DNA of 64,000 nt from Gloeothece verrucosa PCC 7822 (GTDB taxonomy: Bacteria > Cyanobacteriota > Cyanobacteriia > Cyanobacteriales > Microcystaceae), in contig NC_014501.1 of the NCBI RefSeq assembly GCF_000147335.1, positions 4,952,501-5,016,500 of the forward strand, read 5' to 3'. The notes beneath the pieces are model-generated. The model ran no database searches. It was not told the DNA's origin and worked only from the letters and a program-made list of their open reading frames with translations. Shown here piece by piece: positions 1-64,000 of this stretch. A program made the position numbers and the translations under genes. Numbering within the stretch: position 1 is the first letter of the stretch; every line of letters begins with the position of its first letter.

Positions 1-36
1 GTGCCCATCTTAGTAGTTTAGTATCAACCAATTATT

Positions 37-1725
37 ATGCAGCAACTAGACTTAGGATTAGCATTACCCCCCTCCCCTGTAGGGAACGAATCATTCCCTA
101 CAGAACACCCCTCCTACTGCCCCGATTGGGAGATGGAGCAAGAAGCATTTTTTAAAGGCGATCGGGTACTCTACCAAGGGAAGCCCGCGACGGTCAGCCG
201 AGTTTGGAGCCGCTCGGTGAGAATCATTACCGATGGAGACTACAAAATGCAGACTGTCCCCATTAGGGAATTGACCCCACTAGCGAAAACGGTAGAGATT
301 TCTGTAGGGAATAGCGGCGCGGCAGAACCATTCCCTACACAAAACTCTGTAGGGAATCAAGATGCGGCTGACCAATTCCCTACACAAAACTCTGTAGGGC
401 AACAAGAAGCTGACGAGCCTTCCCCTACGGTCATAGAAAATGACTGGCTCAAGCTCATCGAAGAAGGTGACCGCGTCGCGTATAAAGGTCAAGAGGCAAC
501 TGTTTTTAGGGTTTTAAGAAATTCGCTGAAGCTGTTGTCATTAACTGAGGCAAAAACGATCACCGCTCCCATTGGAGAGGTTGAACTTATCCAAAAAAAC
601 TCTGTAGGGAATGATGACGCGGCTGACCAATTCCCTACACAAAATCCTGTAGGGAATCAAAGCGCGGCTGAACCATTCCCTACAGAAAAAGAGGAACCGA
701 AGAAATTAGCCCTAGAAATAGGGCACAAATACTATCTCAAGACCGACGGGCGAGCAGTTTTCTTGATGAAGCCCTGGAAGAAACGCGCACGGGTTTGTAC
801 AAGAGACTTTGAAGAGTTCAATGTCGACATAGATGACCTAACTGATAAAAGCATCCAGCTTGAATTGCCTATTGGGGAAAAAGAAGCTGTGCCGCCCGAT
901 GGCCACCACCTACCTGATGGATGGACAATCAGCGAGAAGGAGTGCCCCGTTAGGGCACCGGACGAGATTAAACGACAAATGCTCCAGGGGAAAAAACAAA
1001 CCCTACAGAAACGAATACTCAACTACAATCAGCAAATCAAAGGCAAGCTGCCGCCCTACCCCTCAGAGGCTACTAAGAAAAAAATTGATGCCAATATCAA
1101 GCAATGTCGAGACCTGATAAAGGAAATTGACCAAAAACTAGCCGCCTACATCGAGGTAGCTGTAGGGAATGATGAGCCGCTAACCCCATTCCCTACACAA
1201 AACTCTGTAGGGAACGACGAGCCGCTAACCCCATTCCCTACACAAAACTCTGTAGGGAATGATGAGCCGCTAACCCCATTCCCTACACAAAACTCTGTAG
1301 GGAACGACGAGCCGCTAACCCCATTCCCTACACAAAACTCTGTAGGGAATGACGCAGCTAACCAATCCCCTAAAGCTACTATTGATGAGCTTTACGAATC
1401 CCTCGAGGGATTGCCCCTGGACTATCTAAAGAAGCTGAGTCAAGCCGTAGTTGTGCGCCTTTCTGAGATGGAAGATGATAGCGTTCTTGGTGATGATGAA
1501 GTGGATGATGAGCCGCCGTCGGAAATACCACAGCTTTACATTGAGGCTAAAAAACTCCCTTACAGGAACAAAGAAGGTATTAAAACTTTTCGAGGACCTT
1601 ACTACTACCTGATCACCAAAGAGGGCAAGAGGAAGACATCAAAGTATCTATCGGCAAAACGAGAAGGGATTCCCGAGCAGTACCAGGCATTGCCCATTTA
1701 CTGTGAGGAGAAATTGCCATTCTAG
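37..1725 (+). CDS. Hypothetical 562-aa protein with in-frame palindromic repeats
   Basis: I do not recognise this family. Two similar segments (about residues 38-80 and 143-190, each with a GDRVxYxGxxATVxRV core) look like small SH3/KOW-type beta modules. They are separated by low-complexity linkers in which SVGN...PFPTQN recurs about eleven times. The linkers are the translation of a palindromic DNA repeat (TGTAGGGAAT...ATTCCCTACA), four of them in near-identical tandem at about 1160-1340. The C-terminal 60 residues are basic and contain GPYYYLITKEGKRKTSKYL, possibly nucleic-acid binding. It runs convergently into a recombinase gene, with stop codons overlapping by four bases. A role in the mobile element is inferred only from position. 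Confidence 0.6.
   Translation: MQQLDLGLALPPSPVGNESFPTEHPSYCPDWEMEQEAFFKGDRVLYQGKPATVSRVWSRSVRIITDGDYKMQTVPIRELTPLAKTVEISVGNSGAAEPFPTQNSVGNQDAADQFPTQNSVGQQEADEPSPTVIENDWLKLIEEGDRVAYKGQEATVFRVLRNSLKLLSLTEAKTITAPIGEVELIQKNSVGNDDAADQFPTQNPVGNQSAAEPFPTEKEEPKKLALEIGHKYYLKTDGRAVFLMKPWKKRARVCTRDFEEFNVDIDDLTDKSIQLELPIGEKEAVPPDGHHLPDGWTISEKECPVRAPDEIKRQMLQGKKQTLQKRILNYNQQIKGKLPPYPSEATKKKIDANIKQCRDLIKEIDQKLAAYIEVAVGNDEPLTPFPTQNSVGNDEPLTPFPTQNSVGNDEPLTPFPTQNSVGNDEPLTPFPTQNSVGNDAANQSPKATIDELYESLEGLPLDYLKKLSQAVVVRLSEMEDDSVLGDDEVDDEPPSEIPQLYIEAKKLPYRNKEGIKTFRGPYYYLITKEGKRKTSKYLSAKREGIPEQYQALPIYCEEKLPF
82..1370. repeat. About eleven TGTAGGGAAT/ATTCCCTACA palindromic repeat units inside a gene
   Basis: Each unit has a left arm TGTAGGGAAT and a right arm ATTCCCTACA around 10-20 bases of spacer, and units are joined by CAAAACTC. 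All copies keep the reading frame of the host gene. Another copy of the same palindrome is intergenic at 8413-8450, so this is a dispersed REP/MITE-like family that has expanded inside an ORF. Confidence 0.8.
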
Positions 1726-2285
1726 CTATAGGCCCCCTCGAGGGCCAGTTTGCATCTGTGAGGATTGGAATCCGCATAGCGGATGACGTTTTGGATCGAT
1801 GAGTGCCCGGTGATGGCTTGAACGGTTCTCAGGTCAACCCCGTTACTAATCAGATTAGTGATTAATGACCGCCTGCCCGAATGAGTTTTAACCGCCTTGT
1901 GGGATAATCCTGCACTGGTTGCACATTTCATCAAATAATCCCTAACCGCCTCATAAGACAGGTGACCGCTACTGGTTCGGTCACTGGGAAAAAGATAACC
2001 ATCTGTTGGGGGCTTGTAGGCCGCGAGGTAAGAGTGAAGAGCGTTAGTAACAGGGACGCTATGATTTTTATCCTTTCCTTTGCGGGTTTCTTTTCGGTAA
2101 AGGATATAGTCAAAAGGCTTTCCATTATTATCATAGACATCTGAAACTTTTAAATTTAAAACCTCATTGACCCTTGCTCCCGTAAAACGAAGCAAAGCCC
2201 AGATGAATTTGTGTAAATCGCTCTGGCAATGTTTTTCTAACTTTGCCCAATCTGAATTACTTAAACTAGCCGCTTGTCCTGTCAT
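1722..2285 (-). CDS. Minimal tyrosine recombinase/integrase (187 aa)
   Basis: Tyrosine-recombinase catalytic domain. Visible are the first arginine (FTGARVNEVLNL, about residue 38), a K-rich beta-hairpin (RKGKDK), HSGRR (the HxxR box, about residues 139-142), GHSS (second histidine) and IRYAD (tyrosine nucleophile, about residue 170). There is no N-terminal SAM-like or arm-binding domain, so it is about half the length of a phage integrase and resembles short XerC-like mobile-element enzymes. The catalytic set looks complete, so it is probably a natural minimal enzyme and not a fragment. It is divergent from the cassette at 2510 and its upstream region holds two long inverted repeats. Confidence 0.8.
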   Translation of the reverse strand: MTGQAASLSNSDWAKLEKHCQSDLHKFIWALLRFTGARVNEVLNLKVSDVYDNNGKPFDYILYRKETRKGKDKNHSVPVTNALHSYLAAYKPPTDGYLFPSDRTSSGHLSYEAVRDYLMKCATSAGLSHKAVKTHSGRRSLITNLISNGVDLRTVQAITGHSSIQNVIRYADSNPHRCKLALEGAYS

Positions 2286-2305
2286 AGTTTCCAGCTTTTA
2301 AAATA

Positions 2306-2344
2306 ACTACAGAATTTATTTGCTATTAATATAAATTCTGTAGT
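2306..2344. promoter_or_regulatory. 14-bp perfect inverted repeat upstream of the recombinase
   Basis: ACTACAGAATTTAT at 2306-2319 and its exact reverse complement at 2331-2344 are separated by 11 bases. It starts 21 bases upstream of the recombinase start codon. It may be an operator or a recombinase crossover site (two 14-bp arms with an 11-bp centre would fit a XerCD-like core geometry). The function is inferred. Confidence 0.6.
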
Positions 2345-2412
2345 GGTCAACATTGGTTGATAACTCCTATGACTCAAGAATAGCTCAGGGGGTGGGTTTG
2401 ACTCATCCGAAT

Positions 2413-2442
2413 AACGACAGAAAATATCTATTTTCTGTCGTT
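2413..2442. promoter_or_regulatory. 30-bp near-perfect palindrome in the cassette promoter region
   Basis: AACGACAGAAAATA at 2413-2426 and its exact complement at 2429-2442 flank a 2-base centre. It lies 67 bases before the first cassette gene, between the divergent recombinase and cassette genes. No T-tract follows that would suggest a terminator. An operator for a dimeric regulator or a cruciform-forming site is plausible. Confidence 0.6.
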
Positions 2443-2509
2443 GCGACTGTTAATTTTTTAAGAGATTCTAGATATATAGAGATTTATTTAGCAAAGGGAA
2501 TAAGTGCTT

Positions 2510-3136
2510 ATGGCTGTCTATGATCAATTTCCTAGCTCGTGTAATACAGTTGCCCGCTCTACTGATTTTGCTTGCCGCTATTATCACAGAATGTACAAGC
2601 ACGTAAAGATAGACACGGCTGATGATAAGGGGATAAATTTATTGTTCCCACTCGTACAAATGGATGGAGACTCGAATGATGCCTATGGGAATGTTTGGGA
2701 TAAGTTCGTTATCATGATTCCCAAGACTTCGGACTCGGTCTCTGGAGGAAATAAACCTTGGACATACGTAACTAACCCAGATAGCACAGTATCTTCTACA
2801 ATTAGCGGCGAAACCTGGCTAGTTTCGTCCTCACCCCAAAGCACTTTCGCTATTCCAAATACTGTTGATACTCCCGCTAAAGCCTGTGATTTTTGGTGTC
2901 GGCTTTATCGTCAGATGTTCAGCTATAGAAAAATCTGCCTCCTCGATACCGCAGGGGAACGCCCTTTTTCGATAGCAACGCAAAACAGTGAAGCGCAGGA
3001 CAACAATGGGAAAAACTACGACCTCTTTTATATTTATATCCCCAAAGATGTAAGCGTTCTTGCTGGAGGCGCGAACCAATGGACATACGCCACCAGTCCG
3101 GCCACCGTCGATGTTCCCCCTGGATACTTTAACTAG
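2510..3136 (+). CDS. Unrecognised protein made of two tandem ~100-aa domains
   Basis: The two halves (about 12-100 and 118-205) share the pattern A-C-x-F-x-C-R-x-Y-x-x-M, a KI...D segment, a DxFxIxIPK strand and GGxxxWTYxTxP. This is a tandem domain duplication with conserved cysteines and aromatics. There is no signal peptide or membrane segment. I chose ATG at 2510 (AAAGGGA about 10 bases upstream) over GTG at 2504. It is the first gene of the left cassette, followed after 11 bases by the 654-aa gene. The other cassette has no clear homologue. The family is unknown to me; a structural protein is inferred from context only. Confidence 0.65.
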   Translation: MAVYDQFPSSCNTVARSTDFACRYYHRMYKHVKIDTADDKGINLLFPLVQMDGDSNDAYGNVWDKFVIMIPKTSDSVSGGNKPWTYVTNPDSTVSSTISGETWLVSSSPQSTFAIPNTVDTPAKACDFWCRLYRQMFSYRKICLLDTAGERPFSIATQNSEAQDNNGKNYDLFYIYIPKDVSVLAGGANQWTYATSPATVDVPPGYFN

Positions 3137-3147
3137 GAATAAAATTT

Positions 3148-5112
3148 ATGTTTATTGGATTTGTGGGGTTTCCCCCAATCATTGCCCCACCGCCCAGTGC
3201 GATAGGGCATATTCCAGGCGCTCCTAACGGAACCGTTCAACCGCCGAATAAACCCCCGCCTGGAGGATATAAGCCATCAGGGGGGGGAGGAGCCTGGCGA
3301 GCAGGAGCAAACGCAGCCGCCGTTGCTGCCGGCAGTTATTTGGGCTGGCAGGCTTCTAAATGGCTACTGAAGAAATTCTTCAATCAGTCCTCGGAGATCA
3401 CCCCCGAGGCTCAAGAGCGAGCCGCGATCGCTAAAGCGAGGGCTGCCCAGAATCAGGGGGGGATTCAGGACGGGCCCCGCGAAATTTCGCCCCCTGAATA
3501 TCCTTTTAGGGGAGGGCAATCAGCCGGAGTTGCCTATAATATTGAATTTTTGCGGAATGACAACGGCGCAACGACTGGCTCTCCCTATATACCTGGCTCA
3601 ACCTGGGTCTATGGTCCCGTCAAGCTAATTGCCCAGCCTGCCGGTGGGGTTGACCCAACATACGGCAGACTATATTTGGGTTACATCAACAACCGAGATA
3701 TTATTTATTTTTACGAAAAGGTTGGATTGGGGGGAGCAATACAGATAACTAAAGTCACCCGCGCCGACGGGTTGCCTGATACTGGAGGAGATCCCGAACC
3801 GACAAACCCACCCTCAAAATATTCCCCTAATCAACTTTTTTTTCCACCACCGGAGGGGGCAACTCCATCTGTACCAGAAAATCCACCTTCTCAAAATAAA
3901 TCTCCTAACCCAACAATCAACCCTAGCAATTTTCAAAACCCAACTATTACCCCAATCCCTACCATTACCCCTACCCCAACAATAAACCCGAGCAAAAAAC
4001 CAGCAAAAAAGCCGACCGAAGACCCAGAGCGAAAGCCGACCAAAAACCCTGATCTTCCCCCAATCATCCCCAACCCCCAGCCAAGAATCCCCACTATTAG
4101 ACCAAGTAACGCGGTGGCTGCCCCACCGGCCCCGGAATCTCCCACTGCACCGGGGCGAACAACAACCCGCAACCCTAACCCGAATCCCAACCCCAAACCC
4201 AATCCAGACCCAACCCCTGAACCCCCTATTCCTGATGCCCAATGCGACATCATGAACCAATGCTCAGCGCCTATTAAAAAGGGGATTGAAGATAACAGCA
4301 AAAAACTTGATGGACTAGCCGCCGGTTTATCAGGATTAGGAGATTTAGGAATAGCCGATGTGTTGGCTCAAATAGAGGCTTTAAAAAGCTTGATTACAGG
4401 GAAATTTACTAAATTATTTCAACACCGAATAGTCGATAGAGCCTTAGCCACATTTAATTTTATTCTAGCTCTCCATAACGCCGCCCAATTATCAGCCAAT
4501 TTATCTCAAAGTCTTGGACAAACTCTTGATACTGTTATATCCATCTTTTTTAAGGATGTTGACGGGAACCCCTTCCCCGTCTCGCAAATTATTGGACAGA
4601 CTTTTACAAGTTGGATTAAGGCATTAATCGGCGAACACAATTACCAAACCTGTGCCACTGGCTTTATCAAAGCTAACAGGATATTAACAGCTACTACAAA
4701 TTTATTTGATTCCGTAAAAGCAATGCAGAGCGCAGTTCAAGACGGATTAGAAACTATTGGGGGATGGGTTGGAAAACTCAATAATGATTTAGTTCGGGAA
4801 GGTATCCTATCAGAAGGCGTGGGCTACCATGACGAATCCCCCCATTTTAGGAATCATCTAGGACGCGCTCAAGAGGTTTTAGAAAGTTTAACAGAGGCAA
4901 CGGAATCAATAAATCAATTAGCCTCTGCCGTTGTCGAAACTCAAGAGTCAGTTACCCAAATTAAGCAAAATTGGGAAACCCTCAAAACTGAAATTTCAAC
5001 CAATGAAAATACCAAAAAAACCGAGGAGGAACAAAAGACAACTGAATCTAGTACAAAGGCAGATATTACACCCGTGGATTTAGTAGAAGGAAGACAAAAC
5101 AATGGCAGTTAG
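3148..5112 (+). CDS. Large cassette protein with Pro-rich stalk and conserved C-terminal domain
   Basis: 654 aa. The N-terminal region is Gly/Pro-rich with a small hydrophobic segment (ANAAAVAAGSYLGWQ, about 55-70). A predicted beta region follows (about 125-215), then a long Pro/Asn/Thr linker (about 220-370, ending in repeated PNPNPK), and a helical C-terminal domain (about 415-620) starting at KLFQHRIVDRALA. That last domain is homologous to residues about 670-870 of the 908-aa protein at 45250-47976 (KLWEHRLVDRALA, then matching blocks around a conserved IGExNY/IGAENY). The C-terminus is coiled-coil-like and Lys/Glu-rich. The stop overlaps the next start by 11 bases. The function is unknown; a fibre, adhesin or tape-measure-like protein would fit the shape. 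Confidence 0.7.
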   Translation: MFIGFVGFPPIIAPPPSAIGHIPGAPNGTVQPPNKPPPGGYKPSGGGGAWRAGANAAAVAAGSYLGWQASKWLLKKFFNQSSEITPEAQERAAIAKARAAQNQGGIQDGPREISPPEYPFRGGQSAGVAYNIEFLRNDNGATTGSPYIPGSTWVYGPVKLIAQPAGGVDPTYGRLYLGYINNRDIIYFYEKVGLGGAIQITKVTRADGLPDTGGDPEPTNPPSKYSPNQLFFPPPEGATPSVPENPPSQNKSPNPTINPSNFQNPTITPIPTITPTPTINPSKKPAKKPTEDPERKPTKNPDLPPIIPNPQPRIPTIRPSNAVAAPPAPESPTAPGRTTTRNPNPNPNPKPNPDPTPEPPIPDAQCDIMNQCSAPIKKGIEDNSKKLDGLAAGLSGLGDLGIADVLAQIEALKSLITGKFTKLFQHRIVDRALATFNFILALHNAAQLSANLSQSLGQTLDTVISIFFKDVDGNPFPVSQIIGQTFTSWIKALIGEHNYQTCATGFIKANRILTATTNLFDSVKAMQSAVQDGLETIGGWVGKLNNDLVREGILSEGVGYHDESPHFRNHLGRAQEVLESLTEATESINQLASAVVETQESVTQIKQNWETLKTEISTNENTKKTEEEQKTTESSTKADITPVDLVEGRQNNGS

Positions 5113-5905
5113 TAAAGAGTGGGATTTTTTAAAAAGTTTCTTACACAAAACCTATAATCACGAGGTAAACAAATTTTTTAATGATATTCCCGACGAGGTT
5201 CTAGAAGAGATTGACGAGCCTCGAAAAGCGGCAAAAAGAGCCTGTCTGATTCTGCCCAAAGAAACAATGATTAGGGCTTTACATAAACGAATGAATTTTT
5301 ATTATATTTGCCAAAGAGTTCAAGATAGACCCGACTACGTGGGCGGCAAACCCAAGCAAGAGATGGACGATTCTTACCCTTATGCCCCTCACGTTTATTT
5401 ATTTTTTAAGCAAGATAAAGACGCATCACCAGAAGGATTTGAACCCTTAGAAATTGAATGTAGTTTTGTTTTAACAGATGAGACTTCAGAAACTATAACT
5501 GAAGCAAATCTTAAAACATTAGCAAATAAAATCAAAGCTGAATTTGCTACTAACGATGGGTATCTGTGGAAAAAAGGTTCGTATTTATACACTTATAAAG
5601 ACCTTAAAAAAGGACTAAATTTACAGATATATTCCATTAGTGAAGCGGAAGCGAAAGAAGTAATACACAAATTATGCTCAATTGTAGGTGCGACATACGA
5701 CGATGAAAAGCTAACAGAGCATAACCCCAAAAAATCAACCGTAAACAATCCCCCAACACGCCATATACTAGGCGAATCAAGAAAAGGACGACGCTACAGA
5801 CCTACTGGAAACTGCCGATTTAGAAACGCGAAAATTAGCATTAATGGCATCCCTCGTCTAATGACCCTAGTCGACTTGTCGGGACGCAAAAACAGCTTAG
5901 TCTAA
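5102..5905 (+). CDS. Cassette protein, ~270-aa family (left copy)
   Basis: 267 aa, homologous to the 277-aa product at 44415-45248. Both share a block with GFxPLxxxxSFxLxxETSxTIT, a D/KLYTYKD motif and an LQxYS segment followed by Ala/Lys-rich helix (about residues 110-200). No signal peptide or transmembrane helix is seen, and the C-terminus is basic (ESRKGRRYRP). It is translationally coupled to the 654-aa gene (overlapping ATG). Not recognised from known families. Synteny in both cassettes shows that it belongs to the module core. Confidence 0.7.
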   Translation: MAVSKEWDFLKSFLHKTYNHEVNKFFNDIPDEVLEEIDEPRKAAKRACLILPKETMIRALHKRMNFYYICQRVQDRPDYVGGKPKQEMDDSYPYAPHVYLFFKQDKDASPEGFEPLEIECSFVLTDETSETITEANLKTLANKIKAEFATNDGYLWKKGSYLYTYKDLKKGLNLQIYSISEAEAKEVIHKLCSIVGATYDDEKLTEHNPKKSTVNNPPTRHILGESRKGRRYRPTGNCRFRNAKISINGIPRLMTLVDLSGRKNSLV

Positions 5906-6045
5906 GATCCTTGATTCATCTTGGTTGCAAATTTCTTTTAATCTGTGGCCGACTTGGGGAACCTATATAGGTTCCAGGCTGCCGGCGATAGTCCGAATCG
6001 GTGCCAAGATTAAGATAACAACTGTAAAACATCAACTGAGTACAA
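5906..6045 (+). promoter_or_regulatory. Structured leader with 18-bp perfect palindrome (5958-5975)
   Basis: GGAACCTATATAGGTTCC is a perfect palindrome, embedded in a wider fold in which GGCCGA upstream can pair with TCGGTGCC downstream (one bulge). It ends 70 bases before the ATG of the 123-aa gene. The other cassette has a different 20-bp perfect palindrome 72 bases before the homologous gene. Conserved position with unconserved sequence suggests RNA structure, such as a processing, translation-control or packaging element. Confidence 0.6.
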
Positions 6046-6417
6046 ATGGCAACAGTTTCTCGAAAAATTCTTAAGCCTCATAGCTTTACCGAGGGAAATC
6101 AAACCTACCTAATTAGGTTGCCCGATATTTACGACGGCAATGGAAGCACAATAGGGGCGGCACTTGGGATTAAAAAACTTGCAGATAACTATGAACCTAA
6201 AGCTGGAGACATTTCCATATCTGTTTGCGAAGGACAAAAACAAGGAAAGCTTGTCAAAATGAGAATTTCTTATCTCCAAGGGACAAAGAAAAAAAATTCT
6301 ATAATTACCTGCCCTGTTGACAAGGCGGCTACCGCAGTAACTCAAATTCTCAGCAAAAATTTTGAGGGCAATAACATCGTGGGGGCTGGCTTTCCGCGCC
6401 GCCGCCGCCGAGGATAA
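6046..6417 (+). CDS. Small basic cassette protein A (123 aa, left copy)
   Basis: Homologous to the 122-aa protein at 43927-44295. Both have T-F-T/x-E/VGxQxYLI near the start, then D-I/V-YDxxGxTxGxAxGIxKLxxNY, an acidic TIxVxEGxxxGxxxxxxIS region, and a basic tail (PRRRRRG here, IPRRVVLG there). It looks beta-rich, with no cysteines needed for the fold and no signal peptide. The size, the basic tail and a separate structured leader suggest a highly expressed structural protein, but that is inference. ATG follows AACTGAGTACAA with no strong ribosome-binding site. Confidence 0.7.
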   Translation: MATVSRKILKPHSFTEGNQTYLIRLPDIYDGNGSTIGAALGIKKLADNYEPKAGDISISVCEGQKQGKLVKMRISYLQGTKKKNSIITCPVDKAATAVTQILSKNFEGNNIVGAGFPRRRRRG

Positions 6418-6453
6418 AAAGATTTAAATAAAGGATAAAAAGATTTAAATAAA
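6412..6453 (+). repeat. Two exact tandem 21-bp units carrying stop codon and RBS
   Basis: GGATAAAAAGATTTAAATAAA occurs twice in tandem. The first unit contains the stop codon of the 123-aa gene, and the repeat runs straight into the GGAGAAA ribosome-binding site of the 124-aa gene. It is probably a slippage duplication; copy number may change spacing and translation of the next gene. Confidence 0.8.
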
Positions 6454-6469
6454 GGAGAAATAGCAAAAA

Positions 6470-6844
6470 ATGGCAAGAATTTTAGTCAAGCACAAAATCA
6501 CCGTTAGCGACCCCGCCGACAATAGTAAAACGATGATTTTGGCATTTTATGCTCCCCCTGATGCTTACACAGGCATCGAAACAGAAACAGGAGTAAAAGC
6601 GCCCGCATCTGATAAGCCAGATGAATTCGGTGATTTCCCCGCTTGCAGCGTTGAGGAACTTCTCTCTACTGGTACGGCTGTTCGCAAAGTGGTGGATGTT
6701 CTTAAGGGGGGAAAAACTTACCGACATAAAATTATTGTGGCTGATGTCAAGGCGGCCGCGTTCGATAATGCCGTTAAAGCAAAAACTTATAGAGGCGGAA
6801 CTATCAAAAAAGTTGTCAACCCCTTAGATGACATTTTCTCATGA
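6470..6844 (+). CDS. Small basic cassette protein B (124 aa, left copy)
   Basis: Homologous to the tandem paralogues at 43503-43880 and 43123-43497. Shared features are an early beta-hairpin, a FYAPPDAY/YFFxAPENHY segment, TGVxxAS, a central P-A/V-xxVExLLxT/S block, and a Lys-rich strand region near the end. The ribosome-binding site AAAGGAG sits 11-16 bases upstream. The stop overlaps the next ATG by four bases (TCATGA). Unknown family and no signal peptide. The right cassette has two copies where this one has one. Confidence 0.7.
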   Translation: MARILVKHKITVSDPADNSKTMILAFYAPPDAYTGIETETGVKAPASDKPDEFGDFPACSVEELLSTGTAVRKVVDVLKGGKTYRHKIIVADVKAAAFDNAVKAKTYRGGTIKKVVNPLDDIFS

Positions 6845-7164
6845 TAAGTGACGGTAACTGGCAATTGGTAGCCGAGGGGGTAAGTCCCCCGGGCTACTAC
6901 GGATGGGAGCTTAATTTTTTAATAGAAAATGCGGCTGACTACGCGCTTATTTCCTTAAAAATACCTTCCCGTCCTGACTGGGTAAACATCGGTTGGTTTA
7001 GGCAGATAACTTTAGGAACATCCCCCTATGTTTTGACTCGTCGGAAACTCTATCAAGAAGGAAGATTGATTAGGTTAGAGCCGATTGATTTAAGCCAGTT
7101 TTCTTTTAAAGCTCTGTCCTATATTTCTGATTATCAGTTTAATATACAGGTCAGGTATCTATGA
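6841..7164 (+). CDS. Cassette protein C (107 aa, left copy)
   Basis: Clearly homologous to the 107-aa protein at 42797-43123, with the same length. Shared features are a MI-x-x-GNWQ start, a GWEL/GWEF strand, PxxPxWxxxGWFRQIT, an LT(R/K)RxLxQExRLIxL block and a C-terminal YxxxYQxxVR. GWFRQIT is the best diagnostic motif. It is probably a beta-sandwich-like small protein. I do not know the family. Gene order (A, B, C) is the same in both cassettes. Confidence 0.75.
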   Translation: MISDGNWQLVAEGVSPPGYYGWELNFLIENAADYALISLKIPSRPDWVNIGWFRQITLGTSPYVLTRRKLYQEGRLIRLEPIDLSQFSFKALSYISDYQFNIQVRYL

Positions 7165-7439
7165 ATCGGATTGAATATTTAGACCTTTTAAGAAATTCTT
7201 CAGTTAAATTGGCAATTCCTATAATTGCCCTCCAGTATGCCTTGGAGCTTACTGTTGACAAAGCCATGAGCGAGCAAAATCCTTATTTAAGAGGGTTTTA
7301 CCTTGCGAATGCTCAAACACTTTTACATTCTATGGTTGCTCAAGTTCCTGAAATAGAAACCTATTTTAAAGAACAGCAAAACCCTTTAGTAACCGCTTTG
7401 CTAGAAGTTAATTTGCAACCTTATGAGGTAGTGAAGTGA
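7161..7439 (+). CDS. Hypothetical helical 92-aa cassette protein
   Basis: The start overlaps the stop of protein C by four bases and its own stop overlaps the next ATG, so it is translationally coupled. The sequence is mostly amphipathic helix (IALQYALELTVDKAMSE). There is no membrane segment strong enough to call a holin. No homologue in the right cassette, whose corresponding slot holds a cysteine-rich 56-aa gene. Function unknown. Confidence 0.6.
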   Translation: MNRIEYLDLLRNSSVKLAIPIIALQYALELTVDKAMSEQNPYLRGFYLANAQTLLHSMVAQVPEIETYFKEQQNPLVTALLEVNLQPYEVVK

Positions 7440-7579
7440 TGATTATTATCTCAGTTGATGAGCGATGGACAACTGTCCGAAAATTCACTAAGGAAGAAAT
7501 CTCTAAAATTTTGCAAAGCTTACCCAAAGACTTTGACTCCTCTATCATTTTTCGATTATTTCAAGTTGTGAATTCTTAA
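7439..7579 (+). CDS. Tiny 46-aa ORF coupled to the preceding gene
   Basis: ATG at 7439 overlaps the upstream stop (ATGA arrangement). The predicted product begins MIIISVDERWTTVRKFTKEE and ends FQVVNS, mixed alpha/beta and without a membrane helix. Its coding status rests on the tight coupling and its place inside an otherwise gap-free operon. Function unknown. Confidence 0.45.
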   Translation: MIIISVDERWTTVRKFTKEEISKILQSLPKDFDSSIIFRLFQVVNS

Positions 7580-7617
7580 GTAGTAAGCCCCCTAATGGGG
7601 GGCTGGTATTCTCTTCT

Positions 7618-8409
7618 ATGAATAAGTATAAAACGTTTTTGTTGACGCTTGTCTTTTTAGCTGGCGTATTTTCTAGTGTTTTTTTTTGGCCAAGAGATGT
7701 GATGGCCGAGAGCCGATCCTTAACAGCTATCGTTCAAACGAAAGCTTATAAGCCCGACGGCTCAAAGGTTTTAAATTTGTCCAGGGGCAAAACTTACGGG
7801 GTTAGCTTGGTCGCCAACGCGCAGGACTATTGGGATGTTCAACTTGCTGGCGACGCGGGTCGATGGAAATTTAAAAAAGCTGATGTGGATTTTCACATGG
7901 GGGATTACCCTCTGAACTTGAGTGATTTCAAGGGAGGAGATAGGGTGTCAACGATTAAAGCGATCGTAAGCGAATGTCATCGGTGGGGACTGCTTAAATC
8001 TCAATGTGCTTACGTATTGGCGACGGCTGAACATGAATCAAACTTTCAGCCAGTGCGTGAGGCTTGGTGGATGGGTGAAGCTTGGCGGCGGCAGAATCTT
8101 AGATACTGGCCTTGGTATGGGCGTGGCTATGGTCAGATGACTTGGGACTTTAACTATCGGAAGTATGAGCGCCTCACCGGAATCAAATTGACCCAAAAGC
8201 CAGACCTTGCGCTTCAACCAAACTTAGCTTTATATATTCTCGTTCACGGGATGAAGACTGGAAGCTTTACAGGATATTCCCTGGAAAATTGGATTAACTC
8301 CAAACAGACTAATTTTTATAAAGCACGGATGATAGTTAATGGCTTGGACTGCGCTGGTCAAATAGCGGGCAGGGCATCTTATTGGTACCGGCAGCTAACC
8401 GTTTATTGA
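7618..8409 (+). CDS. Secreted GH19-like endolysin/chitinase-fold enzyme
   Basis: 263 aa. It has a typical signal peptide (hydrophobic residues about 6-26, likely cleavage after DVMA). An SH3b-like segment (about 35-85) precedes a GH19/lysozyme-like domain (about 105-260): CAYVLATAEHESNFQPVRE carries the expected catalytic glutamate, and YGRGYGQMTWDFNYRKY matches the chitinase-19 R-G-x-Q-L-T-x-x-x-N-Y core. It is predicted to cut peptidoglycan or a related glycan outside the cytoplasm. It is the last gene of the left cassette, where the right cassette carries an unrelated wall-acting enzyme. A terminator follows at 8458. Confidence 0.8.
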   Translation: MNKYKTFLLTLVFLAGVFSSVFFWPRDVMAESRSLTAIVQTKAYKPDGSKVLNLSRGKTYGVSLVANAQDYWDVQLAGDAGRWKFKKADVDFHMGDYPLNLSDFKGGDRVSTIKAIVSECHRWGLLKSQCAYVLATAEHESNFQPVREAWWMGEAWRRQNLRYWPWYGRGYGQMTWDFNYRKYERLTGIKLTQKPDLALQPNLALYILVHGMKTGSFTGYSLENWINSKQTNFYKARMIVNGLDCAGQIAGRASYWYRQLTVY

Positions 8410-8412
8410 ATT

Positions 8413-8450
8413 TGTAGGGAATAGGTTTTGCCGCTCAAGCGTTCCCTACA
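8413..8450. repeat. Intergenic copy of the TGTAGGGAAT palindromic repeat
   Basis: TGTAGGGAAT at 8413-8422 and GTTCCCTACA at 8441-8450 have the same arms as the repeats inside the 562-aa gene. It lies just after the stop of the GH19-like gene. Confidence 0.75.
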
Positions 8451-8457
8451 CAAAATT

Positions 8458-8480
8458 ACCCCTCAACCATTGAGGGGTTT
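8458..8480 (+). terminator. Rho-independent-like terminator after the left cassette
   Basis: ACCCCTCAA-CCA-TTGAGGGGT forms a 9-bp perfect stem with a 3-base loop, followed by TTCTCT. It closes the cassette before cysS. Confidence 0.75.
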
Positions 8481-8641
8481 CTCTGTAGATTTTAGTGCTT
8501 TAATGCAAATGTCCGTACTACTGAATTAGTTGGGGATTTGTTATACCAATTTAGGCTCAAGCATCTCAAAAAGGTCAAAAAGTTTATATGATAGGGACTA
8601 ATAGCTAACAGCTACAATAATCAGATCTCATCCCAATAGCC

Positions 8642-10084
8642 ATGACCTTAACGATTTATAATACCCTCACTCGGCGTAAAGAACCTTTTCAGCCCATAGA
8701 ACCTGGTAAGGTGCGGATGTATTGCTGTGGGATTACGGTTTATGATTATTGCCATTTAGGTCATGCACGTACTTGTGTAGTCTGGGATGTGGTACGCCGC
8801 TATTTACAATGGCGAGGTTATCAAGTTAAATATATTCAAAATTTTACCGATATTGATGATAAAATCCTCAATCGAGCTAAAAAAGAAGGAACTTCAATGG
8901 AAGAGGTTTCTGAGCGCTTCATAAAAGCCTATTTTGAGGATATGGACCGTCTTCACATCGAAAAAGCCGATGCCTATCCAAGGGCTACCCATACCCTAGA
9001 TGGAATTAAGCGGCTCGTGTATGAGTTAGAACAAAAAGGCTATGCTTATGCGGCTGATGGAGATGTGTATTACTCGGTGCGCCGTTTTGCTGACTACGGA
9101 AAGCTCTCAGGACGTAAACTAGAAGATTTACAAGCCGGTGCGAGTGGACGGGTAGAACTCGAGGACCCAGAAACTCAGAAAAAGAAAGACCCCTTTGATT
9201 TTGCCCTCTGGAAAGCGGCTAAAGCCGGTGAACCCTCTTGGGAGTCTCCTTGGGGTGAGGGTCGTCCTGGCTGGCACATCGAATGTTCTGCTATGGTACG
9301 AGAAAGACTCGGAGAAACCATTGATATCCATGTGGGGGGTAGTGATTTGATTTTCCCTCACCATGAAAATGAAATTGCTCAATCAGAAGCCGCTACCGGT
9401 CAACCTCTGGCCCGCTATTGGATGCACAATGGAATGGTGAAAGTCGGGGGAGACAAAATGTCTAAGTCTTTGGGGAATTTTACCACCATTCGAGACTTAT
9501 TAGACAAAGTTGAACCAATGGTAGTGCGGCTATTTATTCTACAAACACATTACCGTAATCCAGTGGATTTTACCGAGAAAGCTATTGATGCGGCAAGCAA
9601 TGGATGGCAGACGCTACAAGAAGGCTTATTATTTGGTCATCACTACGGGGAAAAATTGGCATGGGATGACTTGCCTGGTGCTACTGTCCCCGAATTAGTA
9701 CAAAAGTATCGAGAAATTGTCGATGATGATTTTAACTTTGCGGGTGGGTTAGCAGTTTTGTTTGAACTGGCCAAAGAACTCCGCAAAGAGGGTAATATTT
9801 TGGTGCATCAAGGGAAAACTGACACCTCACCCGAGAAGTTAAAAGCCCAATGGCAGACTTTAGTAGAATTATCTCAAGTGTTGGGGTTAGAAGCGATAGC
9901 CGCACAACCCGAACAAGAGACTACCGGGTTAAGCGATGCAGATATCGAAGCCTTGATCGAACAACGCGCCCAAGCCAGAAAAGCTAAAAATTTTGCTGAA
10001 GGTGATCGCATTCGAGATGAATTGAAAGCCAACGGTATTACTTTAATTGATGCTGGCGGCGGTGTAACTAAATGGCACCGATAA
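8642..10084 (+). CDS. cysS: Cysteinyl-tRNA synthetase
   Basis: 480 aa, normal full length. Class I synthetase that charges tRNA-Cys. The HIGH-type motif HLGH is at residues 38-41, preceded by the CCG (Cys28/29) zinc-ligand region. The other zinc ligands are in the WHIECSAM and HHENE segments, and KMSKS lies near residue 272 ([11 protein letters not shown]). The C-terminal helical anticodon-binding region is intact. It is a host housekeeping gene and marks the return to chromosome after the accessory region. Confidence 0.97.
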
Positions 10085-10318
10085 CTCAAATAGTTTTTAT
10101 CTACCTTTCCCCCAAACCCCCTTTCCTATAAGGCGAGGGAGCTTTTGAACAAGTAAAGTTTTTAAATATAATTGGATTCAAAGTTATTGACAAAATATTG
10201 AAGATTTTGGGATGATACTATTTACCCAATAAGGCGATTGCAGCAAAATAAGTCTAATTTTCTGTCAATGCGTAACTCCTATGGGTTTTCGTGACCAGGA
10301 TTTTTTTATTATTAACTT

Positions 10319-12484
10319 ATGAACCTAAATTCTAATGCTGAAGTTTTTCTCAATTCATTTCCACTTAAACGTTTAAGCGAACAAGATAGAACAGTACAAG
10401 TTTATAAATATAATTTTAAGCAATCACCAGAAGCCGGAAAAGAATATTCAGCTATTAGTAGTATTTGTTGGAAAGTTAATACTCCTGCTACCAGATTTCA
10501 GGAAACTATAATTACCAAAGAGAAAATAGCACCTGAGTTTTTAAATAACGATAACTGGAGTTTACAAGATCAGGGAGCGCAGGTTTTAGACACTTCAAAT
10601 AAATCTGAGAATGAAGCCCTTAAAAGGCTAGAAAAACGCTGGTTAGAACAAAAAATAAAAAAATCATTTAAGAGCAGTAAGATTGAGAGAGATACGCAAA
10701 GCTGCTTAATTTGGTGGAATGCTGAAAAAGTTATTTTGTCAAATCTAGGATGGGAAGTTCATACAGGTGTTTGTTTAGATATTTTAATTAATTCAGGGGC
10801 CCTTTTTATCGAGATAGATGATCATCATATATTTTATTCTCTTTGGAAATTAAACAAATGGTTAAATTCTGGTTATAAAAATCTCCCGATTGAGTATGTT
10901 CGTAATACTTATGACGATCAAACTTGGAAATATGCTAGAGTCAGCGATGAAAAACCAGAAACAGTTATGATTCCAGGTTTGGGAATGAGTTTAGCAGATT
11001 ATCATCGAAATCATAAAAAATATCCAGCTACACAAGAGGAAATTAAAAACTCTCATGTTGTTTATGTAAAAAATAATAATGGACAAGAAATAGCTCATTT
11101 ATCGAGTCGCCTTCGTCCTAGTATAACGATGGAAATATTAAGCAATTTAGTTAAATTTGGAGATAAAGAAGCAGCTAAAGTATTTAATCAAGTTCGTAAA
11201 TCTGCACAAGCTCGCTTTAGTAAAGCTGAAGAAGTGATTCAAAAAATAGCTGAAAAAATCTATTCTCTCCCAACTAGATCTTATAAACCTCAAAAAACCA
11301 ACGGAGTATTGCTCAGAAATAAAACTCCTTTACTTCTGACTAAAAAAAGTAATATTAGAAAACCTGAAGCTAGTCTTAAGCAAGGTTGCTTACGAACAGG
11401 AGAACAAAAGTTTGGTTGTTTAAGCTTAATCGATAGTAATATTTGGCCGAACTTAATTAAAAATAAACTCCAACTTGCCGCTAAAAGTAGCGATGTAGAA
11501 ATTATTTTAGAAGAACCCAAAATAAAAAAAGATTTACCCGATAGTTCCCTAAGTCGGAGACAATTTTGGCAAAATTGGGCAGATGAAGGAACTAACACAG
11601 TTTTAGTCGTGAGCAATTGGCTAGGAAATAATGAAAAAACACAACTTCGTCGAGAAGCTTTAGAAGCTAACATTGCTCTCCAGTTTATGCAACCGATGTT
11701 TAAGCAAGAGGACTATCGAGCAGTTAATATTGTTTTGGGACTCTTACTTAAAGCTAAATGGCAACCTGTAGGACTAGAACCGTTACAGCATGAGCAAGCC
11801 GCAGAATTAGTCATTGGTTTTGATGCAGGAACTAACCGAAGTCTTTATTATGGTACAAGTGCCTTTGCTGTTCTGGCTAATGGTCAAAGTTTAGGATGGG
11901 AACTTCCTGAAGCACAACCCGGAGAGCGCTTAAGTGGACAGGCAGTTTTACGAGCAACTCTTAATATTGTCGATCGCTTTCAGAAATTGGAAAAACGACC
12001 TCCTAAGCGGCTTTTACTTTTAAGAGATGGTTTTGTGCAAAGAGATGAGTTTGACAGCACAATTGCAGAATTAAAACAAGAAAACATTTCAGTCGACTTA
12101 TTAGGCGTTAGAAAAAGTGGTGCTGGAAGAATGGCACTTAGTTACTCACCCTCACCAACTGAATTACCTCAGTTAAAAGATGCACCACCAGGAATGGCTA
12201 TTTTTTCTCAAGATGGGAAAACTTTTAAGATTGTCACTTCTGAAGCTAAAGCAGGTGGAAGCGCTCGTCCTTTACAAATTTTTAGAGATACAGGAGACGC
12301 ACCCCTAGAAGTATTAGCTCAACAAATTGATCGTTTAACTATGTTAAATCCGGCTAGTGGCTATTTTTACAGTCGGCTACCAATGGTGTTGCATTTTGCT
12401 GACAAGATGGCTAAAGAAGTTCAACGCTTAGGCCAAATAGCTTTTCTACAAAAAGTTGAACGAGAAAAAATATTTTTTGCTTAG
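10319..12484 (+). CDS. Long prokaryotic Argonaute, TtAgo-like, catalytic tetrad intact
   Basis: 721 aa. The C-terminal half is a PIWI domain: D502 (VIGFDAGTN), E536 (PEAQPGERLSG, the glutamate finger), D570 (LLLLRDGFV) and D695 (LPMVLHFADKMAKEV), ending in VEREKIFFA. Spacing (34, 34, 125) closely follows the Thermus thermophilus Argonaute tetrad as I know it, so it is predicted to be a guide-dependent nuclease of the long-A class. The N-terminal half should hold the N, PAZ and MID domains but is divergent. Family members use small DNA or RNA guides against plasmid or phage DNA, and some help chromosome decatenation. It stands alone, with no partner nuclease or effector beside it, 234 bases after cysS. 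Confidence 0.93.
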   Translation: MNLNSNAEVFLNSFPLKRLSEQDRTVQVYKYNFKQSPEAGKEYSAISSICWKVNTPATRFQETIITKEKIAPEFLNNDNWSLQDQGAQVLDTSNKSENEALKRLEKRWLEQKIKKSFKSSKIERDTQSCLIWWNAEKVILSNLGWEVHTGVCLDILINSGALFIEIDDHHIFYSLWKLNKWLNSGYKNLPIEYVRNTYDDQTWKYARVSDEKPETVMIPGLGMSLADYHRNHKKYPATQEEIKNSHVVYVKNNNGQEIAHLSSRLRPSITMEILSNLVKFGDKEAAKVFNQVRKSAQARFSKAEEVIQKIAEKIYSLPTRSYKPQKTNGVLLRNKTPLLLTKKSNIRKPEASLKQGCLRTGEQKFGCLSLIDSNIWPNLIKNKLQLAAKSSDVEIILEEPKIKKDLPDSSLSRRQFWQNWADEGTNTVLVVSNWLGNNEKTQLRREALEANIALQFMQPMFKQEDYRAVNIVLGLLLKAKWQPVGLEPLQHEQAAELVIGFDAGTNRSLYYGTSAFAVLANGQSLGWELPEAQPGERLSGQAVLRATLNIVDRFQKLEKRPPKRLLLLRDGFVQRDEFDSTIAELKQENISVDLLGVRKSGAGRMALSYSPSPTELPQLKDAPPGMAIFSQDGKTFKIVTSEAKAGGSARPLQIFRDTGDAPLEVLAQQIDRLTMLNPASGYFYSRLPMVLHFADKMAKEVQRLGQIAFLQKVEREKIFFA

Positions 12485-12548
12485 AAGGTAAGACCGATAT
12501 CCAATTCTCATAGAGACGTGGGCTGTAACGTCTCTAATCTTAGGGAAA

Positions 12549-13463
12549 TTACTTTTTCTTTGGCTTTTTAGAAAGTTCTCGTTTAAACAAACTGCCAAAT
12601 AAAGAAGCAGTCGTGACTCCTAAAATAGTCATCGGTTCAGGAACGGGTTGAAAATTGAAGGTAAAGCGTCCCGACTCACCCCAAGGGATATGAGTTGGAT
12701 ATTGACTAAGATCAGTCACATCTAACAATTGAAGTGTTGCTGAGTAAGTTTTTTTGGGGGCTGACTCTTGGACAAAAAACCTTGGTGTAAAACCCCAATT
12801 ATCTCCCGTTCCCAGTACCTCTGTATCACTTGAAGTAAACAATTGATTACCTTGTGAATCTGCTACTCCTAAACCTGGCGTAAGGGAAATTAATTTCAAA
12901 GCGATCTTGGTTTGGGCCCCGAGTTCTTGATTCCAACGATTTTCGCCGCGAGGACTATGATATATGGAATTTACATAGGGATCGTCTAGCTCAGGTACAA
13001 GATGAGCCACTGGCTTCATTTTCAGATCAGAGTACATATTTGCCTCTGTTTTAAGGCTAATGAGTTTACCTTCAAAAACCCCTGTTCCTGGAAAAAGTGT
13101 TAATGTTGATTGACTATATGAAGCTTCAGGCAGTTGATTATTAATGCTATTTGATACGGTATAATTGCTGACCGTTCCCTGGTACCCATAAATACCAATA
13201 GCATGAAAACCACTGGTATTAACAGGTTGATGTAGATGGGGAAATAGCAAAGAAAGACGCTTATAATTGGGGTTTAAAAAGCCTTTGAATGGATCTGTCT
13301 CTCTATTTAAAATTTCTAAATTGTCTACCCCAATCATTAAGTGGTGATGATCGCCGTGAGATGTTTGGGCAAAAGCGGCTTGACCCGTAGCACAAACTGC
13401 TAAAATAGCTACTGAAGAACTTACAAATAAGCTCTGAGTTGGGTTAAATATTTTTATTGACAT
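12549..13463 (-). CDS. PEP-CTERM secreted protein, possibly all3515-like
   Basis: 304 aa. It has an N-terminal signal peptide (about 12-33, AAFAQ). The mature start is histidine-rich (SHGDHHHLMIGVD), and a PEP-CTERM sorting signal (VPEPMTILGVTTASLFGSL then basic KRELSKKPKKK) ends it. The His-rich start and the GFHAIGIYGYQG segment resemble the cyanobacterial all3515-type PEP-CTERM proteins linked to zinc limitation. I am only moderately sure of that assignment and could not find a convincing Zur box. It is predicted to be exported and processed by an exosortase. Divergent from the lipase gene. Confidence 0.8.
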   Translation of the reverse strand: MSIKIFNPTQSLFVSSSVAILAVCATGQAAFAQTSHGDHHHLMIGVDNLEILNRETDPFKGFLNPNYKRLSLLFPHLHQPVNTSGFHAIGIYGYQGTVSNYTVSNSINNQLPEASYSQSTLTLFPGTGVFEGKLISLKTEANMYSDLKMKPVAHLVPELDDPYVNSIYHSPRGENRWNQELGAQTKIALKLISLTPGLGVADSQGNQLFTSSDTEVLGTGDNWGFTPRFFVQESAPKKTYSATLQLLDVTDLSQYPTHIPWGESGRFTFNFQPVPEPMTILGVTTASLFGSLFKRELSKKPKKK

Positions 13464-13675
13464 TACTTTGCTCTAAATACCAAACGATGCCCATTATGCT
13501 AAAAAATTTTTTTTGAGTCAAAAGACAAATTGTCAAACTAATCTTTTATAAAAAATTAAGAATACTTTCCGATTTTTTTGCTATTATAATAAACCCCAAA
13601 ATGGCTACATTGCTTAAAATTTAATCATCGTAACCGCTTAAACTTTGACGATTTTATTATTAAAAACCCGAAATT

Positions 13676-14296
13676 ATGAGCTTTAATTCTTCTTCAAATC
13701 AACGTAATCCCGTCTTACTGATTCATGGAATTACTGACACTATTGCTAAATTTAATGTCATGACAGCCTATCTTCGTCAGTTAGGGTGGGAAGTTCACAG
13801 CATCAACTTAATTCCTAATACGGGATGGATAGGATTAGATCAATTAGCCCAACAAGTGGCAGACTATATTGAAAAAACCTTTCACCCTTCCCAACCCATA
13901 GATTTAATTGGTTTTAGCATGGGAGGCCTTGTTACCCGTTACTATTTACAACGACTTGGCGGCATTAACAGAGTTCAACGTTATATCAATATTTCCGCCC
14001 CCAATAACGGAACCTTATTAGCTTATGGATTACCTTTTAAAGGCGTAATGCAAATGCGCCCAGATAGTCAATTTTTACAAGAATTAAATAATGATAGTGT
14101 CGAGTTATTAGAAAAAATTAACTGCACTATCCTTTGGACTCCCTTTGATTTAATGATAGTTCCTCCCGAAAGTTCCCGAATGCCTGTAGGAAAAGAAATT
14201 ATACTGCCGGTTCTTGTTCATGCTTGGATGGTGAGTGATAAAAAAGCTTTAGAAGTTGTAGCGGATGCCTTATTAGAGCCGCTAAAAAATTTCTGA
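13676..14296 (+). CDS. Alpha/beta-hydrolase lipase (LipA/EstA-like)
   Basis: 206 aa, compact lipase. VLLIHGITD carries the oxyanion-hole HG, GFSMGG (about residue 82) is the nucleophile elbow with the catalytic serine, and a C-terminal VHAWM histidine completes the likely triad. There is no signal peptide, so it is probably cytosolic or peripheral. The small size is typical of cyanobacterial lipase-class-2-like proteins. The substrate (acyl lipid or ester) cannot be told from sequence. Confidence 0.85.
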   Translation: MSFNSSSNQRNPVLLIHGITDTIAKFNVMTAYLRQLGWEVHSINLIPNTGWIGLDQLAQQVADYIEKTFHPSQPIDLIGFSMGGLVTRYYLQRLGGINRVQRYINISAPNNGTLLAYGLPFKGVMQMRPDSQFLQELNNDSVELLEKINCTILWTPFDLMIVPPESSRMPVGKEIILPVLVHAWMVSDKKALEVVADALLEPLKNF

Positions 14297-14445
14297 AAAA
14301 TATCAATTGTGAGCAAAAACTATAGCGCTACGCGCTAGGGAACAGGGAACAGGCTACAGTTGATTATGACAAGGTTTTATCTTCTCGCCATGTCCTAACT
14401 TTAATGCGTAGTGCTGTAAATCTCGATATTTTAATTTAATTCATC

Positions 14446-15735
14446 TCATTTTAAAAACCAAAACTTCCATTGAGATAAATACCAGCCCCAGCCTAAATTC
14501 CAACTCGAAAACACTAACAACATAAATCCATAAACAAACAAGATATAAAAAGTAGAATTAGTCAGATTATCTATGGTAGTTAGCTGGAAAATCGGTAAAG
14601 CTACAAGTATAGACACATAGTTGAGGCATAGGCCATGAAAAATATAGGCTTGATAGGTGGCATTGCTGAGGGAATCTATAAGCTTATCATTAATTTTGCT
14701 CAAAAACGGCTCTAAGGCAAAAGTAATATTGATAAAAAGGATAACTATTCCAACGCCGATTAAAGCATCAGATATAGCCAGACCTATGGGAAATGTATGA
14801 TTTCCCCAGGAAATACTAGCATATTTTGAGGATAAAAATAAGCCTAAGCCTTCTAAAATTAATCCAAATATTATATTATGTACCCCTTTAAAATTAAACA
14901 AAATTTTTAGGCTGTTTTGAGCATTGAAAAATCTTTTTGCCACTCCCATACCAAAACAAAACTCAAATAATCTAGTGAGAGCAATTCCTCCTGGGGCAAG
15001 CCCTCCATGACCAAATCCTACTATTTTTCCCCAGACCAGTATAGAAACAATAATAATAGCTAAACTACTTATTACTTTTATCAGTAAAGTCAGCCATAAA
15101 AAAAGAGAAGAAGATGTTTTATTAAGCAAATAAAACAGAAAAGGAAAAAGTAAGTAAAGTTGAAGAATAATAGGAATAAACCAGGTAGCCGGAATGACAT
15201 TGAGAAATACCATTCCTAGAAAATAAACCTTTAAAAATCCTAAAAAGCTTGAATAATTAAAGATATTAAGGAACATATATATAGTTAAGACTACCCAGTA
15301 ATAAGGATATAGTCTAACAAATCTTTTTTTCAGAAAATCAATCCAGTTAATCGATGGGTTGTTTTCCATTTTCTTAAGATTTTTAAGAGCCGAAAGCGTT
15401 AAGCCGAAACCACTAAGAAAGAAAAAAAGATGAACCGCTTGATAACCTAAACCAAAGACAATATTGCTGAGATTAAAAAAAACACTTTCTAGGTTAAAAG
15501 TTGGCCAGATAATAAAAGGGGTAATACCGCAAGCATATAAGGCATCTCCCTGAATTCCTAAGCATTGGGGTGTAAGGGTTTTAATTGATTGTAAACTGGG
15601 AACAGAAGTGGCTAATTTAGGTAAAAATATTCCTACCCATAAATGGCAAGTAAATACTCCAATACAAGCAAATATTCGCCAATAATCCAAGTAAATAATT
15701 TTAGCTGTGCTTTGATTTTTAAGGGTTGTTTGCAT
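14446..15735 (-). CDS. Acyltransferase-3 family membrane protein
   Basis: 429 aa with about ten transmembrane helices. The N-terminal IIYLDYWRIFACIGVFTCH and the FFLSGFGLTLS segment are hallmarks of the acyltransferase_3 (OafA/NodX) family, which acylates sugars or surface polysaccharides. I chose ATG at 15735 over an upstream TTG. Target and pathway are unknown. A polysaccharide polymerase-like gene lies 3 kb away, but they are not an operon. Confidence 0.85.
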   Translation of the reverse strand: MQTTLKNQSTAKIIYLDYWRIFACIGVFTCHLWVGIFLPKLATSVPSLQSIKTLTPQCLGIQGDALYACGITPFIIWPTFNLESVFFNLSNIVFGLGYQAVHLFFFLSGFGLTLSALKNLKKMENNPSINWIDFLKKRFVRLYPYYWVVLTIYMFLNIFNYSSFLGFLKVYFLGMVFLNVIPATWFIPIILQLYLLFPFLFYLLNKTSSSLFLWLTLLIKVISSLAIIIVSILVWGKIVGFGHGGLAPGGIALTRLFEFCFGMGVAKRFFNAQNSLKILFNFKGVHNIIFGLILEGLGLFLSSKYASISWGNHTFPIGLAISDALIGVGIVILFINITFALEPFLSKINDKLIDSLSNATYQAYIFHGLCLNYVSILVALPIFQLTTIDNLTNSTFYILFVYGFMLLVFSSWNLGWGWYLSQWKFWFLK

Positions 15736-16045
15736 AAACCAACACAAAATGAGTAGTTAGAGCAAGATTGATTCCATAGTAAAAGAAAAATCGATAAAAG
15801 GAACAAACAAAATCAAAACTAAATAAGTCGGCTGCCATTAAGCGTAAAACACCCGAGAGGGAACAGTCCACAGGAAAAGAATAGAGGCATTTTTAAGAGT
15901 TAATGAGAGTATTCATTTATTTATGCCCACCTAATTATAAATTTTCCCAAAAATCACTAAAAAAGGTTTATAGTTCTGATGAAAGTGCTATGGATACACC
16001 CATATTTTGACTACAAACCTACTCTAAAATTATGAGATTAAATAG
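15736..16045. other. Intergenic region with no gene seen
   Basis: About 310 bases, AT-rich, between two same-strand genes. I see no ORF with coding character, no strong hairpin followed by a T-tract, and no RNA gene. Confidence 0.6.
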
Positions 16046-17410
16046 TTATTTAATCCAAACGGTTTTGATATTGACAAATTCTTGAATTCCATAGATGCCT
16101 AATTCCCGTCCATAACCGGAAATTTTAGTGCCGCCAAAGGGAAGACGAGGATCAGACTTCACCATTCCGTTAATAAAAACCGCGCCGGCTTCAACCTCAT
16201 TAATAATACGTTCTTGTTCATGGGGATCAGTAGTCCAGCCACTCGCCCCCAGTCCAAAAGTGGTACTATTAGCTAATTCGATCGCTTCATCGAGAGTTTT
16301 AACCCGAAAAAGAGAAGCCACCGGCCCAAAAAATTCCTCTTTATCTGCCGGAGAATTTGGCGGTATATCGGTGAGAATGGTAGGGAGATAAAAATTGCCC
16401 GCACCTTCTAAAGCTTTACCTCCAATTAAAACTCTTGCCCCCATCGCCACACTTTTTTGTACTTGTTGATCAATATCATCTAAAATATCTGGGGTAGCTA
16501 AAGGGCCTATATCCGTAGCTTCATCCATCGGATCACCCACTTTTAAGGCAGAGAATTTTTCGACGAGAAGCTTTTCAAAGTGATCAGCCACCGACTCGGC
16601 GACAATAAACCGTTTAGCCGCAATACAAGACTGCCCACTATTAAGCATTCTAGCGGCAGTGGCGCTACTAGCTGCGGCTTCAATGTCAGCACTATCTAAG
16701 ACAATAAAGGGATCGCTTCCGCCTAACTCTAACACCGTCTTTTTAATTTGTTTGCCCGCCGCCGCCGCTAAAGAAGCCCCGGCAAATTCACTTCCCGTCA
16801 GGGTAGCCGCTTTGACGCGATCATCATTAATAATACTTTCCACTTGAGAAGCGCCGATCAGGAGGGTTTGAAAAGCACCGTCAGGAAAACCGGCTTCTGT
16901 TAAAATTTCTTCGATCTTGAGGGCGCATTGAGGCACATTAGAAGCGTGTTTGAGGATGCCCACATTCCCCGCCATCAAAGTGGGTGCCACAAAGCGGAAA
17001 ACTTGCCAAAAGGGGAAATTCCAAGGCATCACCGCTAAAATAATCCCGAGGGGTTGAAAGCGAACAAAGCTAGAGGAGGCATCTGTAGAAGCGGGCACAT
17101 CTTTGAGAAATTCTTCTGCATTATCGGCATAATAACGACAGACAGAGGCACATTTTTTGGCCTCCGCGATGGCGCTTTTGATGGTTTTGCCCATTTCCAG
17201 GGTCATTATTTTCCCGAGTTCCACCTGATCCCGTTCTAAAATCTCGGCGGCTTTATTCATCCATTGACTTCGTTGGGCGAAAGAGGTGTGACGGTATTCT
17301 AAAAACCGATCTTGTGCTTTAGCCAGTTTTGCTTCAATCTCCTCGGGGGTAAGGGGTTCAAAGGTTTTTACTGTTTCTCCGGTGGCTGGGTTAACTGTGG
17401 CGATACCCAT
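16046..17410 (-). CDS. gabD: Succinate-semialdehyde dehydrogenase (NAD(P)+)
   Basis: 454 aa, short-form aldehyde dehydrogenase like the cyanobacterial Slr0370 type. It has a Rossmann cofactor region, catalytic Glu in LELGGSDPF (about residue 230) and nucleophilic Cys in NSGQSCIAAKR (about 264). It oxidises succinate semialdehyde to succinate. In cyanobacteria it acts after 2-oxoglutarate decarboxylase in the shunt that bypasses 2-oxoglutarate dehydrogenase, or in the GABA shunt. Monocistronic here. Confidence 0.85.
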   Translation of the reverse strand: MGIATVNPATGETVKTFEPLTPEEIEAKLAKAQDRFLEYRHTSFAQRSQWMNKAAEILERDQVELGKIMTLEMGKTIKSAIAEAKKCASVCRYYADNAEEFLKDVPASTDASSSFVRFQPLGIILAVMPWNFPFWQVFRFVAPTLMAGNVGILKHASNVPQCALKIEEILTEAGFPDGAFQTLLIGASQVESIINDDRVKAATLTGSEFAGASLAAAAGKQIKKTVLELGGSDPFIVLDSADIEAAASSATAARMLNSGQSCIAAKRFIVAESVADHFEKLLVEKFSALKVGDPMDEATDIGPLATPDILDDIDQQVQKSVAMGARVLIGGKALEGAGNFYLPTILTDIPPNSPADKEEFFGPVASLFRVKTLDEAIELANSTTFGLGASGWTTDPHEQERIINEVEAGAVFINGMVKSDPRLPFGGTKISGYGRELGIYGIQEFVNIKTVWIK

Positions 17411-17498
17411 AGACCTGTCTTCTCCTATTTTTAGGGCTAGATACTTTTTTTATTTTAGCTTGAACCCAAACAATCCTCTACATCTTATTTTTTACTTC

Positions 17499-18656
17499 CT
17501 AGTCTCTACTTCCTTGTGATTGCCAATGAGTTAAATTTCGCTCAATCCAATGGAGGTTAAAAATTTGCTGATAAATTTTGTTTTTAACTTTTAGCTTTTC
17601 TTGTTCTTTAATGACTAACCCGGATAGGATTAATTCGTTTTCCTCTGAACTATCTATGGCCTTGATTTCTCCTTGTTGCTCGATTTGTTGATACAGTTTA
17701 AGCAGGCTAATGACTTGAGGACTGGTGAATAGGCGATCTCGTATAGTTTTTAAATGTTCTGGGTTATCTTTTGTTTCCCACTGCTCTATAATTTCATTTT
17801 TGACTAAATTTTCAATCCATTTTTGCTCCTCATTTTGAGGAATAGTCGCACCTGAATCTTCAATTATCTGACAAAGTTTTTGGGTGAGAAAGGGTTGCCC
17901 ATTAGTCCAATTAAGAATTTCTTTTAAAACGTTATTAGGATTACTGGCTTTATCTTTTAATCCATACATTAGAGCTTGAGATTCACCTAATTTAAATCCT
18001 TCTAACTCGATTTTTTCACTAATTTTAAAAAAATCAAGTTTGTTTGAAGCCACGAATTGAGATGGATTCGCTACTCCAAGAAGGACAAAACTAATTCGAT
18101 TTAACGGCTTATTGACTTGCCGTTGATGGTAAAAATTGGTCAGCAAAACTAAAAAGTCTTTTAGATTAAATTTCAAATTCAGAACACTATCAATTTCATC
18201 AATAAAAATCACAATATTCTCTTGAATAATTTTTAAAATAACTTGCTCAATAAATTCTCCTAAACGTTGTGCAGGAGATAAACTTTGATGTTCTTTCCAC
18301 CAACGACGAATCGAGATTTGTTCCAAAAGATTTAACTCACTGGCTAAGACATACGTTAAGCCAGTATACCACTGTGCTAAAGTAATATTCTGACTGCCGA
18401 TCATAGAAAGATCTACCGCCGCACATCTGACTCCCTCTTCTATTAAACGCTTGGTGACTTGTACACGCAAACTAGATTTCCCCATTTGCCTTGCATTAAG
18501 GATATAACAAAAATTTCCTTGTTTGAGGGCTTGATATAATTGTCTGTCAGCTTTTCTGATCACATAAGTTGGAGCATTACTCGGTAAACTTCCTCCAACT
18601 TGATACTCATAAGTTATTTTTTCTGACTCACTTCTAAGCAGGAGGTTTTTTTCCAT
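17499..18656 (-). CDS. AAA-like (AAA_35-type) ATPase
   Basis: 385 aa. It starts with the conserved YQVGGSLPSNAPTYVIRKAD segment of this cyanobacterial family. It has a Walker A-like NARQMGKSSL (about residue 57), Walker B IVIFIDEID (about 150) and a C-terminal winged-helix-like part. Such STAND/AAA proteins often carry sensor repeats or effectors; this one ends without WD40 or TPR repeats. Role unknown; defence or signalling has been suggested for relatives. It lies 28 bases downstream of the polymerase-like gene and may be cotranscribed with it. Confidence 0.8.
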   Translation of the reverse strand: MEKNLLLRSESEKITYEYQVGGSLPSNAPTYVIRKADRQLYQALKQGNFCYILNARQMGKSSLRVQVTKRLIEEGVRCAAVDLSMIGSQNITLAQWYTGLTYVLASELNLLEQISIRRWWKEHQSLSPAQRLGEFIEQVILKIIQENIVIFIDEIDSVLNLKFNLKDFLVLLTNFYHQRQVNKPLNRISFVLLGVANPSQFVASNKLDFFKISEKIELEGFKLGESQALMYGLKDKASNPNNVLKEILNWTNGQPFLTQKLCQIIEDSGATIPQNEEQKWIENLVKNEIIEQWETKDNPEHLKTIRDRLFTSPQVISLLKLYQQIEQQGEIKAIDSSEENELILSGLVIKEQEKLKVKNKIYQQIFNLHWIERNLTHWQSQGSRD

Positions 18657-18684
18657 AATTTGAAGATAATATAAAGAAGAAAAC

Positions 18685-20292
18685 TTAAAAATCGTTGTTT
18701 TGAGACTGTTCCGTAGAATCTTCTTGAGTGCTGTTATCTGAGAAAGTTTGTAACTCAGGTAATTTTAGCAGAATGCCAGCAAATAGCCAATAATACACAG
18801 CTACGGGTTCTACCGTTAAAGGATAATACCAAGGATTATAACTAATAAACAAAATAAAGATCCATAAACAAATTGCCCAATGACTCAAAGCCTGATTGTT
18901 TACGGTTTTATAGGCACGAAACGTTAATATAGATAAAATAGTAACCACTCCCATAAAAGCTAAAAATCCTAAGATTCCAATTTCGTATAAAAGTTTTACA
19001 TAAAAGGTTTCTATTAGCTGAGTGGCATTTTCATCAACTAAGCGACGCGCCCCACTGGTGGCTCCACCTAAGCCACCCACTCCCAATAAATTAATATTTT
19101 TGCCTTGTATTCCCAGTAACCATTGTAATTGCTTGGTCATAAACTCAAGCGGCGGAGAATACTGCCAACGAGCGATAAAATTGCTAAGAAGCTGTTGTAC
19201 AAAACTCATTTGACTGATAACTAATAAAGTGAGTGCGGCGATAATTCCTAACTTAACGGGTAGCCACTTTTTTCGTCTTTCACTCACCACTAAAAGCACG
19301 ATAAAAGTCACGGGAACTACCAATAAAGCAACTCTTTGCCCTGAAATGAGCGTCGTGGCTAAAACCATTGCCATGCCTATCCAACTCACCACTCGCCAAC
19401 GCGGCGAAGGATCACTAAAACTAGCCGCATAAGTCATAAAACCGCTAAAAATCAGAAACCAAGCCCACTGCCAAGGATCGGAAAAGGTTCCGGGTAGCCG
19501 AATTAAACCTTGTTGGGGGTTATAGAGAAGAGATCCCCCCACAAAACACATCCCTTTGAGGGTAGCTTTAGCGGTAATGTCTGGATAATATTTGTCTTGG
19601 GATAAGGGAACAAGCGAAGGCAGTTTATTGAGGGTAATGTTATCCGGACAAAATTGGCTGGTTAATAAGAAATATTGAATAAAGCACAAACTACAACAGA
19701 TTAAAATTAAAACCACTTGCAAACGACTAACAAAAAAGATATCTTTAGAAGTGCGTATGAGATAATAGCCGCAAACAATTAAAGGAATATAGCCTAATAA
19801 AATTTTTAAGCCCACCAGTCCCTTAACGAGATTTTGCAACTGAAAGTCAGCGAAGCTAACAAAGACCAGACTTAACAAACAAATTCCTAGTAAAATACTC
19901 AGGGCAATGAGCAAGGGTTTAATTTTGGGCCGTAACTGTTCCCAGGTTTTTGTAGAGATTAAAATGCCCAATAAGGCGGGGAAATAAAAACCATCCTTAG
20001 CTATTTTGTAGAGAGGATAAGCCTTTGTATATCCGATCATGTTGCCGATGACTTTATAGACTTTGATCACAGAAAAAGTCAGCGTATTGCTCAAGGGAAG
20101 ATAGATGAGTAGGGCTAAGATTCCCCAACGAGGGTTAATAAAAGAAATCGCCATACAGGGTACAATAAATAGAGCCAATAGAGCCGCTTGTAATCCTCCA
20201 TCTGAGCGCAACAAAAACAGCAGTCCCACAGCGACGATCAAGGCCGCACAGGCAATGAGCGCAATAAACATCGGGTTGTTTTCAGTTTTCAT
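18685..20292 (-). CDS. O-antigen ligase/polymerase-like polytopic membrane protein
   Basis: 535 aa with 10-12 predicted transmembrane helices, a large periplasmic loop in the C-terminal half (about 355-430) and a hydrophilic Asp/Gln-rich tail. The arrangement, including the LPGTFSDPWQWAWFLIF segment, fits the Wzy/WaaL superfamily of polysaccharide polymerases and ligases. It probably polymerises or attaches extracellular polysaccharide. Specific substrate unknown. Confidence 0.75.
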   Translation of the reverse strand: MKTENNPMFIALIACAALIVAVGLLFLLRSDGGLQAALLALFIVPCMAISFINPRWGILALLIYLPLSNTLTFSVIKVYKVIGNMIGYTKAYPLYKIAKDGFYFPALLGILISTKTWEQLRPKIKPLLIALSILLGICLLSLVFVSFADFQLQNLVKGLVGLKILLGYIPLIVCGYYLIRTSKDIFFVSRLQVVLILICCSLCFIQYFLLTSQFCPDNITLNKLPSLVPLSQDKYYPDITAKATLKGMCFVGGSLLYNPQQGLIRLPGTFSDPWQWAWFLIFSGFMTYAASFSDPSPRWRVVSWIGMAMVLATTLISGQRVALLVVPVTFIVLLVVSERRKKWLPVKLGIIAALTLLVISQMSFVQQLLSNFIARWQYSPPLEFMTKQLQWLLGIQGKNINLLGVGGLGGATSGARRLVDENATQLIETFYVKLLYEIGILGFLAFMGVVTILSILTFRAYKTVNNQALSHWAICLWIFILFISYNPWYYPLTVEPVAVYYWLFAGILLKLPELQTFSDNSTQEDSTEQSQNNDF

Positions 20293-20442
20293 TTTTCTTG
20301 CTCCAGTCGACCTCTTCTATAATTAAATTTTCTCTGTATTCTTTTGCCTGAATGTTTAGGGCAAGAGCGCCTTTTTTACCAGAATTTGTCAATTGTGTCA
20401 GAAGTCTATTGTTAAGGTGGGCCATGCCCACCCTCATTAATT

Positions 20443-22245
20443 TTATATTGCCGCTTTAACCCATTGTTGTAAGGTTGAAACCACTTCTTCAATGGCAATG
20501 TCTTGAGATTTTTTGCTCGCTCGTTCTACCACTTCTACTTTACCGTCTTTGAGGGAGCGTCCGGTGACAATGCGATAGGGAATACCAATTAACTCAGAGT
20601 CTTTAAATTTTACCCCGGCTCGGGCATCCCGGTCATCTAATAAGGTTTCTACCCCTACTTGGTTTAACTCTTGGTAGAGTTTTTCGGCAGTTTCTACCTG
20701 TAAGGGATCATTAAGGTCAGGAATAACCACAATAGCATGATAAGGAGCGATCGCAACTGGCCAAATAATCCCATCTTTATCATAAGACTGTTCAACCGCA
20801 GCCTGAGCCAAGCGAGAAACCCCCATGCCATAACATCCCATCACTAAGGGAATTTCTTCTCCTTGTTCATTGGTATAAGTTGCTCCCATAGCTTGAGAAT
20901 ATTTGGTTCCCAGTTGGAAAATATGACCCACTTCAATTCCTCTGGCACTTTGAAGGGTTTGAGTGGGATCATGTACCGCGCGATCACCTTGTTTGGCTTT
21001 TCGCACATCTACCACTAATTCAGGTAATTTAAACTGTTTACCCCAATTGGCTCCGACAACGTGAGATCCTTTTTCGTTGGCTCCGGTGACAAAGTTTTTC
21101 AAGTCGATCACGGTTTTATCCACTAAACGCAGAAATTTAGGCGCTACTTGTTGGGAAGATTGAATATAATCATCTCCTAAGTCGGGGGCAATATATCCTA
21201 AAGGTAAGGGTTTAGCCGCCCATTTTTGTTGCGCGGACTCATCAGGAACCAACAGCGCTAAGATGCTCTTAGCTTGGTAACGGGAAGCCTGTCTGACTAA
21301 TTCATTTTGCAGTTTTACTTCGTTAACATCTTGATCTCCTCGGATATGGACTAATACCAATACCGACATTCTGTTATCATAAACCGCTTGATAGAGAACA
21401 TTTTTCACAATGACGGTCTCAGAACAGTTGAGAAATTCGGCTAACTTTTCGATGGTGTCTGTGCCTGGGGTTTCTCGCTTTTCGTAACTTTTAAAGGGGG
21501 ATGCTTGGACATCGGGGGGTAAAGAGACGGCTTTTTCTACGTTAGCGGCATAGTTTCCATCGGCTGTGTAGAGGACTTCATCTTCTCCGGCATCCGCTAA
21601 GACCATAAATTCTTGAGAACCTGAGCCGCCGATGGCACCGGAGTCCGCTTCTACGCCTCTAAACGCTAGTCCGCAACGTCTGAACATATTACGGTAAGCT
21701 TGGTCCATATCTTGATAAGTTTTTTTCAGGCTTGTCTCATCCGTATGAAATGAGTAAGCATCTTTCATGATAAATTCGCGCCCTCGCATTAAACCAAACC
21801 GAGGACGAATTTCATCTCTAAACTTGGTTTGAATTTGATAGAGATTTAGAGGTAATTGACGATAAGAACGAATCATCTCTCGAGCGATAAAGGTGATCAC
21901 TTCTTCATGGGTTGGACCTAACCCTAATTCTCGCTCTTGACGATCACCAAGCGCAAACATAATGCCCTCTGCTTTGGTATAAGTATCCCAACGCCCCGAC
22001 TCTTTCCATAACTCTGAGGGTTGTAGTTGGGGAAGGAGACATTCTTGTGCCCCAATGGCGTTCATTTCTTCTCGAACAATTTGAGAGACTTTTTGCAAAA
22101 CTCGCCACATTAAAGGGAGATAGGCATAAATTCCGCTACCAATTCGACGAATATACCCCGCCCGTAATAAAAGTTTATGACTCTTGATTTCTGCTTCGGC
22201 AGGATCTTCTCGCAGCGTGACAAAAAGCATTTGAGATAGTCGCAT
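20443..22245 (-). CDS. proS: Prolyl-tRNA synthetase, bacterial type
   Basis: 600 aa, class II synthetase. Motif 2/3 regions are visible ([21 protein letters not shown] region; the [10 protein letters not shown] block near residue 450). The region between motifs 2 and 3 (about 230-400) is the YbaK-like editing insertion typical of bacterial ProRS. The C-terminal anticodon-binding domain contains [13 protein letters not shown]. Full length and apparently intact. Confidence 0.96.
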
Positions 22246-22666
22246 CGTTTTTTCTTTTGCTACAGTGGATTCTTATTATCTCACTCCTGACGGAATTCAC
22301 GTAAATTATTCATTCTATTTTTTAAGTTTTTATAAAATTCGCTGACAGTTTTGATAAAAGTTAATTTTTATTACCCATTAGATCAGTGTTTTTACAGAAC
22401 TTTTATGGCTCGATCTAACTGATGATACCTAGGCTTAAATATTGCAGACTGTAGTTTTTTTTATCAATTCAAAACTCCCCAAAAAATCTAGACAATTCTA
22501 CGTATTTCTAGTTATAATAATATTTCAAGCATTGTGCATCCGGCTAAAAGATAAAATTAGCTAATGAATCTTGTCCGAAATATTACCATCTTAACATTTA
22601 TTTGATTTTGCTCAAGTCTCTATAAACGAGATGAAAAAAATAAACAAAAAAAACTGAGGCAGAAAA
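22246..22666. other. 421-bp intergenic region, divergent promoters expected
   Basis: It separates the divergent proS and comFB-like genes. It is AT-rich, and I see no ORF, no RNA gene and no clear riboswitch or terminator. Promoters for both sides must lie here, but I cannot place them with confidence. Confidence 0.5.
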
Positions 22667-23233
22667 ATGATGAACAGAAAAGACAATAGTTTTAAAACGG
22701 AGCAAATTTATCAAAATATCATGGAGGTGCTGGTAAAAGAAGAGATACAAAGGCAACTAAAAATTTATCCTGCACAGATTAGGTCATCTTTTAATATAGT
22801 AGAGATAGAAGCTTATGCGCTTAACCGGCTTCCTGTTCTGTATGCTTCTAGCGAAAAAGGAAGAGATATGCAAAAAGAAATCGGCAAACAAAAATATCGA
22901 AAAGAGATCGGTATAGCTGTACGCCGAGCTTTAGCTACAGTGGAAAAAAATCCCAAAAGACACTCAAAGCCATTGGTTTCTTTTTCAGAAATAGAGAGCA
23001 AATGTCGAGAAGCTCAAAGTGCTTTAGAAATGCTAGAAGATCTCCTGATTCAAACTCAATTAATCGACGGTTACCCGACAGACTTATCTTGGGATAATTT
23101 AGTGAGTGTCGTTGAAAAAGCTTTAAAAAGATTGTATTGGAAGGAAAATAAAAAATCGGATTCTAGGAATTTTAAAGAGGAGGAAATCGATGAGGAATCG
23201 AGTCTAGGATGGGATTCAAGTTTTATTAGTTAA
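22667..23233 (+). CDS. ComFB-domain protein 1 (putative cyclic dinucleotide receptor)
   Basis: 188 aa. The ComFB core occupies about 15-105: N-x-MEVLVKEEIxxQL, VEIEAYALNRLPxLYAS and the IAVRRALATVEKNPKRHSKP segment. Cyanobacterial ComFB/CdgR-type proteins have been reported as cyclic dinucleotide receptors affecting cell size and motility. The C-terminus is acidic and unconserved (EEEIDEESS). It is followed after 59 bases by a paralogue, a tandem duplication probably in one transcript. Confidence 0.8.
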   Translation: MMNRKDNSFKTEQIYQNIMEVLVKEEIQRQLKIYPAQIRSSFNIVEIEAYALNRLPVLYASSEKGRDMQKEIGKQKYRKEIGIAVRRALATVEKNPKRHSKPLVSFSEIESKCREAQSALEMLEDLLIQTQLIDGYPTDLSWDNLVSVVEKALKRLYWKENKKSDSRNFKEEEIDEESSLGWDSSFIS

Positions 23234-23292
23234 ACCTTGAAAAAATTGAGGATTAATATTGATAAAAATAGCCAAAAGGGAGACTAAAAAAA

Positions 23293-23799
23293 ATGAACAA
23301 TCTATCTCAAACCGAAGAACCTCAAGCTGTGAATCAGTCATGTATTCATATAAATGTTATGGAGGTACTGGTTCAGCAAGAAATAGAAAAGCAACTGAGA
23401 GACTATTCTTGCCGGCTAAAACCCTACCTTAATCGAGTTGAAGTAGCGACTTTTGCACTCAATCGATTACCGGCCCTATATGCGTCTACTATTGATGGAA
23501 AAAATTATCAAATAGCATTAGGCAAAAAGTATCAACAACAGATTACCTTAGCTGTGCGTCGAGCTATAGCCGCAGTGGAACGAGATCCCCTAAGAACATC
23601 AAAACCGATTGTTTCTGAAGCTCATATACAGTACCAAAAAGCGAAAAAGGCCCTGCAAGAATTACAGCTATTTCTTCAACAAAAAGGTTTATTAGCTCAA
23701 TCCTCCATATCTTGCAAAAATTTAGTGATGGTAGTACACTACGCCTTGAAAAAAGTCAGTTGGTCGCAGCGCTTAAAATCTCAAGGTCACAAATATTGA
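23293..23799 (+). CDS. ComFB-domain protein 2, paralogue of the previous gene
   Basis: 168 aa. It shares NVMEVLVQQEIEKQLRDY, VATFALNRLPALYAS and the LAVRRAIAAVERDPLRTSKP block with the upstream gene, but lacks the acidic tail. Probably also a cyclic dinucleotide-binding regulator. The 3' end overlaps the convergent deacetylase-like gene by 13 bases. Confidence 0.8.
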   Translation: MNNLSQTEEPQAVNQSCIHINVMEVLVQQEIEKQLRDYSCRLKPYLNRVEVATFALNRLPALYASTIDGKNYQIALGKKYQQQITLAVRRAIAAVERDPLRTSKPIVSEAHIQYQKAKKALQELQLFLQQKGLLAQSSISCKNLVMVVHYALKKVSWSQRLKSQGHKY

Positions 23800-24698
23800 T
23801 GATAGATATCTCTAGCGGCTCGATGTAATAGAGAATGACGATAAACCAAGTTCTGAAAATCTTTAGCATAACCTCCTCCAATGACGGCGGCCACTGGGTA
23901 TCCTGCGGCGACACAGGTGCTTAAAACTTGAATGTCTCGGCGGTAAATACCTATATTACTCATGCAAAGTTTGCCTAAGCGATCCTCAATATGAGTGTCT
24001 ACACCAGCATCATACAAGACCAGATCAGGGTTAACCTCTCCCAGGAGATCGGGTAAATATTGGGATAGTATTTTTAAGTAGCCTTCATCATCTAATCCCA
24101 CAGCGAGGGGAACATCAAGGTCGCTTTTTTGTTTTGTGCCGGGAAAATTGGCTTCACAGTGCATGGAAAACGTAAAAACACTCTCATCATTTTGAAATAT
24201 ATAAGCTGTACCATCTCCCTGATGAACATCTAAATCGATAATTAGCACTTTTTTAACCAGTTCGAGTTGTTGTAGCCGACGAGTGGCGATCGCTAAATCA
24301 TTAAAAATACAAAACCCCGATCCGAAACTGGGGAAAGCGTGATGAGTTCCGCCGGCAGTATTACAAGCAAGGCCATATTTTAAAGCGAGTTGTGCAGTGA
24401 GAATGGTTCCTGCAACGGCGGTACAGGTACGAGTGACTAAACCGGGACTCCAGGGTAAACCGATGCGGCGTTGTGCTTTGGGGTCGAGGGTTCCCCCATA
24501 GTATGCTTGAACGTATTCGGGAGTATGAACTAATTCGATAATTTCTCTAGCGGGGACTTCGGGAATGTGAGTGTGTTCGGGTGTAGTGATACCGTCTGTA
24601 ATTAATAGGTCGTAGAGTAATTTAAATTTCGGCATCGGGAAACGATGACCATCGGGTAACGGGGTGACATAGTTGGGATGGTAGACAATGGGTATCAT
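23787..24698 (-). CDS. Histone deacetylase-superfamily amidohydrolase
   Basis: 303 aa from ATG at 24698 (MIPIVYHPNY), preferred over an upstream start whose extra 25 residues are basic and unlike the family. Zinc and catalytic motifs of the HDAC/AcuC/APAH fold are present: GGTHHA (active-site histidines), LDVHQGDGTAYIF (Asp/His zinc ligands) and DAGVDTH. It would deacetylate an acetyl-lysine or acetylpolyamine-like amide. The substrate is not predictable. Confidence 0.88.
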   Translation of the reverse strand: MIPIVYHPNYVTPLPDGHRFPMPKFKLLYDLLITDGITTPEHTHIPEVPAREIIELVHTPEYVQAYYGGTLDPKAQRRIGLPWSPGLVTRTCTAVAGTILTAQLALKYGLACNTAGGTHHAFPSFGSGFCIFNDLAIATRRLQQLELVKKVLIIDLDVHQGDGTAYIFQNDESVFTFSMHCEANFPGTKQKSDLDVPLAVGLDDEGYLKILSQYLPDLLGEVNPDLVLYDAGVDTHIEDRLGKLCMSNIGIYRRDIQVLSTCVAAGYPVAAVIGGGYAKDFQNLVYRHSLLHRAARDIYHQYL

Positions 24699-24847
24699 GG
24701 ATGAGGGAGAGTGCTTTTTAACTATTGTAAGCTTCCATTTCCTCCTAGATGGGTTTTTTCTGCCTTTGTACAATTGGTGATTTTTCTGATGATTATCAGC
24801 TATAAATGGGTTAATATAACTAAATTTATGCCTAAAAACCCGAGTTT

Positions 24848-25579
24848 ATGAGCTATAATATTAGAATTGCTGATCTTCCCCTCACCGAACGACCCCGGGA
24901 ACGTTTACTCTCTCTTGGGGCAAAAAGCTTATCGGATGCTGAACTCTTGGCGATTTTATTAGCCACTGGACAAGGGAAGGGCAAACTTTCCGCAGTGGGG
25001 TTAGGGCAATATATTCTTTCTGAGTTAAGTAAATATAAGCGTGAACCCCTGGATGTGTTGCGAGATATTAGTCCCCAAGAATTAATGGCCATTCATGGCA
25101 TTGGCCCTGCTAAAGCCACTACTATTTTAGCCGCCATTGAACTGGGAAAGCGCTCGTTTCAATTACGTCCGATGGAGAAGATGGTGATAGATAATCCTGT
25201 GGCGGCGGCGGCGGCATTGAGTCATGATTTAATGTGGCAAAATCAAGAACGGTTTGCTATTGTTCTACTCAATGTCAAAAGTCAATTTCTCGCCACTAAA
25301 GTGATTACCATTGGAACAGCAACAGAAACCTTAGTTCATCCTAGAGAAATTTTTCGAGAAGTGATTAAACAGGGAGCGACCAAACTTATTATAGGACATA
25401 ATCATCCTTCCGGTAATGTCGAACCTTCTCAAGAAGATATTGATCTGACTGAACAATTATTACAAGGAGCGACTTTTTTAAATATTCCTATCTTGGATCA
25501 TCTTATTTTAGGCAATGGGAATCATCAAAGTTTACGACAAATTACCGATTTATGGCTTAGATATCCGCAAGGAGAATAA
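24848..25579 (+). CDS. radC: RadC family JAMM-domain protein
   Basis: 243 aa. The N-terminal helix-hairpin-helix region contains [21 protein letters not shown], and the C-terminal MPN/JAMM domain has [19 protein letters not shown] with metal-binding His-x-His and Asp. Historically called a DNA-repair protein, though its role is uncertain. Complete. Convergent with a small lipoprotein gene after 5 bases. Confidence 0.93.
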
Positions 25580-25584
25580 GCCCA

Positions 25585-26145
25585 TTAATAGACTGTTTCT
25601 TCATATCCTTTTAATTTTAGGGCGTGTTGAAACTGCTTAAAGTTTTGACAAGTCTGTTGAGTATAAGTAGATTGTGATCCCATTAAGGTTGCAAAGGCCA
25701 ATTTTTCTTTCGTCTCTTCTACTAGCAATTTTCTTTTTTCATCTTTTACTTGAACTAGGTTTATCTTTTTAATTTTAGGCGTTTGACCGGAAAATTTTCC
25801 CGAATACATCGAGTTAATCGCCACTATCTCTGTTGCTTTGGCTCTCGGTGCCGCCCAATCTGCCACACATCCAGCCGCCGAGACGACGACAAAATAATAG
25901 TCTAATTCTTCTTTATTTTCTCGGGCCATGCCTACCAGTTTTATATCTTTTTCAGTCACTTCTCCCCAGTAAACTCCGGTATTGGAGAGACAATCTTCTT
26001 CGATCTTGTTTCTGACCAGTTGTTCTCCACATATCTGTACAGTGACTTGGGTCATGGGTGGAGTCATTTGATTAGAAACATTACTACATCCCCATAATCC
26101 AATCCCCAGGATTACAGCACCTAATCCTATTGTTAGCTTAGTCAT
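25585..26145 (-). CDS. Hypothetical lipoprotein
   Basis: 186 aa with a signal peptide ending in a lipobox (IGLWGC, Cys20), so it is probably anchored at a membrane. The remainder is an unrecognised globular domain with a few cysteines and VVSAAGCVADW. No partner genes nearby. Function unknown. Confidence 0.7.
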   Translation of the reverse strand: MTKLTIGLGAVILGIGLWGCSNVSNQMTPPMTQVTVQICGEQLVRNKIEEDCLSNTGVYWGEVTEKDIKLVGMARENKEELDYYFVVVSAAGCVADWAAPRAKATEIVAINSMYSGKFSGQTPKIKKINLVQVKDEKRKLLVEETKEKLAFATLMGSQSTYTQQTCQNFKQFQHALKLKGYEETVY

Positions 26146-26292
26146 TCTTAATCATATCTATGTCTTGAGACGATTCTTTATTTATTATCTTATCAAAATT
26201 TGAGACAAACCTTGTCTTTTTTTAATCATTTTTTTAATAAATAGTGTAACTTTCACTACATTTTACGAGTTGACTTGATTTCAATGAATCAT

Positions 26293-27852
26293 TTAGCCGC
26301 GAATGCCAATTTCTTTTAGCATCGATAAATGTTGAGATAAAGAAGCAAAAGTATTAGCCACTATCATGCCACTAGCTGCCACCGCCGGTAAGCCAATGCC
26401 TGGAAAAGTCGAATCGCCACAACAAAATAAGCCGGGTAGAGGGGTATTTGCCCCTGGAAAAAAGCCTGTGCCGGCGGCAATAGCTGGCCCATAAGTGCCG
26501 CGATTTCGTCTTAAAAAACGTTCATGGGTTAAAGGAGTGCCAATTAACGTCACCTCACAACGAGAACGAATATCAGGAATAATTCTGTCTAAAGCTGTCC
26601 AAATCGCTTGTGAACGCTCGTGTTTTTGTTGAGCATAAGCCGGAGAACGGCGGTCTAGTCCTTGCCACAATTGATAGGGTTCATTGCCGGGAGTATAAGC
26701 ATGAATCAGATGCTTTCCAGGTGGGGCTAAACCCGGATCAAGTACAGAGGGAATAGACACTAAAATGACATTAAGCGGCGCTGTTATGCCTTTTTCCCAA
26801 TCATTGACCACAATATAATGACAAGCTAAATCAGGACGCATATCGGCCGCATCAATCCCTAAATGAAAGTGCATAAAGCTATCACATTGAGGAGTGGATT
26901 CTTTTTGTTTTCTGTAGGCATTTGGGATGATTCCTTCGGGAATTAATTTGAGAGTATCCCAAATGGAAGCATTAGAAATGACAGCCTTTTTTGCCCTAAG
27001 TTCTTGGCCATTGCGTAAACGTACTCCTACGGCTCGCTTATTTTTGACTAAAATTTGTTCAACATGGGCATTAAGTAACAATTCACCCCCGTATTTTTTT
27101 AAGCCGCGTACCAACGCCTCAACGAGTGCCCCACTTCCGCCCATAGGATAATCTAAACTTACGCCAGGGCGATACCAATCTGCAAACATAAACGCCACTT
27201 CTGCGGCAATGGTTCCTTTTGCAGGAAGTCCAGAAAGAAGAAAACAGAGTAAATCTAACCAGTGGCGAAGAAAAGGGTCTCGAATCGTTCCATCGATAAT
27301 ATTACTGAAGGGGCCAGTTAATTTAAACATATTGGGGGCTTGGGCCACAAGAGAAGGCAAAAATTGACCGATAGTCAACAAAACCCCCGCATCCAAACGA
27401 ATACTCGCCGGCGGAATTGCAATAGCCGCATCTTTTAAAGGCTGCATGAGTTTTTGCAGTGAACGCCATTCTCTAAGAGCTTCTTTTCCTCGCAACCTTT
27501 CCACCACCTGACAAAATTGATCTACGCCGACAGAGGTGTTAAAATCCCCTTCGGGCAGACAGCAACCCCAAGTATCATAATTCAACCAGGATAAATCTTC
27601 TTCTATTGCGTCTAGAACCTGTCTTAAGGGGTTAGCAGAAGGACTGTAAGATAAACCCGAATATAAAGAGGGGCCACTATCAAACTTATAACCCTGATAC
27701 TCAAAACTGTGGGCAGCCCCTCCGGCCAGATTATGACTTTCACAAACCGTAACCTTAAAGCCATATTTGGCCAGAAGCGCCGCACAACTTAAGCCGCCTA
27801 TTCCACTGCCAATAATAATTATTTCTCTTTCTTGAATGGTTTGAGTTAACAT
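26293..27852 (-). CDS. Carotenoid isomerase-like FAD oxidoreductase (CrtISO/CrtI family)
   Basis: 519 aa. The N-terminal dinucleotide-binding motif IIIIGSGIGGLSCAALLAKYG is followed by GGAAHSFEYQGYKFDSGPS, closely resembling cyanobacterial prolycopene isomerase CrtISO and related desaturase-fold enzymes. The C-terminal FAD-binding signature GLFCCGDSTFPGIGLPAVA is intact. It may be a CrtISO paralogue and not the housekeeping enzyme; a related CrtO-type ketolase is less likely. Monocistronic. Confidence 0.75.
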   Translation of the reverse strand: MLTQTIQEREIIIIGSGIGGLSCAALLAKYGFKVTVCESHNLAGGAAHSFEYQGYKFDSGPSLYSGLSYSPSANPLRQVLDAIEEDLSWLNYDTWGCCLPEGDFNTSVGVDQFCQVVERLRGKEALREWRSLQKLMQPLKDAAIAIPPASIRLDAGVLLTIGQFLPSLVAQAPNMFKLTGPFSNIIDGTIRDPFLRHWLDLLCFLLSGLPAKGTIAAEVAFMFADWYRPGVSLDYPMGGSGALVEALVRGLKKYGGELLLNAHVEQILVKNKRAVGVRLRNGQELRAKKAVISNASIWDTLKLIPEGIIPNAYRKQKESTPQCDSFMHFHLGIDAADMRPDLACHYIVVNDWEKGITAPLNVILVSIPSVLDPGLAPPGKHLIHAYTPGNEPYQLWQGLDRRSPAYAQQKHERSQAIWTALDRIIPDIRSRCEVTLIGTPLTHERFLRRNRGTYGPAIAAGTGFFPGANTPLPGLFCCGDSTFPGIGLPAVAASGMIVANTFASLSQHLSMLKEIGIRG

Positions 27853-27941
27853 TTATTTAAAAAAATCTTTTTTGTTTGACTTAGATAATATTTTATGTTA
27901 ACTTAGAAAACACTTTTAATAAAGTAAAAAAAACGAGGAAA

Positions 27942-28700
27942 ATGAAAAAATTAAATGGGGTTGTTTTGGGAATAAGTTTAGCTTTAAATGGGGTTCATCT
28001 ACAAGAGGTAAAAGCGGCTAACATTGAGATGAAATTTAAGGGTTATCAGGCTTCGGGGTCGGGATACTTGCGGTTTAATAATTTAGCTCTCAAAAGCCTA
28101 GGGAAGAATTTGATCCTGCCTGAAAATGGAGAAAAGAGAATTTACTTATCGAATTTGGCTAAACTCCCTAAAATTAACTTAGAATTTAATTTTGTCTTAA
28201 AGGATACTGCTAGATTTGGCTATGGGGAAACCACCATTAATTTTAAGAAAAAAGAAGACAAAGACGCTGAATTTATTTTTGAATTTCAGAAAGGTTTAGG
28301 CTCGTTAGTAGGGATTAACTATAGTGATAGTCAGCCATTGTCCATCGGCACTTACCATGATGACTTTGGTGCGGATTTTGAGGGAAATTTTAGCACAACC
28401 TGGACAGGAAATAGCTTTTATAACCAAGGAGTAGGGGAAGTTAAGCGCTATGAACTGCAAGACAAGTTTTATTGGAATGAAGAGAAACAAGAATGGGTTT
28501 TTGATAGGGAGCTAGTTTTGATAGAAATTGGTCAGGGCTATGTGAGTGGCGAATACGAGGGAGAAATAGATTTCTTGACAAAGAAACCGCTTGCCATGAC
28601 ACCGACACCTGAACCGATAACTTGGCTTGGAAGTGCGGCAGCCCTCTATTTTGGCACACTTTTTAAAGGCAAATTCGCACCTAAGTCTAAAAAAGTCTAA
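27942..28700 (+). CDS. PEP-CTERM secreted protein of unknown function
   Basis: 252 aa with a signal peptide (about 1-27, VKAAN), a beta-rich middle, and the sorting signal TPEPITWLGSAAALYFGTLF followed by KGKFAPKSKKV. Predicted to be exported and exosortase-processed. Its middle domain is not recognised. Confidence 0.78.
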   Translation: MKKLNGVVLGISLALNGVHLQEVKAANIEMKFKGYQASGSGYLRFNNLALKSLGKNLILPENGEKRIYLSNLAKLPKINLEFNFVLKDTARFGYGETTINFKKKEDKDAEFIFEFQKGLGSLVGINYSDSQPLSIGTYHDDFGADFEGNFSTTWTGNSFYNQGVGEVKRYELQDKFYWNEEKQEWVFDRELVLIEIGQGYVSGEYEGEIDFLTKKPLAMTPTPEPITWLGSAAALYFGTLFKGKFAPKSKKV

Positions 28701-28811
28701 CCCCGAACAAATTTCCGGCATCCGTGAATAGAGGTTATAATGAAACGAAGAAGTAAGCTTAAGACTTAACCCATAGTAATTAATCAAGAAAACCTCTCCA
28801 TTAATAACCCA

Positions 28812-30434
28812 ATGACAACAGAGATCCAAACCGAACTCGAACAGGCTGTAAATTATAGACGCAACTTCGCGATTATTTCTCACCCAGACGCAGGAAAAAC
28901 GACTCTAACAGAAAAACTTTTACTCTACGGAGGGGCCATTCATCAAGCCGGTGCCGTTAAAGCGAGACGAGATCAACGTAAAGCCACATCAGACTGGATG
29001 GAAATGGAAAAACAACGGGGAATTTCTATCACTTCTACGGTTTTACAGTTTGATTATAAAAATTTCCAAATTAATTTACTCGATACCCCAGGACACCAAG
29101 ATTTTAGTGAAGATACCTATCGCACCCTAGCCGCCGCCGATAATGCTGTGATGTTAATTGATGCGGCAAAAGGGTTAGAACCTCAAACCCGCAAACTGTT
29201 TGAAGTGTGTAAAATGCGGTCATTGCCGATCTTTACCTTTGTCAATAAATTAGACCGCCCCGGACGAGAACCCCTAGAATTACTCGATGAGATAGAACAG
29301 GAATTAGGATTACAAACTTATGCGGTAAACTGGCCCATTGGCACAGGGGACCGCTTTAAAGGCGTTTATGACCGACGCAGCAAGGCGATACACCTGTTTG
29401 AACGTCGCGCTCACGGCTCCCAGGAAGCCCGAGAAACGGTGATCGAGCTTGGTGACCCCAAAATTGAGGATTATCTGCCACAAGACCTCTATTATCAGCT
29501 AAAAGAAGATTTAGAAATTCTCGAAGAAATTGGCTCAGAACTAGATTTAGAACAGGTTCACGCCGGAAAAATGACACCTGTGTTTTTTGGCAGTGCGATG
29601 ACCAATTTTGGCGTTAAGCTTTTCTTAGAAGCGTTTCTAGATTATGCACTCAAACCCGGAGGCAGATATTCCTCGGCAGGTGTACTTGATCCCACCTATC
29701 CAGAATTTAGCGGCTTTATCTTTAAACTGCAAGCCAATATGGACCCTAAACACCGAGATCGGGTAGCATTTGTGCGGGTATGTACAGGAAAATTTGAGAA
29801 AGACATGACCGTTAATCATGCCAGAACCGGTAAAACCGTGCGGCTGTCTCGTCCGCAAAAATTATTTGCTCAAGATCGCGCTTCCATAGAAGAAGCTTAC
29901 CCGGGGGATGTGATCGGATTAAATAACCCGGGTGTGTTTGCTATCGGAGATACGATTTATAATGGCAAAAAGTTGGAATATGAGGGCATTCCTTGCTTTT
30001 CACCAGAACTATTTGCCTATTTGAAAAACCCGAACCCTTCTAAGTTTAAACAGTTCCAAAAAGGAATACAGGAATTAACCGAAGAAGGAGCCATTCAAAT
30101 TATGTTTTCTGTGGATGATTTTATCCGCGATCCGATTTTGGCGGCTGTGGGACAATTACAGTTTGAAGTGGTGCAATTTCGGATGCTCAATGAATACGGA
30201 GTAGAAACCCGCACAGAACCTTTATCTTATAGTGTAGCCCGTTGGGTGGCTGGCGGATGGAAAGCTTTGGAGGAGGTAGGCAGATTATTTAATACGATGA
30301 CGGTTAAAGATGGGTGGGGTCGTCCGGTTTTGTTGTTTAAGAATGAGTGGAATTTACAACAAGTGAAGGAAGACCATCCTAAGTTAGAATTAACTTCTAC
30401 TGCGCCGGTAGGTTCAGGTCTTCAACCGTCTTAA
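28812..30434 (+). CDS. prfC: Peptide chain release factor 3
   Basis: 540 aa translational GTPase. G1 [15 protein letters not shown], switch region RGISITS, G3 [16 protein letters not shown] and G4 NKLD are present, followed by the RF3-specific C-terminal domains. It recycles RF1/RF2 from the ribosome after termination. Full length. Confidence 0.95.
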
Positions 30435-30526
30435 AAGGCAAAATCTTCAGCTAAGATGGTGCGTTACGACGGATATTTCAACCTAGGTTTTTTCCGATGA
30501 GGATAACCGCCTAACGCACTCTACAA

Positions 30527-31444
30527 TCATTGAATGATCTTCTTCGCTGTTGCTTCATCCACAGCCGCATCTTCAGAAACATCTAAAATAGTCGCCGACG
30601 AATCATCAGGAGCATCTAAATTAGTTGGTGTAGAACTTTGAGGAATATCAAGCACCGTCGTAGGAGCTTTATTCTCTTCTGTATCTTCTACTGTTTTCAC
30701 GCTTTCTGTTTTGGGAGCCGCTACCGCCTCAAGAGAACTCACTTTAGCGCGATATAATAGCGTATCACCCTGACGATATCCCACATAACGCACCCGTACC
30801 CGCTCCCCAGGTTCCGCTTGTCCTTCCATCAATTGATGATATTGAGGATCATAAGGCACTAACTCACCCACAGAGGCGATCGCTTCTACCCCCCACTGCT
30901 TTAATAAAATTGCCATCGGTTTAAGCAACGGTAATAATTTGATCGCGGGTAACTTGGGATTTTTCTGGGCCGATAGGGCGGCAGTCGGCCATTGCAGTAA
31001 CCATGACTCTAGAGTCTGTAAACTCGAGCGTTGAAACTCTTGCTTCAAAGTTTCTTTTTGTTGCTCCATTTGCTGTTGCAGCCGATGAAACTCATTTCTT
31101 GAGGTTTCTCGCTCTTGTTCTATCAGTTGTTGTAACTGTTGATAGTCTTCTTCTAGAGACTCGAGTGCGTAAGTATCACTTCTCATCTGTTCGGGTAGAG
31201 GAAGAGAAACCGCTTCATCAGAGCTAAATCGAGTCAGGAAATCATTGAGAGAAATTTCTAGCGTATTGGCTAATTTTAGCAAGATTTCTACAGGTATCTT
31301 CAGGATTAATCCGTATTCGATCCGAGTAATTTGCCACTCCGATACCTCAGAAAGGCGGCTTAATTCTTTTACAGTGGGAATTCCCACCTGTTGCATCAGG
31401 TGTTCTAACTGCTGATGGTTTTTAATGTAGATGGATTTGCTCAT
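30527..31444 (-). CDS. HTH - coiled coil - GrpE-like head fusion protein
   Basis: 305 aa from ATG at 31444. An N-terminal Xre-type helix-turn-helix (about 15-70: VKELSRLSEVSEWQITRIEYG) is followed by a long Gln/Glu coiled coil (about 85-135). A segment matching the GrpE beta-head comes next (WGVEAIASVGELVPYDPQYH, then EPGERVRVRYVGYRQGD, about 185-235) and then an acidic Thr/Ser-rich tail. GrpE is the nucleotide exchange factor of DnaK. Here the DNA-binding domain suggests a chaperone-linked regulator, though binding of DnaK is inferred. It lies 26 bases downstream of sulfiredoxin on the same strand. Confidence 0.75.
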   Translation of the reverse strand: MSKSIYIKNHQQLEHLMQQVGIPTVKELSRLSEVSEWQITRIEYGLILKIPVEILLKLANTLEISLNDFLTRFSSDEAVSLPLPEQMRSDTYALESLEEDYQQLQQLIEQERETSRNEFHRLQQQMEQQKETLKQEFQRSSLQTLESWLLQWPTAALSAQKNPKLPAIKLLPLLKPMAILLKQWGVEAIASVGELVPYDPQYHQLMEGQAEPGERVRVRYVGYRQGDTLLYRAKVSSLEAVAAPKTESVKTVEDTEENKAPTTVLDIPQSSTPTNLDAPDDSSATILDVSEDAAVDEATAKKIIQ

Positions 31445-31470
31445 GGTCAAGTACAAAAATCACAACACAA

Positions 31471-31734
31471 TTATGCTAAATGTTTCTGTAACACTGAACG
31501 CGGCGCTTGACGAACTCGACATTTAATTGTTTGTTTACCGAGGCGTTGATGAGCCTCAAAACGATGACACCCCGAAAAGCCATAATATTGTCCGTCCACT
31601 TCTAGCACATCGATCGGTTCTCTTAAGCCTTCTGAGGCGATCGACTGCATTAAGGCTTCTACTTTTTGGGGATCAGTTTGCCGGGGAAGGGGGCGACGGA
31701 TCTGGTTTAGGGGAATTTCTTGAATTTTAACCAT
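31471..31734 (-). CDS. srx: Sulfiredoxin
   Basis: 87 aa from ATG at 31734 (MVKIQEIPLNQIRRPLPRQ), preferred because upstream codons do not match the family. ParB-like fold with the catalytic FSGCHRFEAHQRLG motif. Uses ATP to reduce the hyperoxidised cysteine-sulfinate of 2-Cys peroxiredoxins. Probably cotranscribed with the HTH-GrpE gene, which may link both to oxidative stress. Confidence 0.88.
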   Translation of the reverse strand: MVKIQEIPLNQIRRPLPRQTDPQKVEALMQSIASEGLREPIDVLEVDGQYYGFSGCHRFEAHQRLGKQTIKCRVRQAPRSVLQKHLA

Positions 31735-31864
31735 AGCTTTGAGTGAATGTACGGGAGCTTTTATTTGAGTATGATATAGATCACAGGGTAAAAAGACTGA
31801 CATCACCGATCTTTTTGGGAATTAATGAGATTCTGGGAATATAAGCTAATAGTTTAATGTTCTT

Positions 31865-33118
31865 ATGACTAACGCACTTACTGCTCTCTCTTCTATCTCA
31901 GAACCAGCTTTGACTCCAACCGTTAATAGTGATATTTCTACAGCCCAACCGATAACTATTGATGAATTTAGCGGCATCAAACAAGCAAACCTGTTTAAAA
32001 GCTTAAAACAAAACCAGTTTAGTGGCCAGTTGATTTTTTGGGACCCACAAGGCGTGGTGTCTATCTTTCATCTGTTTCATGGGCGTATCGTTTTTGTGAC
32101 AGGTGGACACCAACCCAGCAAACGCTGGACTCGTAATTTAAAATTGTACTGTCCGGCGCTGGCTTGTGAGTTAAATGTTATAGATGCCAATGAGTCTATT
32201 CCTACCCCTGAAACCGAAGAAATGAGTTGGCAATATCGCCTATTGTCTTCCTGGCTAAAACAGAAAAAGATTAACCGAGAACAAGTTTTCCGTCTCATTC
32301 GCGGTTTAGTTAGCGAAATGTTCTTTGATTTAACTCAAGCTCAACAAGTCACTTATATTCTTAAATCTGATAAATCTTGCTCTACTCCTATTATTTTAAT
32401 TAACCCAGAAGAAATTATTGTTGATGCTTGGAAGCTTTGGCTAGAGTGGCAAAAGGCTGATTTAGCCGCTTATTCGGCCAATTTAGTTCCTGTTATTAGT
32501 CACCCAGAGCAATTGGACCTGCAAGCTTTACCGAGTACCTGTAAGGTGGTTATACAATGTTTAGATGGAGAAGCCAGTTTAAGAGATTTGGCCATCAAAC
32601 TACAACAAGATATTTTATCCTTAACACGCTCACTATTGCTCTATGTTCAATGGGGATTAGTTAAATTTGTCGAATTTGCCGATTTAAATGACCAAGTAGA
32701 GTCATTTCCTGCCAATTTTTCCCTCAAAAAAACTCTTAAGCAACATCTTGTCGTCTATGTCGATGATAATTTAGAAATGTCTCGGCGTATGCGAGACTGG
32801 CTCACCTCTGCTGGTTATCAATATATTACTGTTCATAACCGACTAGAAGCGGTGGCTATTTGTCTAGAGCAAAACCCTGACCTGATTATCATTAATGCCC
32901 AGATGTCTAATAGCAGTGGCTATCAAATCTGTTATCAACTGCGGCAATTTTCCTTTCTTTGCCATACACCCATTATAATGCTTGCAGATAAGATTAGCAT
33001 GATCGACAAAATTAGAGCAAAATTCGGTAAAGTTGTGGAAATATTGCCAAAATTTGCCGATAAAGAGCAAATTATCACCACATTATTTAAATCTTTAACT
33101 CAAGAAACGGCAATATAG
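31865..33118 (+). CDS. PatA-like response regulator with degenerate receiver
   Basis: 417 aa. An N-terminal DUF4388/PATAN-like domain (about 30-280: ANLFKSLKQNQFSGQLIF, HLFHGRIVFV) precedes a C-terminal REC domain (about 295-415: HLVVYVDDN). At the phospho-acceptor position the sequence reads LIIINAQMS where active receivers have LLDVxMP, so the Asp is replaced by Asn. It is probably phosphorylation-independent. It precedes a paralogue with an intact receiver. PATAN proteins act in phototaxis and heterocyst patterning signalling. Confidence 0.82.
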   Translation: MTNALTALSSISEPALTPTVNSDISTAQPITIDEFSGIKQANLFKSLKQNQFSGQLIFWDPQGVVSIFHLFHGRIVFVTGGHQPSKRWTRNLKLYCPALACELNVIDANESIPTPETEEMSWQYRLLSSWLKQKKINREQVFRLIRGLVSEMFFDLTQAQQVTYILKSDKSCSTPIILINPEEIIVDAWKLWLEWQKADLAAYSANLVPVISHPEQLDLQALPSTCKVVIQCLDGEASLRDLAIKLQQDILSLTRSLLLYVQWGLVKFVEFADLNDQVESFPANFSLKKTLKQHLVVYVDDNLEMSRRMRDWLTSAGYQYITVHNRLEAVAICLEQNPDLIIINAQMSNSSGYQICYQLRQFSFLCHTPIIMLADKISMIDKIRAKFGKVVEILPKFADKEQIITTLFKSLTQETAI

Positions 33119-33296
33119 TTATAGGCTATAGGGGTTTATAAGACTTATCGTCGCGTCTCTAGAGAAATGATAGAATTAAATAGGAATCAACCTACTTGAG
33201 AAATTAAGGCCTTCAAACCCAGTGTTTCTGATTTGTCCAACTTTTGTTGCTCAGGTTTTTTTTTCGGTTCAAGTGGTGGTTAAGGATGATTTAGTT

Positions 33297-34541
33297 ATGG
33301 CTCAAAATTTGCCTGACACTGATGCGACAGATCCAAATTTTACTCCCATTCAGATGCTAGAACGACTGGCAGACACTCAAGAAAGCGGTTGTTTACATCT
33401 ACGTAGTCAAGACGTTGACTGGCTTTTTTATTTTAGGTTGGGCAAATTAGTTTATGCAACTCATTCTATAGATCCTGTAGACCGTCTAGAGCGTCATTTA
33501 CGGCGGCTCAGTCATGAAATTACAAGCTTAACTCGAGAAGTCTGTCATTATGTTCGTGTACATATCGAAAATAATCTTTCTACAGACATTACTCAATTCT
33601 CTGATTATCAAGGAATTTATTGGCTGTTAGAAGAGAAAATTCTCAGTGAAGATGCCATTGTAACATTAGTAAAAAAATTAACGGCTGAAGTTTTAGAAAA
33701 TTATTTAGTTGTCTCATCTATTGAAGAACAAGAAGTATTGAGTCCTCCTCTTAATCTGCCGATTTTTTGTGCCATTAATTTGGCAGATTGTATTGAATCT
33801 TGTCGTCAGCGCATAGAAGGTTGGCAAGCGTTAGGGCCGGAAATCGTTTCGCCTTACCAGCGTCCTTATTTTTTTAACAATGCTTATGCCCAAAATAAGT
33901 TATCAGAAGATCAACAACAAAAATTGAGTAAAATTTTAAAAGGATATAGTTTTTATCATTTAGCTAGTATTTTTGATCAAGATGAACTTAAGCTGGCTCA
34001 AAAGTTATATACATTAGTTAAGAATAAAGCGATTCTTTTAAGAGAACCCCAACCTCCCTATAATAAATTGCCCAAATTTTATAAGCCAGAACCGGGAAAA
34101 AACTCTAGAGAACTCGAAGAAGGTGAAGAAACCACTCTGAATTTATCAGTGATCACTAAAAATAGTTTACCGACTAAAATCTGTAAAATTGCTTGTATTG
34201 ATGACAGTCAAACGATGTTACAAGAACTGTCGCGTTTTCTCGATGCAGAAAATTTTATTGTTCATACTATTAATGATTCTCTGAAAGCTTTAATGCAGGT
34301 TATTCGCATCAAACCGGATTTGATTTTATTAGATGTAACTATGCCTAATGTAGATGGTTATCAAATCTGTTCTCTGTTGAGAAAAAATGCTGAGTTTAAG
34401 AAAACACCCATCATTATGGTAACAGCCAAAAGCGGCTTAATTGACAGAGCTAGAGCCAAAATTGTCGGAGCTACTGATTATATTACTAAGCCATTTTCTC
34501 AGGAAGAATTATTGAGAATGGTCTTTCGATATTTGACTTGA
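33297..34541 (+). CDS. PatA-like response regulator with intact receiver
   Basis: 414 aa from ATG at 33297 (AAGGATGA upstream), preferred over GTG at 33222. PATAN/DUF4388 N-terminal region (PIQMLERLADTQESGCLHL, FRLGKLVYATH) and a C-terminal REC with acidic pocket (ACIDDSQTM), phospho-acceptor Asp (ILLDVTMPNVDGY) and conserved Lys (DYITKPF). Likely an output regulator of a phosphorelay, possibly phototaxis. It forms a pair with the upstream degenerate copy. Confidence 0.85.
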   Translation: MAQNLPDTDATDPNFTPIQMLERLADTQESGCLHLRSQDVDWLFYFRLGKLVYATHSIDPVDRLERHLRRLSHEITSLTREVCHYVRVHIENNLSTDITQFSDYQGIYWLLEEKILSEDAIVTLVKKLTAEVLENYLVVSSIEEQEVLSPPLNLPIFCAINLADCIESCRQRIEGWQALGPEIVSPYQRPYFFNNAYAQNKLSEDQQQKLSKILKGYSFYHLASIFDQDELKLAQKLYTLVKNKAILLREPQPPYNKLPKFYKPEPGKNSRELEEGEETTLNLSVITKNSLPTKICKIACIDDSQTMLQELSRFLDAENFIVHTINDSLKALMQVIRIKPDLILLDVTMPNVDGYQICSLLRKNAEFKKTPIIMVTAKSGLIDRARAKIVGATDYITKPFSQEELLRMVFRYLT

Positions 34542-34762
34542 AATGACAGAGAATGAATGATTGAGCATTGACTAATGACTAATGCAATTTATGCAATAAA
34601 CTAATGCTTTTTTTGTCCGAGGTTGTTTCAGATGGTACTAGACAAATTTTTTTATTTATGTTAAAATACGGGCAATTATATTTCTGATAATAGCCATAAC
34701 GAAAAAGGCTGTTAGGGAATGTTATGTCCCTTTGAGCGCAAATAAAATTATTTGCTTTGCCA

Positions 34763-35194
34763 ATGACTCCTCAACTAACATCTAAATCTTTATCAAAACT
34801 GTTAGAAAAATACCCTAATCTGAAAACACCTATAGAGCAGGGTCGTTTTCTGACAGGTTATACACAAGGGAGCTATTCGGGAAACCAAGTAAATGTATTT
34901 TTAGTACGCTCTCCTTGGACGCAGTTTTGTTTGCCGGCGACGGCTATAGGAAGTCTGCCACCAGGAGCCGTACTACTAATCACTGAAGAAGCTCACGCAA
35001 GTCCCCAAGGTCTATGGAAAGCTTACAGTCTTGAAACAGATAACAAATCTTTTAACAATAGGAGTACCTCTCAAGTTCAAAGCCAATTCCTTTCTTCATT
35101 AACTTCCACTGCCGCATCCATAGCTATAGAAACAGAAAGAAAGTATTCTTCTCGTCGTTTACGAGAACTGGCTCAACAACAGTTGGTTAGATAG
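34763..35194 (+). CDS. Conserved hypothetical protein (143 aa)
   Basis: ATG at 34763 chosen over TTG at 34757. The central part is beta-rich (QVNVFLVRSPWTQFCLP, PPGAVLLITEEA) and the C-terminal helix is basic (KYSSRRLRELAQQQLVR). No signal peptide or membrane segment. Not recognised. Confidence 0.65.
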   Translation: MTPQLTSKSLSKLLEKYPNLKTPIEQGRFLTGYTQGSYSGNQVNVFLVRSPWTQFCLPATAIGSLPPGAVLLITEEAHASPQGLWKAYSLETDNKSFNNRSTSQVQSQFLSSLTSTAASIAIETERKYSSRRLRELAQQQLVR

Positions 35195-35393
35195 AGGAAA
35201 AAAAACAACTGATCAATTAAAACAACCTTAACTAATGACCCCCTCCACAGGTAGAAATCTTCTGCTAAGTCAGGGAATTATCATCAGCTTAGAAAAAATG
35301 CTAGTCTATAAAAGAAAAATTGTTTTTCTAAGCGGTGAAAAGCTTCCGGTGCTAATCATCTTAGCAGTAGATTCTACTTGGTGACAAACAACT

Positions 35394-36152
35394 ATGAGCC
35401 AAATTCAAGACCAGACAGAAGGCCCCATCATCATCGCTGAAGAAGTGGAAAAATGGTATGACAATGGCTTTTATGCTTTACGAAAAGCCAGCTTAACCGT
35501 ACACAAACAAGAAGTCGTGGTGATTATGGGCCCATCAGGCTCAGGAAAATCTACGTTTATTCGCACCTTTAACGCCTTGGAACCTTATCAAAAAGGTAGG
35601 ATTATTATTGATGGCATTAAACTTTCCCATGATCTCAGAAATATTGAAACCATCCGCCGAGAAGTGGGGATGGTGTTTCAACAGTTTAATCTGTTTCCTC
35701 ATTTGACGGTTTTGAATAATGTTTCCCTCGCTCCCATTTGGGTAAGGCGTTGGCCAAAACAGAAAGCCGAAACCGTTGCTATGCAATTATTAGAAAAAGT
35801 CGGAATTTTGGAACAAGCTCATAAATACCCCGGTCAACTATCTGGAGGACAACAGCAACGGGTTGCCATTGCTCGTGCTTTAGCCATGCAACCTAAGATT
35901 ATGCTGTTTGATGAACCGACCTCTGCATTAGATCCAGAAATGGTGAGGGAAGTATTGGATACTATGCGGAGTTTGGCACAGGAAGGAATGACAATGGTTT
36001 GTGTGACTCATGAGGTGGGGTTTGCTAGAGAAGTGAGTGATAGAGTTGTGTTTATGGATGAGGGGACAGTGGTAGAAATTGCCACGCCCGACGAGTTTTT
36101 TAATCATCCTAAAGAAGAACGCACTCAAAAGTTTCTTTCTCAAATTTTGTAG
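35394..36152 (+). CDS. Polar amino acid ABC transporter ATP-binding protein
   Basis: 252 aa. Walker [10 protein letters not shown] (about residue 45), Q-loop [14 protein letters not shown], signature LSGGQQQR, Walker [14 protein letters not shown] and H-loop THEVGFA are all present. Closest in style to GlnQ/BgtA, energising uptake of glutamine, glutamate or basic amino acids. No permease or binding protein is adjacent, so it must partner with subunits encoded elsewhere. Confidence 0.88.
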
Positions 36153-36159
36153 TTTTCAA

Positions 36160-37284
36160 TCAAATTGAATTCCCCTCAAAACATAATTTCAACTTTTGAT
36201 GATCAATTAACCATCTCGTTTGAAAAGTGCGATAAGCTGCCCGACTAACAGCCTTAATTAAAGACGCTTCTGCTGATGCACCAAACAGGCAACCTAGAAC
36301 CGGAATTCCTTCGCCGCTTTCGCTTTCAATTTGATAAGTAATCAATTGTTTAATTAACTGTGAGGAGATAACTTTCGTTGTTTGAGCTTCGGCGGACTCC
36401 TCAACCAAATCTTCAATAATTTGCGGGTAGAGAATTTGATGAAGCTTAAACCAGTATTTAAACGTATTTTTGCGCTCCTTTGGGGTGTCAGCGATAGCTA
36501 ATTCAATAATAGCCCAAGCAAATTGCTTATCTTCTTCTGTATCGGGAGTATAGCCATAACACAAACCAATTTTATAAATCGTTTGCCACATCAATAGCAG
36601 AAATAAAGGAATATCAACTTCTACAGCGATCCCGCCCAACAATCCAGATAATCCTCCTGTCACGGCCGCTTGAGCAATGGCTTTATGTTGGACATCTTGA
36701 GCCAGGTGATCGCAAACTTCTAAAGAAACTTGTTGCAACTGTTGATGATTTTCAACCCCTGCCTTATCTTGAAGCGTTTTCCACTCATGTGGCCAATGAG
36801 CGGTAACTGATTCTAAGGTTTGAAAAATTTTCTCCACTAATGGCGGTGGGATCATTGCTTCTACTATTTTCCCCACCGGCTCAAATAATTGCTCAAGTCC
36901 TTGGTTAATCAACCCTAACTCACCACACAGCCATTGATGAATCCCTCGAATTTGCTGCTTTTCATAATCACTTAAATTTTCACTCCCTCTCATCAACCCG
37001 TTTGCCTCTAAATAAATTGCCGGTGGTCGCTTCGAAGGCAAAGCCGCTAACTCAATGGCTTCGGTTAATCGAGTCTGCAATGTTGTTGAGGAGCATTTTT
37101 TTTGATCGTAGCAGACCATTAGAGATTGAGCCGCATCATTAAGACGAAAACTGGTGATCCCCTGCTCTGACTCCAAGCGGCTTTCGAGTTGATCTCGGTA
37201 ATTTGCATCTATCAATAAACGTGGAATTCGCACGCGAAGTCGCCCGGGTAGCTGGTGGATAATTTTGTAATTAACTTGTCCCAT
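36160..37284 (-). CDS. EcsC-family protein with N-terminal HMA-like segment
   Basis: 374 aa from ATG at 37284 (MGQVNYKIIHQLPGRLRVRIP). The longer reading frame would run into the GGDEF gene. Residues about 1-75 resemble the HMA_2-type ferredoxin-like fold without the CxxC metal site. Residues about 215-370 match EcsC (AIAQAAVTGGLSGLLGGIAVE, a hydrophobic IPLFLLLMWQ stretch, GIPVLGCLFGASAEASLI). Probably membrane-associated; function poorly known. Confidence 0.72.
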   Translation of the reverse strand: MGQVNYKIIHQLPGRLRVRIPRLLIDANYRDQLESRLESEQGITSFRLNDAAQSLMVCYDQKKCSSTTLQTRLTEAIELAALPSKRPPAIYLEANGLMRGSENLSDYEKQQIRGIHQWLCGELGLINQGLEQLFEPVGKIVEAMIPPPLVEKIFQTLESVTAHWPHEWKTLQDKAGVENHQQLQQVSLEVCDHLAQDVQHKAIAQAAVTGGLSGLLGGIAVEVDIPLFLLLMWQTIYKIGLCYGYTPDTEEDKQFAWAIIELAIADTPKERKNTFKYWFKLHQILYPQIIEDLVEESAEAQTTKVISSQLIKQLITYQIESESGEGIPVLGCLFGASAEASLIKAVSRAAYRTFQTRWLIDHQKLKLCFEGNSI

Positions 37285-37306
37285 ATATTTTTCTAAATAG
37301 CCACAT

Positions 37307-38374
37307 TCAAAGTTCTTTCTGCTCATCAAAATTAAAGAGAATAATGCGATCCCGCCCTTGAGCTTTAGCTTGATAGAGGGCATGATCAGCCGCATCGAGG
37401 ATAGTTTTCGAAGATAGTCCTGGACGAGGAATAATACCTGCAACTCCTAAACTTAGGGTAACATATTCACTGACGCGGGAATGAGCATGAGGAATCTTGA
37501 GATGACGAATTTCCCAACACATTCTCTCGGCAACTAACATTGCTCCTTGAACATCGGTATTCGGCAAAATGACAGCAAATTCCTCGCCACCGTAACGAGC
37601 CGCTAAATCCCCTGGCCGCCAAACCGTTTTATTGATCGTTTCAGCAACGAGTTTTAAACAATCATCTCCTACTAAATGACCATAGCAATCATTGTAATCT
37701 TTAAAATAATCGATATCGCTCATAATCAAAGACAACGGCACTTGTTCGCGCTGCGCTCGTTTCCATTCTTGTTTAAGATAGTAATCAAACTGAAGACGGT
37801 TAGCGATTTGAGTTAATCCATCTAGAGTAGCAAGGCGTTTTAAGACTTCATTTAAAGCTTGTAGTTCAGCTTCAGCTTTTTTGCGGACTTGAATCTCCTC
37901 TACCAGTTTTTGATTAATTTTTTTCAAAGCTTCTTCAGCTTTTTGTCGTTGCTCAATTTCTTCTTGAAGAAGAGCTTTTTGTCGTTGAAGCGTTAACTGG
38001 GTTTCAATTCTAGATAAAACTTCTTCTAAATGAAAGGGTTTTGTAATATAGTCTACCCCTCCGACAGTAAACGCTTTTACCTTATCAAAAACTTCATTTA
38101 GGGCACTCAAAAAAATTACAGGAATTTCAGCCGTTTCTGAGTTAGCTTTTAGCTTTTGACACACTTCATAGCCGTCCATATTAGGCATTTTGACATCGAG
38201 AAGAATTAATTCTGGGGGTTCAGCTTTCACTACCATTAAAGCCTGTTTCCCACTGAGAACACGACGAACTTCATAACCTTGATCTCGTAAGCTTTTAAAA
38301 AGAATTTCCAAGTTTTCAGGGATATCATCTACAATTAAAATATCACCTTTAGATTGAGCCGTTTTTTCATTCAT
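37307..38374 (-). CDS. Response-regulator diguanylate cyclase (REC-coiled coil-GGDEF)
   Basis: 355 aa. REC domain (about 10-130) with ILIVDDIPEN, phospho-acceptor ILLDVKMPNMDGYE and DYITKPF. A coiled-coil linker (about 135-185) precedes a GGDEF domain with RYGGEEFAVILP, an active-site variant known to be functional. Makes c-di-GMP on phosphorylation. Its start overlaps by seven bases the end of a decayed hybrid histidine kinase frame, so its cognate kinase was probably the lost upstream gene. Confidence 0.92.
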   Translation of the reverse strand: MNEKTAQSKGDILIVDDIPENLEILFKSLRDQGYEVRRVLSGKQALMVVKAEPPELILLDVKMPNMDGYEVCQKLKANSETAEIPVIFLSALNEVFDKVKAFTVGGVDYITKPFHLEEVLSRIETQLTLQRQKALLQEEIEQRQKAEEALKKINQKLVEEIQVRKKAEAELQALNEVLKRLATLDGLTQIANRLQFDYYLKQEWKRAQREQVPLSLIMSDIDYFKDYNDCYGHLVGDDCLKLVAETINKTVWRPGDLAARYGGEEFAVILPNTDVQGAMLVAERMCWEIRHLKIPHAHSRVSEYVTLSLGVAGIIPRPGLSSKTILDAADHALYQAKAQGRDRIILFNFDEQKEL

Positions 38375-38775
38375 GTCTACTAAGATTGGTTAAATTAGCA
38401 ATTTTTTCAAAAGCGAGCTTCTTGACTAACTCAATTAATATTAAAGCAACTGGCTCAGGGTTTTGAGGAATTTGTTCAATCAACTACTCCTATTTTGTGT
38501 TCTCTAGCATTGATAGCCGGTTGATATAACTTGGTCACCCCTTCAGCACTCTTAAGCCTAAACTTAACCTTTAGTTGAGCTTAAGATAAATATTTGGAGC
38601 TAGTCTGACCAATAACTTGAGAATAATTGCTAATATTTTCATATAAATAACGTACTCCCCCATACTGGGACATTCTTTCATATATTATCTCTTGTTGAAG
38701 CGAATTGCCTAGAAAGTCGTTACAACCTGTAGCAAAAATCCAAGAACATTGTTTATCTAAAATTCTAATGGATAT
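38368..38775 (-). pseudogene. Remnant of a hybrid histidine kinase C-terminus
   Basis: Read on the minus strand, one open stretch gives ATGCNDFLGNSLQQEIIYER, then MSQYGGVRYLYE. This matches the AxGCDDFxxKPFxxxxIxEKMxxxLGVRYxYE end of receiver domains in cyanobacterial hybrid kinases. It stops at 38581. In another frame, LIEQIPQNPEPVALILIELV and then LAFEKIANLTN continue the usual tail, ending at 38368. At least one frameshift or stop separates the pieces, and I see no kinase domain. This fills the 513-bp gap upstream of the REC-GGDEF gene. Confidence 0.6.
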
Positions 38776-38887
38776 CTAGTTTTTCTACACTATAGTTATT
38801 GATTTATCGATAGCTAAATTGATCTATGTCAGTTCATTTTTCTCTCTTTAGATAGAAGAAAATTTTGTCAACTGTCTAGGGATAGAA

Positions 38888-39304
38888 TTAAACTTGAAGA
38901 CGAGTGGGTAATTTTTTGAGCATTTTCTGAATTTCAACTGGCTGAACTTGTTCAATAGCTTGTGATAAACTAAACCAGCGTCTATCTCTATCTTGATCTT
39001 CCAACCAACAAGGCTGTAGCAAATCCACCCGTAATAAAAAAACCTTCACTCGACAAGTCCCACCAAATTTTTGATAAGTGTAACTCCCCACCACTTCTGA
39101 AAAGACTTCTCCGATAATTCCTGCTTCTTCTAACGCTTCTTGTGCGGCTGAAGCATGGGGAGTCATATGAGGTTCGACAATTCCTTTGGGAATAATCCAG
39201 CGTTTTTTCTTGCGGGTGGTAATTAATAAAATTTCGATTTCTCCGTCTCTAAGGCGATACGGAATAACGGCAGATTGTTCAATATAAGCAGATTCTTTGC
39301 CCAT
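38888..39304 (-). CDS. Nudix hydrolase-like protein, atypical Nudix box
   Basis: 138 aa. The fold is recognisable from IPKGIVEPHMTPHASAAQ then EALEEAGIIGEV, with the catalytic EALEEAG core kept. The canonical first Glu (Met here) and the Arg of the REUxEE motif (Gln here) are replaced. Closest in style to diadenosine-polyphosphate/diphosphoinositol-type Nudix enzymes (RWFSLSQA near the C-terminus). Activity may be altered. Confidence 0.8.
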   Translation of the reverse strand: MGKESAYIEQSAVIPYRLRDGEIEILLITTRKKKRWIIPKGIVEPHMTPHASAAQEALEEAGIIGEVFSEVVGSYTYQKFGGTCRVKVFLLRVDLLQPCWLEDQDRDRRWFSLSQAIEQVQPVEIQKMLKKLPTRLQV

Positions 39305-39342
39305 CAGCTAGACAAATGTGACCATTTAACTTTCAAGGGGAA

Positions 39343-39642
39343 TTAACGATTTTTTTGAAACTCCTCAAGGAGGTCCACTAACGTCATTTGACATTTCGTC
39401 GGTAACAATTCTGCTAAAGGGAGTTCGATTTTTCCGCCGCCCAAGGGAACTTTAATGTTATTGAGGACTTTGACGACAGCATCCGAACTAAGCTCATCTT
39501 CTTCGATCAAAGGAAATACCCGTTCGGCTAACAGGGTATGAAGATGGGCCTCAGCTAAATATAAATGCCATTTAGCTACATCAATGTAGATATTTTCTCC
39601 AATTTCAGCCGCTAAGGCTTCGATTTCTCTTGTATTAGCCAT
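39343..39642 (-). CDS. Small conserved cyanobacterial protein (DUF3181-like)
   Basis: 99 aa, starting MANTREIEALAAEIGENIYI, then DVAKWHLYLAEAHLH; a compact soluble helical protein. I believe it corresponds to the cyanobacterial DUF3181 family. The start overlaps the 3' end of the upstream two-TM gene by eight bases, so the two are cotranslated. Function unknown. Confidence 0.7.
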   Translation of the reverse strand: MANTREIEALAAEIGENIYIDVAKWHLYLAEAHLHTLLAERVFPLIEEDELSSDAVVKVLNNIKVPLGGGKIELPLAELLPTKCQMTLVDLLEEFQKNR

Positions 39643-39886
39643 TGGTTTTTACCGAATAATCAGCGATCACTGCAATATAAATTAAATGCAGCAATAAAAT
39701 TACAGCCCAGATCCCTGTAAACTGCACTAGCCAAGACCAGTTAGGATATTTAATTATATGGAAAAACCACAAACCCGAATTAAAGGCGAGAAATACCATA
39801 ACATGAACCGCAAAGTTCATGCGGTCATCTAAACGACGAAAATCGGGGTCTTTACGGTCAGGTTTGCGAGGCCAACGGGGAGGCAT
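39635..39886 (-). CDS. Two-transmembrane small protein (2TM-domain-like)
   Basis: 83 aa. A basic N-terminus (PPRWPRKPDRKDPDFRRLDD) precedes two helices (about 25-45 and 53-75) separated by a short NWSW turn, the pattern of 2TM-domain proteins. Coupled to the DUF3181-like gene. Function unknown. Confidence 0.72.
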   Translation of the reverse strand: MPPRWPRKPDRKDPDFRRLDDRMNFAVHVMVFLAFNSGLWFFHIIKYPNWSWLVQFTGIWAVILLLHLIYIAVIADYSVKTNG

Positions 39887-40021
39887 AGTGGTAAGTTGTA
39901 GGATTTAGGTATCATATATCAGTCTATCAAATGAGAAAAATTTTTTCACGATTCGGCAGGAAGAGGGCGAAAAACCCCTTATAATTGCAAAAGTAATCGT
40001 TTTAGTCCGCAGCAAAACCCT

Positions 40022-40654
40022 TTGAACAATCGACTCGCCCTTAAAGAAAAACTCCTGTATACTCTTGAGCAAATTAAAAGTCAACGTCTGGGAAAAACCG
40101 ATGCTCCTCTGACCAATGTCAAACTCGAGGAAAAATTAGCCCGAGAAATTGAAGGCTTGACGACGGCTCTAGAAGCGCTTAATCCTAATTTATATCCGAT
40201 CTTATATGCTCTGCCCCTGCTCAATGGCGCTTGGCAATTAGAATATTCCACCGCCCGAGAAATCCGTTCTTTAGCGAAACTCCCCTATGGGTTACAGGTG
40301 GGAAAAGTCTATCAAGTGATCGATCTAGCTACGAATTCTTTTTTTAACCAAGCTTTTGTCACTCACCGTCTCGGGTTACTCTCAGGATATGTACGAGTTA
40401 CGGCGACTTTTGAAGTGGCTAAATCCGATTCATCTGTTCTACCGGACCGACGAATTAATGTCTTTTTTCAAAAGCGGTTTTTAGCTATTGAACAAGTTGC
40501 CGGATTTGACACCCCTCAACTGAACCCTTTTAAAGTGGTTGATGCTCGCAACCCCACTGGCCGAATTCCTTTTTTAGAGATTACTTATTTAGATGAATCT
40601 TTACGAATTGGACGGGGTGGCGAGGGCAGTTTGTTTATTTTGACCAAAGCTTAA
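40022..40654 (+). CDS. PAP/fibrillin family plastid-lipid-associated-like protein
   Basis: 210 aa, TTG start at 40022 (no in-frame ATG in the conserved region). [22 protein letters not shown] and the lipocalin-like beta repeats are typical of PAP/fibrillins, which associate with thylakoid lipids and carotenoids under light stress. The C-terminal [20 protein letters not shown] is the usual family ending. Confidence 0.85.
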
Positions 40655-41145
40655 TCAGCACGATAGTTTCCCGATTTTCCCCCCGTTTTACTTAACAGAC
40701 GGATAGCCTCTATTTGGATGGATTTATCTAAGGCTTTAGCCATATCATACAGGGTTAAAGCGGCGACGGAAACAGCCGTTAACGCTTCCATCTCCACCCC
40801 GGTTTCAGCTTTTGTGGTTACAGTGGCCTGAATTTGATAGCCGGGTAATTCAGCATCAGGGGTAATTTGCACTTCGATTTTATGTAACGGGAGAGGGTGA
40901 CACAAGGGAATTAATTGAGCGGTTTGTTTAGCCGCCATGATGCCCGCTATTTTGGCTGTCCCTAATACATCTCCTTTGGGTGCGTTCCCCCCAACGATGG
41001 CTTCAAAGGTTGCCACTTTCATTCGCACTTGCCCAGAGGCGATCGCTTCCCTGAGCGTTGGCGTTTTTCCTGAAACGTCCACCATCTGCGCTTCTCCGGC
41101 GGCATTGAGATGTGACAGTTTTTTATTTTCGATCGACTCTTGCAT
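40651..41145 (-). CDS. moaC: Cyclic pyranopterin monophosphate synthase
   Basis: 164 aa, normal length. Family motifs: [31 protein letters not shown] and the [21 protein letters not shown] block. Second step of molybdenum cofactor biosynthesis after MoaA. Complete. Confidence 0.95.
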
Positions 41146-41192
41146 AAATTAATAAATCTATGTTACGATGATTAATCGTTGGACAAATACAA

Positions 41193-41266
41193 GGGCTTGT
41201 AGCTTAGCGGATTAGAGCGTGTGGCTACGGACCACAAGGTCGGGGGTTCGATCCCCTCCAAGCCCG
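41193..41266 (+). tRNA. tRNA-Arg (anticodon ACG)
   Basis: 74 nt. Acceptor GGGCTTG pairs with CAAGCCC, discriminator G. The anticodon stem TGTGG/CCACA encloses loop CTACGGA (ACG), and the T-arm GGGGG-TTCGATC-CCCTC has one G-U. CCA is not encoded. Its 3' end is the integration site of the element to the right. Confidence 0.95.
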
Positions 41267-41283
41267 CTTAAGAAATCCTGTAA
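41255..41283. mobile_element. attL: tRNA-Arg 3' end
   Basis: CCTCCAAGCCCGCTTAAGAA followed by ATCCTGTAA recurs at 60318 with one substitution and one single-base gap. It covers the T-arm/acceptor 3' strand of the tRNA, the usual crossover region for tRNA-targeting tyrosine integrases. Confidence 0.85.
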
Positions 41284-41312
41284 GCTTTACTAAATAAGAG
41301 TTTACAGGATTT
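41273..41312 (+). terminator. Terminator after tRNA-Arg
   Basis: AAATCCTGTAA at 41273-41283 is exactly complementary to TTACAGGATTT at 41302-41312, followed by CTCTTTTATTT. The equivalent hairpin recurs beside attR. Confidence 0.8.
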
Positions 41313-41324
41313 CTCTTTTATTTA

Positions 41325-41342
41325 TTCTAGTAAATTTCTAGT
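41325..41342. promoter_or_regulatory. Candidate integrase arm-type repeats near attL
   Basis: TTCTAGTAAATTTCTAGT matches the sequence at 60235-60252 just before the integrase gene. A further TTCTAGTAATTT occurs at about 41402. Tandem TCTAGTAAATT units at both ends suit arm-type binding sites of a tyrosine integrase. Confidence 0.6.
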
Positions 41343-41403
41343 GATTTAATCCTCATTAGGTTGAATCATTAGAAATTTATATCTTTAATCCTCTATTAAA
41401 ATT

Positions 41404-42549
41404 CTAGTAATTTACAAATCGGGCTTGAACTTTGGCGATCGCTTCCCCGATAGAAATAATTCCGTCTCGGTTAACGTCTAATCCTGAATTTTGGTTGTAA
41501 GCTATGCCGGGTCTAGTGAACAGGCCGTAGTTAAGGGTTTTCCCTATGGCTGCCGGCCAAAGCACAGCCATATAGAGATCGCTTAAAGATTTCCTGCTGG
41601 TGTCAGCCCCCAATTGAGCCAGAAAATATTTTTCTACCCAATCGAGTTGACCGATGGCGGTCATTTTTGCTAGAGCCTCGGTTGAGGTTCCGAGCGAGGC
41701 TGCTGTTTGGGGCATGAATTGGATAAGTCCAACAGCACCGGAGCCGGCTTGATTCTTGACGGCGCTCGAAAATGAGCCGCCACTCTCAAAGCTCATGATC
41801 GCCATTAAATCCGATGGGTCACAGTTGATGTTATTGGCTATTAGCCTCACTCGGTTTTTAAATTGCTTTGAGCAATTCTCATCCCCAATCACCCGTTTAA
41901 GTGGCGCATAAGGTTTGATTAAGTGTGCCCAAGTCGAAAGATTACCGTTATCAGCTTGGGTGTAAATCAATTGCTCTGAGTATTTAACAAATTTACCCGC
42001 CGTTGGGCTGTTGTCGTAACCAGGGTTTTTAAATCGTCCATAGGGGTCGTGGCAAATAAATAAACAAGTTGGTTCTTCGAAAAACAATAAAACAATGACA
42101 TGACCCGAAGCCGTGAAACTATTCTGACTACTAAAAATAACTGGAAAGCCTTTTTTTAAATGCTCAAAAACATCAGCCCATTTATGCTCGGTTGACCAAT
42201 TGTCCTCAATCTCATACTCATGTAAGAGTTTTTTAATATCTAGATGGGAAAATCTATCAAGCCCCCTTTTTTGACATTCCAGATATAAGCTATCTGGGGA
42301 AACAGTTTTACCAAAATGTCCTAAAGATATTGCCACAGAAGTCAATGCACAACTTCCGTAGGAATCAATTTCATTGTCTAGCTGATAGAAATAAGGATAG
42401 TTTTTGTAGTTAAATTCTGTTGTCTGGTTAACTACGACTGGCTTTTTACTTTCAGGCTTAATTTTGGGTTTAAGGCTATTAAAAGCCAAGCTTAGGGAGC
42501 TTCCCAGGATAAAAAAACCGGCATCCCGTCGTCGAATTTTTTTAAGCAT
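41404..42549 (-). CDS. C39-like peptidase plus lytic transglycosylase (cassette endolysin)
   Basis: 381 aa. A basic start with a hydrophobic segment (RRRDAGFFILGSSLSLAF) suggests export. A C39-like papain-fold domain (about 50-190) has Cys in YGSCALTSVAIS, His in ASGHVIVLL and Asp in CHDPYG. An SLT/GEWL domain (about 235-330) has the catalytic Glu in MAIMSFESGGSF and GLIQFMPQTAASLG. The end has an EF-hand/dockerin-like DVNRDGIISIGEAIAK. It would cut both peptide and glycan bonds of the wall. It takes the terminal slot that the GH19-like enzyme fills in the other cassette. Confidence 0.85.
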   Translation of the reverse strand: MLKKIRRRDAGFFILGSSLSLAFNSLKPKIKPESKKPVVVNQTTEFNYKNYPYFYQLDNEIDSYGSCALTSVAISLGHFGKTVSPDSLYLECQKRGLDRFSHLDIKKLLHEYEIEDNWSTEHKWADVFEHLKKGFPVIFSSQNSFTASGHVIVLLFFEEPTCLFICHDPYGRFKNPGYDNSPTAGKFVKYSEQLIYTQADNGNLSTWAHLIKPYAPLKRVIGDENCSKQFKNRVRLIANNINCDPSDLMAIMSFESGGSFSSAVKNQAGSGAVGLIQFMPQTAASLGTSTEALAKMTAIGQLDWVEKYFLAQLGADTSRKSLSDLYMAVLWPAAIGKTLNYGLFTRPGIAYNQNSGLDVNRDGIISIGEAIAKVQARFVNY

Positions 42550-42617
42550 CTTTCCTCGTTAAAAATTAAGCCCGTTATTAGCGGGCTTATGATAGTTGTC
42601 AATTATTGATTAGCAAG

Positions 42618-42788
42618 TTATTGTTGTTGTTCTAAGTCTTTCTTAAAAACAACACCAGAAACCCCGTTAACGGTTACAACAAACATATTTCCGTCCGCAT
42701 CTTGAGTGCGGGGAATTAATTCTACTCCGTTAACTTTGATTTTTTGACATTCGCCATTACCAGCGCATTTTTTGCAGTTACAAGGCAT
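42618..42788 (-). CDS. 56-aa cysteine-rich small protein
   Basis: Starts MPCNCKKCAGNGECQKIKVN, with four closely spaced cysteines (3, 5, 8, 14) suggesting a zinc-binding knuckle, and ends in EQQQ. A strong ribosome-binding site TAGGAGG lies just upstream. It sits between cassette protein C and the endolysin. No homologue is seen in the left cassette, and I do not recognise the family. Confidence 0.7.
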   Translation of the reverse strand: MPCNCKKCAGNGECQKIKVNGVELIPRTQDADGNMFVVTVNGVSGVVFKKDLEQQQ

Positions 42789-42796
42789 TTTTCCTC

Positions 42797-43123
42797 CTAG
42801 TTTAAAAATCTAACTTTTACTTCATATTGGTAATTTTTGATGTAATCCATGCTTTGGAAAACTAGGATACATTCATCAACTTGAACCAATTCAATCAATC
42901 TTGATTCTTGGTGAAGTTGACGTTTTGTTAAAACGTCAAAATCAATGCCCCAGGTGATTTGACGAAACCAGCCCATCCTAATCCAATGAGGAAAAGCGGG
43001 TAATTTAATCCTGATTTTCGCATAATCACAAGGTTCTAGAATAGGAATAGTAAACTCCCATCCCTTGACATTATTAGGCGAACTACCTTGAGCTATAGTT
43101 TGCCAATTCCCCTCATTGATCAT
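42797..43123 (-). CDS. Cassette protein C (107 aa, right copy)
   Basis: Same length as the 6841-7164 product and clearly homologous: GNWQ near the start, GWEF, PHWIRMGWFRQIT, LTKRQLHQESRLIEL and a YQYEVKVRFL end. The start overlaps the stop of the preceding gene (ATGA), as its counterpart does on the left. Function unknown; a core member of the module. Confidence 0.75.
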   Translation of the reverse strand: MINEGNWQTIAQGSSPNNVKGWEFTIPILEPCDYAKIRIKLPAFPHWIRMGWFRQITWGIDFDVLTKRQLHQESRLIELVQVDECILVFQSMDYIKNYQYEVKVRFLN

Positions 43124-43497
43124 CAGGATTTATATCCTCGTTTTAAGGGTTTGTGAATACCTAATATGGTTGCTGATTGTCCATCAGCAGTAGTATAGTT
43201 ACCGCTTTTGACAGCCTCAACAGATGGTAATTTCCAAACGGGAATTAAAAATTTTAAAGAGCGTCGTTTTGCTGTCGCTCCAGTGCCAATACGAATAGAA
43301 AGATTAACTCGATTAGCAACCGGACTTTTTAGCAAATTAGCAACAGGAATTATTGGGTATTTGGCTTTCTCTTCCTCTGTGGCCAGAGTAACTCCCGTGA
43401 TTCCAGGGGATAAAGATCCGTTGTAATGGTTTTCGGGAGCTTGGAAATAATAATCCCTGTTATCTTGGGTCAATTTCCAAATAACAAATTTAGCCAT
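43123..43497 (-). CDS. Small basic cassette protein B2 (124 aa)
   Basis: Tandem paralogue of the next gene; both share KYPIIPVANLLKSPVANRVN then LSIRIGxGATAKRRSLKF with identical residues over about 35 positions. Early strand FVIWKLTQDNRDYYFQAPENHY and a basic end (PLKRGYKS). Homologous also to 6470-6844. Probably a multimeric structural protein; that role is inferred. Confidence 0.72.
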   Translation of the reverse strand: MAKFVIWKLTQDNRDYYFQAPENHYNGSLSPGITGVTLATEEEKAKYPIIPVANLLKSPVANRVNLSIRIGTGATAKRRSLKFLIPVWKLPSVEAVKSGNYTTADGQSATILGIHKPLKRGYKS

Positions 43498-43502
43498 TGT
43501 TA

Positions 43503-43880
43503 CTAGGAGACGTAACGCCGTCTTAGCGGTTCGTTAGCGCCTAAAATAGTGGCAGATTCATTGCTGGCGGTTGTATAAGCACCCGATTTAATTGCTTCAG
43601 TGTCATCAACTTTACTGGCTGCGACAACAAATTTTAAGCTTCGGCGTTTTGCGGTTGCTCCTGCTCCGATTCGAATAGAAAGATTTACACGATTGGCAAC
43701 GGGACTTTTTAGCAAATTAGCAACAGGAATTATTGGATATTTTACTTTTTCTTCGTCTGATGCCAAAGCAACTCCTGTTTTAGCGGCGGTTAATTCTCCG
43801 TTGTAATGATTCTCAGGGGCCAGAAAAAAGTATTCTTTAGAATCTTCGGTCAGTTTCCAGACAACAAAAGGTTTAGTCAT
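43503..43880 (-). CDS. Small basic cassette protein B1 (125 aa)
   Basis: Paralogue of B2 separated by only five bases. Same architecture: FVVWKLTEDSKEYFFLAPEN, TGVALASDEEK, the conserved NLLKSPVANRVNLSIRIG core and a basic PLRRRYVS end. A 35-base stretch is almost identical at DNA level between B1 and B2, which suggests recent duplication or gene conversion. Confidence 0.72.
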   Translation of the reverse strand: MTKPFVVWKLTEDSKEYFFLAPENHYNGELTAAKTGVALASDEEKVKYPIIPVANLLKSPVANRVNLSIRIGAGATAKRRSLKFVVAASKVDDTEAIKSGAYTTASNESATILGANEPLRRRYVS

Positions 43881-43926
43881 TTTTCCTCAATATATGTACA
43901 AATTGATTTGATGTGATTTGAATTGA

Positions 43927-44295
43927 TTAGCCTAAAACCACGCGGCGGGGAATTCGGGCACTGATAACCTTACGCGAATTATGGCTCTTGCCTTTTGCTG
44001 CTACTAAGCCAGTAGGAACTTTGGCGACGGGCACGGTTAATTTAGAAACTTTAGATCTGCCGGTTGTCCCCTTGTGGCTAATGGCTATCGTCATCAATAA
44101 TCCACGCGCTTTCCCTTCGGCGACTGTAATAGTATCGTCACTATCTCCCGGTGTGTAATTTTCGGTTAATTTACTAATCCCAAAAGCAGAACCAACGGTA
44201 TAACCCGCACGGTCATAAACGTCTCTGAGATCAATTAAGTATTTTTGACTTCCTACAGTAAATGTATGCCCTACTATCGGGTCAGTATTAGCCAT
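43927..44295 (-). CDS. Small basic cassette protein A (122 aa, right copy)
   Basis: Counterpart of the 6046-6417 product: FTVGSQKYLIDLRDVYDRAG, TVGSAFGISKLTENY, an acidic TITVAEGKARG segment and a basic tail (SARIPRRVVLG). It is preceded by a leader with a 20-bp perfect palindrome, as on the left. Likely structural by context only. Confidence 0.72.
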   Translation of the reverse strand: MANTDPIVGHTFTVGSQKYLIDLRDVYDRAGYTVGSAFGISKLTENYTPGDSDDTITVAEGKARGLLMTIAISHKGTTGRSKVSKLTVPVAKVPTGLVAAKGKSHNSRKVISARIPRRVVLG

Positions 44296-44414
44296 AGTCT
44301 TAGGTTTGTTTCGTGAATTTGTTCAATAATTCCAGTTTACTGATGAGGTCACACCCCGCAACGCCACCCAAACCCTTAAGGGTTTGGCCTTACCGACGAC
44401 AAGCGGCTATAAAA
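44296..44414 (-). promoter_or_regulatory. Structured leader with 20-bp perfect palindrome (44368-44387)
   Basis: CCAAACCCTTAAGGGTTTGG is a perfect palindrome ending 72 bases before the protein A start. The left cassette has an unrelated palindrome 70 bases before its protein A. GC-rich flanks (CCGC/GCGG) can extend the fold. No T-tract follows, so a simple terminator is unlikely. Confidence 0.6.
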
Positions 44415-45248
44415 TTAGTCCCGAACCAGGACATTATTAAAACGATGTGTTCGATCGTGAATGATAAGCCGGTTGGTTAAACCATTAACCAAAGCCGAAG
44501 TATATTCATAGCGAACGTATCCTACAGGTCTTTTTCTGGCTTCCTTAACCCTTTCCCCGAAAATTATCTCTGTGTCGGGAACGGTTGGATAATTCTGCAT
44601 CGGTTCTTCATCTTCATGTGTTTTGAAATGTTTCCACGACGGAGTATCATTGTTACAGTGCAAAACATCTCCTATTAAATCCTTTGCATCTGATTTAGCA
44701 AACGAGTACAACTGAAAATCATAGCCATTTTCTTCATCCTTATAAGTATATAAATCTTTTCCTTTATGAAATTTATAGCCGTGATTAGCTCCAAATTTAT
44801 TATCAATCTTTTCCCCTATAGTTATTAATTTTCCTTTAGTAATAGTTTTTGAAGTTTCATTGACAAGCCTAAAGCTAACCCGCATCCTTAACGGTCTGAA
44901 GCCTTTTTCTACATCTTTAGCATCCTCTTTAAAGTGTAGGGTTATTTGAGGTTTGAATTTGATATTAGCTTGAACCTCTTCAACCGGGTAGCCGTAAATA
45001 GGTTCAATATAGTCGGAAATGAAGCCCAAATCAAGCCAAAAAAGCAATTGTTTGCTTAAGCAAATTAAAGCATTGTCTGAGTCTTTTATGGTACACGCTA
45101 CACGCAGACCCCCTCTAGCAGTAGTTATATCGGGAACCCAATCTTCTCCACCTAAATCTGAGTAGGCGCGTCTTACTCTACGGTTATGAATTTGCATTAG
45201 AGTAGATTGATGGTGTTCCCAGTCGTCAAAGTTAGGAGGTAAATTCAT
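44415..45248 (-). CDS. Cassette protein, ~270-aa family (right copy)
   Basis: 277 aa, homologous to the 5102-5905 product over the middle: ITLHFKEDAKDVEKGFRPL, FRLVNETSKTIT, GKDLYTYKDEENGYDFQLYS. The N-terminal part is unlike. The start is one base from the 908-aa stop. No signal peptide or membrane helix is seen. Unknown function. Confidence 0.72.
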   Translation of the reverse strand: MNLPPNFDDWEHHQSTLMQIHNRRVRRAYSDLGGEDWVPDITTARGGLRVACTIKDSDNALICLSKQLLFWLDLGFISDYIEPIYGYPVEEVQANIKFKPQITLHFKEDAKDVEKGFRPLRMRVSFRLVNETSKTITKGKLITIGEKIDNKFGANHGYKFHKGKDLYTYKDEENGYDFQLYSFAKSDAKDLIGDVLHCNNDTPSWKHFKTHEDEEPMQNYPTVPDTEIIFGERVKEARKRPVGYVRYEYTSALVNGLTNRLIIHDRTHRFNNVLVRD

Positions 45249-45249
45249 A

Positions 45250-47976
45250 CTAATTAGGGGAGGGTTGAACTATATCATCATCTGTAGTTGTGGGTTGTTT
45301 AGAATCAGTCTTAGCTTTATTCTCGTCGGCTTTTCGCTTGTCTTGTAAATCTTTAATATCTTTTTGTACATCCTTGACTTCAGTTGTTATTTGCTTGGCA
45401 CTTTCAACAACATTTAAGGCTGAAGAAGTGATTTGCTCTACCGATTCAGCCATTACCTGACCCGTTTGCAGAAATCGCATTATTCCGCCCAAACGCCCAA
45501 TTTTAAAGACAAACTTTTCGCTAAACCAATCTAAGCTTGATTCGATAAACAAGCCAGATTTTTTACAGGCGTTTCCAATTTTACCGCCCATCTGAGCGAT
45601 AGTTTCTAATCCTTCGGATATTCCATAAAGCATATTAGTAGCGGCATCTAATATATTGATTCCCGCTTGATAAATTCTATTTGCTAAAGCAAATTGTAAA
45701 GATAATTCGGCGTAATTTTCAGCCCCAATTACCGATTTAGCCAGCGATTCAAAAGCGTGTCCAATCGCTCCTGTAATCGTTGTAGCCGCTCCTTCTGGCG
45801 GCTTAATTCCTATCAATTGCCCTATGTTATCAATTGCACTGCCTAGGGTGAGGGCAATGTTATTTGATAACATTAAAGCATTATGGATGGTACAAGCTAA
45901 ATTAGCGGCGGCTAACGCTCTATCAACTAATCGGTGTTCCCACAATTTTTCAAATTTTCCAGTAACAAAATTAGAAAAAGTTTGAAGATACGCCCAAACA
46001 GTATTAAGTAAATTTAAAATACCTATTGTATTATTTAATATCGCGGCATTCTGTAAGGCTAATCCGCCTATTCCGGCTGTGTTGTATACGCTCGTATCAA
46101 TCCCGTTTTTCATCTGCTTTAATGGAGCGCCTAAGCAGCCTTCCGGCTTGGAGGCATTACAAACTCCTGTTTCAGCCGCTTCGGCTAATTTGGGTAAAGA
46201 GGTCTGGTTTTTAATAAGGTTGGTAGAGATGGCAATGCCTCCTATGACCGGCACTAATCCATCAATAGTTGTTCCTAATTTTTTAACTTCGTCAGTTACT
46301 TTCACATCTACTTCATTAACTTGTGTTTGTATATTAGTAACGCTAGATTCTAATGTGGCTACCTTGTTATTAGTTTGAGTTTGGGTATTACTCAAATTAG
46401 TAATAGTAGCGTCTAATATGGCTACTTTGTTATTAGTTTGAGTCAGGGTATTACTCAAATTAGTAACAGTAGTGTCTAGTGTGGCTACTTTGTTATTAGT
46501 TTGAGTTTGGGTATTACTCAAATTGGTAATAGTAGTTTCTAAACTTCCTATCTTGTTATTGGTTTGAGTTTGGGTATTACTCAAATTAGTAACAGTAGTC
46601 TCTAAACTTCCTATCTTGTTATTGGTTTGAGTTTGGGTATTACTCAAATTAGTAACAGTAGTTTCTAGGCTTCCTATCTTGTTATTAGTTTGAGAGGAAG
46701 CAATTGTTTGGTTGGACGAATAATCACTCAATTTTTGATTGAAAGTTTGGGCGTTATAAGCATAATCGCCCAGTTTTCGGTCATAATCACTCAATTTTTG
46801 ATTGAAGGTTTGGGCGTTATAAGCATAGTCGCCCAGTTTTCGGTCATAATCACTCAATTTTTGATTGAAGGTTTGGGCGTTATAAGCATAGTCGCCCAGT
46901 TTTCGGTCATAATCACTCAATTTTTGATTGAAGGTTTGGGCGTTATAAGCATAGTCGCCCAGTTTTTGGTCATAATCACTCAATTTTTGATTAAAGACGG
47001 ACAGGTCATTTTTAATCGAATCAATACCCGCTCCGCCGCCACCAGAAATGACCCTAGTCACGTTATTTTGTACAGAATTAATTACAGAACCCTGTTGACC
47101 GAGCAGAGTTCGATAATTACTGACCTGATTTTCTAAATTACCAATTGTTTGAGCCGTTCTTAGCCGCTCAATATCGGCTCGATGGGAATTTTGGATGGCT
47201 CTTTCAATATTTATCAGGTTTTGAGCTTGTAATGCTTCGACAGAAGATTTTAGTTTTTGCAGCCCACTAACATCTAAGCCACTAAGATTTTTTAACCCTT
47301 GAAGGGCTTTAGAGGCATCCGCTTGAGCTTGAAGGGCGCGAGCATAAGCCTGATTAGCCGATCTCGCTACCTCTTGAGCATACAGGTAAGCCCCATTCGC
47401 TCTAGCGACTCCTTGCACGCCCCAAACCTCAGCATTTTTATATGCCTCTATCGCTTGAGCATAAGCGAGGTTGGCTTGTTTCATCGCCTGATTAGCCTGA
47501 TATAAAGCTTTATTAGCTTGTTTGATGCTGAGGTTGGCTTTCTCAATAGCTTCATTCGCCTTCTCGGTAGCACGATTAGCAACTTTTAAGCATTCTTGAG
47601 CCAGCAGTTCCGCCGCTATAGCTCTCTTTTCGGCATTTTTAGCCTTATCAAGAGCTTCTAAAGCTTTTGATAAGGCTTGTCCGGCTTTATCCAAGGCTTG
47701 TCCAGCTAAATCAAATGCCGCTCGTGCTATTCCCAGAGCCTGAAGTGCCACTCCCCGTACGTCAGCAATTTGGCCAGTGGCTTGAGCTATCGCTGCCCAT
47801 AGCGCCCCGATTGCTGAAAAAATCCCACTGAAATCTACCCCTTCCATCGGTTGGGTGTAGTTGTTGACAATGTTAATAATCTCTTGATTACTGGGCTTAC
47901 TCGCAAGCCCACCCCTTAATTCAGCGCGTAGGGCAGCTACTTCGGCTTTAGTAGCTAAAGATTCACATGAACTCAT
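45250..47976 (-). CDS. Large cassette protein with coiled-coil stalk repeats (908 aa)
   Basis: After a short head (1-90), residues about 90-280 are Ala/Gln-rich heptads (ANEAIEKANLSIKQANKALY). At about 330-420 are four near-identical ~22-aa repeats of NQKLSDYDRKLGDYAYNAQT, and at about 430-545 six ~21-aa repeats of NNKIGSLETTVTNLSNTQTQ. The pattern resembles trimeric fibre or autotransporter stalks. The conserved C-terminal domain (about 670-870, KLWEHRLVDRALA) matches the 654-aa protein of the left cassette. A charged tail ends it. Likely an elongated structural or adhesive protein. It starts one base after the 300-aa gene. Confidence 0.75.
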   Translation of the reverse strand: MSSCESLATKAEVAALRAELRGGLASKPSNQEIINIVNNYTQPMEGVDFSGIFSAIGALWAAIAQATGQIADVRGVALQALGIARAAFDLAGQALDKAGQALSKALEALDKAKNAEKRAIAAELLAQECLKVANRATEKANEAIEKANLSIKQANKALYQANQAMKQANLAYAQAIEAYKNAEVWGVQGVARANGAYLYAQEVARSANQAYARALQAQADASKALQGLKNLSGLDVSGLQKLKSSVEALQAQNLINIERAIQNSHRADIERLRTAQTIGNLENQVSNYRTLLGQQGSVINSVQNNVTRVISGGGGAGIDSIKNDLSVFNQKLSDYDQKLGDYAYNAQTFNQKLSDYDRKLGDYAYNAQTFNQKLSDYDRKLGDYAYNAQTFNQKLSDYDRKLGDYAYNAQTFNQKLSDYSSNQTIASSQTNNKIGSLETTVTNLSNTQTQTNNKIGSLETTVTNLSNTQTQTNNKIGSLETTITNLSNTQTQTNNKVATLDTTVTNLSNTLTQTNNKVAILDATITNLSNTQTQTNNKVATLESSVTNIQTQVNEVDVKVTDEVKKLGTTIDGLVPVIGGIAISTNLIKNQTSLPKLAEAAETGVCNASKPEGCLGAPLKQMKNGIDTSVYNTAGIGGLALQNAAILNNTIGILNLLNTVWAYLQTFSNFVTGKFEKLWEHRLVDRALAAANLACTIHNALMLSNNIALTLGSAIDNIGQLIGIKPPEGAATTITGAIGHAFESLAKSVIGAENYAELSLQFALANRIYQAGINILDAATNMLYGISEGLETIAQMGGKIGNACKKSGLFIESSLDWFSEKFVFKIGRLGGIMRFLQTGQVMAESVEQITSSALNVVESAKQITTEVKDVQKDIKDLQDKRKADENKAKTDSKQPTTTDDDIVQPSPN

Positions 47977-48879
47977 TTATACAATACCTTCACAGTAAGA
48001 CTTGACTGAGTAGCCCAAATCGTTGTAGCAACAGAGGCAGCCCCCGCATAACAACTCACAGGTTCCAGGGGGGCATAGCGGCTCTTGACTGGCTTTAATC
48101 TTGGGAGCGGCGCAACTCCCAGAAACAGCAGCGACTTGAGAGCAACTAGAGGAAATTTGATTATTTTGAACAGCCCCAACGCATTTTTTTAAAATGACGG
48201 TTTTTCCGTCAACAATTTCTGAGGTTAAAAAAGCACTGGGGTTGAGGTTAACCTCTGAGTAAACAGATGTATACTCCCCCGTGAATTGACAGCTTTCGGA
48301 AATTTTCTCCACAAGGGGATTAGTTGTATTTGTCTGGTCATATATCAGCGTTTTAGAATTATAAATTTTAAGATTATATTCAATCTGAGGCGGGAAAACC
48401 TTGCCATTAAGATCAATAATTTTAAAAGCCGCCAGAGCCGATAGAGGGATATCGGTCGCTGCATAAATTAAAGAATTAGAGCCATCTTTGTGATGGAAGT
48501 AAAGAATCCTCACAGAATAATTTTGGTAATTTGGAAACGCTGAAAAGCGCGAATCATCACAACATCTATGATTCGAATAATATTCAGGCCCAAACCCTAT
48601 TCCAAAGGGGGCGCGCAGTCTGCCCATATATTTATCTACGAAGGCGAAATAAACCAAATTCGGGCAGTCAGCCCCATTAGGGGCGTAACTGAGATAAACA
48701 TCATAATATTCTCCGTCTTTGCCCTGATCTTTCGGCCTTAGAAATATCGTGTAATCAGTCGCCGGGGCTTTTTCTTGCCAGCCCGTCCCGTCATTCCAAT
48801 TAAATCTAATTTTTGGCGGGATCGGGACATCGGCTTTCACCTCCCAGATGCCCGCGCCGCTACAAAGTGTCTGGGTCAT
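47977..48879 (-). CDS. Unrecognised protein with Cys-rich C-terminus (300 aa)
   Basis: Beta-rich sequence with aromatic/Asp strands (DYTIFLRPKDQGKDGEYYDV, NYSVRILYFHHKDG). The last 50 residues contain about ten cysteines (PPGTCELLCGGCLCCYN, then SYCEG), which suggests disulfide or metal stabilisation. No clear signal peptide. Immediately upstream of the stalk protein, the place of the tandem-domain gene in the left cassette, but not evidently homologous to it. Confidence 0.65.
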   Translation of the reverse strand: MTQTLCSGAGIWEVKADVPIPPKIRFNWNDGTGWQEKAPATDYTIFLRPKDQGKDGEYYDVYLSYAPNGADCPNLVYFAFVDKYMGRLRAPFGIGFGPEYYSNHRCCDDSRFSAFPNYQNYSVRILYFHHKDGSNSLIYAATDIPLSALAAFKIIDLNGKVFPPQIEYNLKIYNSKTLIYDQTNTTNPLVEKISESCQFTGEYTSVYSEVNLNPSAFLTSEIVDGKTVILKKCVGAVQNNQISSSCSQVAAVSGSCAAPKIKASQEPLCPPGTCELLCGGCLCCYNDLGYSVKSYCEGIV

Positions 48880-48883
48880 TGCG

Positions 48884-49213
48884 CTAACTCCCTACTATGT
48901 CGTCCGGATCGAAATCGTCACTCGGGGCGGCGAGGTAAATGTTAAAGGTAACGGGAACACTGATTTGAGTTTCAGTTCCCCGCATTACAAAAGTCCTGCT
49001 ATTTTCAAAAGAAGTCGCGCTTACACCGGCAGTAGGATCGTTGATTATATCTCCTCCTAAAGTAGATTTATTTCGCTTTAGGAGCGATGCGAAAATTGAT
49101 GAAGGCTTGGTTCCGTTTAATCCTGCGCTAGTCAAATCTGATAGCTTAATGGTCAACTCTCCATTAGCTATCGTCGCGTTTGTCCCAAAAATTTGTTGAA
49201 GTGTTAGTGGCAT
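48884..49213 (-). CDS. First gene of the right cassette (109 aa, unrecognised)
   Basis: Starts MPLTLQQIFGTNATIANGEL, beta-rich, ending with an acidic SDDFDPDDIVGS. No signal peptide or membrane helix. It is followed after four bases by the 300-aa gene and is preceded by a 212-bp region dense with inverted repeats. Function unknown. Confidence 0.65.
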   Translation of the reverse strand: MPLTLQQIFGTNATIANGELTIKLSDLTSAGLNGTKPSSIFASLLKRNKSTLGGDIINDPTAGVSATSFENSRTFVMRGTETQISVPVTFNIYLAAPSDDFDPDDIVGS

Positions 49214-49425
49214 AGTTTTAATAAGATAAAAATTATCTCACACAAAAAGTTGTTCAAAATGTGTGAGATAGCTTAGAGGTAATGTACCCTTTATAAATCA
49301 AAAGCTTTTATAAAGGCAATGTAAAAATTACTTGTCATCAATGTCATCAATGACAAGTGTTTTCCTCAGTATTAAGAAATTATTTAAAATACTAAAATAG
49401 AGAAACGGGTTTAGAGGTTAATACT
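49214..49425. promoter_or_regulatory. Regulatory hub with three perfect inverted repeats
   Basis: Repeats are TATCTCACAC (49234-49243)/GTGTGAGATA (49261-49270), CCTTTATAAA (49288-49297)/TTTATAAAGG (49307-49316) and ACTTGTCAT (49330-49338)/ATGACAAGT (49350-49358). They lie between the divergent cassette and a small RHH-like gene, so they are probably operators that control cassette expression. Which regulator binds is unknown. Confidence 0.65.
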
Positions 49426-49572
49426 ATGAGACGTTTTCGCCCTTGGATTAAGATTGATAGTGATATCCACAAAACTATCAAAGCAGAAGCGGCTATTAAA
49501 GAACAAGACTTAGAAACACTCCTCAGCGAGCTTATCACTTTAGGCTATAAGGCTAAATTCAATGGAATATAA
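49426..49572 (+). CDS. 48-aa ribbon-helix-helix-like DNA-binding protein
   Basis: Product begins MRRFRPWIKIDSDIHKTIKA and continues with a helix-turn-helix-like LETLLSELITLGY, the strand-helix-helix pattern of Arc/CopG-type repressors. TTAGAGG lies just upstream of the ATG. It is the only gene between the cassette and helicase genes that runs rightward. Likely regulator of the adjacent inverted-repeat hub (inferred). Confidence 0.6.
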   Translation: MRRFRPWIKIDSDIHKTIKAEAAIKEQDLETLLSELITLGYKAKFNGI

Positions 49573-49573
49573 G

Positions 49574-51442
49574 TTAATTTGGTTTGGTGGTTTTTTCGCC
49601 GGCTTGGCGGCTGGATTGTTCTTGTATCCTTTGATGTAGCTTCTTTACAGATTCGAGAAGCTCCTGTTTAGTATTTTCATTGAGTTTCCTGATCTTGACT
49701 GCGATATAGTTTCTGAAAGAAAGGGTAGACGATCTTAAAGGTTCCTCTGAGCGACTCTCTGAGACATCCTCTGAGAAGACGGTGATAGGTTCCTCTGAGG
49801 GACTCTCTGAGACATCCTCTGAGAAGACGGTGATAGGTTCCTCTGAGACATCCTCTGAGAAGTTAAACCAGTAAATATCCCCGTCCTTGACGGTTTCTGC
49901 ACGAATGATAAACAAATCCTGCTTTGAGCGGGTTAAAGCAACATAGAGCAGGTTATGTTCTTGTGTTTCCTGCCAATCTAGTTGGTTTTCCCAAGTCATG
50001 GGCATATCTCCAGGGTTAAGGATGAAAACCCTGTTCGCTTCAAGCCCTTTTGCCCGGTGACAAGTGGATAAAATAATTGAACTGTTCTCATCTGAGAATA
50101 GCTCGTCGATAGAAATTATTAAATCATTAATACTGTTAGCTTCAGGGCGCGAGGTATAAATCGTGTGAAGTGCAGATAGCCGGTCTCTGGTATCTTCTAT
50201 CAATTTTTCTGAATTGTCCATTCCCTTCAACCTGCCAATTTTTGCGTCTGTATACATATTAAAAAAATCATTAAATTCTTGATAATCAAAGCCAGGAATT
50301 CTAGCAATTTCCTCAAGCTCATTTTTAATGATTTTTCCAATATCCCGACCCTTGATTTTAGCCGACATACCTTGAGCTAGAAGCTGGATACATAAAACAA
50401 CTAGCGGGTTGGTTTTGCGGCTTAAAATTAAATCATCTGGCTCTAAGTATTGCGCTAAGTCATTTTCTCTAGCTTCTAAAATTGTTCCTGTTTTCGCATT
50501 TGGATGAGCTTCTATAGGAATTTCAGGAAATATTTTGTTGACTAAAGCTACATGGGTTTTAGGACAACGATAACACAGGCTCAAGGGTAGTTCAATGGCT
50601 TTAGTTTCTTCGACAATTTTATAATAACTGTCGCAGTCAGCACCCGCAAAGCCCATGATAGCTTGTCTTGGGTCTCCAACAAAAAGCATCCGTCCAGTGC
50701 TACCAGCTAACATTAACGCTAACTTTAGTTGAGCGGCGTTTAAATCCTGGCACTCATCCACCAGGACAAATTTATAAGGCTTAAACCAAGGGCTATCCTC
50801 AACATTCCATTTTACCGGTAACCAAATCTGATCAGTAAAATCAAATATCGAATTATTGATGGCTTGTTCTTCTCCTTGTCTCAGACATTTTTGAACAGCA
50901 GAAGCAACTACATCAAATTTAAAAATATCAGTGATTTCAAAATGAGCGCATAAGTCTTCAACGATTTCTGGAGTGGGTTTTTGATTGGTCATTCTTACTT
51001 TATGAACAATATCTATAAAGTCGGAATCGTGAGCGATCGCTCGCGTTCTTCGTAAAGTTCCCTGTCTCATTTGTTTTTTAATTCTGTAAGCTACAAGGTT
51101 CAGCCCTTGGGCTATTTTTCTGTATTTATCAATGTTAATCTTAGCGTCCCTGGGATTTCGGATATCTAGCTCTTTTTTGATTAAGCTGTAGCCCGCGCTG
51201 TGAAGGGTACAAATAGAATTTTTCCAAGCGGGCCCAAATTTGGCGATCAGGTCTTGAGAGTTGGCCTTGCCGAATACGATGATTTTAATATTGGCGGGGC
51301 TGACTCCCGCGTCCTTGAGGGCTTGGGCAGCTAATCGCAATGTGGTCGATTTTCCGCTTCCAGCTACGGCGTTACAGCAGGCGTTTCCCTTCCCGTTTAG
51401 TAGCCAATCGATGATCTGTTTTTGATATTTGCTTAATTCCAT
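49574..51442 (-). CDS. SF1 UvrD/Rep-type DNA helicase
   Basis: 622 aa. Walker A NAVAGSGKSTTLRL (about residue 27), motif II VLVDECQDLNAAQL, motif III LFVGDPRQAIMGFAGA, motif IV-like SLCYRCP, motif V STCHRAKGLEANRVF and motif VI NLLYVALTRSKQDL are all visible. The C-terminal part has short Ser/Glu repeats (EPITVFSEDVSES, twice) of the kind also seen in the next gene. A probable replication or recombination helicase of the element, four bases after the RHH-repeat gene. Confidence 0.9.
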   Translation of the reverse strand: MELSKYQKQIIDWLLNGKGNACCNAVAGSGKSTTLRLAAQALKDAGVSPANIKIIVFGKANSQDLIAKFGPAWKNSICTLHSAGYSLIKKELDIRNPRDAKINIDKYRKIAQGLNLVAYRIKKQMRQGTLRRTRAIAHDSDFIDIVHKVRMTNQKPTPEIVEDLCAHFEITDIFKFDVVASAVQKCLRQGEEQAINNSIFDFTDQIWLPVKWNVEDSPWFKPYKFVLVDECQDLNAAQLKLALMLAGSTGRMLFVGDPRQAIMGFAGADCDSYYKIVEETKAIELPLSLCYRCPKTHVALVNKIFPEIPIEAHPNAKTGTILEARENDLAQYLEPDDLILSRKTNPLVVLCIQLLAQGMSAKIKGRDIGKIIKNELEEIARIPGFDYQEFNDFFNMYTDAKIGRLKGMDNSEKLIEDTRDRLSALHTIYTSRPEANSINDLIISIDELFSDENSSIILSTCHRAKGLEANRVFILNPGDMPMTWENQLDWQETQEHNLLYVALTRSKQDLFIIRAETVKDGDIYWFNFSEDVSEEPITVFSEDVSESPSEEPITVFSEDVSESRSEEPLRSSTLSFRNYIAVKIRKLNENTKQELLESVKKLHQRIQEQSSRQAGEKTTKPN

Positions 51443-51446
51443 ATTC

Positions 51447-52955
51447 CTACTCCTTGACTAAGTTGCGTTCTGCCCAGGCTTTAGCGATTTTGATGGTGTC
51501 TTGTCCGTCAAATAGATGGGGGTAGCCCATGTGCTTTAGAATGCGGTCTAAAAAGCTGCTGGCTATCGTCTCGTCAATGGCGAGCTTTCTTTGTGCCGCT
51601 TCCACGCTTTTGGCTGTTGGCGGACGCTTAAAGATTTGAATTTTATTAGGATCGCTTACAAATTTTTTCCCAGTCCAAAAAGTCGAGATTTTGCCATCTT
51701 TATAGGCAACAATGCCGTACAGGTAGCTTAATGCTGGTGAGAGCTTCTCTGAGAGGTTCTCTGAGGTGTTGTCCTGGTCGTCTTTACCAAGGTCTTTATT
51801 CTTGTCTTTACGCTCACCTGGTTCTAAGGGAATGTTGCCGCCGTAAGGCTCGGGTACGGTAATAACATGAAAAATTTCTTTTATCTGATTCACCTGCTCG
51901 CTCTCAATTGGCAGCCCACAAGCCTTAAGCCTTTCTCCATTAACTGTTTTAGTAAAAATTAAATACTCAGGATTATGCCGGTTAAGTAACTGGGCGTGTT
52001 CGTCGTACGCAACCAAAAAGCGTTTACTCGCAAGAGTTTCGGTGTAAAAGATAATGATGCCCCTGAGGTCATACGAACTAACGTCTTTACCAGCGTCTTT
52101 ACGTTCATCTGAACTAGCGTCTTTACTGGTGTCTTTACCAGTGTCTTTACGTTCATCTGAACTAACGTCTTTACTGGTGTCTTTATCATCGTCTTTACGT
52201 TCATCTGAACTAACGTCTTTACTGGTGTCTTTATCATCATCTTTACGTTCATCTGAACTAACGTCTTTACTGGTGTCTTTACGTTCATCTGAACTAACGT
52301 CTTTACTGGTGTCTTTACGTTCATCTGAACTAACGTCTTTACTGGTGTCTTTACGTTCATCTGAACTAACGTCTTTACTGGTGTCTTTACGTTCATCTGA
52401 ACTAGCGTCTTTACTGGTGTCTTTACCAGTGTCTTTACGTTCATCTGAACTAACGTCTTTACCAGTGTCTTTACCAGCGTCTTTACGTTCATCTGAACTA
52501 GCGTCTTTACTGGTGTCTTTACCAGTGTCTTTACGTTCATCTAGACACTGTTCTACAAGCGATAGAAGAGGGCTTAAGTCTTTTATCAGGGAAGAAATCG
52601 CTTCATTTAACTGTAGTCGTGATATATAATCACTTTTGTCTAAATCTAACCGTATTTCGTTTTTAATCTCCTCTTTTACTTCTTCGGCTGATTTGATTAA
52701 AAAATTGTCGATCGCTTCATTTAGGCGTAGGTCTAAACAGTTTTCAAGATATTCATCTAGACGGTTTAGCTCAATACGATCGCCCTCGGTTTGGGCTGTT
52801 GTTAAGCTGCTATTTGACTCAAGCCCTAAGTAACCTTTGATGAAATCAACCAGCGCGGACGAGGCATTAAAGCCTTGTTCAGTAGTTTTTTTCTTGAAAG
52901 CTTCCCATAAATCAGGGCTGATTTTGAAATTTACTAATTTCTGAGTTTGATTCAT
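51447..52955 (-). CDS. RHH-like protein with long DERKDTSKDVSS repeat tract
   Basis: 502 aa. The N-terminus (KLVNFKISPDLWEAFKKKTT then ASSALVDFIKGYL) looks like a ribbon-helix-helix DNA-binding region. Residues about 145-300 are 12-aa repeats of SSDERKDTSKDV encoded by ~36-bp units. The C-terminal third (about 300-500) is a globular domain containing FTKTVNGERLKACGLP and FWTGKKFVSDPNK. Highly charged spacers of this kind are usually disordered. Probably a partitioning or replication accessory protein; the role is inferred from the neighbours only. Confidence 0.65.
   Translation of the reverse strand: MNQTQKLVNFKISPDLWEAFKKKTTEQGFNASSALVDFIKGYLGLESNSSLTTAQTEGDRIELNRLDEYLENCLDLRLNEAIDNFLIKSAEEVKEEIKNEIRLDLDKSDYISRLQLNEAISSLIKDLSPLLSLVEQCLDERKDTGKDTSKDASSDERKDAGKDTGKDVSSDERKDTGKDTSKDASSDERKDTSKDVSSDERKDTSKDVSSDERKDTSKDVSSDERKDTSKDVSSDERKDDDKDTSKDVSSDERKDDDKDTSKDVSSDERKDTGKDTSKDASSDERKDAGKDVSSYDLRGIIIFYTETLASKRFLVAYDEHAQLLNRHNPEYLIFTKTVNGERLKACGLPIESEQVNQIKEIFHVITVPEPYGGNIPLEPGERKDKNKDLGKDDQDNTSENLSEKLSPALSYLYGIVAYKDGKISTFWTGKKFVSDPNKIQIFKRPPTAKSVEAAQRKLAIDETIASSFLDRILKHMGYPHLFDGQDTIKIAKAWAERNLVKE
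52060..52545. repeat. Coding tandem repeats of ~36 bp
   Basis: Units such as TCATCTGAACTAACGTCTTT and the following ACTGGTGTCTTTACGT recur, mixed with 48- and 54-bp variants with an extra KDT/KDD triplet. All units are multiples of three, so the frame is kept. Several other frames also remain open across the tract, so apparent ORFs there are shadows. Confidence 0.85.
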
Positions 52956-52997
52956 TTTATTTACCCCATGTTTGTTTGTCCTCGCCTTTGTTGTTTT

Positions 52998-53759
52998 TTA
53001 ATAAGCGGTAAATGCTAATTTGTTGCCTGAGCCTGATACTTTGCCCTTACCCATCTTTTCTAAGTCTCCAAACCATTCTCTAATCAGGGAAGAGTCATCT
53101 GTCTTACAACTCCAGATATATTGCTTGACATCCCTTGCCCTTACGGCTCCTAGCCGCTTGGATAGTTGAATAATAAGTGCTAATTTACGTGGGAGTTCTT
53201 GTTGGTTAGGAACTAATTTTCCTTGAGTGGATTTGTTGAGTTTTTCGAGTTGATGTAAAATTAAGTCAACCGTTTTCTCATCGGGCTTGTCTATGATTAT
53301 CTCTTTGTTATGAACTGTCGTTATAGATTGGAGAATTATAGACAACATCTCTTTGGTTTTGGCTTGCTCTAGTTCAAGCCTTTCTACTCTTTCAGCGAGT
53401 CCTATAGTTTCAACTTCTGTATTAGCCCCAGGGACGCTATAAGAACCGGTGCGGCGGATACTGGGGATTACTTCATGGAAAATCCAGCGCTGAAATTTTT
53501 TAGCTACGGGCTTGTTTGACCTGAAGATGAGACGATATAGCCCCGCTTCGGTTACGGTGAGCATTGATCGAAGTCCACCAGAGGTAGGTATAGCAGCTAT
53601 ACCCTTTTCATCTGGGTCAAAATCTTGTAGAGCATCTCTGGCCGATTCAATACCTAAAACGTCACAAACGTCTTGAGCTACCCATTCCGGATTGTCTGTT
53701 GTTCCCACGAAACGGACTTGCTGTTCTTCAAATGTGAAAATTATTGTTAGATTAGACAC
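52998..53759 (-). CDS. Bro-N domain protein with element-specific C-terminal module
   Basis: 253 aa. A BRO-family N-terminal domain (about 1-105: WVAQDVCDVLGIESARDAL, the VTEAGLYRLIFRSNKPVAKK segment, FQRWIFHEVIPSIRRTG) is typical of phage antirepressor or DNA-binding proteins. A linker follows, then a 65-aa module (PRKLALIIQLSKRLGAVRAR then DVKQYIWSCK to FTAY) also found at the end of the DUF3987 protein. It probably binds element DNA and regulates early genes. Confidence 0.85.
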   Translation of the reverse strand: MSNLTIIFTFEEQQVRFVGTTDNPEWVAQDVCDVLGIESARDALQDFDPDEKGIAAIPTSGGLRSMLTVTEAGLYRLIFRSNKPVAKKFQRWIFHEVIPSIRRTGSYSVPGANTEVETIGLAERVERLELEQAKTKEMLSIILQSITTVHNKEIIIDKPDEKTVDLILHQLEKLNKSTQGKLVPNQQELPRKLALIIQLSKRLGAVRARDVKQYIWSCKTDDSSLIREWFGDLEKMGKGKVSGSGNKLAFTAY

Positions 53760-53843
53760 AAATTTTGCTCCTATTAAAAAATGAAAACTAGGTAATTAGA
53801 GGTTGTTTTTTCAAAATATAAAATGTGTTTTTTGTGTGTTTAC

Positions 53844-53868
53844 CTCGTGTAGCTACTAACTACACGAG
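53844..53868. promoter_or_regulatory. 9-bp perfect inverted repeat upstream of the Bro-N gene
   Basis: CTCGTGTAG and CTACACGAG flank a 7-base loop (CTACTAA). It lies between the truncated Bro-N copy and the Bro-N start. No T-tract follows on either strand, so an operator is more likely than a terminator. Confidence 0.55.
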
Positions 53869-53871
53869 CAT

Positions 53872-54018
53872 CTACACCCCTGGAAGTTGAAGAACATTAG
53901 CAGCCAATTCAATACCTAAAACGTCACAAACGTCCTGAGCTATCCATTCCGGCTTGTCTGCTGTCCCTACGAAACGGACTTGCTGTTCTTCGAATGTGAA
54001 AATTGTTAGATTGGACAT
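53872..54018 (-). pseudogene. Truncated duplicate of the Bro-N 5' end
   Basis: A 48-codon frame starts MSNLTIFTFEEQQVRFVGTA and continues WIAQDVCDVLGIE, nearly identical to the first 37 residues of the Bro-N gene. It then diverges and stops. Upstream leader sequence (ACTCCTA..AAAATT) is also duplicated. It is a partial gene duplication, either a remnant or a short decoy peptide. Confidence 0.75.
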
Positions 54019-54149
54019 GATTTTTACTCCTACTAGAAAAATTTAAATTAGGTAATTAGAGATTGTTTATTTTGAATCAAGGGTATGTTTTTGCATTTTT
54101 AAAAGGGTCTGTAAGAAATACATACCCCCAATATACCCTTGATGTTTGA

Positions 54150-54449
54150 TTAGTTTTTTTCCTCTGGTTCGTCCCAAGTTTGTTCCTCCTGGTCTTTGTC
54201 CAAATACCAGTCAAGGGGTAAGTCTAGGTAATCTCTGCCAATTTGCCTAAGAAGTTCTTGAAGGCTTTGAATTTGCTTCATATTGAGCCTAAATTCTCTT
54301 TCGCCCCTACGATACTGACCTAGGGTTCTATAGTTGATCTCCAGTCGAGCAGCTAATTGTCCAGGAGTCATATCCCACAGAGCTAAAAACTCATCAAGCA
54401 TTGATTTATATTTTTTACCCCTTGACAAATTCTTTGTTTTATCGGTCAT
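54150..54449 (-). CDS. Xre-family repressor-like protein
   Basis: 99 aa from ATG at 54449, preferred because the longer frame overlaps the operator-like palindrome. The helix-turn-helix is MTPGQLAARLEINYRTLGQY (about 25-45). The C-terminus is acidic (DKDQEEQTWDEPEEKN). It lies between the leftward and rightward gene blocks, where a lysogeny-type repressor is expected. A 16-bp inverted repeat sits ten bases upstream. Confidence 0.8.
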   Translation of the reverse strand: MTDKTKNLSRGKKYKSMLDEFLALWDMTPGQLAARLEINYRTLGQYRRGEREFRLNMKQIQSLQELLRQIGRDYLDLPLDWYLDKDQEEQTWDEPEEKN

Positions 54450-54458
54450 AATAATTAT

Positions 54459-54474
54459 AACCTCATTTGAGGTT
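54459..54474. promoter_or_regulatory. Candidate repressor operator
   Basis: AACCTCATTTGAGGTT is a 7+2+7 inverted repeat ten bases upstream of the Xre gene. Its position suits autoregulation and control of the divergent rightward operon. Confidence 0.6.
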
Positions 54475-54612
54475 AATAGAGAAACAGAAAAACTGCAAGG
54501 CGATCGCGCTCTCAAACTCAATCGCCCTGCTGTTATCAACCATATACAGAAGGAGGTGTCTAACTCAAAAAGATTTAGCAGTAGTTATTTCAAGATTTAC
54601 AGGACGAGCGTC

Positions 54613-54696
54613 CAGCCTTAACACTCAATCAAAAAAATGGTGGGACAAACGTCCCACCTTCACAAAAAAACATTCAAATTATGAACAACATATCAC
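54613..54696 (+). repeat. 84-bp direct repeat, copy 1, with GGTGGGAC hairpin
   Basis: From CAGCCTTAACACTCAA to ATGAACAACATATCAC, containing GGTGGGAC-AAAC-GTCCCACC (54639-54658). Copy 2 is at 54983-55066. In this copy the MNNIS start is followed by a short frame that soon stops. Confidence 0.85.
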
Positions 54697-54718
54697 TTAT
54701 CCCAGGAGACAATCCAGC

Positions 54719-54991
54719 ATGGAAGAAATCATAGACGAAATGGAAGACGGCATCACAGACAAATTGCTCGAGTTCATCGAGCTAGATACTCGAATAGCGG
54801 GCTTACAGGAACAATTAGAGAAGCTAAAACAAGACAAAGCATCTTATGCTAAACAAATCAGGGCGCGACTTATCCAAGAAGTTATTCTAGTCGTTCCAAC
54901 CGGCAAACGTTCAGGTTTCTGCTTTCACCTCTCAGATGGAGAAATTGTTTATGCCCGCACAACAATTTTAGAAACCTCAGTTCAGCCTTAA
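54719..54991 (+). CDS. Small coiled-coil protein (90 aa)
   Basis: ATG at 54719 with GGAGA upstream; a longer upstream frame crosses the repressor operator and is not credible. Residues 1-50 form a coiled coil (LDTRIAGLQEQLEKLKQDKA), followed by a short beta region (FCFHLSDGEIVYART). First real gene of the rightward operon, enclosed between two 84-bp repeats. Function unknown. Confidence 0.65.
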   Translation: MEEIIDEMEDGITDKLLEFIELDTRIAGLQEQLEKLKQDKASYAKQIRARLIQEVILVVPTGKRSGFCFHLSDGEIVYARTTILETSVQP

Positions 54992-55066
54992 CACTCAACC
55001 AAAAAAAACGGTGGGACAAACGTCCCACCTTCACAAAAAACATTCAAATTATGAACAACATATCAC
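54983..55066 (+). repeat. 84-bp direct repeat, copy 2, with GGTGGGAC hairpin
   Basis: It carries the last residues of the 90-aa gene, the hairpin (55010-55029) and the MNNIS start of the 134-aa gene. The hairpin may act as an mRNA processing or attenuation site in front of each gene. Confidence 0.85.
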
Positions 55067-55455
55067 CTGATGAGAGCGCTTTTAACCTATCAAAGCGCGA
55101 GTATTTAGCCGCTAAATTCCTCCAAGGACTATTAAGCTCTGCCGATGCCTCTTTTTTCTGTGGCGGGAATTCTGAGCAGCTTAATCATATGTTCTTGAGC
55201 CGCGCCGTTGACTTGGCTGATGAATTTTTGGAATATTTTGAAAGAGACAAATCTTATGTCATTAACAAAAAGCCAAAATTCAACATAAGAGACAAAGTTT
55301 ATTTTGTCGAAGATAACGGCGATAAAGTCCCTAGTACAATAGCGGACACGAGCTACTCTGTTGTTTTAGGTCAATGGGAATATTTCATTTCAAGCCACAA
55401 AGAACCTTGCTATGAATATGACCTTTTACCCAGAGAGGATGGCGACAATGAGTGA
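55051..55455 (+). CDS. Hypothetical protein (134 aa)
   Basis: Starts MNNISPDESAFNLSKREYLA. The helical N-terminal half (about 10-75) precedes a beta C-terminal part with KFNIRDKVYFVEDNGDKVPS, an SH3/Tudor-like pattern. Not recognised. Its stop lies inside the start of the next gene (ATGAGTGA). Confidence 0.6.
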   Translation: MNNISPDESAFNLSKREYLAAKFLQGLLSSADASFFCGGNSEQLNHMFLSRAVDLADEFLEYFERDKSYVINKKPKFNIRDKVYFVEDNGDKVPSTIADTSYSVVLGQWEYFISSHKEPCYEYDLLPREDGDNE

Positions 55456-55660
55456 AATTAAAGTTACTAAAATTGAGATTCGCGCTCCAAAGTTCGACCA
55501 ATATGAGCTTGTAGGGCTTGAGTGGAATGGAAAGCATTACGCCGTTAAAATTGGCCAAAGATGGCTAAATTTCGAGGACGGTTCTTGGTGGTACAAAATA
55601 GCAGGAAATGACCAAAAACTGTTCCCTGAGAGCGTCTTTTATATTCCTGAGAAGTATTAA
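55448..55660 (+). CDS. Hypothetical 70-aa protein
   Basis: ATG at 55448 overlaps the preceding stop by eight bases. Short beta-rich protein with many aromatics (VGLEWNGKHYAVKIG, GSWWYKIAGND). Possibly a small SH3-like domain. Unknown function in the early operon. Confidence 0.6.
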   Translation: MSEIKVTKIEIRAPKFDQYELVGLEWNGKHYAVKIGQRWLNFEDGSWWYKIAGNDQKLFPESVFYIPEKY

Positions 55661-55753
55661 CCACAAAGCTAAAATAACTGGAACCCGTCCATTCCGAAGT
55701 TTTTTTAACCAATTTTCAGAGGCTCTCAACCCAACAAATTAAGAGAGAGAATT

Positions 55754-56005
55754 ATGACCGAAGAAACCATGATGATTCCCGTTCCAAAATTCGCCAAAGG
55801 AGACGCTGTAAGACTTGTTTACCAAGATGGAGAAAAGATTTGCTTGGGGGCGGAAGCAATAATCCATAAAACCATTTTTGACAACGATTCAAAAAAATGG
55901 TTTTACTATACAAACTGCTTCATTTCAAGTCTCCCTGAAAACTTACTCCGTCCAGCCCCAAAAGGCGATGAAACCAAATTTAAAAGGGTACTTTCAATTG
56001 ACTGA
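55754..56005 (+). CDS. Hypothetical 83-aa SH3-like protein
   Basis: FAKGDAVRLVYQDGEKICLG and the WFYYTNCFISSLPENLLRP segment resemble the small SH3/KOW-type beta modules of other proteins here (compare KFNIRDKVYF upstream and GDRVxYxG in the 562-aa protein). AGAGAGA lies upstream of the start. Function unknown. Confidence 0.6.
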   Translation: MTEETMMIPVPKFAKGDAVRLVYQDGEKICLGAEAIIHKTIFDNDSKKWFYYTNCFISSLPENLLRPAPKGDETKFKRVLSID

Positions 56006-56210
56006 CCAACAATACTGGGAAGAAAGAAAAAGATATGTCAAATTAAGCCATCAAGCCTTCGCTCTTTCCAACCAAATAGGTTTAAGCGACCAGCAGCTAA
56101 TTGACATTCTTACCCAAAAATACGGGGTAAATAAAATTGTTCAGCTAACAAACGACGAGTTAGAGGATTTTGGGAAATGGTTGATTCAACAGAAAGAATA
56201 CTGCTCTTAA
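55968..56210 (+). CDS. Hypothetical helical 80-aa protein
   Basis: ATG at 55968 inside the 3' end of the previous gene (38-base overlap). Helical sequence with LTDQQYWEERKRYVKLSHQA and LSDQQLIDILTQKYG. No domain recognised. Confidence 0.5.
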   Translation: MKPNLKGYFQLTDQQYWEERKRYVKLSHQAFALSNQIGLSDQQLIDILTQKYGVNKIVQLTNDELEDFGKWLIQQKEYCS

Positions 56211-56389
56211 ACTGTACATATATCAATACACAAAACTACCAAGGGCTGGAGTGTGCTTATTATTATCACCACCCTCAGAAGACCTTTGTTTGCTTCATCA
56301 TAGGACGAATATTTTTAAACGATTCATCCTATCAGAGCTTACAAACAAGAGTCGAAAACTACATCAATAACTCCCTTTTGAGGGAATAA
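56177..56389 (+). CDS. Hypothetical 70-aa protein
   Basis: It overlaps the previous gene by 34 bases. MVDSTERILLLNCTYINTQN and GRIFLNDSSYQSLQTRVENY suggest a small alpha/beta protein. Weak support: tight packing, and a terminator just downstream. Confidence 0.45.
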   Translation: MVDSTERILLLNCTYINTQNYQGLECAYYYHHPQKTFVCFIIGRIFLNDSSYQSLQTRVENYINNSLLRE

Positions 56390-56422
56390 TGAGCGAATTC
56401 TGAGTCCTATCCATAGTTATTA

Positions 56423-56458
56423 AAAAAGGGCGACTTACCTTTATCGTCAGCCCTTTTT
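56423..56458 (+). terminator. Terminator within the early operon
   Basis: AAAAAGGGC and GCCCTTTTT form the base of a hairpin, extended by GAC/GTC with one bulge, and end in a T-run. It separates the small early genes from the DUF3987 gene. Confidence 0.8.
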
Positions 56459-56483
56459 CATCATGATCAACAGGGAATAAATT

Positions 56484-58256
56484 ATGCTAGACAAAGAAAG
56501 GTTCAATCAAATCATCCAAGGTTTAGCCGACACAGAAACCGCGAAAACTTATTACAGAGAGCTAATTTCACTAGCTAGAACCATAGGAGATGAACACCCA
56601 GACGCTGGAAAAGTCGCTGACCAAATCATGTATCTTGAGGATTTATATAAATTCAAAGATACTCATGCACAGCCTAACACAAAACCAACCGAAGAAGCGT
56701 TTAGTTACAACGAAATCAATGAGGAGGTGCGAGCGAAAATAGATGAACTTATTGATTTAGATTTCGCTCCATCTCAAGCTTTAACCGTTTGCGATTTTTT
56801 AGCCAAGTCCCTAAAGTTGCCCAACAGCAGAAATCTAGAAAGGTACTATCATTACAGGAAAGACCAACGGGAACAAGAAGACTTTAAAAGCGAGATGGAT
56901 AAAGACTTATCCGATCTATTGGGTATTAACAAATCAGACATTAACGTCTCTGATTACTTGCCGGACTGGCTAAGTCCTCCCCTTTCCCATTACTGCAAGA
57001 CTTCTAGTGTTAAACATTTGCTCGTTCTTTTAGGGCTTTTATCCGGGGTTTCTGTCTGTCATAAAGTGAAAACGCGGCTTATGGTAGATCCTTCCAAAGA
57101 CTGGAAGGAGCCGCCGTCATTATTTGTTTTAAATATCTCCCCAACGGGTCAAGGTAAATCCCCGTTTGTAAACAAGATTCTGATTGAACCCCTATCATTA
57201 ATTCACCAAGAATGGAAGGAGGCTTTTAATGATGAACAGCTTGATTATGAAATTGAACTCGAATCAATTAAGCAACTCCCCAAAGATGAACGAAAAGAAG
57301 CGTTGAAAAATCTTAAAGAGCCGCCTAGCCGAGAAAGAATTATTTTCAGTACAGACCCGACGATCATCGGGCTTAATCAGCAGTTTAACGCCTATCCTGA
57401 GCAGGGTATCCTCGCTATTTTTGATGAAGGCTCAAAGCTTTTTGCTTTTGATCGCACAGGTTCAGGTAAAAGCGATCGCGCCGATTTGCTATCTTTTTAC
57501 AATGGCGGCGGGCTTTGCGAACTGCGGCTAGAGGGAATACGAGCAAATGTCAGCAGAACTCTCTTATCAATCAATGCAGCCATTCAACCAGAAGTCCTAT
57601 TAGAGTTAATGGGGAACTGTGAGGACCGTTCAGGGCAATGGGCCAGGTTCCTTTACGCCCTTCAACCCAAAACCCGAAAATATCCCTCTAGAAATCAAGC
57701 AAAAGTGGATGTAACCAATTTGCTGGTAGAAGTTTACGAACAAATTATGAAGCTTCCTGGAGAGCTTTATCATTTGGACCCTCAAGCCGGGCAGCTATTC
57801 GACGATTACTACTATTTTGACCTCGAAGGTAAGCGTATGCGTACCAATGACTTAGGATTAGAGGCGGTTTTCGGTAAGTCCGGAGGACAAGTCGCTCGGT
57901 TGGCCCTAAACCTTCATATTCTAGAAGTTATTGCGAACCCAGGAGCCACGCCACGATTAATCAAAGCTGAGACGATCGAAAAAGCAGTGAGCCTTTACAA
58001 GATTTGCCTCAATCAGATTCGAGGCTTGTATAGTATCGCTGGAGCTTCTCAGGGGGAACTACCCCCAAAATTGGCTCTCATCATTGAGCGCTCTAAATCC
58101 GTTGGAGCGGTTACGGCGCGAGACATCAAGCAATATGTCTGGTGCTGCAAGAAAGATGACCCTTCCCAGATTAGAGAGTGGTTCATCCGCCTTGAGAAAT
58201 TAGGTAAGGGTAAAGTATCCGGTGCTGGTAATCGGAAGTCATTTACCGCTTATTAA
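56484..58256 (+). CDS. DUF3987-type replication protein of the element
   Basis: 590 aa. A helical N-terminal part (1-150) precedes a P-loop-type domain (about 175-440): NISPTGQGKSPFVNKILIEP (Walker A-like), ILAIFDEGSKLFAF (Walker B-like) and the DLLSFYNGGGLCELRLEG segment, characteristic of DUF3987 primase/helicase-like proteins of phages and plasmids. The last 68 residues (PPKLALIIERSKSVGAVTAR then DIKQYVWCCK to FTAY) match the C-terminus of the Bro-N protein. Likely initiates or unwinds element DNA during replication. Confidence 0.8.
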   Translation: MLDKERFNQIIQGLADTETAKTYYRELISLARTIGDEHPDAGKVADQIMYLEDLYKFKDTHAQPNTKPTEEAFSYNEINEEVRAKIDELIDLDFAPSQALTVCDFLAKSLKLPNSRNLERYYHYRKDQREQEDFKSEMDKDLSDLLGINKSDINVSDYLPDWLSPPLSHYCKTSSVKHLLVLLGLLSGVSVCHKVKTRLMVDPSKDWKEPPSLFVLNISPTGQGKSPFVNKILIEPLSLIHQEWKEAFNDEQLDYEIELESIKQLPKDERKEALKNLKEPPSRERIIFSTDPTIIGLNQQFNAYPEQGILAIFDEGSKLFAFDRTGSGKSDRADLLSFYNGGGLCELRLEGIRANVSRTLLSINAAIQPEVLLELMGNCEDRSGQWARFLYALQPKTRKYPSRNQAKVDVTNLLVEVYEQIMKLPGELYHLDPQAGQLFDDYYYFDLEGKRMRTNDLGLEAVFGKSGGQVARLALNLHILEVIANPGATPRLIKAETIEKAVSLYKICLNQIRGLYSIAGASQGELPPKLALIIERSKSVGAVTARDIKQYVWCCKKDDPSQIREWFIRLEKLGKGKVSGAGNRKSFTAY

Positions 58257-58595
58257 TAAGAGGAATTGTAACACCCCTCAAAAAAAACAGTACAAAAGCT
58301 CTGCTCTACGCCTCTACAGTTTTTTTAAGCGCACTCAAAAGCTTATCTAGCATAGCTTTGAATGCGCTACATTTTTCTCTACGTCTTATCTACTTCTCTA
58401 CACATACTATCTGAGTCCCTGATAACGTAAGTTTTTATTAAGCTAATTTCTCAGATAACTGCTACTTTTATGAGAAAAAACTTTACACAACTAAGCATTT
58501 TGTAGTACATTAAAATCTTGTAACACGATTACAAGCCCAATAAAACAGCGTCTTTATTAACATTTAGGTAGTGATTATATATAACATTAACTGAA
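58179..58595. repeat. 417-bp tandem duplication, unit 1
   Basis: It carries the true last 25 codons of the DUF3987 gene, the intergenic spacer with a hairpin (AGCGCACTCAAAAGCT/AGCTTTGAATGCGCT) and a decayed copy of the integrase 3' end. It matches unit 2 at a constant offset of 417 bases with scattered substitutions. Confidence 0.9.
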
Positions 58596-59011
58596 TGGTT
58601 CATGCGCCCCGAGAAATTAGGTAAAGGTAAAATACCCAGTGCTGGTAATCGGAAGTCATTTACCGCTTATTAATAAGAGGAATTGTAACACCCCTCAAAA
58701 AAAACAGTACAAAAGCTCTGCTCTACGCCTCTACAGTTTTTTTAAGCGCACTCAAAAGCTTATCTAGCATAGCTTTGAATGCGCTACATTTTTCTCTACG
58801 CCTTATCTACTTCTCTACACATACTATCTGAGTCCCTGATAACGTAAGTTTTTATTAAGCTGATTTCTCAGATAACTGCTACTTTTATGAGAAAAAATTT
58901 TACATAACTAAGCATCTTGTAGCACATCAAAATCTTGTAACACGATTACAAGTTCAATAAAACAGCATCTTTATTAACACCTAGGTAGTGATTGTATATA
59001 ACGTCAACCGA
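58596..59011. repeat. 417-bp tandem duplication, unit 2
   Basis: It starts with a decayed copy of the DUF3987 C-terminal codons (GKGKIPSAGNRKSFTAY-like), repeats the spacer and hairpin, and ends with the functional last 21 codons of the integrase. Together the two units account for the gene-free 58257-58945. Confidence 0.9.
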
Positions 59012-60229
59012 GTTACCGCAACTGTCAGCCAGCAACTTTAGGTCCACTCCTGATTGAGCCTGCAAAGTAATGAAAGTATGCCGCGTTGACGAAGGCTTTA
59101 AATATTGAGAGATTTTCCCCTCATCAGCTAACCGAGTAACAACGCCAGGATAGTATCTAGTCTCGCCTAAATCTTTATCGTCTCGCTTTCCTTTGTTTTT
59201 GCCGTTCCAAGCTTCATTAAGCATTAACCGGTCAAAATGTTTGCCTTTTGGAGTTGTAAACACAAAGCCTTTTGATGCTGTAGTCTGACTTTGAGCTTCA
59301 ACCTTTTCCAGTAAAAATAACAGTTTAGAATAACCTTTTGTTTTAAAAATCCTAGTAGTATCTGTCTTGGTTGTTTTTAGTAGCCGAGATTCTGTACTCC
59401 AGCTTTCGTCAAAAACAATCCAGTCTTTCTTAATATCATTCCATTTCAAGGCAAAGGCTTCTCCTAGACGGCAGCCCGTCAGAAATAAAAATTCAACTAA
59501 ATCCGCTATCTGCCGCTCAAGGCTCCTGGACGAAGACCTAAAACTACTGATAATTACATCTCTTTCTTCTTTTGCAAAAGCTCTATAGTCTTCTGCTTCG
59601 GATAACTGAGATGATTTTTTAGGGGGTTTAACAATCACATCTTTAGTCTGGTTAAAGAAATTTTTACTAAGCTTCTCACGTCTAACTGCCCTATCGCCCA
59701 TGTAAACAAGGGCATTAAAAAGCTTTTTCAGATTGGGTTGATAGTTGTCGGCTCTCATCAAATCAAAAATCATGTTATTGACCATTTCTGAGCTAATTTC
59801 AGATTCTAGCCAAGGCGACAACCAATGTAAGTAAGTTCTCCTATAACGATTTTGGTAAGTCGTTTGACAAATCTGCTTGGTGGAAAGCTTCCAGCTACAA
59901 AAATCATCCCATAGTTCACCGAGGGTAGGGTTAGCGATCGCAGTGGAGAGAGAAACGATTTTAGGAGTAACCTTAATCCCTAAGTATTTTTCTAATGTGG
60001 GGTCAAATAAATTTTCCGCGTCAGGATGGTCTAAATCTGCCTGTATGCGCTGACAAATGCCTTCAAGCCATTTCCTATTGTCAGGGCTGTCACTTCGCCC
60101 TACAGCCTTATAAAACTGGGGCTTATTGTAAAATTTGCGGCTGAGACGAGAGGAGAACTGAAGTCGCAAAGATCCTTTATCAGCCTGAATCCTTATGTCT
60201 TGGGTTTTGTGAGTCTTTTGAGCCTGCAT
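58946..60229 (-). CDS. int: Tyrosine integrase of the tRNA-Arg element
   Basis: 427 aa. An N-terminal arm-binding-like part (about 1-80), a SAM-like core-binding domain (about 95-200) and a catalytic domain with Arg in FLTGCRLGEAFALKW, TRHTFITLQAQSG and tyrosine in VIYNHYLG. In the HxxR box the His is replaced (SSTRHT), and the second His position is Asn (GNS); both variants occur in cyanobacterial phage-type integrases. Adjacent to attR and transcribed inward. Candidate arm sites lie just upstream of its start. Confidence 0.88.
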   Translation of the reverse strand: MQAQKTHKTQDIRIQADKGSLRLQFSSRLSRKFYNKPQFYKAVGRSDSPDNRKWLEGICQRIQADLDHPDAENLFDPTLEKYLGIKVTPKIVSLSTAIANPTLGELWDDFCSWKLSTKQICQTTYQNRYRRTYLHWLSPWLESEISSEMVNNMIFDLMRADNYQPNLKKLFNALVYMGDRAVRREKLSKNFFNQTKDVIVKPPKKSSQLSEAEDYRAFAKEERDVIISSFRSSSRSLERQIADLVEFLFLTGCRLGEAFALKWNDIKKDWIVFDESWSTESRLLKTTKTDTTRIFKTKGYSKLLFLLEKVEAQSQTTASKGFVFTTPKGKHFDRLMLNEAWNGKNKGKRDDKDLGETRYYPGVVTRLADEGKISQYLKPSSTRHTFITLQAQSGVDLKLLADSCGNSVDVIYNHYLGVNKDAVLLNL

Positions 60230-60234
60230 ATTTT

Positions 60235-60255
60235 TTCTAGTAAATTTCTAGTAAA
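60235..60255. promoter_or_regulatory. Candidate integrase arm-type repeats near attR
   Basis: Tandem TCTAGTAAATT units six bases upstream of the integrase start, matching 41325-41342 at the other end. Binding here could also repress int. Confidence 0.6.
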
Positions 60256-60317
60256 TTATATTACTCACAACCCGAAAGCATTACCCTGAAAGCCTTGCAA
60301 GCCGTCCCGTACGAGTT

Positions 60318-60345
60318 CCTCCAAGCCCGTTTAAGAAACCTGTAA
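60318..60345. mobile_element. attR: duplicated tRNA-Arg 3' end
   Basis: CCTCCAAGCCCGTTTAAGAA then ACCTGTAA corresponds to the tRNA-Arg 3' strand and flank at 41255. The 5' part of a tRNA is missing, so this is a recombination scar and not a second tRNA gene. Confidence 0.85.
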
Positions 60346-60372
60346 ATCCGAACAAAAGAGGTTTACAGGTTT
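60336..60372 (+). terminator. Displaced tRNA-Arg terminator
   Basis: AAACCTGTAAA (60336-60346) pairs with TTTACAGGTTT (60362-60372). It is the counterpart of the hairpin after the intact tRNA, so it was probably the terminator of tRNA-Arg before integration. Confidence 0.7.
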
Positions 60373-60524
60373 TCATCTGGCAAAAGTCTACTAGATTTTT
60401 CGTGTTTTTGTCAAAAAAAAGCTTTGAGCGACGAGCTAACTACCTGTAGGGATATAGAGAATAGGCGGCTTTCCCGTCGCGGTTTGAGGTTCTTACAAGA
60501 TTATTAGATTTTATCAATAGCTAG

Positions 60525-60800
60525 TTAAGTTTGTACTTTCCACTGCTCCAAGAAATTTTGGGCCCATTCTTGACCTAACTCCTCATCGCTTTTTTCCGGC
60601 TTAGTGGCCTTGAGAATATATTTTTGACGTAAATGAGCTAACTCTTCTAAACTGCCTGCAAAAACGAAACTTTTAGGCAAACAGTCATTTTCAAAGCCAT
60701 ACTGTCCTACATGATTTTCATCGACATTATTCCTGTTAATCCAGACTCCCCATCCTTTAGCGGCGGTGTTGAGTCGGGCTAAAAACTCTTTTGTCTTCAT
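60525..60800 (-). CDS. Small hypothetical protein (91 aa)
   Basis: ATG at 60800 with a strong AAGGAGGAATATC ribosome-binding site. The longer frame upstream is not credible. MKTKEFLARLNTAAKGWGVW, FENDCLPKSFVFAGSLEELA. Soluble, unrecognised. First gene outside attR. Confidence 0.7.
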   Translation of the reverse strand: MKTKEFLARLNTAAKGWGVWINRNNVDENHVGQYGFENDCLPKSFVFAGSLEELAHLRQKYILKATKPEKSDEELGQEWAQNFLEQWKVQT

Positions 60801-61145
60801 GATATTCCTCCTTGTCAACCCCAAGAAATTGAGTAATTTTACCTGAGTAAATTGACTGCAATTTTTCGGGTAATTAACTGTATATTTGATGAACAAAACT
60901 GCGAACCTACTACTTGAATGAAGTAGGTTTTTTTCTATACACAATTTTATTATGACCTAAGAAGCCTCTTTTTTGAACAGAAGATTATGTATAGTTTTGT
61001 ATAAATTTTTATCCAGTTAATTTACATTAGAACCCTTTGGCCACACCCTACACCCATTCCCCTACGATGCTCCGCGCTACGCACAGTCGCTTGTGCTAGG
61101 AGGTCACCCTACCCCCACCGAACAAGACTAATTTAAATGCGGGAC
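60801..61145. other. Intergenic region with orphan terminator-like hairpin
   Basis: AACCTACT (60904-60911) and AGTAGGTT (60922-60929) are followed by a run of seven Ts on the plus strand, yet no plus-strand gene precedes it. A palindromic repeat scar lies at about 61030-61110. No ORF seen. Confidence 0.55.
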
Positions 61146-62660
61146 TTAGCTGTTATCAAATTTTGGCGGGAAGTTTTGCCGCCACCAAAAACTTTCAGCT
61201 TTATTCGCAGGCAAAGCCCCTAAATCTTGATCAATATCTTTAGGGGGCAAAGAATTTTCAGGATGGCCGGCCTTAATAGCTGGAGATGAAGATTTTAGGT
61301 ATAGGTTGCCAATTCTAGCATTAACAAATAAGGGATCAGCTTCTAGAGCATTCTTGCCTTGGGTAGCAAACACATAATCTTTTGCCCATTCCTTTAGGTA
61401 AACCGGATAAGTCACGGGTTCAGAATTATGAATGAGATTGTATTCAATTTTTAGGTTTTTTCGTTCAAAATCTTCGGGTTTATAATTTCCACTATAGCCG
61501 ATTTGAAAATATTTATTTTCACTAAAGATATTATTTTGTATAACGATATTTTCCAGATTGGTTGTATATAAATATAAGCCGCCCGTCAACCAGTAAGGCT
61601 CCTGACAGTTTCCTCGCCCATAACCATTATGATAAACGGTATTATTATAAATAAAAATATTTTTTCGTAAATTATCTTTGCCCCATCGTGAGAAAAATAT
61701 GCCGGTTCCTCGATTGTTATAGATTAAATTGTGATGAATGCGAATCTGATCAACTAATAAGCCGCCTTCAGCAGAAATAGCTATGCCTGTCTCACAATCA
61801 TGAATAACATTTTCATACACTTCTATCTTTTCTAGAACGGTTCCCCAAGCATCGATATAAATTCCCTGTCTGGGACAGTTATGAACATAATTGTGATGAA
61901 CAATTCCCTGAGCGGAACTTTCCTTACAATCAATGGCTTCTTTATCACAATTAAACAGATGATTGTAGGCGACTTCAAAGTTTTGACCCGAGGCAATGCT
62001 AATTCCTTCATGAGGGGCTTCTTTTTTAAAATCGCCATACAGTCTCATTTCATTGGTATTAGCTTTTATAACTGTATTGCCCATCACTTTTATGTCTTGA
62101 CTTCGATAGACAAATATTCCCGGGGCAAAAGTTTTTTGGGTTGTATTATTATATAACTCTATGTGATGACTATTTTTAATTCTAAACCCTGAATTATAAG
62201 AATTAATCAGGCGAAGATTTTTAAGGCGAATATAGCTTTTATCTTCTACTTGAAATGCTCCTTCATCATGAGGGAAAGGCGGCTTTCCTACGGGAGGGCC
62301 TACATAAATTTTTTCGGCATTAATTATCACTTCTTCTTGCGGATAGGCGGCATAAGTGATCCATTGGTTTTCTGAACCCGAATTTTTGGGAACTATGGGT
62401 TTATAGAGCGAATAATTGCCGCCCCTAATGTAAACTGTCTCTCCAGCTTTTAAGGTTTGAGCCGCTTTTGTGATGGTGGCCCAAGGTTTTTCTTGGCTAC
62501 CGGGGTTAGCATCATTCCCCGTGAGAGCGACATAATAGATTTTTGGGTTAGCTTCCTGAATTTTCGAGGTTTTGGCTTTTAAGCGATGACTAAACGCTAT
62601 AGGGACTAATGCGGCTCCTAATATTTCGAAAAATCTACGCCGGTTAATTTTTAATTTCAT
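61146..62660 (-). CDS. Tat-exported right-handed beta-helix protein
   Basis: 504 aa from ATG at 62660. A twin-arginine signal ([19 protein letters not shown]) precedes a DUF1565-like start ([20 protein letters not shown]), then a parallel beta-helix with many HxxxxN/Y turns typical of pectate-lyase-like or polysaccharide-acting secreted proteins. Probably binds or cleaves a glycan in the periplasm or outside. It overlaps the end of ccs1 by 17 bases; the pairing is probably positional only. Confidence 0.8.
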
Positions 62661-64000
62661 TGGCAACTGATAAAGTGGGTGTTTGAGCCTCGTTAATTTC
62701 CTCAATTATCTGCAAAAATTCTCTTTCAAAACTCACTTGCGCTCGGTTGGTTTTGCCGCCAATATACAAACATTCGTTGGCTTGTAAAATCCAAATTTGG
62801 GAATGAGAGACATAACTCATCATCACTCCCAGCATTAATAAAGCAAAACCCGTATAAACAAATGGAATGCCAGGATCTGATTTAATTTGTAACCCTGTAC
62901 TGCCAATTAAATCTTTAACTTTTAAAGTCACTCCATTAATTTCTAAAGGAATACCCGGACGGACGGCACTGGTTAAATTTCCCTCTTTATCATAGACTAA
63001 CATGGTTCCCTGTAAGTCTTTTGCTAATAGAGAAACCCCTTCACTTAAATCGGGTTTCGTCGGTATCCAAGTTCCCCAAATTCGGGAGCTTCCCTTACTG
63101 GATAATTGAGCCATTGGCAATAGGAAAACCGGGCTATTATTAATCTGTACTGCTACCCCAGCAATTCCCCAATCTGTCTGATAAAAAGTCACTCCATCGT
63201 AGCGTAGAGGCTTATTGACATGAATAATTTTATGATCTAACTCAGCACCTTCTTTATCAACGACAGAAAGATCTGAATAAAACTGATCTACCTTTCCATC
63301 AGGAGTATAATCAATCCAAAAACGATTCACTTTTACCAACCAGTTTTTAGTTAGGGGAGAAGCCGCGACAAGACCTTTTTCGATAATATTTTTAATGCCA
63401 AAGGTTGCACCACTAGGAACCATTTCTTGGGCTAAAAATCCGCTTAATGCTCCCCAAATTGAGCCGGCTAAAATCACAATTATAGCCACATGAACAACTA
63501 TAGGGCCAATTTTGCCGATAATTCCTTTACGGGCATATATAGCCTGATTTTCTTGATAGATTTTATACCCTTTTTTTTCTAATTGAGCGATTAAAGAACT
63601 CGAAGACTCGGTTTTTAATTCTGTACTTAAGCTTAATTTTTGGAACTGACGAGGTTCTTGATAAAACTTCCAACGTTGAGCCACTTTCAAGGCCGGCAAT
63701 TGACGAGTAAAAGTACAAGCGATTAAACTGCTGCCAAATAGAACCAGCAACGATAAAAACCACCAGGTACTATAAACGTGATTCAGCCCTAAAATTAAAA
63801 TCCACTTCCAACTGAGGAAGCCAAATAAAGCCGGATCTTCTGGATAATTTTGTTGATAAAAAGCAACGCTTTCTCCCTGTTCTATGACTGTCCCACTAAT
63901 ACTAAATAGAGCAATGCTTAATAGTAAAATGATAGCCAGTCGTAAATCAGCAATAACGGCAATTAGGCGACGGAATAAACGGCGAGGTTTTAATAATTCA
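62644..64000 (-). CDS. ccs1: Cytochrome c biogenesis protein Ccs1/ResB (5' end outside window)
   Basis: The frame stays open to the window end, so the gene is truncated here by the window, not by mutation. Upstream of residue 1 of the internal Met frame it reads [20 protein letters not shown], then [20 protein letters not shown] and [21 protein letters not shown], the family's N-terminal helices. It has a large lumenal domain and a final helix ([20 protein letters not shown]). It works with CcsA in haem delivery to apocytochromes c in the thylakoid lumen. Confidence 0.93.

Follow-up and report, generated by a model that had tools for sequence, protein, structure and literature searches.

A tRNA-Arg(ACG)-integrated element of Gloeothece verrucosa PCC 7822 with a conserved candidate virion module

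The window, i.e., the whole stretch of 64,000 nucleotides analysed here, holds a single tRNA gene, a whole tRNA-Arg(ACG) on the forward strand (41193-41267, ARAGORN), which is the integration target of an element of 19,063 bp bounded by two copies of the tRNA 3' end. Repeat search and local alignment place the attL core, CCTCCAAGCCCG, in the tRNA 3' end (41255-41266, +), and an exact copy of these 12 bp forms the attR core (60318-60329, +), followed there by one mismatch and then by TTAAGAAA. The alignment of attL and attR extends past the core through two terminator-like hairpins, both of which fold: one on the attL side (41271-41314, +; MFE -24.0 kcal/mol), which the element probably brought with it, and one on the attR side (60335-60373, +; MFE -18.6 kcal/mol for the stretch folded), presumably the original terminator of tRNA-Arg(ACG). 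A sequence-only reading had proposed a complete ~19-kb element with both att sites in this tRNA gene and a second 3' end copy with its own terminator hairpin, and both proposals hold: a 22-base att pattern with up to three mismatches hits two sites, exactly the two att positions, and none in 100 shuffles. In the organism's own genome (E <= 0.001), the tRNA 3' end recurs elsewhere only at attR and as a relic (34 bp, 91%) inside a sister element, and no copy was found at an unrelated tRNA gene without an element. The 58 genomes searched for an empty site included none of the same genus, and five relative loci of ~10 kb had no right-flank gene close to the tRNA, so that an empty site could not be shown.

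The arm-like repeats that had been claimed near both ends are likewise present. On the left, TTCTAGTAAWTT lies within 41325-41413 (+), with starts at 41325, 41336 (one mismatch) and 41402, and on the right, a motif search finds two repeats of TTCTAGTAAATT (60235-60257, +). The shorter TCTAGTAAATT occurs three times in 64 kb (41326, 60236, and 60247), always at the element ends, against 0.04 expected. In a sister element in tRNA-Arg(TCT), the hexamer CTAGTA is found three times near each end; since this hexamer occurs 18 times in the window and TTCTAGTAAWTT is not enriched in the sister (none in one stretch, three against 0.8 expected in the other), good support for the arm motif is confined to the window. 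The integrase reported at the attR end is a tyrosine integrase of 427 aa (58946-60229, -; PF00589, E 1.9e-9; PHROG integrase, 1.6e-24). These features support the view that the element is integrated, retains its two attachment sites and arm-like repeats, and encodes an integrase of its own; its integration is close to certain.

The main reading frames of the element are open. Its right half encodes a DUF3987 primase/helicase-like replication protein (56484-58256, +; 5.7e-40), a family shared with cyanobacterial plasmids, and the small open reading frames p134, p82, p83, p110, and p70 (55051-56389, +). On the opposite strand follow p129 (54150-54539, -), a candidate HTH-like regulator with weak HMM matches only (E 0.055), a Bro-N anti-repressor (52998-53759, -; PF02498, 1.1e-18), the repeat-rich p502 (51447-52955, -), and a UvrD/Rep-type helicase (49574-51442, -); p129 and p502 are common to the sister elements. 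The helicase matches a phage DNA helicase PHROG at 1.1e-79, far more strongly than GajB, an assignment that rested on general helicase similarity and was rejected.

The stretch from 41404 to 49213 forms a leftward module with the order p109, p300, p908, p277, p122/p125 or a 190-aa protein, p108, and sometimes a peptidoglycan hydrolase. Its first gene, p109 (48884-49213, -), is one of a family that elsewhere has members of 110-120 aa; p300 (47977-48879, -) has a Cys-rich tail and diverges more between two sister elements than any other module gene. The large p908 (45250-47976, -) combines a variable coiled-coil middle, collagen-like in one relative, with a conserved C-terminal domain; its tail-fibre and SMC-like matches were given no weight, because the matching parts are coiled-coil or collagen-like repeats. 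Next come the module marker p277 (44415-45248, -), p122 (43927-44295, -), which is distantly homologous to p125 by hhalign (probability 91), and, by sequence comparison, the conserved small protein p125 (43503-43880, -) and its paralogue p124 (43123-43497, -). The module continues with p108 (42797-43123, -), whose family elsewhere comprises proteins of 150-160 aa, the small Cys-rich p56 (42618-42788, -; no Pfam or PHROG match), and a lysin candidate of 381 aa combining a C39-like peptidase with an SLT transglycosylase (41404-42549, -; PF13529, 7.5e-21; PF01464, 1.9e-6), whose PHROG matches are to a baseplate hub C-terminus (7e-42) and an endolysin (3e-13). By hhalign, the 190-aa family is linked neither to p122 nor to p125, and p300 is not linked to a similarly placed family of ~200 aa. 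In sister-copy comparison, omega is 0.07-0.28 for the C39/SLT gene, p908, p300, p109, and int190, while in the p277-p56 core the compared copies are too similar for selection to be tested; several module genes are thus under purifying selection.

For p277, neither Pfam nor PHROGs nor fold comparison gave a match: its predicted structure (pLDDT 80, pTM 0.59) reached best E values of 0.025 against PDB and 0.0034 against BFVD, and a best VIA-align Z of 5.3 over 50 residues. The predicted 190-aa protein (pLDDT 74, pTM 0.61) reached a best PDB E of 1.1 and a best Z of 3.4. Both predicted folds are read as lacking a match, which does not by itself make either a new fold.

Pfam and PHROGs recognise no terminase large subunit, portal, capsid, packaging ATPase, or Zot among the proteins scanned, and Pfam no relaxase or type IV secretion genes of the ICE/IME kind. 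For an HK97-fold major capsid protein there was no family match, and the two folds predicted, those of p277 and the 190-aa protein, had no match that would point to this capsid or to a double jelly-roll one; an FtsK/HerA-type packaging ATPase (Tectivirus/PRD1-like) was not found either. Nor was a Zot-like (pI) ATPase, as in Inovirus, recognised: the P-loop proteins of the window element are the helicase and the DUF3987 protein, and the 13.4-kb relatives described below contain no P-loop motif. Loose P-loop motif matches in the C39/SLT protein and p300 were read as chance. Could the element be a decayed ordinary tailed prophage? The phage-type helicase, the Bro-N protein and the tail-lysozyme-like C-terminus would fit, but the open frames, the values of omega well below 1 for the testable genes, and the recurrence of the same gene set across the phylum make decay hardly credible, and with head and packaging genes absent among the scanned proteins this interpretation was dropped. 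The earlier statement that the element has no recognisable virion genes therefore stands as far as Pfam and PHROGs go and needs refinement beyond that: because 41404-49213 is conserved, syntenic and spread over cyanobacteria, it is a candidate virion module.

A whole-element search of the own genome, aimed also at short spacer-like matches, returned element copies, self-similar stretches, and matches near 0.59 and 0.93 Mb. Two tRNA-integrated sisters lie on the same chromosome as the window. The one in tRNA-Arg(TCT) has an integrase 72% identical to that of the window and a 15-bp core repeat, and shares module DNA at 97% identity over 5.3 kb. It also encodes a VapE-like primase, a protein linked to phage satellites. 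A satellite that excises and replicates itself and is packaged by a helper phage, with the module providing adsorption, remodelling and lysis, would agree with the size of the element, its integration in a tRNA gene and the lack of a recognised packaging motor. However, no helper-packaging or capsid-remodelling gene of the PICI type was recognised, and the module is large, syntenic and here equipped with its own lysin, so that a satellite appears unlikely. The other sister, in tRNA-Gly(TCC), is bounded by a 55-bp perfect repeat and has an integrase unrelated to that of the window. With int left out, its circular gene order equals that of the window element, in a count based on a hand-made gene list that treats the lysin as one position though the two enzymes are unrelated and omits p122, p124, p125, and a handful of small frames found in one element only; the int/att cassette sits at another junction. 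As indirect evidence, this circular permutation speaks well for a free circle whose integration cassettes can be exchanged. Palindromes beside a 190-aa mini recombinase exceed chance; promoter inversion by this recombinase was rejected for the window element, which lacks the gene.

The module is widespread: p277 occurs on two plasmids and in at least 26 of 386 cyanobacterial genomes, a lower bound since in the own genome six of ten candidates were scored and a p277 copy inside the window was missed; synteny is kept over many cyanobacteria. It is absent from 50,697 phage records, and short degenerate pattern scans found no module relatives in IMG/VR; because such scans require short pattern matches, absence from IMG/VR and the genome collection holds at that sensitivity. 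No paper listed in the literature searches names the module, which is the sole basis for calling it undescribed. Elsewhere, it is carried by IS110-type (DEDD) elements of 12.9-13.8 kb, two of which, 13,442 bp each, are 100% identical within one genome, demonstrating recent mobility of module relatives. Near their ends, these elements carry subterminal inverted repeats of 8 bp (AACTAATT/AATTAGTT), and the DEDD stop codon is 6 bp from the end; PF01548 was detected in three of four and PF02371 in two of four, the own-genome copy having PF02371 only (21.5 bits, cut-off 21.3). In a p277 tree, mobility types cluster no more than in shuffles, of which 77 of 500 score as low for DEDD and 51 of 200 for all three groups; the label "full Y-int" includes loci without a demonstrated tRNA target. 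The hydrolases that accompany the module belong to different families: besides C39+SLT, a Peptidase_M15 protein (phage endolysin PHROG, 3e-32) follows a partial module and an M23 protein lies beside another, and several modules have no recognised hydrolase next to them.

The two plasmids, pHT582-1 and pHT582-2, share the module with the window element and differ from it as circular plasmids with ParA/ParB-type genes; one of them encodes a MACPF-domain protein. A plasmid-like or integrative element that is transferred by other means, and whose module builds a DNA-free structure such as a bacteriocin-like, adhesion or contact device, would account for these carriers, for the missing motor gene and for the absence of the module from the virus collections searched. 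Such a device seems unlikely, however, given that endolysin-type enzymes accompany some modules, that mobile DNA of several kinds carries the module and that elements exchange it with one another. A vesicle- or membrane-type virus, pleolipovirus-like in its working, would need no packaging motor, and its small genome with an integrase and the hydrophobic, membrane-like segment of the p908 family (18 of 33 members) could be explained in this way. At the same cut-off, however, such a segment is found neither in the p908 of the window nor in any of the 32 p277 proteins, and no homology to any such virus was found, which leaves a membrane-type virus quite improbable.

Known systems resemble the element in part. 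Temperate phages and genomic islands with a tyrosine integrase share the tRNA-end repeat, the arm repeats, the border int and the whole tRNA, whereas here genes of known kinds for virions, packaging or conjugation are not recognised and the late module is of unknown families. Tycheposons, as described in PMC10872708, are large cargo-carrying elements (4-200 kb) of Prochlorococcus and others; the window element shares with them a tRNA gene at the border and a recombinase of the tyrosine type, and instead of recognised metabolic cargo it has the conserved virus-like module. The filamentous Acinetobacter Af1 and Neisseria PivNM phages, with an IS110-type DEDD transposase, are, as presented in PMC11209303, small DEDD-moved elements, some multi-copy, like the 13.4-kb module sisters; here, in contrast, no Zot or other inovirus gene is recognised, and integration of the window element relies on a tyrosine integrase. 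With the IS110/IS1111 family, as outlined in PMC11208160, the IS110-type sisters share the DEDD-type gene and the subterminal inverted repeat; they differ in their size, in the virus-like module and in having the DEDD stop codon 6 bp from the end where IS1111 is described with a long right end. Heterocyst excision elements (PMC4874684) were also considered as a comparison.

We give an about even chance to a temperate, virus-like integrative element of ~19 kb with an undescribed late module, whose virion/lysis role is the conjectural part. In favour we count the phage-type helicase and Bro-N anti-repressor (PHROG), att and arm repeats well beyond chance expectation, the integrase, sisters, synteny, hydrolases and omega; against it, the lack of relatives in IMG/VR and phage records, where virus genomes would be expected, and of a packaging gene, a P-loop (13.4-kb relatives), a fold match, or a hydrolase beside several modules. 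In such an element, Int would recombine the 12-bp core at the tRNA 3' end with its counterpart on the circular form, and the element would restore the tRNA on insertion and supply a terminator hairpin of its own. After excision, the circle might be copied by the DUF3987 primase/helicase and the UvrD helicase under control of a Bro-N/HTH switch, and a leftward operon expressed late (49.2 to 41.4 kb) could then produce the p109-p300-p908-p277-p122/p125-p108 set as proteins of a DNA-carrying particle of undescribed type. The p300 protein and the p908 middle may be its variable, receptor-facing parts, with the C39/SLT enzyme possibly serving exit or entry.

Judged by its genes, the module, known only from cyanobacteria so far, resembles the late half of a virus not yet described. 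A bolder proposal, offered tentatively and with considerable doubt, is that it might be the virion/lysis cassette of an undescribed small circular cyanobacterial virus lineage without a recognisable packaging motor, common in cyanobacterial genomes and invisible to virus finders, whose integration system would have changed repeatedly, with tyrosine integrases acting at tRNA genes, recombinases of the IS110 type (probably RNA-guided) and plasmid partitioning replacing one another. Even if the module is not a virion set, the precise borders, the circular permutation, the integrase swap and the identical IS110-type copies in one genome make excision, transfer and cassette exchange directly testable. 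If it is, a whole cyanobacterial virus lineage would have escaped notice, since the reference libraries searched contain none of its structural genes, and p277 alone would make this lineage findable.

The module carried by the window element (41404-49213: p109, p300, p908, p277, p122/p124/p125, p108, p56 and a lysin candidate) sits in mobile DNA whose borders can be placed precisely. The tRNA-Arg(ACG) gene at 41193-41267 is the sole tRNA gene of the window, and part of its 3' end, CCTCCAAGCCCG, lies at 41255-41266 and, as the sequence-only reading had described, recurs at 60318-60329, exactly and at a spacing of 19,063 bp; the likeness of the two att sides extends across both terminator hairpins. 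A 22-base repeat pattern (up to three mismatches allowed) has just two sites, the two att ends (shuffles: 0/100), and the proposal of arm-like repeats near both ends is borne out by TCTAGTAAATT, whose three occurrences in 64 kb all fall at element ends (0.04 expected). The integrase placed at the attR end is a tyrosine recombinase (58946-60229). A query of moaC plus the tRNA matched 57 of 58 genomes, the own genome included, many of them via the tRNA alone or moaC alone; within the bases covered, no integrase relative was found in 24 stretches from relatives (19 places, five represented twice), nor were the right-flank genes found in five relatives' stretches of ~10 kb. The integrated element is real and complete, and of a general kind already known.

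Related elements occur elsewhere on the same chromosome (C1). Sister (a), in tRNA-Arg(TCT) (C1:4511012-4533585), has a 15-bp core repeat, an integrase with 72% identity to that of the window element, and a VapE-like/DUF3854 protein in place of the replication gene DUF3987. CTAGTA is present in three copies near each of its ends, a common hexamer with 18 occurrences in the window, and the longer arm motif is not enriched in this element. Its module, oriented opposite to the integrase gene, is 97% identical at the DNA level to window 41411-46695 and has at its border a 34-bp remnant (91%) of the attachment end in tRNA-Arg(ACG) (C1:4519462-4519495), pointing to a putative former nested or tandem integration. 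Sister (b), in tRNA-Gly(TCC) (C1:4244835-4262031), is flanked by a 55-bp perfect direct repeat and encodes an unrelated integrase (24% identity to the closest integrases compared); its module copy looks damaged, because p277, the marker protein, reaches a mere 146 aa and p908 is interrupted by a single internal stop codon. In sister (c), near 1.43 Mb, the integrase is broken across two frames. A further locus near 0.73 Mb (C1:730579-739007), beside tRNA-Lys(CTT), holds a C39/SLT gene (65% identity) together with a gene weakly similar to p908 (E 7e-4); no p277 was recognised there, and no tRNA-end repeat in the 20 kb examined.

Comparison of the window element with sister (a) gives an omega of 0.15 for the C39SLT gene (C39-like peptidase with SLT transglycosylase), 0.28 for p908, 0.11 for p109 and 0.23 for p300, the last with synonymous sites near saturation and just 57% identity over aligned codons. 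The DNA from p277 to p56 is practically identical in the two, and selection on it is untestable because the copies are too alike. Divergent surroundings around an identical core are also seen in two IS110-type copies and in two copies of another genome. The core of the module therefore undergoes exchange between elements or is homogenised among them. p300 and the coiled-coil middle of p908 are variable, as would be expected of receptor-facing parts.

A related module has a second carrier, of IS110 type, which is represented by four chromosomal copies. Two, of 13,442 bp each (C1:2901495-2914936 and C1:3627563-3641004), are 100% identical, so this carrier moved very recently; the others measure 12,894 bp (C1:3271393-3284286) and ~13,755 bp (C1:4947286 to window position 8540, partly inside the window at 1-8540), the latter being ~97% identical to the 2.90- and 3.27-Mb copies over the parts compared. 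Their terminal gene encodes a DEDD-type recombinase (PF02371 just above the cut-off; relatives in other genomes match PF01548 down to 1.8e-12). Subterminal inverted repeats, here AACTAATT/AATTAGTT, are shared with IS1111 elements, for which PMC11208160 also describes a long right end; unlike these, the recombinase gene here stops 6 bp from the element end. Seven loci in other genomes have a DEDD gene roughly 3-6 kb from the module and are candidates for co-membership in one element. The p277 tree requires four changes of DEDD label, two of them forced by well-supported branches, a number not significant against shuffles; the tree is compatible with repeated exchange.

The gene order suggests what the free form may look like. 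With the integrase omitted, the window element reads lysin-p56-p108-p277-p908-p300-p109-uvrD-p502-BroN-p129-p134-p82-p83-p110-DUF3987, and the tRNA-Gly element reads uvrD to DUF3987, then lysin to p109. In this hand-made list of 16 positions, which omits p122, p124 and p125 (found in just one of the elements) and in which "lysin" denotes two unrelated enzymes occupying the same place, directed neighbour pairs agree in 16/16 cases as circles and 14/15 as lines. The int/att cassette of the former interrupts the order between DUF3987 and the module, that of the latter between p109 and uvrD. On this anatomy, the simplest reading would be a free genome in circular form that has received different integration cassettes.

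Relatives of p277 were found in at least 26 of 386 genomes across the phylum, the own genome counted, and the genome collection yielded 15 loci with a relative, each of them cyanobacterial. Among plasmids there were 2 in 72,556, both from one strain; none was found in 50,697 phage records, and pattern-based scans of IMG/VR gave neither p277 nor p908. The 15.6-kb ParA/ParB plasmid pHT582-2 (CP019638), which bears p277/p908, encodes a protein of 1664 aa that matches a MACPF (perforin-like) domain. p908 relatives occur in 31 of 38 stretches compared, most of which were chosen for containing p277, and p908 precedes p277 on the same strand wherever both are shown. A mini tyrosine recombinase of ~190 aa, absent from the window element, is found in 16 of these 38, usually upstream of the module and divergent. 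Palindromic sites adjoin it at 10 of 16 loci (2.0 expected; three of the ten are near-copies within one genome), with two or more in seven, and resemble a site of resolution or inversion. No family of Pfam, PHROG or NCBIfam is matched by p277 (best E > 0.03), its predicted structure gave no convincing match, and the window's small module proteins have no Pfam/PHROG match better than E 0.09.

The last gene of the window module encodes the protein that combines a C39-like peptidase and an SLT transglycosylase domain. In a relative, a partial module at a contig edge (p125- and p108-like) is followed by a Peptidase_M15 protein matching a phage endolysin PHROG (3e-32), and the 1.43-Mb module adjoins an M23 peptidase on the opposite strand. 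Weaker hydrolase matches are YkuD, below the cut-off, and GH19 (E 0.013); at several further loci, inspection by eye of the next, partly scanned genes revealed no hydrolase. Unrelated hydrolases in one position would suggest a lysis-cassette pattern.

The description of the element as phage-like with no recognisable virion genes also stands: terminase, portal, known capsid, Zot and packaging ATPase are missing among the proteins scanned (Pfam/PHROGs), and no P-loop motif turned up in the 13.4-kb relative among frames of at least 50 aa. This makes a motor-driven virion of a known type unlikely and leaves a motorless virion, packaging by a helper or a DNA-free structure. The module is mobile, conserved and presumably of late type, sometimes accompanied by lysins, and a virion role would be a candidate step beyond that; this conserved cyanobacterial gene set most likely makes a virus-like particle.
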